From contig JAKSZU010000162.1 in assembly GCA_026018925.1 (NCBI GenBank), forward strand, positions 354,681 to 418,680: 64,000 bases of DNA. Reading direction: 5' to 3'. Each line of letters begins with the position of its first letter. Within the stretch, counting starts at the first letter, position 1. The notes below the pieces were generated by a model. The model saw only the letters and a program-made list of their open reading frames with translations, was not told where the DNA came from and did not search any database. The position numbers were made by a program, and so were the translations under genes. Shown one piece after another: positions 1-64,000 of this stretch. The stretch comes from Tupaia tana. Its lineage: Eukaryota > Chordata > Mammalia > Scandentia > Tupaiidae.

Positions 1-229
1 CTCTCCTGCAAGCCTCTGGCCGGCAAGGGACACTGAGGGAGGGTCACCTCTGACCCCCACCTCACTTCCAGACCCCCAGGCCCCAGACTCCACCTTCTAG
101 ACTATCCAGGACTGCCAGAAGGCAATAGGCTCTCCTGCAAGCCTCTGGCCGGCAAGGGACACTGAGGGAGGGTCACCTATGACCCCCACCTCACTTCCAG
201 ACCCCCAGGCCCCAGACTCCACCTTCTAG

Positions 230-322
230 GTAGTTAGCCAGGATTTACTTGAGGCGGTTTTTTGTTCTCTCTTGAAACCCCTGCATTCCCTTGTTAACAC
301 CTAGCTCTCCTTCTCCCCCCAG
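230..322 (+). other. Intron-like 93-bp GT...AG segment (first complete copy)
   Basis: This segment is present in every long monomer and absent from every short one. It starts TAG|GTAGTT, a weak-to-moderate splice donor. It ends in a tract close to CTCTCCTTCTCCCCCCAG. A TTAAC branch-point-like motif within CTTGTTAACACC places its A 25 nt before the terminal AG. One intervening AG (CCTAG) lies only 7 nt past that A, probably too close to be used. All parts of a minimal U2-type intron are present on the + strand. Whether it is spliced cannot be seen from DNA. A deletion using the 2-bp AG shared by both junctions would give the same product. Confidence 0.55.
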
Positions 323-766
323 ACTATCCAGGACTGCCAGAAGGCAATAGGCTCTCCTGCAAGCCTCTGGCTGGCAAGGGACACTGAGGGAGGGTCACCT
401 CTGACCCCCACCTCACTTCCAGACCCCCAGGCCCCAGACTCCATCTTCTAGGTAGTTAGCCAGGATTTTCTTCAGGCGGTTTTTTGTTCTCTCTTGAAAC
501 CCCTGCATTCCCTTGTTAACACCTAGCTCTCCTTCTCCCCCCAGACTATCCAGGACTGCCAGAAGGCAATAGGCTCTCCTGCAAGCCTCTGGCCGGCAAG
601 GGACACTGAGGGAGGGTCACCTCTGACGCCCACCTCACTTCCAGACCCCCAGACCCCAGACTCCACCTTCTAGGTAGTTAGCCAGGATTTCCTTGAGGCG
701 GTTTTTTGTTCTCTCTTGAAACCCCTGCATTCCCTTGTTAACCCCTAGCTCTCCTTCTCCCCCCAG

Positions 767-895
767 ACTATCCAGGACTGCCAGAAGGCAATAGGCTCTC
801 CTGCAAGCCTCTGGCCGGCAAGGGACACTGAGGGAGGGTCACCTCTGACCCCCACCTCACTTCCAGACCCCCAGGCCCCAGACTCCACCTTCTAG
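767..895 (+). repeat. Short 129-bp monomer lacking the intron-like block (first complete copy)
   Basis: The unit runs ACTATCC...CTTCTAG and joins the next unit directly as CTTCTAG|ACTATCC. The same junction occurs after positions 100, 895, 2,134, 2,485, 4,169, 4,742, 8,644, 9,661, 12,009, 15,469, 16,487, 18,170, 19,409, 20,204, 21,887 and 22,016, always at the same base. The + strand frame starting at ACT is open for 42 codons and closes with TAG, the last three bases of the unit. Several copies clearly came from duplication of array blocks, so there were fewer founding events than copies. Confidence 0.9.
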
Positions 896-3800
896 ACTAT
901 CCAGGACTGCCAGAAGGCAATAGGCTCTCCTGCAAGCCTCTGGCCGGCAAGGGACACTGAGGGAGGGTCACCTATGACCCCCACCTCACTTCCAGACCCC
1001 CAGGCCCCAGACTCCACCTTCTAGGTAGTTAGCCAGGATTTACTTGAGGCGGTTTTTTGTTCTCTCTTGAAACCCCTGCATTCCCTTGTTAACACCTAGC
1101 TCTCCTTTTCCCCCCAGACTATCCAGGACTGCCAGAAGGCAATAGGCTCTCCTGCAAGCCTCTGGCCGGCAAGGGACACTGAGGGAGGGTCACCTCTGAC
1201 CCCCACCTCACTTCCAGACCCCCAGGCCCCAGACTCCACCTTCTAGGTAGTTAGCCAGGATTTCCTTGAGGCGGTTTTTTGTTCTCCCTTGAAACCCTTG
1301 CATTCCCTTGTTAACACCTAGCTCTCCTTCTCCCCCCAGACTATCGAGGACTGCCAGAAGGCAATAGGCTCTCCTGCAAGCCTCTGGCCGGCAAGGGACA
1401 CTGAGGGAGGGTCACCTCTGACCCCCACCTCACTTCCCGACCCCCAGGCCCCAGACTCCACCTTCTAGGTAGTTAGTCAGGATTTCCTTGAGGCGGTTTT
1501 TTGTTCTCTCTTGAAACCCCTGCATTCCCTTGTTAACACCTAGCTCTCCTTCTCTCCCCAGACTATCCAGGACTGCCAGAAGGCAATAGGCTCTCCTGCA
1601 AGACTCTGGCCGGCAAGGGACACTGAGGGAGGGTCACCTCTGACCCCCACCTCACTTCCAGACCCCCAGGCCCCAGACTCCACCTTCTAGGTAGTTAGCC
1701 AGGATTTCCTTGATGCGGTTTTTTGTTCTCTCTTGAAACCCCTGCATTCCCTTGTTAACACCTAGCTCTCCTTCTCTCCCCAGACTATCCAGGACTGCCA
1801 GAAGGCAATAGGCTCTCCTGCAAGCCTCTGGCCGGCAAGGGACACTGAGGGAGGGTCACCTCTGACCCCCACCTCACTTCCAGACCCCCAGGCCCCAGAC
1901 TCCACCTTCTAGGTAGTTAGCCAGGATTTACTTGAGGCGGTTTTTTGTTCTCTCTTGAAACCCCTGCATTCCCTTGTTAACACCTAGCTCTCCTTGTCCC
2001 CCCAGACTATCCAGGACTCCCAGAAGGCAATAGGCTCTCCTGCAAGCCTCTGGCCGGCAAGGGACACTGAGGGAGGGTCTCCTCTGACCCCCACCTCACT
2101 TCCAGACCCCCAGGCCCCAGACTCCACCTTCTAGACTATCCAGGACTGCCAGAAGGCCATAGGCTCTCCTGCAAGCCTCTGGCCGGCAAGGGACACTGAG
2201 GGAGGGTCACCTCTGACCCCCACCTCACTTCCAGACCCCCAGGCCCCAGACTCCACCTTCTAGGTAGTTAGCCAGGATTTACTTGAGGCGGTTTTTTGTT
2301 CTCTCTTGAAACCCCTGCATTCCCTTGTTAACACCTAGCTCTCCTTCTCCCCCCAGACTATCCAGGACTCCCAGAAGGCAATAGGCTCTCCTGCAAGCCT
2401 CTGGCCGGCAAGGGACACTGAGGGAGGGTCTCCTCTGACCCCCACCTCACTTCCAGACCCCCAGGCCCCAGACTCCACCTTCTAGACTATCCAGGACTGC
2501 CAGAAGGCCATAGGCTCTCCTGCAAGCCTCTGGCCGGCAAGGGACACTGAGGGAGGGTCACCTCTGACCCCCACCTCACTTCCAGACCCCCATGCCCCAG
2601 ACTCCACCTTCTAGGTAGTTAGCCAGGATTTCCTTGAGGCGGTTTTGTGTTCTCTCTTGAAACCCCTGCATTCCCTTGTTAACACCTAGCTCTCCTTCTC
2701 CCCCCAGACTACCCAGGACTGCCAGAAGGCAAGAGGCTCTCCTGCAAGCCTATGGCCGGCAAGGGACACTGAGGGAGGGTCACCTCTGACCCCCACCTCA
2801 CTTCCAGACCCCCAGGCCCCAGACTCCACCTTCTAGGTAGTTAGCCAGGATTTCCTTGAGGCGGTTTTGTGTTCTCTCTTGAAACCCCTGCATTCCTTTG
2901 TTAACACCTAGCTCTCCTTCTCCCCCCAGGCTATCCAGGACTGCCAGAAGGCAATAGGCTCTCCTGCAAGCCTCTGGCCGGCAAGGGACACTGAGGGAGG
3001 TTCACCTCTGACCCCCACCTCACTTCCAGACCCCCAGGCCCCAGACTCCACCTTCTAGGTAGTTAGCCAGGATTTCCTTGAGGCGGTTTTTTGTTCCCTC
3101 TTGAAATCCCTGCATTCCCTTGTTAACACCTAGCTCTCCTTCTCCCCCCAGACTATCCAGGACTGCCAGAAGGCAATAGGCTCTCCTGCAAGCCTCTGGC
3201 CGGCAAGCGATACTGAGGGAGGGTCACCGCTGACCCCTACCTCACTTCCAGACCCCCAGGCCCCAGACTCCACCTTCTAGGTATTTAGCCAGGATTTCCT
3301 TGAGGCGGTTTTTTGTTCTCTCTTGAAACCCCTGCATTCCCTTGCTAACTCCTAGCTCTCCTTCTCCCCCCAGACTATCCAGGACTGCCAGAAGGCAATA
3401 GGCTCTCCTGCAAGCCTCTGGCCGGCAAGGGACACTGAGGGAGGGTCACCTCTGACCCCCACCTCACTTCCAGACCCCCAGGCCCCAGACTCCACCTTCT
3501 AGGTAGTTAGCCAGGATTTCCTTGAGGCGGTTTTTTGTTCTCCCTTGAAACCCCTGCATTCCCTTGTTAACACCTAGCTCTCCTTCTCCCCCCAGACTAT
3601 CCAGGACTGCCAGAAGGCAATAGGCTCTCCTGCAAGCCTCTGGCCGGCAAGGGACACTGAGGGAGGGTCACCTCTGACCCCCACCTCACTTCCAGACCCC
3701 CAGGCCCCAGACTCCACCTTCTAGGTAGTTAGCCAGGATTTCCTAGAGGCGGTTTTTTGTTCTCTCTTGAAACCCCTGCATTCCCTTGTTAACACCTAGC

Positions 3801-6800
3801 TCTCCTTCTCCCCCCAGACTATCCAGGACTGCCAGAAGGCAATAGGCTCTCCTGCAAGCCTCTGGCCGGCAAGGGACACTGAGGGAGGGTCACTTGTGAC
3901 ACCCACCTCACTTCCAGACCCCCAGGCCCCAGACTCCACCTTCTAGGTAGTTAGCCAGGATTTCCTTGAGGCGGTTTTTTTGTTCTCTCTTGAAACCCCT
4001 GCATTCCCTTGTAAACACCTAGCTCTCCTTCTCCCCCCAGACTATCCAGGACTGTCAGAAGGCAATAGGCTCTCCTGCAAGCCTCTGGCCTGCAAGGGAC
4101 ACTGAGGGAGGGTCACCTCTGACCCCCACCTCACTTCCAGACCCCAAGGCCCCAGACTCCACCTTCTAGACTATCCAGGACTGCCAGAAGGCAATAGGCT
4201 CTCCTGCAAGCCTCTGGCCGGCAAGGGACACTGAGGGAGGGTCACCTCTGACCCCCACCTCACTTCCAGACCCCCAGGCCCCAGACTCCACCTTCTAGGT
4301 AGTTATCCAGGATTTCCTTGAGGCGGTTTTGTGTTCTCTCTTGAAACCCCTGCATTCCCTTGTTAACACCTAGCTCTCCTTCTCCCCCCAGACTATCCAG
4401 GACTGCCAGAAGGCAATAGGCTCTCCTGCAAGCCTCTGGCCAGCAAGGGACACTGAGGGAGGGTCACTTGTGACACCCACCTCACTTCCAGACCCCCAGG
4501 CCCCAGACTCCACCTTCTAGGTAGTTAGCCAGGATTTCCTTGAGGCGGTTTTTTGTTCTCTCTTGAAACCCCTGCATTCCCTTGTTAACACCTAGCTCTC
4601 CTTCTCCCCCCAGACTATCCAGGACTGTCAGAAGGCAATAGGCTCTCCTTCAAGCCTCTGGCCTGCAAGGGACACTGAGGGAGGGTCACCTCTGACCCCC
4701 ACCTCACTTCCAGACCCCAAGGCCCCAGACTCCACCTTCTAGACTATCCAGGACTGCCAGAAGGCAATAGGCTCTCCTGCAAGCCTCTGGCCGGCAAGGG
4801 ACACTGAGGGAGGGTCACCTCTGACCCCCACCTCACTTCCAGACCCCCAGGCCCCAGACTCCACCTTCTAGGTAGTTATCCAGGATTTCCTTGAGGCGGT
4901 TTTGTGTTCTCTCTTGAAACCTCTGCATTCCTTGTTAACACCTAGCTCTCCTTCTCCCCCCAGACTATCCAGGACTGCCAGAAGGCAATAGGCTCTCCTG
5001 CAAGCCTCTGGCCGGCAAGGGACACTGAGGGAGGGTCACCTCTGACCCCCACCTCACTTCCAGACCCCCAGGCCCCAGACTCCACCTTCTAGGTAGTTAG
5101 CCAGGATTTCCTTGAGGCGGTTTTTTGTTCTCTCTTGAAAGCCCTGCATTCCCTTGTTAACACCTAGCTCTCCTTCTCCCCCCAGACTATCCAGGACTGC
5201 CAGAAGGCAATAGGCTCTCCTGCAAGCCTCTGGCGGGCAAGGGACACTGAGGGAGGGTCACCTCTGACCCCAACCTCACTTCCAGACCCCCAGGCCCCAG
5301 ACTCCACCTTCTAGGTAGTTAGCCAGGATTTCCTTGAGGCCGTTTTTTGTTCTCTCTTGAAACCCCTGCATTCCCTTGTTAACACCTAGCTCTCCTTCTC
5401 CCCCCAGACTATCCAGGACTGCCAGAAGGCAATAAGCTCTACTGCAAGCCTCTGTCCGGAAAGGGACACTGAGGGAGGGTCACCTCTGACCCCCACCTCA
5501 CTTCCAAACCCCCAGGCCCCAGACTCCACCTTCTAGGTATTTAGCCAGGATTTCCTTGAGGCGGTTTTTTGTTCTCTCTTGAAACCCCTGCATTCCCTTG
5601 TTAACACCTAGCTCTCCTTCTCCCCCCAGACTATCCAGGACTGCCAGAAGGCAATAGTCTCTCCTGCAAGCCTCTGGCCTTCAAGGGACACTGAGGTAGG
5701 GTCACCTCTGACCCCCACCTCACTTCCAGACCCCCAGGCCCCAGACTCCACCTTCTAGGTAGTTAGCCAGGATTTCCTCGAGGCGGTTTTTTGTTCTCTC
5801 TTGAAACCCCTGCATTCCCTTGTTAACACGTAGCTCTCCTTCTCCCCCCAGACTATCCAGGACTGCCAGAAGGCAATAGGCTCTCCTGCAAGCCTCTGTC
5901 CGGCAAGGGACACTGAGGGAGAGTCACCTCTGACCCCCACCTCACTTCCAGACCCCCAGGCCCCAGACTCCACCTTCTAGGTAGTTAGCCAGGATTTCCT
6001 TGAGGCGGTTTTTTGTTCTCTCTTGAAACCCCTGCATTCCCTTGTTAACACCTAGCTCTCCTTCTCCCCCCAGACTATCCAGGACTGCCAGAAGGCAATA
6101 GGCTCTCCTGCAAGCCTCTGGCCGGCAAGGGACACTGAGGGAGGGTCACCTCTGACCCCCACCTCACTTCCAGACCCCCAGGCCCCAGACTCCACCTTCT
6201 AGGTAGTTAGCCAGGATTTCCTTGAGGCGGTTTTTTGTTCTCTCTTGAAACCCCTGCATTCCCTTGTTAACACCTAGCTCTCCTTCTCCCCCCAGACTAT
6301 CCAGGACTGCCAGAAGGCAATAGGCTCTCCTGCAAGCCTCTGGCCGGCAAGGGACACTGAGGGAGGGTCACCTCTGACCCCCACCTCACTTCCAGACCCC
6401 CAGGCCCCAGACTCCACTTTCTAGGTAGTTAGCCAGGATTTCCTTGAGGCGGTTTTTTGTTCTCCCTTGAAACCCCTGCATTCCCTTGTTAACTCCTAGC
6501 TCTCCTTCTCTCCCCAGACTATCCAGGACTGCCAGAAGGCAATAGGCTCTCCTGCAAGCCTCTGATCGGCAAGGGACACTGAGGGAGGGTCACCTCTGAC
6601 CCCCACCTCACTTCCAGAACCACAGGCCCCAGACTCCACCTTCTAGGTAGTTAGCCAGGATTTCCTTGAGGCGGTTTTTTGTTCTCTCTTGAAACCCCTG
6701 CATTCCCTTGTTAACACCTAGCTCTCCTTCTCCCCCCAGACTACCCAGGACTGCCAGAAGGCAATAGGCTCTACTGCAAGCCTCTGGCCGGCAAGGGACA

Positions 6801-9800
6801 CTGAGGGAGGGTCACCTCTGACCCCCACCTCACTTCCAGACCCCCAGGCCCCAGACTCCACCTTCTAGGTAGTTAGCCAGGATTTCCTTGAGGCGGTTTT
6901 TTGTTCTCTCTTGAAACCCCTGCATTCCCTTGTTAACACCTAGCTCTCCTTCTCCCCCCAGACTATCCAGGACTGCCAGAAGGCAATAGGCTCTCCTGCA
7001 AGCCTCTTGCCAGCAAGGGACACTGAGGGAGGGTCACCTCTGACCCCCACCTCACTTCCAGACCCCCAGGCCCCAGACTCCACCTTCTAGGTAGTTAGCC
7101 AGGATTTCCTTGAGGCAGTTTTTTGTTCTCTCTTGAAACCCCTGCATGCCCTTGTTAACACCTAGCTCTCCTTCTCCCCCCAGACTATCCAGGACTGCCA
7201 GAAGGCAATAGGCTCTCCTGCAAGCCTCTGGCCGGCAAGGGACACTGAGGGAGGGTCACCTCTGACCCCCACCTCACTTCCAGACCCCCAGGCCCCAGAC
7301 TCCACCTTCTAGGTAGTTAGCCAGGATTTCCTTGAGGCAGGTTTTTGTTCTCTCTTGAAACCCCTGCATTCCCTTGTTAACACCTAGCTCTCCTTCTCCC
7401 CCCAGACTATCCAGGACTGCCAGAAGGCAATAGGATCTCCTGCAAGCCTCTGGCCGGCAAGGGACAATGAGGGAGGGTCACCACTGACCCCCACCTCACT
7501 TCCAGACCCCCAGGCCCCAGACTCCACCTTCTAGGTACTTAGCCAGGATTTCCTTGAGGCGGTTTTGTGTTCTCTCTTGAAACCCCTGCATTCCCTTGTT
7601 AACACCTAGCTCTCCTTCTCCCCCCAGACTATCCAGGACTGCCAGAAGGCAATAGGCTCTCCTGCAAGCCTCTGGCCGGCAAGGGACACTGAGGGAGGGT
7701 CACCTCTGACCCCCACCTCACTTCCAGACCCCCAGGCCCCAGACTCCACCTTCTAGGTAGTTAGCCAGGATTTCCTTGAGGCGGTTTTTTGTTCTCTCTT
7801 GAAACCCCTGCATTCCCTTGTTAACACCTAGCTCTCCTTCTCCCCCCAGATTATCCAGGACTGCCAGAAGGCAATAGGCTCTCCTGCAAGCCTCTGGCCG
7901 GCAAGGGACACTGAGGGAGGGTCACCTCTGACCTCCACCTCACTTCCAGACCCCCAGGCCCCAGAATCCACCTTCTAGGCAGTTAGCCAGGATTTCCTTG
8001 AGGCGGTTTTTTGTTCTCTCTTGAAACCCCTGCATTCCCTTGTTAACACCTAGCTCTCCTTCTCCCCCCAGACTATCCAGGACTGCCAGAAGGCAATAGG
8101 CTCTCCTGCAAGCCTCTGGCCGGCAAGGGACACTGAGGGAGGGTCACCTCTGACCCCCACCTCACTTCCAGACCCCCAGGCCCCAGACTCCAACTTCTAC
8201 GTAGTTAGCCAGGATTTCCTTGAGGCGGTTTTTTGTTCTCTCTTGAAACCCCTGCATTCCCTTGTTAACACCTAGCTCTCCTTCTCCCCCCAGACTATCC
8301 AGGACTGCCAGAAGGCAATAGGCTCTCCTGCAAGCCTCTGGCCGGCAAGGGACACTGAGGGAGGGTCACCTCTGACCCCCACCTCACTTCCAGACCCCCA
8401 GGCCCCAGACTCCACCTTCTAGGTAGTTAGCCAGGATTTCCTTGAGGCGGTTTTTTGTTCTCGCTTGAAACCCCTGCATTCCCTTGTTAACACCTAGCTC
8501 TCCTTCTCCCCCCAGACTATCCAGGACTGCCAGAAGGCAATAGGCTCTCCTGCAAGCCTCTGGCCGGCAATGGACACTGAGGGAGGGTCACCTCTGACCC
8601 CCACCTCACTTCCAGACCCCCAGGCCCCAGACTCCACCTTCTAGACTATCCAGGACTGCCAGAAGGCAATAGGCTCTCCTGCAAGCCTCTGGCCGGCAAG
8701 GGACACTGAGGGAGGGTCACCTCTGACCCCCACCTCACTTCCAGACCCCCAGGCCCCAGACTCCACCTTCTAGGTAGTTAGCCAGGATTTCCTTGAGGCG
8801 GTTTTTTGTTCTCTCTTGAAACCCCTGCATTCCCTTGTTAACACCTAGCTCTCCTTCTCCCCCCAGGCTATCCAGGACTGCCAGAAGGCAATAGGCTCTC
8901 CTGCAAGCCTATGGCCGGCAAGGGACACTGAGGGAGGTTCACCTCTGACACCCACCTCACTTCCAGACCCCCAGGCCCCAGACTCCACCTTCTAGGTAGT
9001 TAGCCAGGATTTCCTTGAGGCGGTTTTTTGTTCTCTCTTGAAATCCCTGCATTCCCTTGTTAACACCTAGCTCTCCTTCTCCCCCCAGACTCTCCAGGAC
9101 TGCCAGAAGGCAATAGGCTCTCCTGCACGCCTCTGGCCTGCAAGCGATACTGAGGGAGGGTCACCTCTGACCCCCACCTCACTTCCAGACCCCCAGGCCC
9201 CAGACTCCACCTTCTAGGTAGTTAGCCAGGATTTCCTTGAGGCGGTTTTTTGTTCTCGCTTGAAACCCCTGCATTCCCTTGTTAACACCTAGCTCTCCTT
9301 CTCCCCCAAGACTATCCAGGACTGCCAGAAGGCAATAGGCTCTCCTGCAAGCCTCTGGCCGGCAAGGGACACTGAGGGAGGGTCACCTCTGACGCCCACC
9401 TCACTTCCAGACCCCCAGGCCCCAGACTCCACCTTCTAGGTAGTTAGCCAGGATTTCCTTGAGGCGGTTTTTTGTTCTCTCTTGAAACCCCTGCATTCCC
9501 TTGTTAACCCCTAGCTCTCCTTCTCCCCCCAGACTATCCAGGACTGCCAGAAGGCAATAGGCTCTCCTGCAAGCCTCTGGCCGGCAAGGGACACTGAGGG
9601 AGGGTCACCTCTGACCCCCACCTCACTTCCAGACCCCCAGGCCCCAGACTCCACCTTCTAGACTATCCAGGACTGCCAGAAGGCAATAGGCTCTCCTGCA
9701 AGCCTCTGGCCGGCAAGGGACACTGAGGGAGGGTCACCTATGACCCCCACCTCACTTCCAGACCCCCAGGCCCCAGACTCCACCTTCTAGGTAGTTAGCC

Positions 9801-12800
9801 AGGATTTCCTTGAGGCGGTTTTTTGTTCTCTCTTGAAACCCCTGCATTCCCTTGTTAACACCTAGCTCTCCTTCTCCCCCCAGGCTATCCAGGACTGCCA
9901 GAAGGCAATAGGCTCTCCTGCAAGCCTATGGCCGGCAAGGGACACTGAGGGAGGTTCACCTCTGACACCCACCTCACTTCCAGACCCCCAGGCCCCAGAC
10001 TCCACCTTCTAGGTAGTTAGCCAGGATTTCCTTGAGGCGGTTTTTTGTTCTCTCTTGAAATCCCTGCATTCCCTTGTTAACACCTAGCTCTCCTTCTCCC
10101 CCCAGACTCTCCAGGACTGCCAGAAGGCAATAGGCTCTCCTGCACGCCTCTGGCCTGCAAGCGATACTGAGGGAGGGTCACCTCTGACCCCCACCTCACT
10201 TCCAGACACCCAGGCCCCAGACTCCACCTTCTAGGTAGTTAGCCAGGATTTCCTTGAGGCGGTTTTTTGTTCTCGCTTGAAACCCCTGCATTCCCTTGTT
10301 AACACCTAGCTCTCCTTCTCCCCCCAGACTATCCAGGACTGCCAGAAGGCAATAGGCTCTCCTGCAAGCCTCTGGCCGGCAAGGGACACTGAGGGAGGGT
10401 CACCTCTGACCCCCACCTCACTTCCAGACCCCCAGGCCCCAGACTCCACCTTCTAGGTAGTTAGCCAGGATTTCCTTGAGGCGGTTTTTTGTTCTCCCTT
10501 GAAACCCTTGCATTCTCTTGTTAACACCTAGCTCTCCTTCTCCCCCCAGACTACCCAGGACTGCCAGAAGGCAATAGGCTCTCCTGCAAGCCTCTGGCCT
10601 GCAAGCGATACTGACGGAGGGTCACCTCTGACCCCCACCTCACTTCCAGACCCCCAGGCCCCAGACTCCACCTTCTAGGTAGTTAGCCAGGATTTCCTTG
10701 AGGCGGTTTTTTGTTCTCTCTTAAAACCCCTGCATTCCCTTGTTAACACCTAGCTCTCCTTCTCCCCCCAGACTATCCAGGACTGCCAGAAGGCAATAGG
10801 CTCTCCTGCAAGCCTCTTGCCAGCAAGGGACACTGAGGGAGGGTCACCTCTGACCCCCACCTCACTTCCAGACCCCCAGGCCCCAGACTCCACCTTCTAG
10901 GTAGTTAGCCAGTATTTCCTTGAGGCAGTTTTTTGTTCTCTCTTGAAACCCCTGCATTCCCTTTTAACACCTAGCTCTCCTTCTCCCCCCAGACTATCCA
11001 GGACTGCCAGAAGGCAATAGGCTCTCCTGCAAGCCTCTGGCCGGCAAGGGACACTGAGGCAGGGTCACCTCTGACCCCCACATCACTTCCCGACCCCCAG
11101 GCCCCAGACTCCACCTTCTAGGTAGTTAGCCAGGATTTCCTTGAGGCGGTTTTTTGTTCTTTCTTGAAACCCCTGCATTCCCTTGTTAACACCTAGCTCT
11201 CCTTCTCCCCCCAGACTATCCAGGACTGCCAGAAGGTAATAGGCTCTCCTGCAAGCCTCTGGCCGGCAAGGGACACTGAGGGAGGGTCACCTCTGACCCC
11301 CACCTCACTTCCAGACCCCCAGGCCCCAGACTCCACCTTCTAGGTAGTTAGCCAGGATTTCCTTGAGGCGGTTTTTTGTTCTCTCTTGAAACCCCTGCAT
11401 TCCCTTGTTAACACCTAGCTCTCCTTCTCCCCCCAGACTATCCAGGACTGCCAGAAGGCAATAGGCTCTCCTGCAAGCCTCTGGCCGGCAAGGGGCACTG
11501 AGGGAGGGTCACCTCTGACCCCCATCTCACTTCCAGACCCCCAGGCCCCAGACTCCACCTTGTAGGTAGTTAGCCAAGATTTCCTTGAGGCGGTTTTTTG
11601 TTCTCTCTTGAAACCCCTGCATTCCCTTGTTAACACCTAGCTCTCCTTCTCCCCCCAGACTATCCAGGACTGCCAGAAGGCAATAGAGTCTCCTGCAAGC
11701 CTCTGGCCGGCAAGGGACACTGAGGGAGAGTCACCTCTGACCCCCACCTCACTTCCAGACCCCCAGGCCCCAGACTCCACCTTCTAGGTAGTTAGCCAGG
11801 ATTTCCTTGAGGCGGTTTTTTGTTCTCGCTTGAAACCCCTGCATTCCCTTGTTAACACCTAGCTCTCCTTCTCCCCCCACACTATCCAGGACTGCCAGAA
11901 GGCAATAGGCTCTCCTGCAAGCCTCTGGCCGGCAAGGGACACTGAGGGAAGGTCACCTCTGACCCCCACCACACTTCCAGACCCCCAGGCCCCAGACTCC
12001 ACCTTCTAGACTATCCAGGACTGCCAGAAGGCAATAGGCTCTCCTGCAAGCCTCTGGCCGGCAAGGGACACTGAGGGAGGGTCACCTCTGACCCCCACCT
12101 CACTTCCAGACCCCCAGGCCCCAGACTCCACCTTCTAGGTAGTTAGCCAGGATTTCCTTGAGGCAGGTTTTTGTTCTCTCTTGAAACCCCTGCATTCCCT
12201 TGTTAACACCTAGCTCTCCTTCTCCCCCCAGACTATCCAGGACTGCCAGAAGGCAATAGGATCTCCTGCAAGCCTCTGGCCGGCAAGGGACAATGAGGGA
12301 GGGTCACCACTGACCCCCACCTCACTTCCAGACCCCCAGGCCCCAGACTCCACCTTCTAGGTACTTAGCCAGGATTTCCTTGAGGCGGTTTTGTGTTCTC
12401 TCTTGAAACCCCTGCATTCCCTTGTTAACACCTAGCTCTCCTTCTCCCCCCAGACTATCCAGGACTGCCAGAAGGCAATAGGCTCTCCTGCAAGCCTCTG
12501 GCCGGCAAGGGACACTGAGGGAGGGTCACCTCTGACCCCCACCTCACTTCCAGACCCCCAGGCCCCAGACTCCACCTTCTAGGTAGTTAGCCAGGATTTC
12601 CTTGAGGCGGTTTTTTGTTCTCTCTTGAAACCCCTGCATTCCCTTGTTAACACCTAGCTCTCCTTCTCCCCCCAGACTATCCAGGACTGCCAGAAGGCAA
12701 TAGGATCTCCTGCAAGCCTCTGGCCGGCAAGGGACACTGAGGGAGGGTCACCTCTGACCCCCACCTCACTTCCAGACCCCCAGGCCCCAGACTCCACCTT

Positions 12801-15800
12801 CTAGGTAGTTAGCCAGGATTTCCTTGAGGCGGTTTTTTGTTCTCCCTTGAAACCCCTGCATTCCCTTGTTAACTCCTAGCTCTCCTTCTCTCCCCAGACT
12901 ATCCAGGACTGCCAGAAGGCAATAGGCTCTCCTGCAAGCCTCTGGCCGGCAAGGGACACTGAGGGAGGGTCACCTCTGACCCCCACCTCACTTCCAGAAC
13001 CACAGGCCCCAGACTCCACCTTCTAGGTAGTTAGCCAGGATTTCCTTGAGGCGGTTTTTTGTTCTCTCTTGAAACCCCTGCATTCCCTTGTTAACACCTA
13101 GCTCTCCTTCTCCCCCCAGACTACCCAGGACTGCCAGAAGGCAATAGGCTCTACTGCAAGCCTCTGGCCGGCAAGGGACACTGAGGGAGGGTCACCTCTG
13201 ACCCCCACCTCACTTCCAGACCCCCAGGCCCCAGACTCCACCTTCTAGGTAGTTAGCCAGGATTTCCTTGAGGCGGTTTTTTGTTCTCTCTTGAAACCCC
13301 TGCATTCCTTTGTTAACACCTAGCTCTCCTTCTCTCCCCAGGCTATCCAGGACTGCCAGAAGGCAATAGGCTCTCCTGCAAGCCTCTGGCCGGCAAGGGA
13401 CACTGAGGGAGGTTCACCACTGAACCCCACCTCACTTCCAGACCCCCAGGCCCCAGACTCCACCTTCTAGGTAGTTAGCCAGGATTTCCTTGAGGCGGTT
13501 TTTTGTTCTCTCTTGAAATCCCTGCATTCTCTTGTTAACACCTAGCTCTCCTTCTCCCCCCAGACTATCCAGGACTGCCAGAAGGCAATAGGCTCTCCTG
13601 CAAGCCTCTGGCCTGCAAGCGATACTGAGGGAGGGTCACCTCTGACCCCCACCTCACTTCCAGACCCCCAGGCCCCAGACTCCACCTTCTAGGTAGTTAG
13701 CCAGGATTTCCTTGAGGCGGTTTTTTGTTCTCTCTTGAAACCCCTGCATTCCCTTGTTAACACCTAGCTCTCCTTCTCCCCCCAGACTATCCAGGACTGC
13801 CAGAAGGCAATAGGCTCTCCTGCAAGCCTCTTGCCAGCAAGGGACACTGAGGGAGGGTCACCTCTGACCCCCACCTCACTTCCAGACCCCCAGGCCCCAG
13901 ACTCCACCTTCTAGGTAGTTAGCCAGGATTTCCTTGAGGCAGTTTTTTGTTCTCTCTTGAAACCCCTGCATGCCCTTGTTAACACCTAGCTCTCCTTCTC
14001 CCCCCAGACTATCCAGGACTGCCAGAAGGCAATAGGCTCTCCTGCAAGCCTCTGGCCGGCAAGGGACACTGAGGGAGGGTCACCTCTGACCCCCACCTCA
14101 CTTCCAGACCCCCAGGCCCCAGACTCCACCTTCTAGGTAGTTAGCCAGGATTTCCTTGAGGCAGGTTTTTGTTCTCTCTTGAAACCCCTGCATTCCCTTG
14201 TTAACACCTAGCTCTCCTTCTCCCCCCAGACTATCCAGGACTGCCAGAAGGCAATAGGATCTCCTGCAAGCCTCTGGCCGGCAAGGGACAATGAGGGAGG
14301 GTCACCACTGACCCCCACCTCACTTCCAGACCCCCAGGCCCCAGACTCCACCTTCTAGGTACTTAGCCAGGATTTCCTTGAGGCGGTTTTGTGTTCTCTC
14401 TTGAAACCCCTGCATTCCCTTGTTAACACCTAGCTCTCCTTCTCCCCCCAGACTATCCAGGACTGCCAGAAGGCAATAGGCTCTCCTGCAAGCCTCTGGC
14501 CGGCAAGGGACACTGAGGGAGGGTCACCTCTGACCCCCACCTCACTTCCAGACCCCCAGGCCCCAGACTCCACCTTCTAGGTAGTTAGCCAGGATTTCCT
14601 TGAGGCGGTTTTTTGTTCTCTCTTGAAACCCCTGCATTCCCTTGTTAACACCTAGCTCTCCTTCTCCCCCCAGATTATCCAGGACTGCCAGAAGGCAATA
14701 GGCTCTCCTGCAAGCCTCTGGCCGGCAAGGGACACTGAGGGAGGGTCACCTCTGACCTCCACCTCACTTCCAGACCCCCAGGCCCCAGAATCCACCTTCT
14801 AGGCAGTTAGCCAGGATTTCCTTGAGGCGGTTTTTTGTTCTCTCTTGAAACCCCTGCATTCCCTTGTTAACACCTAGCTCTCCTTCTCCCCCCAGACTAT
14901 CCAGGACTGCCAGAAGGCAATAGGCTCTCCTGCAAGCCTCTGGCCGGCAAGGGACACTGAGGGAGGGTCACCTCTGACCCCCACCTCACTTCCAGACCCC
15001 CAGGCCCCAGACTCCAACTTCTACGTAGTTAGCCAGGATTTCCTTGAGGCGGTTTTTTGTTCTCTCTTGAAACCCCTGCATTCCCTTGTTAACACCTAGC
15101 TCTCCTTCTCCCCCCAGACTATCCAGGACTGCCAGAAGGCAATAAGCTCTCCTGCAAGCCTCTGGCTGGCAAGGGACACTGAGGGAGGGTCACCTCTGAC
15201 CCCCACCTCACTTCCAGACCCCCCAGGCCCCAGACTCCACCTTCTAGGTAGTTAGCCAGGATTTCCTTGAGGCGGTTTTTTGTTCTCGCTTGAAACCCCT
15301 GCATTCCCTTGTTAACACCTAGCTCTCCTTCTCCCCCCAGACTATCCAGGACTGCCAGAAGGCAATAGGCTCTCCTGCAAGCCTCTGGCCGGCAATGGAC
15401 ACTGAGGGAGGGTCACTTCTGACCCCCACCTCACTTCCAGACCCCCAGGCCCCAGACTCCACCTTCTAGACTATCCAGGACTGCCAGAAGGCAATAGGCT
15501 CTCCTGCAAGCCTCTGGCCGGCAAGGGACACTGAGGGAGGGTCACCTCTGACCCCCACCTCACTTCCAGACCCCCAGGCCCCAGACTCCACCTTCTAGGT
15601 AGTTAGCCAGGATTTCCTTGAGGCGGTTTTTTGTTCTCTCTTGAAACCCCTGCATTCCCTTGTTAACACCTAGCTCTCCTTCTCCCCCCAGGCTATCCAG
15701 GACTGCCAGAAGGCAATAGGCTCTCCTGCAAGCCTATGGCCGGCAAGGGACACTGAGGGAGGTTCACCTCTGACACCCACCTCACTTCCAGACCCCCAGG

Positions 15801-18800
15801 CCCCAGACTCCACCTTCTAGGTAGTTAGCCAGGATTTCCTTGAGGCGGTTTTTTGTTCTCTCTTGAAATCCCTGCATTCCCTTGTTAACACCTAGCTCTC
15901 CTTCTCCCCCCCAGACTCTCCAGGACTGCCAGAAGGCAATAGGCTTTCCTGCACGCCTCTGGCCTGCAAGCGATACTGAGGGAGGGTCACCTCTGACCCC
16001 CACCTCACTTCCAGACCCCCAGGCCCCAGACTCCACCTTCTAGGTAGTTAGCCAGGATTTCCTTGAGGCGGTTTTTTGTTCTCGCTTGAAACCCCTGCAT
16101 TCCCTTGTTAACACCTAGCTCTCCTTCTCCCCCAAGACTATCCAGGACTGCCAGAAGGCAATAGGCTCTCCTGCAAGCCTCTGGCCGGCAAGGGACACTG
16201 AGGGAGGGTCACCTCTGACGCCCACCTCACTTCCAGACCCCCAGGCCCCAGACTCCACCTTCTAGGTAGTTAGCCAGGATTTCCTTGAGGCGGTTTTTTG
16301 TTCTCTCTTGAAACCCCTGCATTCCCTTGTTAACCCCTAGCTCTCCTTCTCCCCCCAGACTATCCAGGACTGCCAGAAGGCAATAGACTCTCCTGCAAGC
16401 CTCTGGCCGGCAAGGGACACTGAGGGAGGGTCACCTCTGACCCCCACCTCACTTCCAGACCCCCAGGCCCCAGACTCCACCTTCTAGACTATCCAGGACT
16501 GCCAGAAGGCAATAGGCTCTCCTGCAAGCCTCTGGCCGGCAAGGGACACTGAGGGAGGGTCACCTATGACCCCCACCTCACTTCCAGACCCCCAGGCCCC
16601 AGACTCCACATTCTAGGTAGTTAGCCAGGATTTCCTTGAGGCGGTTTTTTGTTCTCTCTTGAAACCCCTGCATTCCCTTGTTAACACCTAGCTCTCCTTC
16701 TCCCCCCAGGCTATCCAGGACTGCCAGAAGGCAATAGGCTCTCCTGCAAGCCTCTGGCCTGCAAGCGATACTGACGGAGGGTCACCTCTGACCCCCACCT
16801 CACTTCCAGACCCCCAGGCCCCAGACTCCACCTTCTAGGTAGTTAGCCAGGATTTCCTTGAGGCGGTTTTTTGTTCTCTCTTAAAACCCCTGCATTCCCT
16901 TGTTAACACCTAGCTCTCCTTCTCCCCCCAGACTATCCAGGACTGCCAGAAGGCAATAGGCTCTCCTGCAAGCCTCTTGCCAGCAAGGGACACTGAGGGA
17001 GGGTCACCTCTCACCCCCACCTCACTTCCAGACCCCCAGGCCCCAGACTCCACCTTCTAGGTAGTTAGCCAGTATTTCCTTGAGGCAGTTTTTTGTTCTC
17101 TCTTGAAACCCCTGCATTCCCTTGTTAACACCTAGCTCTCCTTCTCCCCCCAGACTATCCAGGACTGCCAGAAGGCAATAGGCTCTCCTGCAAGCCTCTG
17201 GCCGGCAAGGGACACTGAGGCAGGGTCACTTCTGACCCCCACATCACTTCCCGACCCCCAGGCCCCAGACTCCACCTTCTAGGTAGTTAGCCAGGATTTC
17301 CTTGAGGCGGTTTTTTGTTCTTTCTTGAAACCCCTGCATTCCCTTGTTAACACCTAGCTCTCCTTCTCCCCCCAGACTATCCAGGACTGCCAGAAGGTAA
17401 TAGGCTCTCCTGCAAGCCTCTGGCCGGCAAGGGACACTGAGGGAGGGTCACCTCTGACCCCCACCTCACTTCCAGACCCCCAGGCCCCAGACTCCACCTT
17501 CTAGGTAGTTAGCCAGGATTTCCTTGAGGCGGTTTTTTGTTCTCTCTTGAAACCCCTGCATTCCCTTGTTAACACCTAGCTCTCCTTCTCCCCCCAGACT
17601 ATCCAGGACTGCCAGAAGGCAATAGGCTCTCCTGCAAGCCTCTGGCCGGCAAGGGACACTGAGGGAGGGTCACCTCTGACCCCCATCTCACTTCCAGACC
17701 CCCAGGCCCCAGACTCCACCTTGTAGGTAGTTAGCCAAGATTTCCTTGAGGCGGTTTTTTGTTCTCTCTTGAAACCCCTGCAATCCCTTGTTAACACCTA
17801 GCTCTCCTTCTCCCCCCAGACTATCCAGGACTGCCAGAAGGCAATAGAGTCTCCTGCAAGCCTCTGGCCGGCAAGGGACACTGAGGGAGAGTCACCTCTG
17901 ACCCCCACCTCACTTCCAGACCCCCAGGCCCCAGACTCCACCTTCTAGGTAGTTAGCCAGGATTTCCTTGAGGCGGTTTTTTGTTCTCGCTTGAAACCCC
18001 TGCATTCCCTTGTTAACACCTAGCTCTCCTTCTCCCCCCACACTATCCAGGACTGCCAGAAGGCAATAGGCTCTCCTGCAAGCCTCTGGCCGGCAAGGGA
18101 CACTGAGGGAAGGTCACCTCTGACCCCCACCACACTTCCAGACCCCCAGGCCCCAGACTCCACCTTCTAGACTATCCAGGACTGCCAGAAGGCAATAGGC
18201 TCTCCTGCAAGCCTCTGGCCGGCAAGGGACACTGAGGGAGGGTCACCTCTGACCCCCACCTCACTTCCAGACCCCCAGGCCCCAGACTCCACCTTCTAGG
18301 TAGTTAGCCAGGATTTCCTTGAGGCAGGTTTTTGTTCTCTCTTGAAACCCCTGCATTCCCTTGTTAACACCTAGCTCTCCTTCTCCCCCCAGACTATCCA
18401 GGACTGCCAGAAGGCAATAGGATCTCCTGCAAGCCTCTGGCCGGCAAGGGACAATGAGGGAGGGTCACCACTGACCCCCACCTCACTTCCAGACCCCCAG
18501 GCCCCAGACTCCACCTTCTAGGTACTTAGCCAGGATTTCCTTGAGGCGGTTTTGTGTTCTCTCTTGAAACCCCTGCATTCCCTTGTTAACACCTAGCTCT
18601 CCTTCTCCCCCCAGACTATCCAGGACTGCCAGAAGGCAATAGGCTCTCCTGCAAGCCTCTGGCCGGCAAGGGACACTGAGGGAGGGTCACCTCTGACCCC
18701 CACCTCACTTCCAGACCCCCAGGCCCCAGACTCCACCTTCTAGGTAGTTAGCCAGGATTTCCTTGAGGCGGTTTTTTGTTCTCTCTTGAAACCCCTGCAT

Positions 18801-21758
18801 TCCCTTGTTAACACCTAGCTCTCCTTCTCCCCCCAGGCTATCCAGGACTGCCAGAAGGCAATAGGCTTTCCTGCAAGCCTATGGCCGGCAAGGGACACTG
18901 AGGGAGGTTCACCTCTGACCCCCACCTCACTTCCAGACCCCCAGGCCCCAGACTCCACCTTCTAGGTAGTTAGCCAGGATTTCCTTCAGGTGGTTTTTTG
19001 TTCTCTCTTGAAATCCCTGCATTCCCTTGTTAACACCTAGCTCTCCTTCTCCCCCCAGACTCTCCAGGACTGCCAGAAGGCAATAGGCTCTCCTGCAAGC
19101 CTCTGGCCTGCAAGCGATACTGAGGGAGGGTCACCTCTGACCCCCACCTCACTTCCAGACCCCCAGGCCCCAGACTCCACCTTCTAGGTAGTTTGCCAGG
19201 ATTTCCTTGAGGCGGTTTTTTGTTCTCGCTTGAAACCCCTGCATTCCCTTGTTAACACCTAGCTCTCCTTCTCCCCCAAGACTATCCAGGACTGCCAGAA
19301 GGCAATAGGCTCTCCTGCAAGCCTCTGGCCGGCAAGGGACACTGAGGGAGGGTCACCTCTGACCCCCACCTCACTTCCAGACCCCCAGGCCCCAGACTCC
19401 ACCTTCTAGACTATCCAGGACTGCCAGAAGGCAATAGGCTCTCCTGCAAGCCTCTGGCCGGCAAGGGACACTGAGGGAGGGTCACCTATGACCCCCACCT
19501 CACTTCCAGACCCCCAGGCCCCAGACTCCACCTTCTAGGTAGTTAGCCAGGATTTACTTGAGGCGGTTTTTTGTTCTCTCTTGAAACCCCTGCATTCCCT
19601 TGTTAACACCTAGCTCTCCTTCTCCCCCCAGACTATCCAGGACTGCCAGAAGGCAATAGGCTCTCCTGCAAGCCTCTGGCTGGCAAGGGACACTGAGGGA
19701 GGGTCACCTCTGACCCCCACCTCACTTCCAGACCCCCAGGCCCCAGACTCCATCTTCTAGGTAGTTAGCCAGGATTTTCTTCAGGCGGTTTTTTGTTCTC
19801 TCTTGAAACCCCTGCATTCCCTTGTTAACACCTAGCTCTCCTTCTCCCCCCAGACTATCCAGGACTGCCAGAAGGCAATAGGCTCTCCTGCAAGCCTCTG
19901 GCCGGCAAGGGACACTGAGGGAGGGTCACCTCTGACGCCCACCTCACTTCCAGACCCCCAGGCCCCAGACTCCACCTTCTAGGTAGTTAGCCAGGATTTC
20001 CTTGAGGCGGTTTTTTGTTCTCTCTTGAAACCCCTGCATTCCCTTGTTAACCCCTAGCTCTCCTTCTCCCCCCAGACTATCCAGGACTGCCAGAAGGCAA
20101 TAGGCTCTCCTGCAAGCCTCTGGCCGGCAAGGGACACTGAGGGAGGGTCACCTCTGACCCCCACCTCACTTCCAGACCCCCAGGCCCCAGACTCCACCTT
20201 CTAGACTATCCAGGACTGCCAGAAGGCAATAGGCTCTCCTGCAAGCCTCTGGCCGGCAAGGGACACTGAGGGAGGGTCACCTATGACCCCCACCTCACTT
20301 CCAGACCCCCAGGCCCCAGACTCCACCTTCTAGGTAGTTAGCCAGGATTTACTTGAGGCGGTTTTTTGTTCTCTCTTGAAACCCCTGCATTCCCTTGTTA
20401 ACACCTAGCTCTCCTTCTCCCCCCAGAATATCCAGGACTGCCAGAAGGCAATAGGCTCTCCTGCAAGCCTCTGGCCGGCAAGGGACACTGAGGGAGGGTC
20501 ACCTCTGACGCCCACCTCACTTCCAGACCCCCAGGCCCCAGACTCCACCTTCTAGGTAGTTAGCCAGGATTTCCTTGAGGCGGTTTTTTGTTCTCCCTTG
20601 AAACCCTTGCATTCCCTTGTTAACACCTAGCTCTCCTTCTCCCCCCAGACTATCGAGGACTGCCAGAAGGCAATAGGCTCTCCTGCAAGCCTCTGGCCGG
20701 CAAGGGACACTGAGGGAGGGTCACCTCTGACCCCCACCTCACTTCCAGACCCCCAGGACCCAGACTCCACCTTCTAGGTAGTTAGCCAGGATTTCCTTGA
20801 GGCGGTTTTTTGTTCTCCGTTGAAACCCCTGCATTCCCTTGTTAACACCTAGCTGTCCTTCTCTCCCCAGACTATCCAGGACTGCCAGAAGGCAATAGGC
20901 TCTCCTGCAAGCCTCTGGCCGGCAAGGGACACTGAGGGAGGGTCACCTCTGACCCCCACCTCACTTCCAGACCCACAGGCCCCAGACTCCACCTTCTAGG
21001 TAGTTAGCCAGGATTTCCTTGAGGTGGTTTTTTGTTCTCTCTTGAAACCCCTGCATTCCCTTGTTAACACCTAGCTCTCCTTCTCTCCCCAGACTACCCA
21101 GGACTGCCAGAAGGCAATAGGCTCTCCAGCAAGCCTCTGGCCGGCAAGGGACACTGAGGGAGGGTCACCTCTGACCCCCACCTCACTTCCCGACCCCCAG
21201 GCCCCAGACTCCACCTTCTAGGTAGTTAGTCAGGATTTCCTTGAGGCGGTTTTTTGTTCTCTCTTGAAACCCCTGCATTCCCTTGTTAACACCTAGCTCT
21301 CCTTCTCTCCCCAGACTATCCAGGACTGCCAGAAGGCAATAGGCTCTCCTGCAAGCCTCTGGCCGGCTAGGGACACTGAGGGAGGGTCACCTCTGACCCC
21401 CACCTCACTTCCAGACCCCCAGGCCCCAGACTCCACCTTCTAGGTAGTTAGCCAGGATTTCCTTGATGCGGTTTTTTGTTCTCTCTTGAAACCCCTGCAT
21501 TCCCTTGTTAACACCTAGCTCTCCTTCTCTCCCCAGACTATCCAGGACTGCCAGAAGGCAATAGGCTCTCCTGCAAGCCTCTGGCCGGCAAGGGACACTG
21601 AGGGAGGGTCACCTCTGACCCCCACCTCACTTCCAGACCCCCAGGCCCCAGACTCCACCTTCTAGGTAGTTAGCCAGGATTTACTTGAGGCGGTTTTTTG
21701 TTCTCTCTTGAAACCCCTGCATTCCCTTGTTAACACCTAGCTCTCCTTCTCCCCCCAG

Positions 21759-22016
21759 ACTATCCAGGACTCCCAGAAGGCAATAGGCTCTCCTGCAAGC
21801 CTCTGGCCGGCAAGGGACCCTGAGGGAGGGTCTCCTCTGACCCCCACCTCACTTCCAGACCCCCAGGCCCCAGACTCCACCTTCTAGACTATCCAGGACT
21901 GCCAGAAGGCCATAGGCTCTCCTGCAAGCCTCTGGCCGGCAAGGGACACTGAGGGAGGGTCACCTCTGACCCCCACCTCACTTCCAGACCCCCAGGCCCC
22001 AGATTCCACCTTCTAG
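21759..22016 (+). repeat. Two adjacent short monomers
   Basis: This is the only place where two 129-bp units follow each other with no 93-bp block between them (junctions at 21,887 and 22,016, exactly 129 bp apart). In the related block near the array start, the matching junctions (2,134 and 2,485) are 351 bp apart, one long unit more. One copy therefore lost or gained a long unit. Confidence 0.85.
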
Positions 22017-22751
22017 ACTATCCAGGACTGCCAGAAGGCAATAGGCTCTCCTGCAAGCCTCTGGCCGGCAAGGGACACTGAGGGAGGGTCACCTCTGACC
22101 CCCACCTCACTTCCAGACCCCCATGCCCCAGACTCCACCTTCTAGGTAGTTAGCCAGGATTTCCTTGAGGCGGTTTTGTGTTCTCTCTTGAAACCCCTGC
22201 ATTCCCTTGTTAACACCTAGCTCTCCTTCTCCCCCCAGACTACCCAGGACTGCCAGAAGGCAATAGGCTCTCCTGCAAGCCTATGGCCGGCAAGGGACAC
22301 TGAGGGAGGGTCACCTCTGACCCCCACCTCACTTCCAGACCCCCAGACCCCAGACTCCACCTTCTAGGTAGTTAGCCAGGATTTCCTTGAGGCGGTTTTG
22401 TGTTCTCTCTTGAAACCCCTGCATTCCCTTGTTAACACCTAGCTCTCCTTCTCCCCCCAGACTATCCAGGACTGCCAGAAGGCAATAGGCTCTCCTGCAA
22501 GCCTCTGGCCTGCAAGGGACACTGAGGGAGGGTCACCTCTGACCCCCACCTCACTTCCAGACCCCCAGGCCCCAGACTCCACCTTCTAGGTAGTTAGCCA
22601 GGATTTCCTTGAGGCGGTTTTTTGTTCTCTCTTGAAACCCCTGCATTCCCTTGTTAACACCTAGCTCTCCTTCTCCCCCCAGACTATCCAGGACTGCCAG
22701 AAGGCAATAGGCTCTCCTGCAAGCCTCTGGCCAGCAAGGGATACTGAGGGA

Positions 22752-23093
22752 CTTTTTCTTTATTTTTCTGTGTTGTCTTTCCTTTAGTTGCATATTGTCC
22801 TCTCCTCCTTATTTTTTAACGTGTCAGACAGACTAGACAGGTCCAGAATCATATATCTGAAATTTCCTAGGAAGGTAAGTGTCTCTGGGATCCTCCCTAG
22901 TACTGATCCCCTTTGAGAAAGGAGATACTGCTTGTTAGACCCTTCTGTAGAGTTCCGCTCCTGAAAACCCATTGGTAAAAACAACAGAAGAGAGACTTCA
23001 ACAAACAGCTATTCCCATCAAAAAGGAAAGACTCTTACTTCTCGTGAGACAAAAGTTCTCCCAAGAGGTCTTTAAAAGGGAAGTAATCTTCCA
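22752..23093 (+). promoter_or_regulatory. L1 5' leader between monomer array and ORF1 (tether)
   Basis: Non-repetitive 342-bp segment joining the last, truncated monomer to ORF1, matching in position the tether of rodent L1s with monomeric promoters. It opens with a long pyrimidine tract ending TTTCCTTTAG at 22,787, a good splice-acceptor-like sequence. It also holds AAG|GTAAGT at 22,874/22,875, a near-perfect splice donor, and these would bound an 87-nt exon. No TATA box was recognised. Its function as L1 5' UTR is inferred from position and orientation. Confidence 0.75.
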
Positions 23094-24053
23094 ATGGCTA
23101 AAAGTAGAAAAAGAGCCCCATGTCTGAATAAACAAGAAAATATGTCTCCAACAAAGGAAAATGCCCCTCCATGTCTCGTAAATATGGAGGACGTTACCAA
23201 AATGACAGACACAGAATTTCGAAAATTCATGGTGACCAAATTCTGTGAATTGGAAAAAAAAAGAGACAACGAACTACAGGAAATTAGGAAGTCCTTCCAG
23301 GACATGAAAGAAGAAATGGATACTCTGAGAAAGAATCAGGTGGAACTATTAGAGATAAAGTCTATAATACAAGAAATCAAAAACTCTCTGGAAAGTATTA
23401 AGAGCCGATTAGACCATGCTGAAGATCGAATCTCTGATGTAGAAGATAAAACCTCTGATCTAGAAAAAAACTACAAAAAGATCGAGAAAATAACTAAAAT
23501 ACATGAGGATAATATACGAGAATTACTAGACTCTATTAGACGCCCAAACATCAGAATAATCGGCATCCCAGAAGTTGAAGAAACTAATAGCGGAATGGAA
23601 AATCTATTCCATGACATCTTGGAAGAAAATTTCCCAAGCCTAGAGAGGCACCTAACCATCTGGACCCAAGAAATACAAAGGACCCCAAATAGAATCAACC
23701 CCAGAAGATCTTCCCCAAGGCACATCTTAGCCAGGCTGTCTAACGTCACAGAAAAAGACATGATACTAAAACTGGCAAGAGAGAAACGAGAAGTAACTTA
23801 CAAAGGCCATCCCATAAGACTAACACCAGACCTCTCATCAGAAACAATGCAAGCAAGAAAAGAATGGGAAGACATACTGAAAGTGTTAAGAGAGAAACAA
23901 TTTCAGCCAAGACTATTATACCCTGCAAGATTATCCTTCATTTGGGAAAAAAAGATTAAAATCTTCTCAGACAAACAAAACCTGAAAGAATTTGCCAACA
24001 CCAGACCAGCTCTTCAAGAAATCCTGAAGAAAGTACTGTGCCAGGAAAACTAA
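23094..24053 (+). CDS. L1 ORF1 protein (RNA-binding nucleic acid chaperone)
   Basis: The 319-aa protein binds L1 RNA and forms the L1 ribonucleoprotein as a coiled-coil trimer in this family. Residues about 45-148 are rich in heptad-like E/K/L/I positions (coiled coil). The segment around RRPNIRIIGIPE (149-160) opens the RRM-like domain. RRSSPRH (204-210) and the block from about 235 to 300 (KGHPIRLTPDLS, FQPRLLYPARLSF) form the basic C-terminal domain. Human ORF1p is a little longer (338 aa), most of the difference falling in the N-terminal half. The first ATG of the frame is used, with G at +4. The frame ends 44 bp before ORF2. Antisense frames here are shadows. Confidence 0.95.
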   Translation: MAKSRKRAPCLNKQENMSPTKENAPPCLVNMEDVTKMTDTEFRKFMVTKFCELEKKRDNELQEIRKSFQDMKEEMDTLRKNQVELLEIKSIIQEIKNSLESIKSRLDHAEDRISDVEDKTSDLEKNYKKIEKITKIHEDNIRELLDSIRRPNIRIIGIPEVEETNSGMENLFHDILEENFPSLERHLTIWTQEIQRTPNRINPRRSSPRHILARLSNVTEKDMILKLAREKREVTYKGHPIRLTPDLSSETMQARKEWEDILKVLREKQFQPRLLYPARLSFIWEKKIKIFSDKQNLKEFANTRPALQEILKKVLCQEN

Positions 24054-24097
24054 AGACGCAACAGCCAGAAACAAAGAAATAACAGGCAACTAAGACA

Positions 24098-27000
24098 ATG
24101 GCTAACTTAAATGTCGGTACAGATCCTGTAACATCGATAATAACATTGAATGTTAATGGGTTAAATTCTCCAATCAAGAGACACAGACTGGCTGAATGGA
24201 TAAAAAAACAGAAACCCTCTATCTGTTGCCTACAAGAAACCCACCTCATGGAAAAAGACATACATAGACTGAAAGTGAAGGGTTGGAAAAAGGTTTTCCA
24301 TGCAGTTGGGAACCAAAAAAGAGCTGGAGTTGCGATACTAATTTCTGACAAAATAGGCTTTAAAACAAAAAGTGTCCGAAGAGACAAAGAAGGGCACTAC
24401 ATCATAGTAAAAGGCTCTATAGATCGAGAAGATATAACGCTTATTAATATCTATGCTCCTAACACAGGAGCACCCAAATATGTGAAGGAAAGATTGTTAG
24501 ATCTGAAAGGGGAGATAGACTGCAACACACTAATTGTTGGAGATCTCAACACCGCATTATCCCCTCTGGACAGATCATCTAGGCAAAAAATAGGTAGAGA
24601 GATCAAGGATCTAAATGATACCATAAATCAATTGGACTTAACAGACATCTATAGAACTTTCCACCCAAAAACCACAAGATATAGTTTTTTCTCACCCCGA
24701 CATGGAACTTTCTCGAAGATTGACCACATCATAGGACACAAAGCAAGCCTCTGCAGATTCAGAGGCATAGAAACTATTTCCAGCATCTTCTCTGACCATG
24801 ATGGAATTAAACTCGAGTTTAATTTCAAGAGAAATCCTCAAAAATACCTAAAAACATGGAAACTAAATAACCTACTCCTGAATGACTCCACTATTACCGA
24901 AGAAATAAAGTCCGAAATCAAAAGATTCATGGAAGCCAATGACAATGAAGATACAAGTTTCCATAATCTTTGGGACACTGCCAAAGCAGTCATAAGAGGG
25001 AAGTTCATAGCAATTAGTGCACATAAGAGGAAGACAGAGAAAAGGCTATTGGATCACCTAACATCAAGCCTTAGAGAATTGGAAAAGCAACAGCAAAAAA
25101 ATCCAAAAAATTACAGGAGAAAGGAAATAATAAAGATCCGAGCAGAAATAAATGAAATAGAAAATAAACGTACTATACAGAAAGTAAGTGAAAGCAAAAG
25201 CTGGTTCTTTGAAAGGATAAACAAAATTGATACCCCACTAGCGAGACTTATTAAGAAGAAGAGAGAAAGGAACCAGGTGAATCAAATCTGCAATGAGGCT
25301 GGTAACATAACAACAGACATAGTAGAAATTCAAAACATCATCAGAGGATACTTTGAACATCTATACGCTAAGAAACAAGATAATCTGCATGAGATGGACA
25401 AATTCCTGGACAAATATAATCTACCAAGAATGAGCCAGGAAGAAATAGAAAGTCTGAATAGGCCCATAACAAGCCAGGAAATTGAATCAGTAATAAGTAA
25501 CCTCCCAACAAAGAAAAGCCCTGGCCCCGATGGATTCACCTCTGAATTCTACAAAACTTTCAAAGAAGAGTTAACTCCCATTCTGCTCAAATTATTTCTA
25601 AAGATCCAAAAGGGTGAATCTCTCCCTAATTCATTCTATGAAGCCTCTGTCACCCTCATCCTCAAAACAGATAAGGACAGGACAAGGAAGGAAAACTATA
25701 GACCAATATCTCTGATGAACATAGACTCAAAGATTCTCAACAAGATACTAGCAAATCGTATTCAACAACTTATACAGAAGATCATACACCATGATCAGGT
25801 AGGCTTTATTCCAGGAATGCAAGGTTGGTTCAACATACGCAAAACCATAAACATAATACACCATATTAATAGGAAGAAAGACAAAAACCATATGGTCATA
25901 TCGATTGACGCAGAAAAAGCATTTGATAAGATACAACATCCCTTCATGATCAAGACTCTTAGCAAAATTGGCATAGAAGGGCCATTTCTCAATACAATAA
26001 AAGCCATCTATGAAAAACCCATAGCGAACATCATCCTGAATGGAGAAAAGCTGAAAGCTTTCCCACTAAACACAGGAACAAGACAAGGATGCCCACTTTC
26101 TCCTCTCCTTTTCAACATAGTTCTGGAAGTCCTCGCCAACGCAATCAGAAAAGAGGAAAAAATAAAGGGCATTCGAATAGGAAAAGAAGAGGTGAAACTC
26201 TCTCTATTTGCAGATGACATGATTGTATACATAGAAGACCCAATGGTCTCCATGGAAAAACTACTGGAAGTAATACATGAATTCAGTAAAGTTGCAGGAT
26301 ATAAAATCAATATACAGAAATCGATAGCATTTCTGTATACGAATAACAGGCAGACTGAGATAGAACTGAAAAAACTTATTCCGTTTACCATAGCCACTAA
26401 AAGTATAAGATATTTAGGAATAAATCTAACCAAAGAAGTTAAAGACCTCCACAAGGAAAACTATGAGAAGGTAAAAAAAGAAATTGAAAATGACACAAAA
26501 AAATGGAAGGACATCCCATGTTCATGGATTGGAAGAGTTAATATAATCAAAATGGCAATTCTACCCAAATTAATCTACCTATTTAATGCAATGCCAATCA
26601 AAGTACCAGACACATTCTTCACAGATCTAGAAAAGACAATCTTAAAATTTGTCTGGAATCATAAAAGACCCCGTATTGCCAAAGCACTTCTACACAAGAA
26701 GAATGGAGTGGGTGGCATCGCAATCCCCGATCCAAAAATGTATTACAAAGCTGTGGTAATAAAGACAGCATGGTATTGGCACAGAAACAGACATGTGGAC
26801 CAATGGAACAGAATAGAGTCCCCAGAAATAAGTGCCCAAACATACAGTCAACTGATCTTTGACAAGGGGTACCAGTCAATCCAGTGGGAAAATGAAAGCC
26901 TCTTCAGCAAGTGGTGCTGGAGAAACTGGACTTCCACTTGCAGAAAGATGAATCTGAACCCCTACCTCTCTCCTTTGATAAGAATCAAGTCAAGGTGGAT

Positions 27001-27955
27001 CAAGGATCTAAATCTAAGACCTCAAACTATAAAGCTGCTCCTGGAGAATGCTGGGGAAACTCTGGGAGACATTGGTGTAGGGAAAGACTTCCTAAAGAAG
27101 ACACTCAAAGCAGAGTCCATCGTCCACAAAATAGACAAGTGGGATTACATCAGACTAAGAAGATTCTGCATGGCCAAAGACACAGTAGTTAGTGTGAATC
27201 GACAGCCCTCAGAATGGGAAAATATTTTTGTAAATGTTGCATCAGATAAGGGACTGATAACCAGAATACACAAGGAACTAAAAAAGGTGTTTGGAAAAAA
27301 GATGATCAACCCTATTAAAAGATGGGAGAAGGAGATGAAGAAAACACTCTCTAAAGATGACATACAAATGGCCAAAAGGCATATGAAAAAATGTTCAACC
27401 TCCCTCATCGTAAGGGAAATGCAGATAAAAACAACAATGAGGTACCACCTAACCCCAGTCAGATTGTCTAATATTAAAAAAACAAAAAATGATAAGTGTT
27501 GGCGGGGGTGTGGTGAAAGGGGAACTCTTTTACACTGCTGGTGGGAATGTAGATTGATCCAACCACTGTGGAGAATAATTTGGAGATTCCTCAAAAATCT
27601 ACAGATAGATCTGCCATATGATCCAGAGATCCCACTCCTCGGTATCTACCCAAAGGACAGAAGAATTCTTCATTGGAAAAGTGCTTGCACATCGATGTTT
27701 ATTGCGGCACTATTCACAATTGCTAAGTCTTGGAACCAACCCAGATGTCCCCGTATGGAGGAATGGATTGAAAAACTGTGGCACATATACTCTATGGAAT
27801 ACTACTTAGCCATAAAAACCAACAGAGCCCTGGCTTTTGACAGAAAGTGGAAGAATATGGAAGATGTACTGCTGAGTGAGGCAAGCCAGACTATGAAGGA
27901 GAGACATTGTATGTCCCCACTTAACATATACCGTTTGTCTGCATTCTATGTCTGA
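24098..27955 (+). CDS. L1 ORF2 protein (endonuclease and reverse transcriptase)
   Basis: The 1,285-aa enzyme nicks genomic DNA and copies L1 RNA at the nick (target-primed reverse transcription). The apurinic-type endonuclease occupies about residues 10-240, with N18, E47 (QETHL), Y119, D149 and N151 (GDLNT), D209 (KIDH) and H234 (SDHD). Each is displaced by four from its human L1 counterpart, so the active site is complete. Reverse transcriptase spans about 500-775, with first Asp D604 (SIDAEKAFD) and the FADD motif D706/D707. A C-terminal zinc knuckle is C1134, C1138, H1146, C1151. Human ORF2p is 1,275 aa, so this is full length. It starts 44 bp after the ORF1 stop with no separate promoter visible, consistent with the unconventional reinitiation known for L1. 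Confidence 0.97.
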
Positions 27956-28277
27956 AACTGATTGACTAACAGTTGAACAAACACAAGAGATGGGTGTGAA
28001 TGTCAGATGAGGTGGATGTGGAGGAGTGGGGCCCAACGAAAGACATTTAGAGAAGGGATACAGAGGTAGAGCATTGACGGGATGGGGAGGTGTGGTGTTA
28101 TCTGTTGAAGATATTTCGATCAACGGGTCTGGGGAGAAATGTTCACATATCGAAATGGTCTCATTGTAAGCCAAACAATATGATTGAAAGTATATACAAA
28201 AATAAATAAAAAAAAAAGAATAAATAAAAAAAAAAATATATATATATACTTTGGAAAAGAAAAAAAAAAAAAAAAAA
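27956..28277 (+). other. L1 3' UTR and A-rich tail
   Basis: About 245 bp of non-coding sequence with a purine-rich, G-rich stretch (27,985-28,100), as is common in mammalian L1 3' UTRs. AATAAA-type signals follow from about 28,200, then an A-rich tail interrupted by a short TA repeat (about 28,234-28,248) and a final run of 17 A (28,261-28,277). Related but older 3' UTR sequences lie in reverse orientation near 31 kb, 50.6 kb and 58.4 kb. Confidence 0.85.
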
Positions 28278-28679
28278 GCTACACGAAATACATCCTGTGT
28301 AGCAGTTTTGGGATCCTGTCCTGATAATCCACCTGAACCAGATCTTCCTAATCATTCTTTTCTAGGAAATGCCAATTATTTAGAATTTGAAAGAATATAG
28401 TAACAAAGTATAAAGTTTTACGTTGATGAATTCATTGGCTGGATTCATGGCAACTTGATTCTTGGCAATACGGGAGCTAAGTTTTGGGCATCTGTAATAT
28501 CATTGAAAGTTGAAATGGTTCAGACTTCTTGGTCAGGTAAAAGAAGGAATGTTCTAAGATGGAAATTCAACAAACAGTGCCACCTGCAGGTTTTTATATA
28601 AGTGCTAGAAATTTTGCCCATAACCAATGAATAATGGCCCCCCATGTATGGCATAGGTATTATTTTTAAGATGGATTCA
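28278..28679. other. Single-copy-looking sequence 3' of the L1
   Basis: No gene, monomer or recognised repeat. It starts with GCTACAC, which is repeated inverted as GTGTAGC 12 bp later, right at the insertion point. The absence of array monomers here argues that the 5' array is not simply a satellite interrupted by the L1. Confidence 0.6.
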
Positions 28680-29240
28680 TGGGGCCAGTAGGTGGCATGG
28701 TAGTTAAGGTGCTGGACTCCCACATGGTCAACCCATGGTTCAAGACCTGGACCCATGGCTTGAAACTCATGCTAGGCGCATGTGTGTGCATACCCAGAGG
28801 AAAATGGAGGAGTAGGGATTGTGATGTGGCCATTCCCCTGGCAGAGGGGTGAGGAGGAGAAGAATGATTTCTCATTTTCTCTCTTTTTATTCCTTTTTTT
28901 TTTGGAGAGGTTTTTGCTATAGGGTGCATGTGCTCACCAGAAAGACAGAGAGAGACAGAAAGCAAGAAATCACCCCCCCAGGGGGGGATGGCCACACTGC
29001 AATCCCCTCTCCTCCATTCTCTTTTCGGGATCTTGGGCATGCATGCACATGTTCCTGGTGTGAGTTTAAGCCACCGGGTCCAGGACTCGAACCATGGTTG
29101 ACTACATGGGAGCCCAGCGACATAGCCATTACGCTAACTGCTGGTCCCATCACTTTTTCTCTTTTTGTCTCTCCTCCCTGGTAAGTGCATGAACCTATGA
29201 CAAAAACCTAAAATTAAAAAAATAAATAAAATAAAAAGAG
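28680..29240 (+). mobile_element. Older tRNA-derived SINE split by a second SINE
   Basis: The head GGGGCCAGTAGGTGGCATGG and body run to about 28,889. The pyrimidine part and A-rich tail (CTATGACAAAAACC, then A/T-rich) resume at about 29,150-29,240 after an opposite-strand SINE. Sequence rich in TTTTCTCT lies on both sides of the inner element, a likely target-site duplication. The variant is diverged, so it is older than the inserted copy. Confidence 0.75.
28894..29149 (-). mobile_element. tRNA-derived SINE, inserted into the preceding one
   Basis: Complete copy in reverse. The 3' end (T-run, GGAGAGGTTTTTGCTATAG) is at the left and the tRNA head (reverse of TGGGACCAGCAGTTAGCG) ends at 29,149. 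The family has a 70-bp tRNA-like head with A box TAGCGTAATGG and B box GGTTCGAGTCC, then a unique body with GGAGAATGGAGGAGAAGGG, a CT/GT-rich tract and an A tail. These are hallmarks of an RNA polymerase III SINE moved by L1. Confidence 0.88.
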
Positions 29241-29699
29241 AGAGGAATTATAACTCAGTGTTATTATTTGATTTCTAAAATATTTCTATTCACCCACTAA
29301 TAAAAAGACAGAACCCCCATGCTGTAGCTCAGAGGCTACTGTGAAGTCTAAGCAATAGGGAAATGGACACAGCAGCCAAGTGTCTCTGTTGTTATATCCT
29401 TGAAGGGTAGTTTCTCAGAGGAAATGTTCACACGCTTCTATTTTGGTTTATCTCTTTAACATTTGGAAAGACAGTATTCTCAAGGAGACCCTGTAGTTAT
29501 GTACCTAATGGTGGCCTTCAGTATGTTTGCCTCCATGTTTACAAGCTCACCTTATAAGATGATTGAGACCTATCACGCCAGGAATCCCAGTTTTGCACAG
29601 AATTCACAATGACTAGCAAGCTGAACAAGCCGTGAACCCTTTCAACAGTAAAATAACAGTGGCACAGTTCAATCAACCACTTTCATTTTAGTAATCTTT
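29241..29699. other. Intervening sequence, no recognised feature
   Basis: No long reading frame with family similarity and no identifiable repeat. Confidence 0.5.
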
Positions 29700-29966
29700 T
29701 TTTTTTCTTTTTTTGGAGAGGTTTTTTGCTATAGGGTGCGTGCGCTTACCAGACAGACAGAGAGAGACAGAGAGATAGAAAGCAAGAAATCACCCCCCAG
29801 AGGGGATGGCCACGCCGCAATCCCTTCTCCTCCATTCTCCTCTCGGGATCTTGGGCACGCACGCACACGTGCCCGGCGTGAGTTTAAGCCACCGGGTCAG
29901 GGACTCGAACCACGGTCGACTATGTGGGAGTCCAGTGACATAGCCATTACGCCAACTGCTGGTCCC
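29700..29966 (-). mobile_element. tRNA-derived SINE, near full length
   Basis: T-rich tail at the left, GGAGAGGTTTTTTGCTATAG, purine tract GACAGACAGAGAGAGAC, then the tRNA head ending CTGCTGGTCCC. Many CpG sites remain in the head and mid region, so the copy is fairly young. Confidence 0.88.
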
Positions 29967-30059
29967 TCGTTTTAGTAATCTTAAGCGAGAAAAATTAAAC
30001 AGTAATTTTAAGCAGATTGGACAGGATTGGGGGAGGGTGAGTATGCCGTTTGTTTAGGA

Positions 30060-30385
30060 CAGTGGTCCCCCAACCTTCTCAGGACAAGTTCCAGCCTCAT
30101 GGAAGACAATTCATGCACAGGTGGGAGTAGGGAGGTGGTGGGTCGGGAGTTGGTTCCCAGATGACCACAGCACACCACATCCACCGTGCCCCCTATTTCC
30201 ACCACTACCACATTGCAATATACAATGAAACAAACAATCACACTAAATACTTTTTGTGCTTCAGTCAGAATTCAATAATACAGCTGATCTGACAAGAGGC
30301 AGAGCCCAGGTGGCTATGGGGAGCGGCTGTAAACACAGATGAGGCCTCAGTAGGTCACCTGCCATCCACCCCATGGTGGGTGCAT
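30060..30385 (+). mobile_element. MER1-like hAT (Charlie) DNA transposon remnant
   Basis: Starts CAGTGGTCCCCCAACC and keeps typical later blocks: TGGAAGACAATTCATGCACAG, CATTGCAATATACAATGAAAC, CTGATCTGACAAGAGGCAGAG and GGGGAGCGGCTGTAAACACAG (the first and last are split by small changes against the consensus I remember). Non-autonomous fossil with no transposase. The right terminus is eroded. Family assignment rests on memory of the MER1 consensus. Confidence 0.65.
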
Positions 30386-30464
30386 GGCCTGGAGAGGAGA
30401 GACAGCACTGGTCTGTATCCCAGAGATTAGGGGGAACAGCTTAGAGATAAAAATAATCCTGGGA

Positions 30465-30541
30465 CTTCAAAAAGTTCACGGAAAATGTAATTAAAGTGCA
30501 AAGTTTTCTTATACTATGCATTTTCCAGCAACTTTTTGAAG
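30465..30541. mobile_element. 77-bp palindromic MITE-like element
   Basis: Begins CTTCAAAAAGTTCACGGAAA and ends with its near-perfect inverse (ATTTTCCAGCAACTTTTTGAAG, mismatching in two or three bases). Terminal inverted repeats of about 22 bp around a short AT-rich centre fit a tiny mariner-type MITE. No clear TA duplication flanks it. Confidence 0.5.
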
Positions 30542-30729
30542 ATTTCTTGAACTCAGAATGATAAAAGGAATGATTCAGTCAATTCAACCAGTTTCTGGCA
30601 TGGGCCCACACTGTGCAACTTGGTTCAAGTTCTCACAGTACTTGCATTGGTCATGAAGATCATTAAGTTAATTGCAAGGGCCAATCTTAGAAAACAGCAA
30701 ATAAATACAAACTCATACAAGGAGTAGAA

Positions 30730-31374
30730 CTTTTTTTTTTTTTCATTTTTAACTTTTTTTATTTCATTTTCTCTTTTTTTAATATATTTTAATTTATTTT
30801 ATACATTCAATTATTATACATCAGTTAGCTAGTAAAGTGAATTTTTCAGCATGAAAGCATTTCACACAAGTCCACTTGGGGATACAATAACATTTTCAGC
30901 ACAGATAATAATCCATTTCTGTCTCATAAATTTTTTTTCTTGTAAAGACTTTACTCAACATGAAATACTTCTCTAACCTGTCCAGTTGAGAATACCATAC
31001 ACGTCATCATCAACAGGTAATAAACCATATCTGAATCCCACTAATGTTATGCCTATTTGTTCTCTTGCTATCCTTCTCCATACTCCTCTCTTCTCCTGTC
31101 CCATTCCACATTGTCCCCCCCCCATCCTTGATTCCCTATCTCCAACCCTCAGCCATCTCCCATTCTCCTCCCATGCTGTCTCTGGTATCTAAGTTTGCCC
31201 TCTATACTGCTTTTCCCCCACACCTTATTGAATCGCCACCGACTCTAAGCAATCCAAATACGCTCATAGCAAAAACAGGTGAATCACACATTTCCATGAA
31301 CACAAGTCCAACTCTACGCATCCTATAAATTAGCACCTAACTGTAGCTACATGTCCCCCTACGGTCATTGAGTG

Positions 31375-31377
<3 letters not shown>
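30730..31377 (-). mobile_element. L1 3' UTR-like fragment, reverse
   Basis: A T-rich start is followed by sequence resembling the reversed 3' UTR of L1s in this window: ATCATCAACAGGTAATA, then CCTCCCATGCTGTCTCTGG. The same order (CATCAACAG, then CTGTCGTTTGTATCC) occurs at 58,475-58,590. No coding part is retained. Confidence 0.5.

Positions 31378-31437
<60 letters not shown>
31378..31437. repeat. (TA)n microsatellite
   Basis: About 30 uninterrupted TA units, probably highly polymorphic. The tyrosine/isoleucine frames over it are artefacts. Confidence 0.97.
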
Positions 31438-31440
<3 letters not shown>

Positions 31441-31690
31441 TTTTTCCCCCGAAATTTCTTTTCTTTTTTTTTTTGTAATTCGATTAACATTCCTTCCCTC
31501 AGCATCATCACATCATACAAAATGCAATCTCCCATCCAGTACATACTGCACAGTGATTCAATCATGCCCATTACAAAAAAAAATAAATTTTCCATTACTA
31601 GTTCCTAGAATCACTTCCACCCCGCTTTCTGACCCTCTGACCCTTCCCACCCTCCTTAACAATAGGGAACATAAATTCTGTTCAGTGTTG
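31438..31690 (-). mobile_element. Second L1 3' UTR-like fragment, reverse
   Basis: After a T-rich stretch comes CATCATACAAAATGCAATCT and CCCATCCAGTACATACTGCA. The same block recurs at 50,565-50,610 (CATCATACAAAATGTGATTT and CCCATCCAGAATATACTGTA). The shared sequence is repeat-derived, most likely from an older L1 subfamily. Confidence 0.5.
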
Positions 31691-33823
31691 GATTAAGGGT
31701 GGGTCTTGTACAGATCCGCAAATGTAGGTGAGTCTCCATGTAATACCATTGCAAGCGGTTTTGGTAAGCAGAGATGATTATCAGTTGATGCGGCACAGCA
31801 TCTATCTTGTGACCACCGGGAATGGTGTTGTGGGGATCAATAGCGTGAGCCATCCTCGGGTATCTGGCTTCCTTAAGAATGGTAGAGTAGATCTTGTTTT
31901 TCCCTGAGGTAATGTAGGGCTGGTAACCATCATCTTCTCATTGTCCATAGGTTGAGAAAATCCTCCTATACAATACATTTCTCAAATTGGTTTAAGACAG
32001 CTAAAGTCTTTTTTTGAAGCTTCTGTGTTGCAGGTACTGACAGTGCTGGGTATTAGGACATGAAAAAGTAAAAGACATGTCTACCCTCATGTAACCATGA
32101 TAACCATATAAGTCACCATTCACCACACCCTGATAAAAAGATAATGCTGACACAGCTAATGGCACAGAAGGTTTTATTATTGTGGGGACCTGGCACTTGA
32201 GGAAAGGTGTGCCTCAGATTTGACTAGATTCTCAGAGGACAGGGTGAGGAGCCTGGAAATGCTTTTCCAGGGAGACTGGACTGATGAGGCAGCCATCAGT
32301 CACAAAGGCATGAGACACAAAGAGTCTTTGATTCTGGTGCCAGCCTCAGGGCCACACTTGTCGGTGCTTCTTCAGATTAGCTGCAGACTACCAGATAGAG
32401 TTCATTGCCATCTTCTCCTCATCACTAGCAAGTAGAGACAGGAACTCCCAAGAAATCAGTGCTTGACCAGAAATAGAAGAAAGAGAAGTTGGAAGCAGGT
32501 TACGCTTTGTCGCACTAAGTAGAATGACAAAGCAGTAAGCTCCACGTGGTTCCATAAAGTTTCAAAAACAGAACTTCTTTTATTTAAAAAATAGTTATTT
32601 ATTTATCTATCCATTTATTGGCTGTGATTTTCAAGTCACTGGGTCTAGGACTCAAACCACAGTTGGCCATGTGGAAACCCAGAGCCTGCTGACTTGTAAG
32701 CTGGGAGTGAAGAACTGACCCATCACTATTCCAATTAAACTAAATTATAAGTGCAGACCGTCTCATTCATAAGATCTTTCCCATTTCCTGGCTGATAAAA
32801 ACAAAAACAAATCCTTTTCTCAGGTAAATATCCACATTCATAGAGAGCATGTTGAAACGTCTCACGAAAGTCTTATTTACATCGGAAATAATGGCTTTAC
32901 CAAATAACACTAAAAGGATTATTTGACCTAAAAGTTGTTTATTTTCTCTATCTGGTATTTTCTGTAAAAACAGCTATTTTTCCCATTCTTGATTACTTAT
33001 TCTTTGGTGGATATAAAGATGATATGCCAAGTGTGTGTGTACCACTTTGGCAGCAGTATTGATGAGGTCTATCTGGGGCCTGGGTATAGTAAGAGCCTGA
33101 GTGTGGTATACATGACCAACCAGGGGGTCGGGGTCATGAAAGATACTGATTAGATGGAGATAAACTGAGAGAAATGGTGAGCCTACAATTCCGCATGGTC
33201 CAAGCAAATGTAAAGGTCATCATTGCTTCATCAGCAACAGGCCTACTCAAGTGGAAATCTAAGATTTAGCCTGCATTGAGGGAGATAGACTTTCAGGAAA
33301 ATAATCTTATTTTAGCTGGGGGAGACAAACACCCTGGTGAAGATGAAAATGGTATAGAAAAGGTGATCATTGTTATGGAAAATAGTCAGGAGTGGAAAGT
33401 TTGAATCAGAAAGAGAGGAGAACTTTGAGGATCTCTTAGCCTTTTAGTGTTAGCTTCAGAGAGAAACAAGAGAGCCACAGGCCTACTCTCACTGTCATCC
33501 TCCTGTCTATACTTGGGTCAGCTCTCAACATATCCTCGATACTTTCGAGGTTGTGAAATATCTCAGCATTTCTTCAATGGGAGGTGGTTGACGCCACTTC
33601 CTCTGGAACATCTTCATCCTTTTAGTCTCAATCGCTTTCCTCATTTATGAGGGTAACCTGGCCTTCCCAACTTGCAAATAGCAGTATCAACATTCCCACT
33701 GTCTGTGCTTTCTTCTATAGTTGTGTTTATGATCAATTCAAATGTTACCAAATTTTACTTCCAGTGTTATCACTTACCATTTTTTTTTGCTGTATTTCAA
33801 TCTTTCCTAGCCAATTCTCACTT
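31691..33823. other. Intervening sequence with one SINE fossil
   Basis: Mostly unrecognised. A decayed reverse SINE piece lies at about 32,615-32,700 (GATTTTCAAGTCACTGGG and CACAGTTGGCCATGTGG). No reading frame here shows conserved protein features. Confidence 0.5.
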
Positions 33824-33834
33824 GCAATGACCTA

Positions 33835-34110
33835 CTTTTTTTTTTTTTTTTTTTTTTTTTGGAGAGGTTTTTCGCTATAGGGCGCGTGCGCTCGCCAGAC
33901 AGAGAGAGACATAGAGACAGAAAGCGAGAAATCACCCCCCAGGGGGGATGGTCACGCCGCAATCCCTTCTCCTCCATTCTCCTCTCGGGATCTTGGGCAC
34001 GCACGCACACGCGCCCGGCGTGAGTTGTAAGCCACTGGGCCCGAGACGTGAACCGCGGTCAACTACGTGGGAGTCCAGCGACATAGCCATTACGCTAACT
34101 GCTGGTTCCC
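33835..34110 (-). mobile_element. tRNA-derived SINE with target-site duplication
   Basis: Complete CpG-rich copy with a long T-run (reverse A tail) at the left. Flanked by GCAATGACCTA at 33,824-33,834 and 34,111-34,121, a perfect 11-bp duplication. One of the youngest-looking members. Confidence 0.94.
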
Positions 34111-34121
34111 GCAATGACCTA

Positions 34122-34617
34122 TTTTTGTAAAACATCTTGTGGGCTTACCACAAAACGGGGAGACTACACATTTTGCTGGGGCACATGCACTGAGGAATAA
34201 TTATGCAATTATACATGGCTAATGGATCCTGGTAACTGAAATTGGAGCCATGTTGTGGGGACCAGGGTTCCTCAGCTCAAGTGTAGTAACTAAACTTGCC
34301 CATCCTGGAGCTGCAGAGGACTCTATTTTCTGTGTGCTTCTTGGCCTAATTTAAATTTTTATGCACTTATGAAATTTTCTTTAAGAATATTTTATAATCG
34401 AGGATGATTTTTTCCACTTTGGAATAGTTTTATTACTAGTTCGAAGTGTGGACATCTTACTGGTTTTATATAATCTTTACCTTTTTCTTCGTGGGCTGGT
34501 ATGTCTTGCATAGTTCATTGTCTTAAATTAAATACTGTCCAGCTTCAATGATTATCTATAAAGGTTTAGTCTCTCATTAAGATAAGATGTGGATTTAGAA
34601 TATGGACAAAAATAGGA
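34122..34617. other. Intervening AT-rich sequence
   Basis: Nothing recognised. Confidence 0.5.
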
Positions 34618-35155
34618 CCCACAGGTGGTGTAATGGTTATGTCTCTGAACGCTCTCGTAGTTGACAGTGGTTCAAGTCCCAGGCCTGGTAGCTTAAAACT
34701 CATGCTGGGGGGACCAGCAATTAGTGTAATGGCTATGTCTCTGGATTCCCATGTAATCGACCACGGTTCGCATCCTGGATCAGTGGCTTAAAACTCACGT
34801 CGGGTGCATGTGCGTGCGTGCCCAAGATCCCAAGAGGAGAATGGAGGAGAAGGGATTGCAGCGTGGCCATCCCCCCCCCCCGGGGGGGGTGATTTCTCGC
34901 TTTCTGTCTCTCCCTGTCTGGCGAGTGCACACGCCCTATAGCAAAAACCTCTCCCCAAAAAAATTTTAAATTAAAACAAAACAAAACCCCAAAAAGCTCA
35001 TGCTGGGTGTGCGTGCACGCGTGGCCAAAATCCCAAGAAAATGGAGAAGGGATTGCAGTGTAGCCATCCCCCCGAGGGGTAATTTCTCACTTTCAGCCTC
35101 TTCAACAAGTGCATGCACTCTATAGCAAAAATCTCTCTTAAAAAGAAAAAAAAGA
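34618..35155 (+). mobile_element. tRNA-derived SINE split by a same-strand SINE
   Basis: The head and first part (to about 34,708) and the remainder (from about 34,996) belong to one older SINE. The interruption lies between two copies of CTCATGCTGGG, the target-site duplication made by the inner copy. Confidence 0.85.
34709..34995 (+). mobile_element. Inner tRNA-derived SINE of the nest
   Basis: Complete copy from GGACCAGCAATTAGTG to CCTCTCC plus a mixed A/C tail ending CCCCAAAAA. It carries a C10/G8 block (34,871-34,888) where most members have a shorter C-run/G-run. Confidence 0.9.
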
Positions 35156-35577
35156 ATATAGAGAAAAGCTTATTATTCCCAGTAAATTATTATTCAATGA
35201 ATGAATAAATAAAAAACCCAAGATGCTCTGCTTCCTGTTTGTTAATTGTAGGGAACCCATTTTTTCTCTTTTATACATGCTGTTGTTTTTCAGTTTCTAT
35301 TTCGGTGACTATTCAATATTTAAATAAAGGATATTTTCTCTAAGAATGTAATAATCCTTTAAGTATTCAGTGTTAGATGAAGTTTAATCTCATGTGTGTG
35401 CGTGGTACACAGGGTTATAATTTTGTACCCACCTTCAGGGTTTCCTAGCAGATGATTGTACAATTTAGTAAAACACACATCGATTTCTGAAGTTTGTCAC
35501 CTGAACCTCCCTACTTTTGAATTCAGTTATTTAAGTGCTTTTGAGATATTCATTTATCTCTAGGGATGATGATAAAT
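35156..35577. other. Intervening AT-rich sequence
   Basis: Nothing recognised. Confidence 0.5.
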
Positions 35578-35591
35578 TTCTACTGGTTTCA

Positions 35592-35852
35592 GGACCAGCA
35601 GTTGGTGTAATGGCTATGTCGCTGAACTCCCATGTAGTTGACCGTGGTTCAAGTCCTGGACCTGGTGGCTTAAACTCATGCCGGGTGTGTGTGCGTGCGT
35701 GCCCAAGATCCTGAGAGGAGAATGGAGGAGAAGAGATTGTGGCATGGTTATGCCCCCTGTGGGGTGATTTCTTGCTTTCTGTCTTTCTGTCTCTCTCCGT
35801 CTTTCTGGTGATTTCACGCACCCTATGATAAAAATTTCTCAAAAAAAATTTT
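35592..35852 (+). mobile_element. tRNA-derived SINE with target-site duplication
   Basis: Complete copy starting GGACCAGCAGTTGGTG. CTACTGGTTTCA precedes it and CTACTGGTCTCA follows its tail, a 12-bp duplication with one later change. Confidence 0.92.
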
Positions 35853-36135
35853 TTTTCCTACTGGTCTCACTCTGCCCCTTTAGTTATTTGTAGAATGCAT
35901 TTGTAGGATGTCCTGAGATTCAAGCCATTTGTACCAGGGCTTGAAATACTAATTACCCCACATGTTCCCCTCTGGTTCTCCTTAACTACTTGCTCTAATC
36001 TGCTAGACAAACTAACAGCCACAGCAGGGGAGGTCAAATATCAGCATCACTCCCATATGACAACTTCAAATAGCAGGCCCTCAGGAGTACCTTGATAATC
36101 CTGGATCTATAGTGAAAAATCAAATCCCAGGGATG

Positions 36136-36383
36136 GGGAACCAGCAGTTAGTGTAATGGCTATGTCGCTGGACTCCCACGTAGTCAACCGCGGTTCGCGT
36201 CCTGGACCCGGTGGCTTAAAACTCACGCCGGGCACGTGTGCCTGCGTGCCCAAGATCCTTAGAGGAGAATGGAGGAGAAGGGATTGCGGCGTGACCATCT
36301 CCCCTGAGGGGTGATTTCTCACTTTCTGTCTCTATGTCTCTCTCTGTCTGTCTGGCAAGTGCACGCGCCCTATAGCAAAAATA

Positions 36384-36433
<50 letters not shown>
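36136..36433 (+). mobile_element. tRNA-derived SINE whose tail is a TA microsatellite
   Basis: Starts GGGGAACCAGCAGTTAGTG. The body ends at TATAGCAAAAA and runs straight into (TA)n at about 36,386-36,433. TCCCAGGGATG flanks both ends (36,125-36,135 and 36,434-36,444), so the TA array replaced the A tail. Confidence 0.92.
36386..36433. repeat. (TA)n microsatellite in a SINE tail
   Basis: About 24 TA units with no interruption, located between the SINE body and its downstream target-site duplication. Confidence 0.95.
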
Positions 36434-36437
<4 letters not shown>

Positions 36438-36444
36438 AGGGATG

Positions 36445-36738
36445 TGTAGACCTACAGATGCGATTTCTGACTTTGACAACCAGAGAAGCATGTGGCCGCC
36501 ATATGGCTTACCCTCTGTCAGCAGTGTCACCACCTCCCCCCTTCTCACCCCTCCATGCACACATTGCTGAAATTTTCCTGAGGATAAGATCGCTAATGGC
36601 AAGCCAGCTTGCCATTCTTCCTAATAAACTCAGCACAGCAGTAGTATTTCAGTCTTAAGCTTCCCTGTACGTGCCAGGGACCAACAAAGTGTCTGTTCCA
36701 CTCTCTTTGATGACTTAGTGCTCAGATTGATCCCAAAA
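36445..36738. other. Intervening sequence
   Basis: Nothing recognised. Confidence 0.45.
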
Positions 36739-36742
36739 GGCA

Positions 36743-36753
<11 letters not shown>

Positions 36754-36777
<24 letters not shown>

Positions 36778-37026
36778 AAGAGGCTTTTGCTATAGGGCAT
36801 GTGTGCTCCCCAGAAAGACAGAGAGAGTCAGAAAGACAGAAAGTGAGAAATCGCCTCCCAGGAGGGATGGCCACACCACAATCCCTTCTCCTCCATCTCC
36901 TCTTGGAATTCTGGGCATATACACACAGATGCCTGGCATGAGTTTAAGCCACCGGGTCTGGGACTCGAACCATGGTTGACTACATGAGAGTCCAGTGACA
37001 TAGTCATTATGCCAACTGCTGGACCT
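36754..37026 (-). mobile_element. tRNA-derived SINE with target-site duplication
   Basis: Reverse copy. The tail is a TTC microsatellite plus T-run. GGCAAAGGTTTTCTT (36,739) and GGCAAAGATTTTCTT (37,027) flank it, a 15-bp duplication with one difference. Confidence 0.9.
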
Positions 37027-37041
37027 GGCAAAGATTTTCTT

Positions 37042-38050
37042 TGGGCAACATCATTTCCTAGGTATGTTCAATCGTGATGAAATCATGAAAGACATAATAC
37101 TTTTAAGATTTTTATTTTCTGGGTGAGTAAAATAGGAGAAAAACATTCTTTCTTTGGGGCTATCTGGTAACTTCACTGTGAAGGGAGGAATAGGCCTGTT
37201 TCTACTTGTTTTGAGCAAATCCATATGTGCCAGTCCTTGCCACACTGGCCAATGAGAGAGCTGGATTTCACTGGTGTGCTCTAAGATGTAGTCAGATCAC
37301 CTGCCGTTTCTATTACTAGATTCTATGCAGGTATATTCTCTTTCTTCTATTTTTCACTTCGTGTTTTTGAAAGACTGTCTCTAATCAATGGAGATGCTCT
37401 ATTTTCTGTCTAGTCCATCTATAGTAATCTAGCCAAAGCTAACAGGAAATTCTCCTGGAAATATGATCACTAATGAATACCAAAACCAAGTCCGACCCAT
37501 TAAGGAAAGTCGTTAGGAAGGCACCCTATTGTGTGCAGGTATGCGCGGTCCCCCCCCAGCAAGGACTTTTCTATTTTTATGAGTCTTTGTCAAATTTAAA
37601 GTATGCCTACCTTTTAAAACAAAAATATCAAAGAGTTGGTTAGTAGCCAGGCTGCTCTATAAGTAGGTATTTTAAAAATTATTCTTCATGGAACTCCAAG
37701 ATGACTTTCTGAAACAAGCGGCCTAGACATATCAGTAAGAGTACCTCTTCAATTTGCATAAATAAATAAGTAGAAAGTAAGAAATACCACGGATACTTTC
37801 TAGTGAGTTACACGGAGACACCATAGGTAAGTAGGTGTGCATAGAAGTGTGGGGGTGGACATACGTGTAACGTGTCAGCTGTGGACAAACTGCTAAATGG
37901 GAAGTGTACGAGGTGGCCTGTGTCATAGCCTCCCTTCAGGAAGGCCTGTTCTCATCACGGCTGGAATGCCGGTAGTGTAAGCTGTTCCTTCCCTCTTCCT
38001 TCTCAACCTTTGTGTTTCTTTCCTTTTCAAAAGATGATTGATTTAATTTT
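37042..38050. other. Intervening sequence, no recognised feature
   Basis: About 1 kb without a recognisable repeat or conserved reading frame. Confidence 0.5.
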
Positions 38051-38054
38051 CTTT

Positions 38055-38102
38055 ATTCTTATTATTTTAAAATTTGCTATATGGCATGTGTTCTCACCAG
38101 AG

Positions 38103-38133
<31 letters not shown>

Positions 38134-38232
38134 AAGAGAGGGAAAAATGAGAAAACAAGCCACCAGGTCTGGGACTTGAACTACAGTCGGCCATGTGGGA
38201 GTCTAGCGCTTAGAAACCATGCCACCTGTGTT
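38055..38232 (-). mobile_element. Short older SINE variant
   Basis: Reverse remnant: TTTGCTATATGGCATGTG, an (AG)n tract at 38,111-38,133, AAGCCACCAGGTCTGGGAC and a head ending ATGCCACCTG. The middle GGAGAATGGAGGAG block is missing, as in the copy at 58,205-58,384, so a shorter subfamily may exist. Confidence 0.7.
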
Positions 38233-38760
38233 TCTTAACTGAGGTCACAGTCACAGCAAGTCCTTACACAGTGTCACCACTTGTGGGTCACTGTGTCACT
38301 GTAAGCAGACCAACCCACTTAACTCTCGCAGTGACTCTGTCACAGGGTTTTCAGCACCCCACCCCCCGCACCTGACCTTCAAACACCTTTTCTTTCCCTT
38401 CCCTCTAATTTCATGCAACTCTGACTGTAGGTGAGCTCCTCTCTTTGTTCTGTTCTCATGTTCATACTTTTCATTTTACTTTTTTCTGACTCATCCTCCC
38501 TATTCATGTCCCAACCATCTTCTTGACACTTCTTTTCTTCTCTTTATGTCATATTTTTTCAGGATTTTCACTTTTCCCCAAATCCTTGGCTGGCAGTTTC
38601 CTGGCTGGGTTGTGAGCTCTCAGCTGAGGGTAGGTAAGCCTGGGAAGCCTGAGGGCATGGAGCAAGCGCTGAGCCCACACTGTGCCAGCTGGGTTCAGAG
38701 GCAATCATTCAGTTTGCTCGCTATTTAGATTTGCAATCTGTGAGAAGTGAAGGCCCTGGT
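38233..38760. other. Intervening sequence
   Basis: No recognised gene. The right end (about 38,700-38,760) probably belongs to the MER5A-like element that continues after the next SINE. Confidence 0.4.
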
Positions 38761-38771
38761 GAGAAGTTCTT

Positions 38772-39031
38772 AGGGCTATGTCACTGAACTCCCATGTAAC
38801 TGACTGTGGTTCGAGTCCCAGACCCTGGTGCTTAAACTCATGCTGGGTGCATGTGCATGTGTGCCCAAGATCCCGAGAGGAGAATGGAGGAGATGGGGTT
38901 GTGGTGTGGTCATCCCCCCCTCCAGGGAGAGGGGTGATTTCTCACTTTCTGTCTCTCTGTCTCTGTCTTTCTGGCGAGTGCACGCCCTATAGCAAAAACC
39001 TCTCAAAAAATAAAATAAAATAATAAAAAAC
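38772..39031 (+). mobile_element. 5'-truncated tRNA-derived SINE with target-site duplication
   Basis: Begins inside the head at AGGGCTATGTCACTG, so about 20 bp including the A box are missing. GAGAAGTTCTT at 38,761-38,771 and 39,032-39,042 shows the truncation occurred at insertion, not later. Confidence 0.9.
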
Positions 39032-39042
39032 GAGAAGTTCTT

Positions 39043-39245
39043 TTGCAGCACACCTTCCCAGTAGAGATCTTGAGCCTGTGTCAGAGTCACTTGGAGGGCT
39101 TGTTAAAACAAGGGCCAGATGGCTCCACTCCAGAGATTCGGATTCTGTAAGCTGAGGGTGGGGCTCCTGAATTTGCAGTTCTCCCTGCTCCAGGGTTATC
39201 TGTCGCTGCAAGCGCAGAGTCCACTGTTTGGAGAGCACTGCTCTA
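39043..39245. mobile_element. MER5A-like hAT DNA transposon remnant
   Basis: The blocks GTCAGAGTCACTTGGAGGGC, TTGTTAAAACAAGG, GGTGGGGCTCCTGAATTTGC and GTTTGGAGAGCACTGCT match the MER5A consensus order as I know it. Fossil, non-coding. Split from its left part by the preceding SINE. Confidence 0.75.
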
Positions 39246-39713
39246 CCGTTCTTTCCATTCTTCTGATGCCTGGTTTAAATAATTCTGAAACAGTTCGAGG
39301 CCTATTGCGGGTATCTTTTCAGGAGCAAAGAACTGTAGGCAACTCCTGTTGGAGGACACTCACTCTGATGAATTCTTTCATGTGGATCAATAATGCCAAT
39401 TACTGTAGCTTTTTATAAAATCAACTTTGTAAAGCTTTCATCATTCTTACTTTTCCCCAGTGTAGATACATGAACTGAATTTAACAATCTGTATATATTT
39501 AAACTGGGAAGAACCTTGTCTCATTTAGACTTTGCTATGCAGGTTAACTTTTGGTTCATATAGTATTTACTTATTGAACGAAAGACATGTATTTATTTAG
39601 TACCTATGTGTGATATACTGTGCCAAGTGAATTAATGGGAGATACATTTAAAAATTATGTAACAGATCCAGAACTCAGGTTTTTTTGAGACTCTATAGGA
39701 AGATAAAGCAAAA
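39246..39713. other. Intervening sequence
   Basis: Nothing recognised. AT-rich. Confidence 0.5.
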
Positions 39714-39716
39714 CTG

Positions 39717-39990
39717 GGGCCAGCAGGTGGCATGGTGGCATGGTGGTTAAGGTGCTATATTCTTACATGGTCAGCTGCGGTTTCAGTTTCAGACCTAGCA
39801 GTGACTTGAAAGTCATGCCCATGCACATGCATGCATGCCAAATATGTTAGAAGGAGAATGGAGGAGAAGGGACTGTGGTGTGGCCATCCCCCCATGGGGA
39901 GTGATTTCTAGATTTCTCTCTCTCTCTCTCTCTCTCTCGCAAGCACACATATCCTGTGGCAAAACATTTTTAAAAATTAAAACAAACTCT
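39717..39990 (+). mobile_element. Older tRNA-derived SINE
   Basis: Head GGGCCAGCAGGTGGCATGG with a 10-bp duplication (GGCATGGTGG repeated). A (CT)n stretch at 39,915-39,938 replaces the usual GTCT-rich tract. CpG sites are mostly lost. Confidence 0.8.
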
Positions 39991-39991
39991 A

Positions 39992-40250
39992 GGACCAGCA
40001 GTTGGCATAATGGCTATGTTGCTGGACTCCCATATAGTTGACCATGGTTCGAGTCCCAGACCCAGTGGCTCAAACTCATGCTGGGCACGTGTGCATGCGT
40101 GCCCAAGATCCCGAGAGGATAATAGAGGAGAAGGGATTGGCGGTGTGGCCATCCCCCCTTGGGGGTGATTTCTCACTTTCTGTCTCTCTGGCGAGCATAC
40201 ACGCCCTGTAGAAAAACCTCTCCAATAAATAAATAAATAAATAAATAAAA
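39992..40250 (+). mobile_element. tRNA-derived SINE directly after the previous one
   Basis: Starts GGACCAGCAGTTGGCATAATG right at the A-rich tail of the older copy, a favoured L1 endonuclease target. The tail is (AAAT)n. Confidence 0.88.
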
Positions 40251-40497
40251 CTCATAGAAAAATAGAATATTTGGAACTGGAATGAACCAATTAAATACCA
40301 AGTACTGAGTAGCAATATAAAGTTGAAACAGCAATTTAAGAGGAAACAATTGAGTCAGTCATGTGTAACTGAAAAAAAAATTTAAATGACATAGATAATA
40401 ATTATTCCTTTGTGTATCAGCACCAAGCAAATAAATATTTTAAGTCTATGATACACAGTTACCACTTTATCTGTGCCCTCTTTTTGTCATCATTTGT

Positions 40498-40626
40498 TGG
40501 CTGATATGATTTTGGGCATGTGTGTACACGTACCAGGTGTGATTTTCAAGTCTCTGAGTCTGGGTCTAGAACCACAGTTGGCCACGTGGAAGTCCCATGC
40601 CTTAACAATCATGCCAACTACTGGCT
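40498..40626 (-). mobile_element. SINE head fragment
   Basis: Reverse piece with TGATTTTCAAGTCTCTGAG, ACCACAGTTGGCCACGTGG and head end CATGCCAACTACTGGC. Only the tRNA half remains. Confidence 0.65.
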
Positions 40627-40985
40627 TCAGTTTTGTTTTATCTTCCTACGGAGTTTCAAAGCAACTTGCGTTCTGGGTCTGTATCTCCTCTACTACAATT
40701 TAAGGCCTCAGGGCAGAGATAATGTCTCATACCTCATATTAACAGCATGTGATATAGCATAAGTCCTCACGTACTGTACAGTAAATTAATTCAGGTGAGC
40801 ATGTAAGGCATCAGCTGGCTGGGAAATGAAATAGCCACTAGGTCACATTTTTTTTTGAAACTTACATATATCAACCATATTAAAGATCCTAGCAAGAAGT
40901 AGCATCTAAGTCTCAGCATAAGGCCCTGTGTGTATTAGCATATACTGAGCTAGTTAACTCATCAGACAGGTGCTATTTATTGAAA
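40627..40985. other. Intervening sequence
   Basis: Nothing recognised. Confidence 0.45.
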
Positions 40986-40989
40986 GTCT

Positions 40990-41190
40990 ATCTGATGCAA
41001 TGATGCTTTGTCAACACTATTCATTTACTTACCCCCAATTGCAACATATTTGGGATATGAGGTGGGAAGTGCAGCACACAGTGATGAAGCGATTTGACTG
41101 AGGTCAGGTGACTGAGTTGGGATTCATACCTGAGCCACCCAGCTCCCAGGTCTGTGGTCTTGAGTTCTGTACATCACTTTACCTCACCAA
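40990..41190 (-). mobile_element. MIR-type SINE
   Basis: Reversed MIR features: CTGAGGTCAGGTGACTGAGT, then TTGGGATTCATACCTGAGCC, and a degraded CORE region to the left (ATTTATTGAAAGTCTAT). Ancient mammalian tRNA-derived SINE, strongly diverged. Confidence 0.7.
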
Positions 41191-41288
41191 AGGAATGCCC
41201 AGTACTGAGATGAGTGGTGCATATGGGTTTGGGGCTTTGTTCTGATCTAGAACTAAGTTTACAGTGATTCAAGTTTTAGTAGAGTGTT

Positions 41289-41545
41289 GGGCCAGCTGGT
41301 GGTGCAGTGTAGCTGAATGATCTGTGATACCAGACCCACATGGGAAGGTCCCAGGTTCATGCACTGAGGCCTTCCTGTGCACGCTGGATGCACACATGCC
41401 CTTGATCCTAGCTGGCTGAAGTTGGGATAGATCGTGGTATGAGGACCCAGATAGAAACACCTATTTCTCTTTCCTCTCTCTCTTTCTCTGCCTTTCTCTG
41501 CATGGAAAAAAATACACAAATAAAGTAAAAGTAGAAACAAAACCA
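41289..41545 (+). mobile_element. Diverged tRNA-type SINE, different subfamily
   Basis: Starts GGGCCAGCTGGTGGTGCAG, with a B-box-like GGTTCATGCACTGAG. The body lacks the GGAGAATGGAGGAG block but ends in the same CT-rich tract and A-rich tail. Probably an older relative of the main family. Confidence 0.65.
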
Positions 41546-41684
41546 AATTCTAACTGTGGATATAATGAGCCTAGTTTGATGCTAGTTTGAACAGAATACT
41601 GGAACTTGTGGATTGAACTCTGTAAACATATTTTTATAGTGTTAAAATATTAAGATCGACATTTTAATTCTTCATTGTCTGAGA

Positions 41685-41951
41685 TTTTTTTCTTTTCCTG
41701 GAGAGGTTTTCACTATACGGCACGTGCGCTTGCCAAACAGACAGAGAGAGACAGAGAGACAGAAAGTGAGAAATCACCCCCCAGGGGGGATGGTCATGCC
41801 ACAATCCCTTCTCCTCTATTCTCCTCTCGGGATCTTGGGCACGCACGCACACGCACCCGTCGTGAATTTTAAGCCACCGGGTCTGGGACACAAACCGCAG
41901 TCGACTACGTGGGAGTCCAGCAACATAGCCATTACGCTAACTGCTGGTCCC
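41685..41951 (-). mobile_element. tRNA-derived SINE, near full length
   Basis: GGAGAGGTTTTCACTATACGG at the left, head ending CTGCTGGTCCC at the right. Full body present with moderate CpG decay. Confidence 0.88.
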
Positions 41952-42273
41952 TTAACCTGTTTTTGTAAATGAATTGTCGATCTTATAGTTTTCTTCTTGC
42001 AACCAGATAATGCTTTCATGCACTATTTCTTGAGAGCTCATCTGGAGATTCTAACAGGGGAGTGAAGCTACTCAGAAACACTTGACCAAAGAGTGGTGCT
42101 TCTCTGCCAGAGAAAGTTGTCCTCTTCCACTTAGAGGGAGAGTACAGCTTCAGGGGGACCATATAAGGAGCAGTAAGGTAGGAAGGAGACACCTGCCTTA
42201 CCAGTCAAATAAACCCTGGCATGACAGATGTCACAGTCAGATCACCCTCCGTCATTCTCACATCCTCCTGCAC

Positions 42274-42317
<44 letters not shown>

Positions 42318-42474
42318 CTGGACACTGGTGCTACCAAAGCATGCATGGGATGCGTGGCACAGGGAAGGTTAGAGCTTTGCCTTGATCCAGCACTGATGTG
42401 CTTAAATAAATTCAACTTTAAATCATATGAATCAGTCTTAGCAATAGTCTATCCTTCTGTGAGCTTCTATAGGA
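41952..42474. other. Intervening sequence with (TG)n
   Basis: Unrecognised apart from a TG dinucleotide repeat at 42,279-42,316. Confidence 0.55.
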
Positions 42475-42727
42475 CTTTTTTAATTGCTAGAGAGTGCATG
42501 TGCTCACCAGAGAGAGGTGGAGAGACAGAAAAAGAGAGAGAAGGAGAAAGTATCTCTCAATAGGATGTGGTCATGCCACAATCCCTTCTCCATTTCTCCA
42601 TCCTGTTGGGATCTGAGGCATGCAAGCACATGCACCAGGTGTGTTTTTCATCAGGGCTGGGATCTGAACCATGGTCAGCCATGTGGGATCTGACTCCCTT
42701 AACCTATGGGGCTATGGGGCTGACCCA
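42475..42727 (-). mobile_element. Old tRNA-derived SINE
   Basis: Reverse copy with TGCTAGAGAGTGCATGTGC, CCACAATCCCTTCTCC and a degraded head with GAACCATGGTCAGCCATG ending CTGACCC. CpG-depleted. Confidence 0.72.
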
Positions 42728-42952
42728 AGCTTCCACAGGACTTTTATTATTCCTGTTATATATCCAGCATAGCAGGGCAGAAATATTTGTTCAGCAAATG
42801 AATGGAAAATGTCTGGGGAGAATTCTGTGTCACCTGGAATTCACAAGCAGACATTTCTTATTTAATGTAATTGCAGTAACGATCAAAGTAGGACTAATGA
42901 CAGTTGTCATATATTTTCCAATCTCCTCCTTAAAGCCACATTTCACTTGGGG

Positions 42953-42953
<1 letters not shown>

Positions 42954-43048
<95 letters not shown>
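42954..43048. repeat. Compound (TG)n(GA)n microsatellite
   Basis: About 20 TG units followed by about 27 GA units with no interruption. The purine run on one strand could form triplex-type structures. Confidence 0.97.
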
Positions 43049-43051
<3 letters not shown>

Positions 43052-43487
43052 CACACATACGTGAAAATGGGTCAAATTTATATGAACAATCATTAACTTA
43101 CAAAGGAAATCATAACCTAGGGCAGGTACACGTATTTCAAATTAATCTCCATTTGAACATATGTGGAAGTTTCTCTTGAACATGGCTTTTATTCATTTCA
43201 ATAATCTCGAGTGCATTTATTTAGTCTATGTAGAACTGGTAGCTGAAATTGCATGGTAGGAGAGTAAAATCAAAGGCTAGTTCTTCCAATTCCTTGAAGT
43301 ACACAGTTTAAGAAGAAACGGCTCTGGAGGCTGGACGCCAAGTGGAAGGTCTCGATTTGGCACTCAGTCGACCTGAGCATGCTGGGTGCAATGTGCTTGT
43401 GTTCCTCACTGACTGGGGGTTAGGGCAGGTGATTGGGACATGCCAAATACCTACCTCTGTCTCTATCCCTTTTCCTCTGCTATGCAT
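43049..43487. other. Intervening sequence
   Basis: Mostly unrecognised. About 43,325-43,470 has weak SINE-like wording (GGTCTCGATTTGGCACTCAG and a CT-rich end) but is too degraded to call. Confidence 0.4.
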
Positions 43488-43770
43488 TGGATAATGGCTT
43501 GCCCTGCAAGTGTTAAGGTATTGAAATTTGGTCCCTAAGCAATGGCATTGGGAGGTGGTGAGACCTTTAAGAGGAAGACCCACCTGGAGTGTAAGCAGGC
43601 AGCATCCAGTCACCTGAGAACTCGGGAAGGACTAATAGAGGGAGAAAAAATCTGTCCTCCTCCCCTACCCTTGGACTCTCTAGTCACCAGAGTTGGGAGC
43701 CAAATTACCTTCTGTTCATGAATTGCCTAGTGTCAGGTATTCTGTTTAGCAGCATAACAGTGGGCTAACC
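43488..43770 (+). repeat. 5' LTR of a MaLR (MST/THE1-type) element
   Basis: Starts TGCTATGCATTGGATAATGG and has GGCATTGGGAGGTGGTGAGA. It ends in GTCAGGTATTCTGTTTAGCA followed by GCATAACAGTGGGCTAAC. This order of blocks is characteristic of MaLR LTRs. Degenerate and without a working promoter that I can see. Confidence 0.7.
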
Positions 43771-44714
43771 CGGGCATGGCGAGCAGGGCTGTGTTGCTGT
43801 GTGGGTATATGAAAGCGTGGAATTGGCTTTGCACCAGGTCACAGCAGAGGCTGCAGGAGCAGGCTAGGAGAAGCCTAGATCCTGGTGGAGGCTCAGAGGA
43901 AGGACAGTTTAGAAATAACCTGGAAATAGCTCTTGACAGATTGGATAAGTGCTCTGGCCACAGTGCTGACAGAGATATGGACAGAAAAAGCCTTACTGAG
44001 GAGGTGTCCAATATGGAAATGAGCAAATGATTGGAAGCTGGAGGAAAGGCCACCTTTGCATGAAATAGAAAAGAATTTGTCTAAGTTATGTCTATGCCCT
44101 AAGATGTTGTATGAGGCCAAACTTAGGAATGAGTAGTCTAAGGTTTCTAGCAATGGAAAGTGTTAGACAACAAAGTACCCAGAATGTTTGCTTGCTTCTC
44201 ACTGCATTTGGTGAAATGTGTGAGGAAAGGAAAACTTGGAAAACTCACAGCCTGGCCACGTAAAGAGCAAATAAGCGTGTTTGACCTAGAAGACAAGGAG
44301 GGTGCCAACCTACTGCTTGTAAAAAAATAAGAGCCCTGGTAGAAAGCCAGATGAAAAGAAGGAAATCGATGGGAAGAAAGTTGCAATTGCGCATCACGGA
44401 TCTTTAGGGCTGGCTCGCCCATCACAGGCCCAGAGGTCCTAGAGAGCAGCACGGTTTGCAGGAAAGGGCCAGGGCCAGGGCCACGCATGCCGCCCTGCAC
44501 ACCCCGAAGCTCGCTACAGCACAGTGCAGGGCCTGCTTGCTCTAGATGTGGCTGCCAGCCTCAGGTGCAGCTAATCCATAGTTCAGGGGGTGCAGGCTTC
44601 AGGCCGAGGCAGTGGCAGCAGCAGTGTCTGCACCCACGCGAGGCTACCTGGTGTTCATTCTGTGGGCGGGAAGAAGGCAAGAGCTGTGGGGCATGGCATC
44701 TTCTACCTAGGTTC

Positions 44715-44768
44715 TTTCCCTTTCCTTTCCTTTCCTTTCCTTTCCTTTCCTTTCCTTTCCTTTCCTTT
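44715..44768. repeat. (TTTCC)n microsatellite
   Basis: About ten pentanucleotide units at the A-tail end of the next SINE, likely derived from its reversed tail. Confidence 0.95.
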
Positions 44769-44799
44769 CTTTTCTTCTCTCCACCCCCCCACACACATA

Positions 44800-44812
44800 G
44801 TATGTGTGCTCG

Positions 44813-44860
<48 letters not shown>

Positions 44861-45040
44861 TGAGAAATCACCCCCCAGGAAGGACAGCCATGCCATAATC
44901 CCTTCTCTTGCATGCTTCTCTTAGGACTTTGGGTATACACACATGTGCCTGGCATGATTTGCAAGCCACCAGGTCTGGGACTCAAACTGCTGTCAACCAT
45001 GTGGAAGTCCAGTGCCATAACCACCACGCCACCTACCTAG
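44800..45040 (-). mobile_element. tRNA-derived SINE with expanded (AG)n tract
   Basis: The usual GACAGAGAGAGACAGA tract has become a pure (AG)n at 44,815-44,857. The rest of the body and a head ending CGCCACCTACCT are present. Inserted in the MaLR interior. Confidence 0.82.
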
Positions 45041-45564
45041 AGTTTAAAGGATGCGATGAACAGCCTGGGAGCTCAGGCAGAGACCTACCACAGGGGCAGC
45101 ACTGTAACAAGGGCTCCCGCTAGGACAGTGCCAGGAGGAAATGCAGGGCCCGAACAGAGAGGTCCCAGCAGGCTTGTATCCAGTGGAGACAGGCAGGCAG
45201 GACTGCCCTGGAGAGTTGGAACGGTGAAACCCCTGGCCGGGAGCGGCTGCCATCTGGGAAGGCTGGAGGCACTGGGCTCCAACATGAGCAGCCGTGTGAG
45301 GCGGCTGAGGCCAGCAAAGCCAGGGCGGGCTACCCAGGGTCTTGGGCCCAACCCAGTGGAAGATATGGGGCACAGAGTCAAAGGAGATTGTTCTCGCACT
45401 CTAAGATCCGATGGTGGGTTTTCAGATTCGCTTGGGGCTTGTTATTGCTTTTATTTTCTCCTGGTGTGGAATAGGAATTTTTACCTTGTGCATGCATCAG
45501 TATTATCTCTAGAGGTTGCCAACCCATATCCATTTTTTAGGACAAATTAAGACTCTTGAGACTA

Positions 45565-45946
45565 TTTTTTTTCTTTTTTTTCAGAGAGGTTTTTGCTATA
45601 GGGCACGTGCGTGCGCCAGAAAGACAGAGAGAGAGAGACAGAAAGTGAGAGATCACAGAGAGACAGAAAGGAGAAGGGAATGTGGTGTGGCCATCCCCAG
45701 GGGGGTTTTGCTATAGGGCGCATTGCTCACCAGAAACACAGAGAGAGACAGAGAGACAGAAAGCGAGAAATCACCCTCCGGGGGGATGGCCACACTGCAA
45801 TCCCTTCTCCTCCATTCTCCTCTCAGGATCTTGAGCACGCATGCACATGCACCCAGCATGAGTTTAAGCCACTGGATTCAGGACTTGAACCGAGGTCGAC
45901 TACATGGGAGCCCAGTGACATAGCCATTATACTAACTCCTGGTCCC
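45565..45946 (-). mobile_element. Partial plus complete SINE fused in the same orientation
   Basis: From the left: a full tail end (AGAGAGGTTTTTGCTATAGGG) and purine tract, a short body piece (GGAGAAGGGAATGTGG), then a second TTTTGCTATAGGGCGC start at about 45,707 leading into a complete body and head (CTCCTGGTCCC at 45,946). It reads as a 3'-end fragment fused to a full copy, by nested insertion, internal duplication or unequal exchange. Confidence 0.8.
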
Positions 45947-46211
45947 AAAATGTTATAAGTGGAAAAGATATGACCCTTGGAGGCTAGGGTTGAAACGGTA
46001 TGGTTTGGGTAATAGTTTGTCCCTCGAGGGTTCATGTGCTGGAATTTTGTCCTTAATGTATGGCATTGAGACCTGCCTTCAGTGTGGGCAGGCACCTTGC
46101 CAGACAAGATTGGCAGGTGTCAGCTGACTGGAACAGGGAGACCTGCCTTCTATGGGCACAGCATCCAATCAGCTGGGAGTATGGGAGAGACAGAGGAAAT
46201 AGAGAAGTCTG

Positions 46212-46214
<3 letters not shown>

Positions 46215-46269
<55 letters not shown>
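46215..46269. repeat. (CT)n microsatellite
   Basis: About 27 CT units inside the MaLR 3' LTR, immediately before the inserted LTR-like segment. Confidence 0.95.
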
Positions 46270-46271
<2 letters not shown>

Positions 46272-47558
46272 ACGGGGCCATGCAGACAACACAAGTTGGT
46301 AAAGAGGCTGTCTCCCATGGCCTGGGTTGGGAAGAAATGGCAAGATAAAGCCAGCGGTTTACTAACTCTCCTTGTGTCGTCTTACTGGCCTGTAGTTAAT
46401 TTCTCTGCTGTGAGTTTTACTGTTATTATGGTACCCTGTAAGGGTAAAACGGTAAAACATCACCCCCAACTGTTACAATAAAGCCAATTAGTGAACTTGT
46501 AGGAATGTGGTTCCCTAAGACTGGCACAGGACCAGGAAGTTTAAGACTCCCCCACCTGTCTATTTTTAAGCCAAAATTAACATATAGGTTAAGTTACTAT
46601 AAACCGAATTAGCATTAGAAGCATATGTAGACTAAATTAGTTTAAGGCTAGTAAATACCCCTTGCTAAAGAAACTACAGGCCAAGATTAACTCATGCTAG
46701 GCAAAGTCAGCACATTCAACACATAACAGAGACTCAGAGATAAAACAAAAGAACTCACTAATTGACAGACTCAGCAAACAAAATGCAGAAACCCACAGGT
46801 TTATAAAAGGAAAAAAAAAAAAAGCCTGGCTGGGATAACAGGATAAACAAACCTGAGGGCTCCAGAGAAAGATTATCTTAGCCGGGAGCTCTTATCTAAA
46901 ACAACAGGTAGTTTTTAACTACAAAGAGTTTCTCATCTACATGCTGTTGACTATGAAAAACTGCTAATAAAACATCCTGTGTTGTCTCCTGAGCTACAAG
47001 ATCATCTTCCTTTCCCATATAAGATCATAGACTCACCTTCTATTGTTGTAATGTATGGATAGTCCATATATTAACTGTGTCTTTATTTAACAAGACAAGA
47101 TTTCTATCTAGGTCTTTGTATTCAGCAAAGTTATCAAACTGGCCCAGGACTGAAACTATCAAACATCCTGTAAGCCCCCTCTTCAAAAGATCCTTCCCAG
47201 TAATCAAGATCTAAGAAGAAGATACAACAGACAAATGGACTTCCTCATCCTAAAAACTGTGATTGATTTTTAACTAACCTTACAAGACAAACAGCATGTT
47301 TTATAATTATTGCTTCCATGCTTTGTATACCCTGTTCCTTAGAGTAAATTTTTTACTGCCCCTCACCCATTTACTTGCATGTATCACATTTTTAATAAAA
47401 AGGCACGATGATTCCTAGCAGTTGTCACTCCTCAGAGAACGATCTCTGGGAGTGTCCGGCATAGGACGTGCCTGTAAAGGCACCGAGACCTTTGTCTTCT
47501 GTTCACCTGCACCGCCTCCGTCAAGTCAACCCACCCCCGCCGAGGCTAGACCCTGGCA
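46270..47558 (+). repeat. Candidate solo LTR inserted in the MaLR LTR
   Basis: The segment starts TGACGGGGCC, ends CTGGCA and is flanked by CTCT on both sides, as expected for TG...CA LTR ends with a short target duplication. However, it sits in a CT repeat, so the duplication proves little. Near the right end are AATAAA (about 47,394) and a GC-richer stretch of about 160 bp that would be R-U5. The length of 1.29 kb is long for a solo LTR. I do not recognise the family, and the left limit could instead be near 46,498 (TGTAGGAATGTGG). Confidence 0.4.
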
Positions 47559-47717
47559 CTCTCTCTCTCTGTCTTTCTGTGCATGTGGCTGCTGGCCCGC
47601 CAACCTGCCTGTTTCTCTAGGCCATGGTGTGATGTAGCACCTGCTGGCAGGATGCCAGCTTCATGCGCATGGATTTTCAGCCACCAGAATCATGAGACAA
47701 ATAAACGTGTATTCTTT

Positions 47718-47966
47718 CTTTCTTTTTTGGAGAGGTTTTTGCTATATGGCACATGCGCTCACCAGACAGACAGAGACAGGGAGACAGAAAGCGAGAAATC
47801 ACCCCTGGCCACGCTGCAATCCCTTCTCCTCCATTCTCCTCTTGGGATCTTGGGCACACATGCACACGCGCCTGGCGTGAGTCTCAAGCCACCGAGTCTG
47901 GGACTCGAACTGCGGTCGACTACATGGGAGTCCAGTGACATAGCCATTATGCTAACTGCTGGTCCC
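47718..47966 (-). mobile_element. tRNA-derived SINE with target-site duplication
   Basis: Flanked by TAAACGTGTATTCTTT (47,702) and TAAACCTGTATTCTTT (47,967), 16 bp with one change. The C/G-run block is deleted (ATCACCCCTGGCCACG), giving a slightly short body. Confidence 0.92.
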
Positions 47967-48076
47967 TAAACCTGTATTCTTTATGAATCACTCAATTTCT
48001 GCTGTTTCTGTTTAGGAGCATAACAATGGACTAGTAGTCTCTCATTTAAAAAGAAAAGAAAAAAGACAAATCTGAG

Positions 48077-48340
48077 GGCCTACCAGCTGACAGGGTGGTC
48101 AAGGTGCTGGGCTCCCACATGGTCGACCACAGTTCTAATCCCAGAACAGGCAGTTTGAAATCATGCCAGGCATGTGTGCGTGCATGCTTGAAATCTCAGG
48201 AGGAGAATGGAGGAGAAGGGATTGTGGTGTGGTCATCCCCTTGGGGTGGTGGGGGATGATTTCTCACTTTCCCTCCCCTTGTCTCTCTTACCAGCAAGCA
48301 CACATACCCCATGGTGAAAACCAAAAAAGTTTTTAAAAAT
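48077..48340 (+). mobile_element. Older tRNA-derived SINE
   Basis: GGGCCTACCAGCTGACAGGG head, GGAGGAGAATGGAGGAGAAGG body, A-rich tail. Diverged. Confidence 0.75.
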
Positions 48341-48436
48341 GTGTTAAAGGAGAAAACATTCTTCTGATACCTATCGCATGATTAACACAACATATACTGT
48401 GTGTAGTTATCAAAACAAAAGGAAAAAATTGTGGGT

Positions 48437-48681
48437 TTATTTATTTCGCCATAAGGTGCACGCACTCACCAGTGAGAGACAGAGAGAGGAAAAGCAAGAA
48501 ACCTCACCCTTCAGTGAGGATGGCCAGACCACAATCCCTTCTCCTCCATTGTCCTCCTGGGTTTTGGGCGTGTACATGCATGCACCAGGAGCGGTTTTCA
48601 AGCCATCGGTTCTTAGATTCAAGCCATTCAGTCGGCCATGTGGGATCCAGTGCCATAACCACTGTGCCCCCTTCTGGCCCC
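48437..48681 (-). mobile_element. Older tRNA-derived SINE
   Basis: Reverse copy with CGCCATAAGGTGCACGCAC at the left and CCCCTTCTGGCCCC at the right. Full body order but CpG-poor. Confidence 0.75.
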
Positions 48682-49014
48682 AAAAATTGTTTTGAAGGTG
48701 GATGGAACTGTCTCCTCCCAATCTTAATGCTAGAACAATTGCAAATTCTTGTGTTGTTGCCTGTACAATTAATTGGGGTAGCTAGTCTACTTCCACGATA
48801 ATTTTTTGGTTTTTATACATCCTTTTGCATGTTTTCAGTTACATCGATTTGTTTACATGTTATTATTTAAGACGTTACCAAGAACAATGGTTAAAACATG
48901 ATAAGTAAAGGAAAATATTTTGTTAGACACTAGCACACCCATGCCATACCCAAACTTCAGCCACTTTCCCTTTTTATTCAATTTTTCTCTTTCAGCTTCT
49001 TGTCCTTTCTTTCT

Positions 49015-49291
49015 CCGTCTCTCTTTCTTTCTCTCTCTCTCTCTCTCTTTCTCTTTCTTCTTAGATTTTTGCTTTAGGACATGTGCATTTGTTGGAGAGA
49101 CAGAGAGACAGAAAGCAAGACATCCCCCTCAAGGGAATGGCCACACCACAGTCTCTTCTCCATTCTCCTTTGGAGATTTTTGTGCAAACACACACATGCC
49201 CAGTGTGAATTTCAAGCAGCTGAGTTTGAGACATGTAGTTGACCACATGGGAGTCCAGCACCCTGACCACTACAGCACATGCTTCTTGCCC
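49015..49291 (-). mobile_element. Old tRNA-derived SINE
   Basis: TTTTTGCTTTAGGACATGTGC, a CT-rich run on its left, and a head decayed to GTAGTTGACCACATGGGAG. The B box is lost. Confidence 0.68.
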
Positions 49292-49433
49292 TTTCACAGA
49301 CAGACATCTTGATCACAGTACCCTGTTTCACACTGCCCTGGTCCATGCTGATATTTTCTGAACTGATTTTATGCACGAGCACATATACACATAAACATAA
49401 ATACACACATATGTAAGACAGTACACTGGAGCA

Positions 49434-49436
<3 letters not shown>

Positions 49437-49488
<52 letters not shown>
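49437..49488. repeat. (TG)n(TA)n microsatellite
   Basis: About 21 TG units and a short TA extension, in otherwise unrecognised sequence (49,292-49,781). Confidence 0.95.
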
Positions 49489-49795
49489 AATAAATAAATA
49501 TATTATTGTTGTTATGTGGCCAAACTGTGAGTTCAGTGAGTGCTGAACTGAAGGACCAAATAGCCCTGTCTTGTGATCATTAGTAAATCACCTTGTGACT
49601 ACTTTCAGGATCCCTTATTGACATACTCTGAATTTAGCATAAACTTTGCAGCTCTGTTTTAGTCCACAGTCTAAAACCAATACAAGTACTGCTTGAAGGC
49701 AAAATTTTTTAGAGAAAAAATAATGTATCCTGTTACTGTTCTCACGATTTGCATAATATGTGTTGCTACATGTAACACGTACACTTCTTGTTTTC

Positions 49796-50050
49796 GGAGA
49801 GTTTTTTTTTTTTGCTATAGGGTGCATGTGCTCACCAGAAACACTGAGAGAGACAGAGAGACAGAAAGTGAGAAATCACCCCCCAAGGGGATGGCCATGC
49901 CGCAATCCGTTTTCCTCCATTCTCCTCTCGGGGTCTTGGGCACACATGCACACGCACCTAGCTTGAGTTTAAGCCACCGGGTCCAGGACTCAAACCGTGG
50001 TCACTACATGGGAGCCCAGTGACATAGCTATTACGCTAACTGCTGGTCCC
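49796..50050 (-). mobile_element. tRNA-derived SINE, outer member of an adjacent pair
   Basis: Reverse copy from CGGAGAGTTTTT to CTGCTGGTCCC. Its left flank ACTTCTTGTTTTC reappears only after the next SINE (about 50,369), so the neighbour inserted at this element's downstream edge. Confidence 0.88.
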
Positions 50051-50060
50051 AAGACTCCTT

Positions 50061-50065
50061 TTTGG

Positions 50066-50126
<61 letters not shown>

Positions 50127-50364
50127 ATAGGGCGCGTGCACTCGCCAGACAGACAGAGAGAGACATAGAGACAGAAAGCGAGAAATCACCTCCCAGGGGA
50201 CATGGTCACGCCACAATCCCTTCTCCTCCAATCTACTCTCGGGATCTTGGGCATGCACGCACACGCGCCCAGCGTGAGTTTTAAGCCACCGTGTCCGAGA
50301 CGCGAACCACAGTCGACTACATGGGAGTCCAGCGACATAGCCATTACACTAACTGCTGGTTCCC
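50061..50364 (-). mobile_element. tRNA-derived SINE with expanded internal T53 run
   Basis: GGAAAGG is followed by 53 T (50,071-50,123) and then GCTATAGGGCGCG. The expansion is therefore in the internal A-run of the SINE, not its terminal tail. AAGACTCCTT precedes and AAGACTTCTT follows, a likely duplication. Body CpG-rich and young. Confidence 0.9.
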
Positions 50365-50374
50365 AAGACTTCTT

Positions 50375-50483
50375 GTTTTCTACTTCCAGTTTGTGTCCTG
50401 GCAAAGAATGGACTTCACAGCCTCCAGAGTCGTGAGCTGAAGCGACCATTCTACACGAATCACTCAGATTCAGTTGTTTCTTT
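50375..50483 (+). repeat. MaLR LTR 3'-end fragment
   Basis: CAGCCTCCAGAGTCGTGAGC and ACGAATCACTCAGATTCAG parallel the end of the MaLR 3' LTR at 47,680-48,000. No other part of the element is visible. Confidence 0.45.
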
Positions 50484-50504
50484 TTCCTTTTCTATTTTTT
50501 TTGA

Positions 50505-50659
50505 AAAGTTTATTTATTTATTTCTGAAAATATTTTTAAAATTAATTTACATTTATTCCCTAAGCATCATAACATCATACAAAATGTGATTTCCCATCCA
50601 GAATATACTGTATAGTGGCTTAATCATGCATGTTATTGTCAATACTTCTCCATTTCTAG

Positions 50660-50754
<95 letters not shown>

Positions 50755-50870
50755 ATGCCTATTTCTTGCCCTCTGCCCTTTCCCACCTTCTTCTTCCCAC
50801 ATTATCTCTGGTGTCTACAGTTGTCTTCCATTCTTTTTTCCCTCATATTTTATTGATCACAGAATTTCTT
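50505..50870 (-). mobile_element. L1 3' UTR-like fragment, reverse, with microsatellite
   Basis: Shares CATCATAACATCATACAAAA and a following block with 31,500-31,560, and TGCCTATTT plus CTCTGGTGTCTACAG with 31,050-31,190. Interrupted by (CA)n(TA)n. Confidence 0.55.
50661..50752. repeat. Compound (CA)n(TA)n microsatellite
   Basis: About 22 CA units followed by about 23 TA units inside the L1 3' UTR-like fragment. Confidence 0.97.
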
Positions 50871-51357
50871 AAATAATCTAACTACTTTCAATAGCAAGTT
50901 CCACCGGAAATTTTAAGAAAAGTAGTTTTAACTTTAATAAATCAAAGAAATGCTAAGGAACTTTGCTTAAAACTTAAAGCCAGGAGACAGGTTAGGATTC
51001 TATTCAAATAGTAGGTACATGAACCTATCAACAGCTCAAGATGGGACAAAAATCCTTAAAATTGGAAAACAAAGCCTAGAAGAAACTCAGCAATGTTTTA
51101 GTCAAAAGCCATCAAATGCTATTTCACCAGTTCAGTCTCATGGACTTAATCTATCTCCTGTTGTGGTTCAATTTTCCCAGTTAAATTCTGGGATGTAACA
51201 TTCAACTCCAGACTCGTCCCTAGGATTATTAGCGATAGGGCTGAAAACTGGGGCAAAAAAAAAAAAAATAAACAGGAAAGGTGTCTCTGAATGGTAAAAT
51301 GCAAGTTTACCATGGCTTAAGTCTTCATCGAGCTGTCAGTTAAACAGTTGGTAAAAA
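50871..51357. other. Intervening sequence
   Basis: Nothing recognised. Confidence 0.5.
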
Positions 51358-51369
51358 TCAGTTTAGGCT

Positions 51370-51643
51370 AGGGACCAGCAGTTAGCATAATGGCTATGTC
51401 ACTGGACTCCCATGTAGTAGACCTCGGTTCAAGTCCTGGACCCAGTGGCTTAAAACTCACGCCGGGCACATGTGCGTGCATGCCCAAGATCCTGAGAGGA
51501 GAATGGAAGAGAAGGGATTGCAGCGTAGCCATCCCCCCGGGAGTGATTTCTCACTTTCTGTCTCTCTGTCTCTCTCTGGCTGTCTGGGGAACGCACGCGC
51601 CCTATAGCAAAAGCCTCTCCAAAATAAAATTTTTAAAAAAAAG
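51370..51643 (+). mobile_element. tRNA-derived SINE with target-site duplication
   Basis: Complete copy flanked by perfect TCAGTTTAGGCT at 51,358-51,369 and 51,644-51,655. Confidence 0.94.
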
Positions 51644-51655
51644 TCAGTTTAGGCT

Positions 51656-52120
51656 TAGTGGAAGCCCACTGCTGACAAGAAGGCTGTGATGGCTGCCATT
51701 TGAGAAGACGAACCAGTGTCTGTGAGCACGACTGCTGTGCAGTGCCTGGGGTTGTAGCATGAGGGACTGCCATTGTACCGCACTGCACGCTCCTGTCTGA
51801 AGGCCCACACAGCCCGTCCTGTAAAATGCTCTGCAGTTCACGCTGCTGCCATTTTGGCCTCCCATCTCTGATGTGTGAGTACTTTAAGTGCCTCCCAATT
51901 GTAGAAGGACCCCTGTGGGGTTAGACCAAGAGTTAGGATAAAATCATGTTTTTAAAATAGAGCTAGACACGGAAATAGATATAAATGGGCACACGTGTGT
52001 GCGTGCATGTATGCACGCACGCTTGTGTATCGTAAAGCTATTTCCGATTTCTGTCTGCTGAGAGATCTAGAAACAATGGCACCTTGGTAGCAATGGACAT
52101 ACCAAGTCTCAGATTATTCT
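51656..52120. other. Intervening sequence, locally GC-rich
   Basis: No recognised repeat. An ACGCACGC-type alternating purine-pyrimidine patch lies near 51,990-52,025. Confidence 0.45.
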
Positions 52121-52124
52121 TTCT

Positions 52125-52380
52125 TTTTTTAGAGAGAAATTTTTGCTGTATGGTGCATGTGGTCGCTGGAAAGACAGAGACAGAGAGAGAGACAGAAAGT
52201 GAGAAATCACCCCACAGGGGGACGGCCACACCACAATCCCTTCTCCATTCTCTTCTTGGGATTTTAGGCAAGCGTGCACACATGCCCTGAGTGAGTTTTA
52301 ATTCTCCAGGTCTGGGACTCAAACTGTAGTTGACTACGTGGGAGTCCAGTGACGTAACCATCACACCATCTGCTGGTCCC
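52125..52380 (-). mobile_element. tRNA-derived SINE
   Basis: Reverse copy with TTTTTGCTGTATGGTGC at the left and ATCTGCTGGTCCC at 52,380. The mid block is shortened (CCTTCTCCATTCTCTTC). Confidence 0.82.
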
Positions 52381-52396
52381 TCAGATTTTTATTTCT

Positions 52397-52696
52397 TTTC
52401 TTTTTTAAAAAAATTTTATTTATTTATTATTTATTTATTATTTTTAAGAGGTTTTTGCTATAGGGTGCGTGCACTCACCAGACAGACAGAGAGAGACAGA
52501 GAGACAGAAAGTGAGAAATCACCCCCCAGGGGGGATGGCCACACCACAATCCCTTCTCCTCCATTCTCCTTTCGGGATCTTGGGCACGCACGCACATGCG
52601 CCCAGCGTGAGTTTTAAGTCACTGGGTCCGGGTCGCGAACTGCGATCGACTACATGGGAGTCCAGCAACATAGCCATTACGCTAACTGCTGGTCCC
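52397..52696 (-). mobile_element. tRNA-derived SINE with target-site duplication
   Basis: CAGATTTTTATTTCT flanks it at 52,382 and 52,697, a perfect 15 bp. It inserted just beside the previous SINE. The tail is T/AT-rich, the body complete. Confidence 0.93.
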
Positions 52697-52711
52697 CAGA
52701 TTTTTATTTCT

Positions 52712-53130
52712 GAACACCATGCGTGGAGAATGGTGATTGTAGGATTGTGGTTGGGAATGTAAGAAAGGAGCCTGGAAAACTTTGTGGTGAAGCAAGTAAT
52801 GAGGTGCTCAAAGGATGTCAGGGACAGATCAAAAGGACACAAGCTCAAAGGAGCTTCCCCAGGACAGGGGATTTGACAGGACAGAGCAATTTGATCATCA
52901 AAACAAATCAAATAGTAGTGAATTATAATTCACTGAATAAAATAATACAATGAAGTTCACAATTAAATACATAGGGGAGAATGGAAAGCTGGTCTCCTTA
53001 TCACAGAATCTAACTCATGACCTTGGAAAGAGTGATGAAAATAAGATAATTACCATTTAGCAATCAACAACATAATAACTGACTTGGAAAGATTTAGCAA
53101 CAATGGGTGCTAAAACTAACTGTAAAAGTT
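52712..53130. other. Intervening sequence
   Basis: Nothing recognised. Confidence 0.5.
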
Positions 53131-53136
53131 AGAGGA

Positions 53137-53400
53137 GGGACCAGCAGTTGGCGTAATGGCTATGTTGCTGGACTCCCATGTGGTCGACCGCGGTTTGAGT
53201 CCAAGACCTGGTGGCTTAAACTCACGCTGGGTGCATGTGCGTGTGTGCCCAACATCCCGAGAGGAGAATGGATGAGAAGGGATTGCGATGTGGCCATCCC
53301 CCCTGGGGGTGATTTCTTGCTTTCTATCTCTCTGTCTTTCTCTGTCTTTCTGGCAAGTGCACGTACCCTATATCAAAAACCTCTTTAAGAAAAAGAGTGC
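53137..53400 (+). mobile_element. tRNA-derived SINE with short target-site duplication
   Basis: Starts GGGACCAGCAGTTGGCG. AGAGGAGG occurs at its left edge (53,131) and after its A-rich tail (53,401). Full body. Confidence 0.88.
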
Positions 53401-53408
53401 AGAGGAGG

Positions 53409-54055
53409 CATGGAGACCAGAGGCAACAAGGACAAGGGACCTGCTGAGAAGCAAGCTAAGGTTCTCAAGTAAGGGCTACAACTGTGAGGGTGAAGAGCAG
53501 ATGGCAAGGAAGGGACAGACTTCAGCCAAGTCCTTGAATCTGACTCATCAACAGCTCCTGGTGGGGTGTCCAGGAGTCCACACCCTCCTCTCCTGCCCGA
53601 AGTCTTCCTGCAGAGTAAATTAACTTGGTAACTGGGTGTACATTGTGTGCTCCTGATTGGCTCTGCTAACTACTTTCTGTCTAAGCACCAGAACATTAGT
53701 ACGGATTCATTGTTAAAGTATTTCTTACCTTTCCACTTTCTATTTCTTACTGTTAATGTCAATTATCAAAAATGTTTTCCAGCCATAGCAAATGATGGCC
53801 ATGGCCAAAATCTTCCATGGTAGATCAGACACGTCTAAGAAGTGGTTGCCAGTTTTCGTTTTATGTGACCTCTTTAGAGTCTTTCCCAATTTAGATCTGT
53901 CAGTTAAATTAATTTTATATGTAGTGTTTTACAATAAAATCAGTTTTACATACTGTCCTCTTGTCTGAATTTAAAACACATAAAAGTGATCACAAATATT
54001 TTCTGAGCACGGTGGCCTCTACAGACTTTACTTCTTTCTGAACAGTTTTATGTAG
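53409..54055. other. Intervening sequence
   Basis: Nothing recognised. Confidence 0.5.
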
Positions 54056-54668
54056 GACCAGCCCTGCTGGAACAGAAAGTTCTACATCTGTGAATTGAAC
54101 CAGCTGCAGGGGAGAAATGACCCTTGTTGCTGGTGAGTCCCATGGAGGCAGGCCTCTGTTGTGGCATCTGTACCGAGCACGCACTGAGATTTTTCCCCTG
54201 TCATTATTCTCTAAACAATAGAGCATAGCAACTATTGGCAAAGCATTTGCATTGTATTAGATATTACAAATGGTCTAGAGATGAGAGATGATTAACGAAT
54301 ATAGGCTGTGTGTAGGCTATCTGCAAATACAAGGACTTTTTTTGCCAGAGGGCATATGTGCTGCTGGAAAGAGACACAGAGAGACAAAGAGAGTGAAAGC
54401 CCCTGTCCTCCCCTGCAAGGGACGAACATGCCACAATCCCTTCTCCATTCTCCTCTCAGGATTGTGGGCACATACACCTACATGCCAGATGTGATTTTCA
54501 AGCTGCCAGGTCTGGGGCTTGAACTGCTGTCAACCACATGGGAATCCAGCACTTTAACCACCACAACAACTGCTGGCCCCATGAGAACATTTGATGTAAG
54601 ACCAACATCCTTAGATTTTGGTTTTGGAACCATTTTCCCATGGACACCAAGGGATGAGTGTATTTAAA
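54056..54668 (+). mobile_element. MER2/Tigger-type DNA transposon remnant, split by a SINE
   Basis: Blocks in order: AGTTCTACATCTGTGAATTG, GTCATTATTCTCTAAACAAT, GCATTTGCATTGTATTAG, GGTCTAGAGATGA. After the SINE come CCTTAGATTTTGGTTTTGGA and CATGGACACCAAGGGATGAG. This matches the MER2 layout as I remember it. Non-coding pogo-type fossil. Confidence 0.72.
54341..54581 (-). mobile_element. Old tRNA-derived SINE within the Tigger remnant
   Basis: TTTTTTTGCCAGAGGGCATATG at the left, CAACTGCTGGCCCC at the right. Diverged body. Confidence 0.75.
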
Positions 54669-54683
54669 ATTACAACTGTATGT

Positions 54684-54925
54684 GGGGCCAGCCCCATAGG
54701 ACAGCTGTTAAATGGTGTGTGTAGGGAGCCAAATCACACATGACTGACTGTGGTTCAAATCCTGGCCCAGTAGGCTTGAAAAGACACGCTGGGTGTGCAG
54801 GTGGCATGTATGCCCCAAATCCTTATGGGATGGAGGAATTGAGGGAAAAGTCTGACATGACAAGGCCTTGTATGGGGGGTGCTTTGTCTCTGGAGAGCAC
54901 ATAGGCCTTTGGCAATTAAAAAAAC
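54684..54925 (+). mobile_element. Diverged tRNA-type SINE
   Basis: GGGGCCAGCCCCATAGGACAG head, B-box-like GGTTCAAATCC, short body and A-rich end near 54,918-54,927. Different from the main family in its middle part. Confidence 0.6.
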
Positions 54926-54929
54926 AAAT

Positions 54930-55328
54930 GAACAGCACAATGTGGATCTGCTTTGAGGTTAAGACCTAAGTTACCTACCACCTGAAGCCCATGTTGATCA
55001 TATAGGAGCATATCATCTTAAACAACAAATCCCTTTTCTATTCAACAAAATTAAACAATAATGAAAAATAATTGGAGCTATGGTATGAGCTCTGTAACCA
55101 GGTTTGGATTGCTGCCATGGGACCAGGTGGGGTAGGGCTGGGGTATGAGTGGGAGCGAATCCCAGGGCTGGCTTTGGAGAGCACTCACAGCATTGCCAAG
55201 GACACAGAGGTTACGGGGCTGGACACCAACATCTAACCTCATTTATGGATATGAAAACAAGCACGGAGGGACTGAGGTGCTTCACAGCCAGACTCAGAGC
55301 CTGGCTCCAGATTTCTTCCTTGCTATGC
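54930..55328. other. Intervening sequence
   Basis: Nothing recognised. It leads into the minisatellite. Confidence 0.45.
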
Positions 55329-55637
55329 CACAGAGCTCCCTGAGTTCACCCAGGAACTGGACAAATGGTCCTCCAGGGAGTATTAATTCCACAGAGCTCC
55401 CTAAGTGCACCCAGGAACTGGACAAATGGTCCTCCAGGGAGTATTAATTCCACGAGCTCCCTGAGTGCACCCAGGAACTGGACAAATGGTCCTCCAGGGA
55501 GTATTAATTCCACAGAGCTCCCTAAGTGCACCCAGGAACTGGACAAATGGTCCTCCGGGGAATGTATTAATTCCACAGAGCTCCCTGAGTGCACCCAGGA
55601 ACTGGACAAATGGTCCTTCAGGGAATGTATTAATTCG
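55329..55637. repeat. 61-bp minisatellite, five copies
   Basis: Units begin at 55,329, 55,390, 55,451, 55,511 and 55,574 (61, 61, 60 and 63 bp apart). Core: CACAGAGCTCCCT, CACCCAGGAACTGGACAAAT, GGTCCTCCAGGGAGTATTAA. Copies are over 90% alike by eye. Long frames on both strands shift register from unit to unit and are not credible proteins. Confidence 0.95.
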
Positions 55638-56205
55638 TGACACACCTTTTATGCACTCTGCAAATCCGCACAAGAAGGAGCTAGTAGGAATCATAGTTCT
55701 GTAGTTGCTTAGGCTAATGAGAAAGAATAACAAGTAAATCCTTTTTAAAACAAAGGTAAGCTTTGACAGGCGTCAGAAGAGCAGAGATACGAGACCCTTA
55801 CCTGTGGAATGGGGGCTGATGAAGGACAGCAATGCTGAAGGAATCTTCATCCATACCGTAAGTGAGTTCTAAATAAAGAATGTGAATATTTAAGGTGAAA
55901 AAGACCTCCCTTTTCCAGACCATTCCAGCTCATGGAACAGGAAATGCAAAGCACAGAGTGAGAAGAATCTGGGTCACAATGGGGTCACAACAGAACATCA
56001 AGAACTATCACCTGTGTTTATATTGCTGCTTGGAGAGAGATGCTAGTCCTGTCACAGGGAGTTCAGCCTGCTTTGGGGATGAGCCACTCGGACTCAGCTA
56101 ATGTGAGATCATGCAAGACACAGCGCAGTGAACGTCTCTAACAGAGCAAGGAATTCCCAAATTTATCATGTGCCTCTGGTAAGTATCACAAGAGATGAGA
56201 GTGCT
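55638..56205. other. Intervening sequence
   Basis: Nothing recognised. Confidence 0.5.
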
Positions 56206-56207
56206 TT

Positions 56208-56438
56208 TTTGTTTGTTTTTAAGACAGATTTTTGCTATTGGTCATGTGCTCACGTGAGACAGGAGAAATCACCACCACCACACTCCCCACACCGGGGGAT
56301 GGTCACACTGCAATCCCTTCGCCTCTATTCTTCTCCTCTCAGGATTTTGGGCGGGCACGCATGCACATGCGCCTGGTGTGAGTTTTAATCTGCCAGGTCT
56401 GGGCCTCAAATCCTCGTTGGCTATATCTGCTGGTCCTA
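56208..56438 (-). mobile_element. Old tRNA-derived SINE with internal losses
   Basis: AGATTTTTGCTATTGGTCATG at the left, head reduced to CTATATCTGCTGGTCCT. The purine tract is nearly gone and part of the tRNA half is deleted. Confidence 0.72.
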
Positions 56439-56637
56439 CAAGAGTGCAATTTTGTGAAACACGAAGAACAGGACTGGAATTAAGTTGTGAGGGAAAACGG
56501 CTTAAATTTTATGGGTGGGGGTTTACTGAGGACATGGAGTGGGAACTGCAGGAAGGACCCCAGCAGGTGAATGGTCGCTTCTCTGTGTTCAGCTCACAGC
56601 TGTTCCATGTCCCAGCCACGACCCCAGTGCTATCCTC

Positions 56638-56898
56638 TTTTTTTTGCGAAGTTTTTGCTATAGGGCACGTGCGCTCGCCAGAAAGACAGAGAGAGACAGA
56701 GAGACAGAAAGTGAGAAATCACTCCCCAGGGGGATGGCCATGCCATAATCCGTTCTCCTCCATTCTCCTCTTGGAATCTTGAACATGCATGCACCGCACA
56801 TGCGCCTGGCGTGAGTTTAAGCCACCGGGTCCGGGACACGAACCGCGGTCGACTATGTGGGAGTTCAGAGACATAGCCATTATGCTAACTGCTGGTCC
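56638..56898 (-). mobile_element. tRNA-derived SINE, near full length
   Basis: TTTTTGCGAAGTTTTTGCTATAG to CTGCTGGTCCC. TCCTCTT lies on both sides as a short possible duplication. CpG-rich head. Confidence 0.88.
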
Positions 56899-57104
56899 CT
56901 CCTCTTCTTGATTCTAGATTTGGGTGCTGCTGTCTTTCCACTGGGCTCAGCACGGACACTCCTATGGTTGCCCACCTATTGCAGTCAATGTTCAGTATCC
57001 TGTGGCTTCTCCTGTCCCCTAGTTTTCCTTGCACTTTTACTCTGTTCCTTTAGCTTCTACTGTACCGTGTTGAGTCTCTGTGACTTAGTTAAAATTGTCA
57101 CAGA

Positions 57105-57335
57105 GGAGGCCAGCAGGTGGCATGGTGGTTAGAATGCTAGATTCCCACATGACCAGCCACGGTTCCAGTCTCAGACTTGGAGGCTTGAAAATCATTCCAG
57201 GTGCATGTGCGTGGGTGCCCAAAATCCCAGGAAGAGAAGGGATTACCGTGTGGCCAGCCCCTGTAGTAGTGATTTCTCACATTCCCTCTCTGTCTCATGT
57301 GCTCTATGGTGAAAACCTAAAATAAACAAAAAGTG
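57105..57335 (+). mobile_element. Older tRNA-derived SINE
   Basis: GAGGCCAGCAGGTGGCATGG head of the older GGCATGGTGGTTA type, shortened body, A-rich end. Confidence 0.75.
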
Positions 57336-58200
57336 GCAAGGATGGGAGCAGACAGTGGCACAGCAAAAAAAAAACATGAAGTTCATCTGTTACCAGTTCC
57401 GACACCATGTGCTCCAAGGTGAGGTGATTCACTCTTGAACTATTTAGGCGGATACTCCTTTCAAGATGACGGTTAAGCTTTAGTTGAGATGGGGGAGGAA
57501 TATCGGGTCATCATTTTAGAAAGATCATTCTGCCACCGTGGAGTGAGTGGATTGGCTGCGATGTGAATTAGGGAACGTAAGGTCTATTGCTAACAGGTAG
57601 TGGGAAATGACGACTAGATGCCAGCGTCGGTGGAGATGGAGAGGAGAGAATGGATTGATCTGAGACACGAGAACTAGGGGGAGTATTTTACACAGGGTCC
57701 GACCAAGAAAACAGAAATGATTCCTGGAACTAGCCAGTGGGGAGTGTGTGTATATGCAACACCCTGGTTTCTCCTTCTCTCACCCTCCAGTCTCCCATGA
57801 GGATTGACACTGGCCTGAGAAGCCAGAACCCAGCTGATAGGACTCCCTGGGAAAAAGCACAGCATGCACGTGAGAGGTAACAGGCCAAGGTAGCTATACC
57901 AGATACGTGTAACTGGTTGTATGATCCCTACGGGCTAATTTAGGAGAATTTAGGAAAAATGGGCCCTGCAAGAAGTAGGATAAACCTGGGTTTGGAGATA
58001 GGAAGTTTGAATAGCCTAGGTAGGTACATGGAGTAGACAGTTGGAAACGGGAGTCTCACACTTAAGACGGAATTCGGAGACGGTGAGTTGTGTGGGAATT
58101 ATAATGGTGACTGCTGAGGTTAAGAATGTGAATTAGATCCCGTGGGGTGAGTTAGAGCATTTACAAATGTTTATTACAATGAACCATTATTTATTTTATA
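57336..58200. other. Intervening sequence, possibly an ancient repeat
   Basis: Purine-rich + strand with phrases (AAAGATCATTCTGCC, GGTGGAGATGGAGAGGAGAG) that remind me of an old interspersed repeat I cannot name. No gene features. Confidence 0.35.
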
Positions 58201-58204
58201 GATT

Positions 58205-58384
58205 TTTCTTTTTTTATTATTATTTTTAATTTGCTATAGGGCCCATGCACTACCCAGAGAGAAAGAGACAGTAAGAAAGAGAGAGAGAGAGAAAGGGAGA
58301 AAGCAAGCTGCCAGGTCTGGTACTCAAACCAGAAATGGCCATGTGGGAGTCCAGCACCTTAACCATCACACCACCTGCTTGCCC
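58205..58384 (-). mobile_element. Short older SINE variant
   Basis: TTTGCTATAGGGCCCATGCAC, GA-rich tract, CAAGCTGCCAGGTCTGG and head end ACCACCTGCTTGCCC. Lacks the middle block, like the copy at 38,055-38,232. Confidence 0.7.
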
Positions 58385-58596
58385 TCAATCACTGTACCTC
58401 TTTACAGCATGCAAAATAAATGTACTCAGCATAAGTACACTGTATATTAGTCCAAAGATGTTACTAAATACATTATCATCAACAGATCATTTTCCATTTT
58501 TCTGTCCATTAAATATTTCGCTTCCCTCCCTTGATTCCATCCATCCATCCCAGCCCACTCTCCTCTCATGCTGTCGTTTGTATCCACATTTGCTCT

Positions 58597-58848
58597 TCAG
58601 TTTCTGCCACAGAGTGCAGACCTTTGGTACATATTAAGTGGGGACATACAATGTCTCTTTTTCATAGTCTGACTTGCTTCGCTCAGACTTTCTTCCATAT
58701 TCATCCATTTTCTATCAAATGCCAGGGTCTCATTATTTCTTATGGCTGAGTAGTATTGCATAGTGCATATGTGCCACACTTTTTTGATAATCTGTTCTTG
58801 GACATTTGGGTTGATTCTGTGTCTTAGCAATTTTGAATAATGCTGCAA
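58597..58848 (-). pseudogene. L1 ORF2 C-terminal relic
   Basis: An 83-codon open stretch equivalent to roughly the last 85-90 residues of the intact ORF2 at 27,700-27,955 ([28 protein letters not shown]). Upstream frames are broken. Confidence 0.85.
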
Positions 58849-60080
58849 TAAACATAGATGTGCAAGTGTTTTTTAAACTGAGAATATCCCTATCCTTTGG
58901 GTAGATGCCCAGGAGTGGAATTGCTGGATCATATGGTAGTTCTATTTGTAGGTCATTGAGGAACCTCCATATTGTTCTCCACAGTGGCTATATTAATTTA
59001 CATTCCCACCAATAGTGTAGGAGGGTTCCCTTTTCACAAAAGCTTCACCAGCATTTTTTAAATCTTAGACATTTTGACTGGGATTAGGTGGCATCTCATT
59101 GTGGTTCTAATTTGCATCTCCCTTATAACAAGGGATGTGGCTTTTTGGCTGTTCATATGTCTTCCTTAGAGAGTTGTTTGATCAGTTCATTTGCCCATCT
59201 TTTAATTAGGTTGATTTTTCCTTTTCTTTCTTTTTTCTTTTTTTTTTTTTTTTTGTGGGTAAACTGTTTGAGTTCCCTGACATTCTGATTATCAATCCCT
59301 TATATGAGGCAGAGTTTGTAAATATATTCTCCTAGTCTGAGGGTTGTCTCTTCACTCTAATTGTTTCTTTTGCTGTGCAGAAGCTTTTTTAACCTGATGT
59401 AACCTCACTTGTTTATTATGGGGATTTTTGCCTGTACTTTGAGAGTCTTATTTAAGAAGTCTTTGCCTACTCTGATGTTTACAAGAGTTTTCCCTGTTTT
59501 TTTTTTTTTAATCAATTGTTTTATAGTTTGAGGTTTTATGTTTAGATCTTTGATTCATTTTGAATTGATTTTGATTCATGGTGAGAGATAGGGGTCCAGT
59601 TTCATTTCTCTGCAGCTGGACATCCAGTTTTTCCAGCACCATTTGCTGAAGACATTGTCTTTTCGACACTGGATTGTCTTGTGCCCTTTGTGAAAAATAA
59701 GTTGGCTGTATGTTTTGGGGTTTATTTCTGGGTTCTCAGTTCTGTCCCATTGGTCTACATGCCTGTTTCTGTGTTGCTACCATGCTCTTTTCATATCATA
59801 GTTTTGTAATGTATCTTGGGGTCAGGAAGTGAGATGCCTTCTACTTTATTTTTTTGCACAGCATTGCTTTGGCAATATAGGTAGCCTTTTATGAAATTTC
59901 CAGAGAAATTTTATGATTGCTTTAATTCTTTGAATAATGTCTCTGATAATATAATTTGATTGCATTAAATTTGCAAATTAGTTTGGGTAAAATTGACATG
60001 TGGATTATATTAATTCTTCCAATCAAGGCACATGAGATGTCCTTCTCCTTTTTTGTATCATTTTCAGTTTTATAGTTTTT

Positions 60081-60357
60081 TTTTTGAGAGGTTTTTTTTT
60101 TTTGTTTTGTTTTTTTTTTGTTTTTTTTTTGCCATAGGGTGCGTGCGCTTGCCAGAAAGACAGAGAGACAGAAAGCGAGAAATCACCCCCCAGGGGGGAT
60201 GGCCACGCTGCAATCCCTTCTCCTCCGTTCTCCTCTCGGGATTTTGGGCACGCAAGCACTCGCGCCCAGCGTGTTTAAGCCACCGGGTTCGGGACTCTAA
60301 CCGTGGTCGACTACATGGGAGTACAACGACATAGCCATTATGCCAACTTCTGGTCCC
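60081..60357 (-). mobile_element. tRNA-derived SINE in the old L1
   Basis: CAGTTTTATAGTTTTT is found at 60,065 and again from 60,357, a 16-bp duplication (sharing one base with the element end). Body complete, long T/G-interrupted tail. Confidence 0.92.
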
Positions 60358-60468
60358 AGTTTTATAGTTTTTCATAACTTTCCTTGTAGAGGTCTGCAAC
60401 TTTTTTGGTTAGGTTTATTCACAGGTATATTATTTTTTTGTGTGCCTATTGTAAATGGGACTACTTAC

Positions 60469-60742
60469 GGACCAGCAGATGGTATAATGGTTATATTGCT
60501 AGACTCCCACAAAGTTGACCATGGTTCGAGTACCAGACCTGGAAGGTTAAACTCACACTGGGTGTGTATGCATGCCCAAGATCCTGAGAGGAGAATGGAG
60601 GAGAAGGGTTTGCAAGTTTGGCCATCCCCCTGGTGGATTGACTTCTTGCTTTTTGTCTCTCTGTCTCTGTTTTTCCAGCAAGCGCACATGCCCAACAGCA
60701 AAAACATCTCTTAGAAAGATAATAAAAATTTTAAAATAAAAT
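60469..60742 (+). mobile_element. tRNA-derived SINE in the old L1
   Basis: Starts GGACCAGCAGATGGTATAATG. AAATGGGACT precedes and AAATGGGATT follows its A-rich tail. Confidence 0.9.
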
Positions 60743-60869
60743 AAATGGGATTGCTTTCCTCAATTCTACCTCAGTCTCTTCATTGATGGTAGATAGAAAT
60801 GTTATATATTTTATATGCTGATTTTACATCTTGCCATTTTACTGTATTCATTTATCACTTCCAGGAGTT

Positions 60870-60875
60870 TTATTA

Positions 60876-60916
<41 letters not shown>
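60870..60916. repeat. (ATT)n microsatellite
   Basis: About 15 ATT units within the reversed L1. A second, shorter ATT run is at 61,247-61,270, in the tail of the next SINE. Confidence 0.93.
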
Positions 60917-61245
60917 TTGGGTTTTCTATGTATATAACCATTTTATCTGCAAATATAGTTTCACATCTTCTTTCCTATTTTGTGTACCCTTTATTTTATT
61001 CTAACGTGATGCATTTGCTAAGATTTCCAGTACTGTATTGCAAAGGAGTGAAGAGAGAGGGCAGTCTTATCTTACTCCACTTTTAGCTCTTCCACATTGA
61101 GTATGATGTGAGCTATGGGTTTTTCATAGATAGCTTTTATAATGTTGAGAAATGTCCCTTCTACGCTGAGCGTCTTAACCATGAAGGAATGTTGTATTCT
61201 ATCAAATGCTTTTTCTGCATCAGATGATATATGGTTTTTATCTTT

Positions 61246-61512
61246 ATTGTTATTATTATTATTATTATTAATTTAGAGAGATTTTTGCTCTAGGGAGCAT
61301 GAGCTAACCAGAGTGACAGAGACAGAAAGTGAGAAATTACCTCCCAAGGGGGATGGTCATGCCGCAATCCATTCTCCTCCATTCTCATCTTGGGATCTGG
61401 GCATGCACACACACATGCCTGGTGTGAGTTTTAAGCCACGGGTCTGAGACTCAAACCACGGTCAACTACGTGGGAGTCCAGTGACATAACCATTACACCA
61501 TCTGCTGGTCCC
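61246..61512 (-). mobile_element. tRNA-derived SINE in the old L1
   Basis: GTTTTTATCTTT flanks it at 61,234-61,245 and 61,515-61,526. The tail is (ATT)n and the head ends ATCTGCTGGTCCC. Confidence 0.9.
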
Positions 61513-61689
61513 TTGTTTTTATCTTTCCTTCTGTTAAAGTGATGCATTACATTTATGGTTTTGAGGATCTTGATTTTGCATCCCTGGAATATAGCCTACC
61601 TGGTCCTGGTGTATAATCAATGTGTTATTGGATACAATTTGCCTGTATCTTGTTGAGAAGTTTGCATCTGTATTCATTAGGGATAATTG

Positions 61690-61760
61690 TCTGTGTTTTT
61701 TGTTTGTTTGTTTGTTTTTTGGTTAGTCTGTGTTTTTTGTTTGTTTGTTTGTTTTTTGGT
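61690..61760. repeat. Local tandem duplication of a TTTG-rich block
   Basis: GTCTGTGTTTTTTG plus (TTTG)n plus GGTTA occurs twice in direct tandem, about 38 bp each. Confidence 0.85.
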
Positions 61761-62190
61761 TATAGCCTCCTATGCTTTTGGAATGAGGGTTTTGGAGGCT
61801 TCATAGAATGAAGTTGGGAGGGTTCCTGCCTTTTGGGTCTTTAGAAATAGTTAAAGGAATTAGCTCTTTTAAAAAAGTTTTGTAGAATTCAGAAGTGAGG
61901 CTGTCAGGACCTGGGCTTTTCTTTGTTGGGAGACTATTTATTACTGATTTGATCTCACTGCTTTTTATTTGTCCAATCAGGCTTTCTATGTCTTCCAGGC
62001 TCAATCTTGGTGGATTATATGTGCCCAGAAATTTGTCCATCTCATGTAAGTTTTCTTGTTTTTGGTATATAGTCACATGTAGTATTCTCTCATGATCTTT
62101 TGTATTTCTATTATGTCTGTTGTAATGTTGCCTCTTTCATTGCCAGTTTGCACTGGTTTTCAGTCATCATATGGAGTACATGCTTCTTCC

Positions 62191-63416
62191 CATTTAGAAT
62201 AATTCTGTTCTAAACATCCCCCAGGTGTGTTTTTAGATACAGGTGTTTGGATCCTGTAACGACCTTTCAGGATGAGATGTACTTGGGCCTGGGTGGAAAT
62301 ACGTAACTATGAAAGAAGCTGAAACTGCATGCTGGGCTGTGCACAACGTGCAGGCTACTAAATGGTGCAATCTGAAAGTAGCTGGCTCTCTGTTTCTGCT
62401 GCACCCACAGATGGAATTGTGAATGCAGTGGCGGGGGTCCTGGGACAGGAAAAGAATCCCAAAGTCTACCTGTGTAGCAGGGGAACACCCATGGAGAAGT
62501 TCCCTGCTGCTCTCCTTCAGCACTTGGCTCTCCGTGCATTCGTGAAGGCCTTTGTGCATTTTTTTTAAATGTAGGGATGGAAGACTAGGATCACAAACAA
62601 AGGAGAGGAATGAAGGGTCAAGAATAGCTCCAGAAGCATACTGAGGAACAATGGTACAAAGGATTAGAGCTGTCCAGGAGAGAATAGGAGGAAGCCAAAG
62701 GGAAATTTCAGAAGGTTGAGAGTGTGAATAGGACGGAGATACAGAAGCAAGATAAGGAATGAATAGCATCTGCGCTGGATTTGGCTAATAAACAGCCTGA
62801 GCTACTCAGACCAAGAAGCCCTCCATTAAATGCTAAGTGTGGGGGTGAGGGAGGTTGAGGGGGGCAGGCAGGTTGGGGGTGGTGATGTAAATACAAAATG
62901 CCTGTGGGGTTCGCTTTGTAGAGGTTTAGTGGGAGAAGGAAGGAGACAGGTAAAAAAAGCTCCGAGACTCAGAAAAGGGTATATCACACATTTCTTGCAT
63001 TACACCAATGCTTTGGAACAAACTAACTGGCTTTATACCTCACTTCAGAAGCACAAATTATAAGCTAATTCTCATCATTCTTTTCTGAGGGGCACTTTTT
63101 GTGATATTTCAGAACTGTAGTTTTCTTTCAAAACTGTTTACTGTCAGAGGTTCAGTACAACCAATGACCGTTCCCACGTCTACTGGCTTCTTTGAAAAGC
63201 GCACATACATTGAAATTCTAATAGGGTCAGAAAAACTGGGAAGGGATTGAAAGCTAAACCATGTCACATTGGATTCTAGATTCTTGGGCTCTCATTCAAA
63301 CCACTTGTTGAAAGTAGCCTGACAGGGAAGGCTATTACCCTTCCTTCCCTTTCACAGAATTATGGAGCAAAGAGATCCAGACACTGCACAAGAGTCAGAA
63401 CCAAACACCTTTGGAT
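62191..63416. other. Intervening sequence
   Basis: No recognised repeat or gene. Locally G/A-rich (62,840-62,960). The reading frames of 60-178 codons here have no features that I can relate to a protein family. Confidence 0.5.
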
Positions 63417-63632
63417 TTTTTTTTTTTTCCTTAATGAGACAGGGTGTGCAGGGTGGTATCTTTAACGGAGTCTCTCCATGTCTTGATTTTCTTGTTCCAG
63501 CTCCTGGCTAGCTAGGATTCCAGGTGCATGCTAGTGCCCAGACTGCTGAGGGTGGTCTGGGAACTGAACCAGACTCACACACAACAACTGAGCACTGGTG
63601 CCCTACACTTGTGCCACTGTGGCTGGGTCTCT
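63417..63632 (-). mobile_element. Chimeric SINE: tRNA-like head plus 7SL/Alu-like part
   Basis: Read in reverse: head GACCCAGCCACAGTGGCACA with B-box-like GGTTCAGTTCCC, then GCACCTGGAATCCTAGCTAG, CCAGGAGCTGG and GAGAGACTCCGTT before an A-rich tail. The second part resembles the CCTGTAATCCCAGCTA and GACTCCGTCTC segments of Alu. Only one copy, old. The 7SL assignment is by eye. Confidence 0.5.
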
Positions 63633-63714
63633 TTTAGAAACTTTTTGAGCAGCATGACCTTATAGATACTTTAGATTCTCCATAATTAAAATATTCATTG
63701 AAAAACATAATGGA

Positions 63715-63980
63715 GGGACCAACAGTTGGTGTAATGGCTATGTCGCTGGACTCCCATGTAGTTGACCACAGTTCGAGTCCTGGACCTGGTGGCTTAAACT
63801 CACACCAGGCGCGTGTGCATGCGTGCCCAAGATCCCAAGAGGAGAATGGAGGAGAAGGGATTGTGGCGTGGCCATCCCTCCTGGGGAGTGATTACTCGCT
63901 TTCTGTCTCTCTGTCTCTCTCTGTCTTTCTGGCAGGCGCATATGCCCTATAGTGAAAACCTCTCCAAAAAAAGAAAAAAA
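63715..63980 (+). mobile_element. tRNA-derived SINE with target-site duplication
   Basis: Complete copy starting GGGACCAACAGTTGGTG. AACATAATGGA (63,704) and AACTTAATGGA (63,981) flank it, 11 bp with one change. Confidence 0.92.
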
Positions 63981-64000
63981 AACTTAATGGAAAATTAAAG

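Follow-up and report, generated by a model that had tools for sequence, protein, structure and literature searches.

Mouse L1 elements of the A, Tf, and Gf subfamilies have a non-repeated tether preceded by a tandem series of monomers, each about 200 bp long, as described in the available portions of the reports on these subfamilies (PMC9022269, PMC10620060, PMC9719517). The same portions give an average of 3–4 monomers per element, list more than 10 monomers at 7 of 5,765 loci, treat 10 as an unusually high number, and describe the monomers as CpG islands with YY1 sites. For human L1, the accessible part of the report on SpIREs describes splicing within the 5′-UTR that removes a large part of the single promoter, and presents the products as dead ends (PMC5860796). 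Satellites have also been traced to retrotransposons, and the L1 cases in the excerpts consulted derive from ORF2 or the 3′ end (PMC6947457, PMC9659126). In the excerpts of the open-licence literature consulted, neither a monomer with an intron nor an L1 promoter array as large as that described here was found.

The element described here shares with mouse L1, as portrayed in those excerpts, the tandem monomers of about 200 bp, the tether, and insertions that begin inside monomers. A truncated monomer stands at the junction in both, with a length of 64 bp in mouse Gf and 70 bp in the window (the whole 64-kb stretch of DNA that was analysed). Unlike the mouse monomers, those of the window are CpG-poor (2 CpG per 222 bp, o/e 0.12), yielded none of 15 promoter-motif strings, YY1 included, contain a GT-AG mini-intron, and form arrays of up to hundreds of kilobases. 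Because these monomers are not CpG islands with YY1 sites, we regard the element as having the same kind of promoter, not as a member of the mouse family itself. In common with the SpIREs as excerpted, splicing at GT-AG sites in the 5′-UTR appears to be recorded in genomic copies; unlike in SpIREs, there is one small intron per monomer, the loss becomes rarer with distance from the 5′ end, and the monomers at the leader stay full. As in the excerpted satellite cases, retrotransposon sequence has turned into long tandem arrays, but in this element the arrays are built of promoter monomers and remain attached to the parent L1, whose ORFs are open at the window locus. The novelty would lie in the combination of monomeric L1 promoters with SpIRE-like splicing and the birth of a satellite.

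Organization of the window

Positions 1–22752 were parsed into 108 bounded units flanked by a left-cut partial unit (1–100) and, on the right, a final unit truncated to 70 bp, all on the + strand, and no monomer unit was found in the window downstream of the L1 tail. This count agrees with the sequence-only reading, which had reported about 109 monomers in the same orientation up to a truncated unit at the leader and none after the tail. Its uniform 222-bp monomer applies to 93 of the 108 bounded units (221–223 bp), whereas the other 15, which it had overlooked, are 129 bp long because one identical 93-bp stretch is absent (junction TCTAG/ACTATCC in 15/15). The left-cut unit is also of the short kind. 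The main features are as follows.

1..22682, + strand: tandem array of predicted L1 promoter monomers (left-cut partial unit and 108 bounded units), extending left beyond the window
767..895, + strand: 129-bp intronless unit
2006..2134, + strand: 129-bp intronless unit
2357..2485, + strand: 129-bp intronless unit
4041..4169, + strand: 129-bp intronless unit
4614..4742, + strand: 129-bp intronless unit
8516..8644, + strand: 129-bp intronless unit
9533..9661, + strand: 129-bp intronless unit
11881..12009, + strand: 129-bp intronless unit
15341..15469, + strand: 129-bp intronless unit
16359..16487, + strand: 129-bp intronless unit
18042..18170, + strand: 129-bp intronless unit
19281..19409, + strand: 129-bp intronless unit
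20076..20204, + strand: 129-bp intronless unit
21759..21887, + strand: 129-bp intronless unit
21888..22016, + strand: 129-bp intronless unit
22461..22589, + strand: 129-bp part resembling an exon, example from the last full monomer
22590..22682, + strand: 93-bp part resembling a mini-intron (GTAGTT...CCCCCCAG), example from the last full monomer
22683..22752, + strand: last monomer, truncated to 70 bp, adjoining the leader
22753..23093 (about), + strand: non-repeated leader (tether) of the L1, found at 98–99% and attached to monomers in the copies read
23094..24053, + strand: L1 ORF1, open, 319 aa
24098..27955, + strand: L1 ORF2, open, 1285 aa
27956..28277, + strand: L1 3′-UTR and A-rich tail; other copies share this 3′ end
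28278..29790, no strand: 3′ flank at the insertion point

ORF1 contains both L1 ORF1 domains, the RRM and the C-terminal domain, and ORF2 contains an APE endonuclease and a reverse transcriptase, with residues 7–1272 aligning to a human ORF2p structure. The element is thus a LINE-1 with both ORFs open, as the earlier reading of a coding-intact L1 had proposed; its poly(A) ends at 28277. A G+C hairpin found at the monomer/leader join in most other copies is absent from the truncated unit of the window. The monomer was rejected as a coding repeat, with stops in 6/6 frames of both the 129-bp and the 222-bp concatenates.

Block repeats of up to 2.9 kb with 98.3–99.1% identity were found inside the array, and the 15 short units fell by eye into about six variant groups. 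Because block recombination accounts for these groups equally well, we do not claim independent intron losses within the window.

No 7SL-derived (Alu/B1) match was found in the 64-kb window, which argues against a rodent host; the monomeric promoter may thus lie outside the known lineages, as the sequence-only reading had suggested. A dense tRNA-like SINE was present at 35 loci in 35.7 kb. We read this SINE as probably tRNA-derived; an ARAGORN search found no tRNA. According to the available part of a report on hedgehog, tRNA SINEs are abundant in that animal (PMC12026660).

Monomers in other genomic copies

The genome was searched with one similarity query that held both monomer and leader. 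Monomers were joined to the leader at 39/39 scored loci, for 34 of which the upstream sequence was read. The dispersed copies carried 1 to 16 bounded units each in the part read, and in 10 of the 12 tested, which also have a poly(A) tail, target-site duplications of 10–19 exact bases enclosed the monomers together with the L1; the remaining two showed no duplication. The window locus has no left edge, and the duplication evidence comes from these dispersed copies and from giant arrays elsewhere. The enclosing duplications show the monomers to be the 5′ end of the L1 itself: tandem units about 200 bp long, attached to a tether, are transported with the element.

The 5′ ends of the insertions recur, and five are preceded by a G that is absent from the monomer, as copying of a cap would leave. 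These recurrent ends with the extra G suggest that the monomers act as a promoter. The 129-bp units are probably weaker promoters, because the sequence holding some of the apparent start points is absent from them.

Polarized loss of the 93-bp segment

The 222-bp monomer consists of a 129-bp part and a 93-bp segment that is bounded by GT and AG and carries branch-point-like as well as pyrimidine signals. In the dispersed copies, exactly this segment is gone from the 5′ units and retained beside the leader. Short units preceded full units in 202 of 206 pairs, a degree of order reached by 0 of 20,000 shuffles, and in 47/48 in a further hand count, where the monomer-plus-leader query accounts in part for the full last unit of the copies read. 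Scored with splice matrices, the donor–acceptor pair of the missing 93 bp ranks first among 38,184 possible deletions. Lineage markers are common to the short and full units within one copy, and six marker sets show the same junction. As in SpIREs, a precise GT-AG interval is lost from the 5′-UTR of retrotransposed copies. The loss in several marked lineages is most simply explained by inherited RNA splicing. Markers could also spread between short and full units through conversion within a copy.

The donor of the window monomer, TAG/GTAGTT, is weak, and 26.8% of shuffled monomers have an equally good donor and 10.8% an equally good acceptor, against a background of base composition. This weakened donor (+5 T) occurs across about 67 kb adjoining the L1 in the array of the window, where full units predominate. 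A predicted monomer-to-leader acceptor at 22788 is unremarkable (0.367 of shuffles as strong).

Without any splicing, the short units could stem from a single deletion at the DNA level that had AG dinucleotides at its ends and was propagated by unequal exchange and conversion, their order then reflecting the age or position of the monomers. The AG common to both deletion ends would permit slippage, the short units in the giant arrays clearly move with DNA blocks, and no independent losses are provable inside the window. However, GT-AG compatibility is limited to 147 of the 27,306 deletions that are possible, and the observed one is the top pair, for which reason a chance deletion was rejected as the source; moreover, the same junction occurs with six marker sets, each shared within a copy or group by its short and its full units, and the short-then-full order is strict. 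We therefore consider the deletion improbable, though the strongest of the alternatives.

Giant arrays and their probable growth

The window array continues to the left through an adjoining piece that was read (L009, 9.98 kb), and monomers were detected in 24/24 probes to base 1 of the window's contig (C267), for a length of about 377 kb. The extreme array of more than 100 monomers in the sequence-only reading is therefore present, but its true extent is more than tenfold larger, and the window shows just its right end. On contig C266, a 213.6-kb array, positive in 6/6 interior probes, and its L1 are jointly flanked by a single 15-bp duplication without mismatch (15/15), and a 20.3-kb array is enclosed by a duplication matching at 14/15 bases. 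The edges of a 94-kb array on C419 were read and showed no duplication; thus, two of the three giant arrays whose edges were read have one. The C267 and C266 arrays are long, homogenized, and tandem, as satellites are. Array pieces with no known adjoining L1 occur at C419:1000 and C266:400000, in a search that reached its loci via the leader. The giant arrays have an odd substitution spectrum.

Because array and L1 sit within a single 15-bp duplication, the 213.6-kb array most likely grew after insertion. Such growth had been proposed earlier and is strongly supported by the size of this array against the 1–16 units of the dispersed copies.

Over-expanded or chimeric assembly, with real loci of a few dozen units, would account for part of the giant arrays. 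Their substitution spectrum speaks for it, small unplaced contigs hold several of them (C267, C266, C593, C820, and C130), and their contiguity was sampled by probes. This is unlikely, given that the window and L009 were read through (32.7 kb) and show ordered, distinct unit variants and block structure, that the left and right flanks match each other for two arrays, and that the arrays of C264 and C419 lie in long contigs. Copying of giant arrays whole from very long RNAs would fit the two that lie within duplications together with their L1, but it would require RNA of more than 200 kb, the bounded units of the dispersed copies number 1 to 16, and five loci (L016, L020, L022, L026, and L028) contain full units only, in the part read, with no spliced 5′ part; we judge it very improbable. 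That an L1 merely inserted at the edge of a pre-existing satellite, which arrays of hundreds of kilobases and the pieces lacking a known L1 might suggest, is practically ruled out by the duplications around monomers and L1 in 10/12 dispersed copies and two giant arrays, by the empty sites (three paralogues of the window 3′ flank, 96–98% identical, have neither L1 nor monomers), and by the flank itself, which matches nowhere in the array and has no partner at the array/leader junction. The earlier proposal that the monomers form the L1's own 5′-UTR is borne out by the same duplications.

Discussion

The array very probably represents the monomeric promoter of this L1, expanded in situ, with mini-intron splicing and later amplification at the DNA level. 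In a full monomer, 129 nt of exon-like sequence would be followed by a mini-intron of 93 nt. Judging from the insertion 5′ ends, RNA would most likely start at the exon-like part or shortly before it, within the 3′-terminal stretch of the mini-intron ahead. The transcript would continue across the downstream monomers, the leader, and the ORFs, with removal of mini-introns presumably beginning at the 5′ end. Reverse transcription of the partly spliced RNA would give new copies in which 129-bp units without introns make up the 5′ end and 222-bp units with introns adjoin the leader, the arrangement observed. After insertion, some copies would amplify their monomers as DNA in multi-unit blocks, reaching 20 kb, 214 kb, and about 377 kb at the window locus, and the window would be the L1-side end of such an amplified array.

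More tentatively, splicing erosion and satellite regeneration may form a cycle. Every round of retrotransposition would remove mini-introns and their start sites from the 5′ monomers, a few giant loci would rebuild long intron-bearing runs by DNA-level amplification and serve as donors, and the weakened window donor (+5 T) could be a variant that escapes splicing.

Tandem L1 promoters, a probable genomic record of splicing, and satellite birth, which are usually studied separately, thus come together in one element. The polarity of intron loss would make RNA processing and start-site use readable from genomic copies. In the arrays inside a single target-site duplication, the founding event of a satellite is identified as one insertion, and these arrays offer a test bed for the beginnings of satellites and for the limits of L1 promoter growth while the ORFs are still open.

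Monomer array and L1 in the window

The window corresponds to bases 354681–418680 of contig C267 in a 2.95-Gb genome. The array and the LINE-1 (L1) were arranged as follows, the leader being the non-repeated tether between the monomers and ORF1.

1–22752, + strand: monomer array, head-to-tail, consisting of an edge-cut partial unit followed by 108 bounded units and ending in a 70-bp truncated unit
about 22753, + strand: start of the L1 leader, joined to the array

Among the 108 bounded units, 93 were full (221–223 bp; a 129-bp exon-like part and a 93-bp mini-intron-like part) and 15 were short (exactly 129 bp). All 15 short units lacked the identical 93 bp, with the junction TCTAG/ACTATCC. Blocks of up to 2.9 kb recurred inside the array with 98.3–99.1% identity, and the short units moved together with the surrounding blocks. 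ORF1 and ORF2 of the window L1 were open and matched L1 ORF1p and ORF2p, respectively. A perfect consensus splice donor, AAG/GTAAGT, was located in the leader at 22875, and 4 of 1000 shuffles contained an equally strong one.

In the right flank (28278–64000), 35 loci of one SINE family were found in 35.7 kb. The array did not match this SINE family, and no match to 7SL-derived sequence was found in 28278–64000; the SINE density and the lack of 7SL matches together hint at the host lineage. The flank also contained the following.

41967–42254, − strand: copy of 7SK RNA scoring 98.7 bits, a probable pseudogene
55328–55636: five tandem 61-bp repeats, 95% alike, forming a small array
58597–62143, − strand: older L1 pieces, 68–73% identical to the intact L1

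Insertion of the monomers with the L1

A genome query spanning the monomer/leader junction gave 3,378 candidates, and monomers were joined to the leader in all 39 loci scored, the query itself requiring both. The upstream sequence was read at 34 loci (the window, L010–L028, and L105–L118); C153, C681, C1175, C108, and C755 were left out. The 34 loci comprised eight giant arrays (the window with L009, the 9.98 kb directly to its left, and L016, L020, L022, L025, L026, L027, and L028), 25 other copies (L106 incompletely read), and L118, which was left unclassified.

The monomers belong to the inserted element. The 3′ ends were taken for 12 dispersed copies, and the sequence 5′ of the first monomer was compared with that past the L1 tail. 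In 10 of the 12, these sequences had 10–19 exact bases in common, the duplication of L021 being 10 exact bases within 18 with one mismatch; none was found for L012 and L024. Six of the 10 duplication-flanked copies began at recurrent points just 5′ of the exon-like part: L014, L015, and L023 at AGCTCTCC, 20 nt upstream, and L017, L018, and probably L011 at the AG immediately 5′ of it. L010 started a few bases upstream of this part, and L013, L019, and L021 within it. L108 and L111, which lie outside the 12 copies compared for duplications, started approximately 50 nt upstream. An extra G, not in the monomer, lay between the duplication and the first base in L014, L015, L017, L018, and L023; it may be cap-derived, as expected of cap copying. 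The monomers may have promoter activity.

Between the truncated monomer and the leader, many copies carried a G+C inverted repeat, with a folding energy of −30.6 kcal/mol for the consensus-like hairpin form. Its length and loop varied among L010–L028 (TAAC, GTTA, GTTC, and other forms). The window, L025, L105, and L117 lacked the hairpin, and most of it was absent from L012 and L013.

Splice-like signals and unit order

One 93-bp GT-AG stretch was either present or precisely absent in the units. Its 5′ end was GTAG and its 3′ end TTAACACCTAGCTCTCCTTCTCCCCCCAG, in which a branch-point-like sequence lies 25 nt before the end and is followed by a pyrimidine run and CAG. The donor was TAG/GTAGTT in the window and TAG/GTAGGT, with G at +5, in the dispersed copies read. 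With splice matrices and a flat background for pair ranking, the 93-bp loss was the top donor-acceptor pair of 38,184 possible 50–221 bp deletions, in both the window form and the dispersed-copy form of the monomer. Counting against a splicing signal, an equal donor and an equal acceptor occurred in 26.8% and 10.8% of 500 shuffled monomers, respectively, for the window form with a base-composition background. For the dispersed form, the donor and acceptor scores were reached by 50 and 6 of 1000 shuffles, respectively. The 93-nt stretch may be spliced out at the RNA level.

Table. Unit order, 5′ to 3′, in the copies read (S, short; F, full)
L010 SSFFF; L011 SFF; L012 SFF; L013 SSSFFFFFF
L014 SSSSSFSSSFF; L015 14 S then FF; L017 SSSSFFFFF; L018 SSSFFF
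L019 SSSSFFFFF; L021 5 S then 10 F; L023 SSFSFF; L024 9 S then FF
L105 SSF; L106 11 S then F; L107 SSF; L108 SF; L109 SSF; L110 SF
L111 SSSSSFSF; L112 F (preceded by an intronless junction); L113 SF; L114 SF
L115 SSSF; L116 F; L117 SSSSFFF

The two unit types were ordered in the copies read. Short units preceded full units in 202 of 206 pairs from 12 copies (L010–L015, L017–L019, L021, L023, and L024), an order reached by none of 20,000 within-copy shuffles, which is not a strict probability given the common ancestry of the copies. By hand count, the same order held for 47 of 48 pairs in the 13 copies L105–L117. An intronless junction was present in 24 of the 25 copies, the exception being L116, and the unit nearest the leader was full in all 25, a result favored by the query design.

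Lineage markers were found as C15G in 8/8 units of L111, G109A in 2/2 units of L108, G51A in 3/3 units of L109, T3C+A8G in every unit of L018 and L024, and T3C in every unit of L023. L117 carried T3C+A8G+G51T+T91C in four of four short and two of three full units. Markers common to the short and full units of a copy imply either that the same loss occurred in several lineages or that the markers spread between short and full units by conversion. Identical, precise loss in several lineages, which would reflect inherited splicing, is the simpler reading.

Extent and probable growth of the giant arrays

Arrays of 20 and 214 kb had flanks forming a single duplication. The 20,305-bp array of L016, monomeric at six of six probes, had a 14/15 duplication. 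On contig C266, 213,565 bp separated the left edge (219,442) from the leader start (5,877), with monomer in all six interior probes; the 5′ flank ended with AAAAAGTGTCTCATG, and the identical 15 bases followed the L1 tail. On C419, the array began at 397,085 and reached the leader near 491,110; its interior probes were monomer, and its left-end units were just 88–93% like the consensus. A duplication was looked for at its left edge, and none was found. On C593, monomer was present at probes 1,000 and 60,000, and the leader was near 98,190. L009 was wholly array, and monomer was present in 24 of 24 probes of C267 from base 1 to 342,000; if continuous between probes, this array spans contig base 1 to the leader at 377,433. 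More monomer arrays, 86–94% like the consensus and with no L1 known alongside, were observed at C266:400000–430050 and C419:1000.

Exact matches to the 18 bases past the tail of the window L1 were found at four other sites in the genome. The three sites read (C231, C420, and C773) were 96–98% paralogues of the 3′ flank (window 28274–29790), running from CACCTTTGTCAAAA directly into GCTACACG without L1 or monomers. This flank is a member of a multi-copy segment, the fourth exact match being at C912.

Distinct substitutions in the window array comprised 44 transitions vs 79 transversions, and the flanking SINEs gave 688:194. Outside CpG-type contexts, the ratios were 35:57 and 193:114, respectively (Fisher, 3.8e-5), the array counts being distinct variants and the SINE counts occurrences. 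Summed, the eight giant arrays were transversion-rich (148:225), L009, L016, L022, and L025 being examples besides the window, and the 12 dispersed copies gave 25:12 (dispersed vs window, p = 0.0011). Complementary changes had similar rates on both strands of the array, so RNA-level error is not favored; error-prone DNA synthesis during amplification and base error in the assembled arrays are candidate sources.

In the parts read, L016, L020, L022, and L026 contained exclusively full units (40–41 each), L028 had 32 full units next to a gap, and L025 and L027 were chiefly short (44/59 and 22/33, respectively). On C267, all 11 full-unit junctions sampled between 1 and 290,000 had G at donor +5, and all 7 between 310,000 and 342,000 had T, the base also present in 93/93 in the window and 36/36 in L009. 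Among the 23 junctions sampled up to 305,000, 12 were short; in the window, 15 of the 108 units were. This switch and the fewer short units toward the L1 suggest that the L1-side ~67 kb of the array was probably re-amplified from a weaker-donor variant. Since +5 T occurred in none of the dispersed copies read, the window array was not their recent donor. The giant arrays appear to have grown by unequal exchange.
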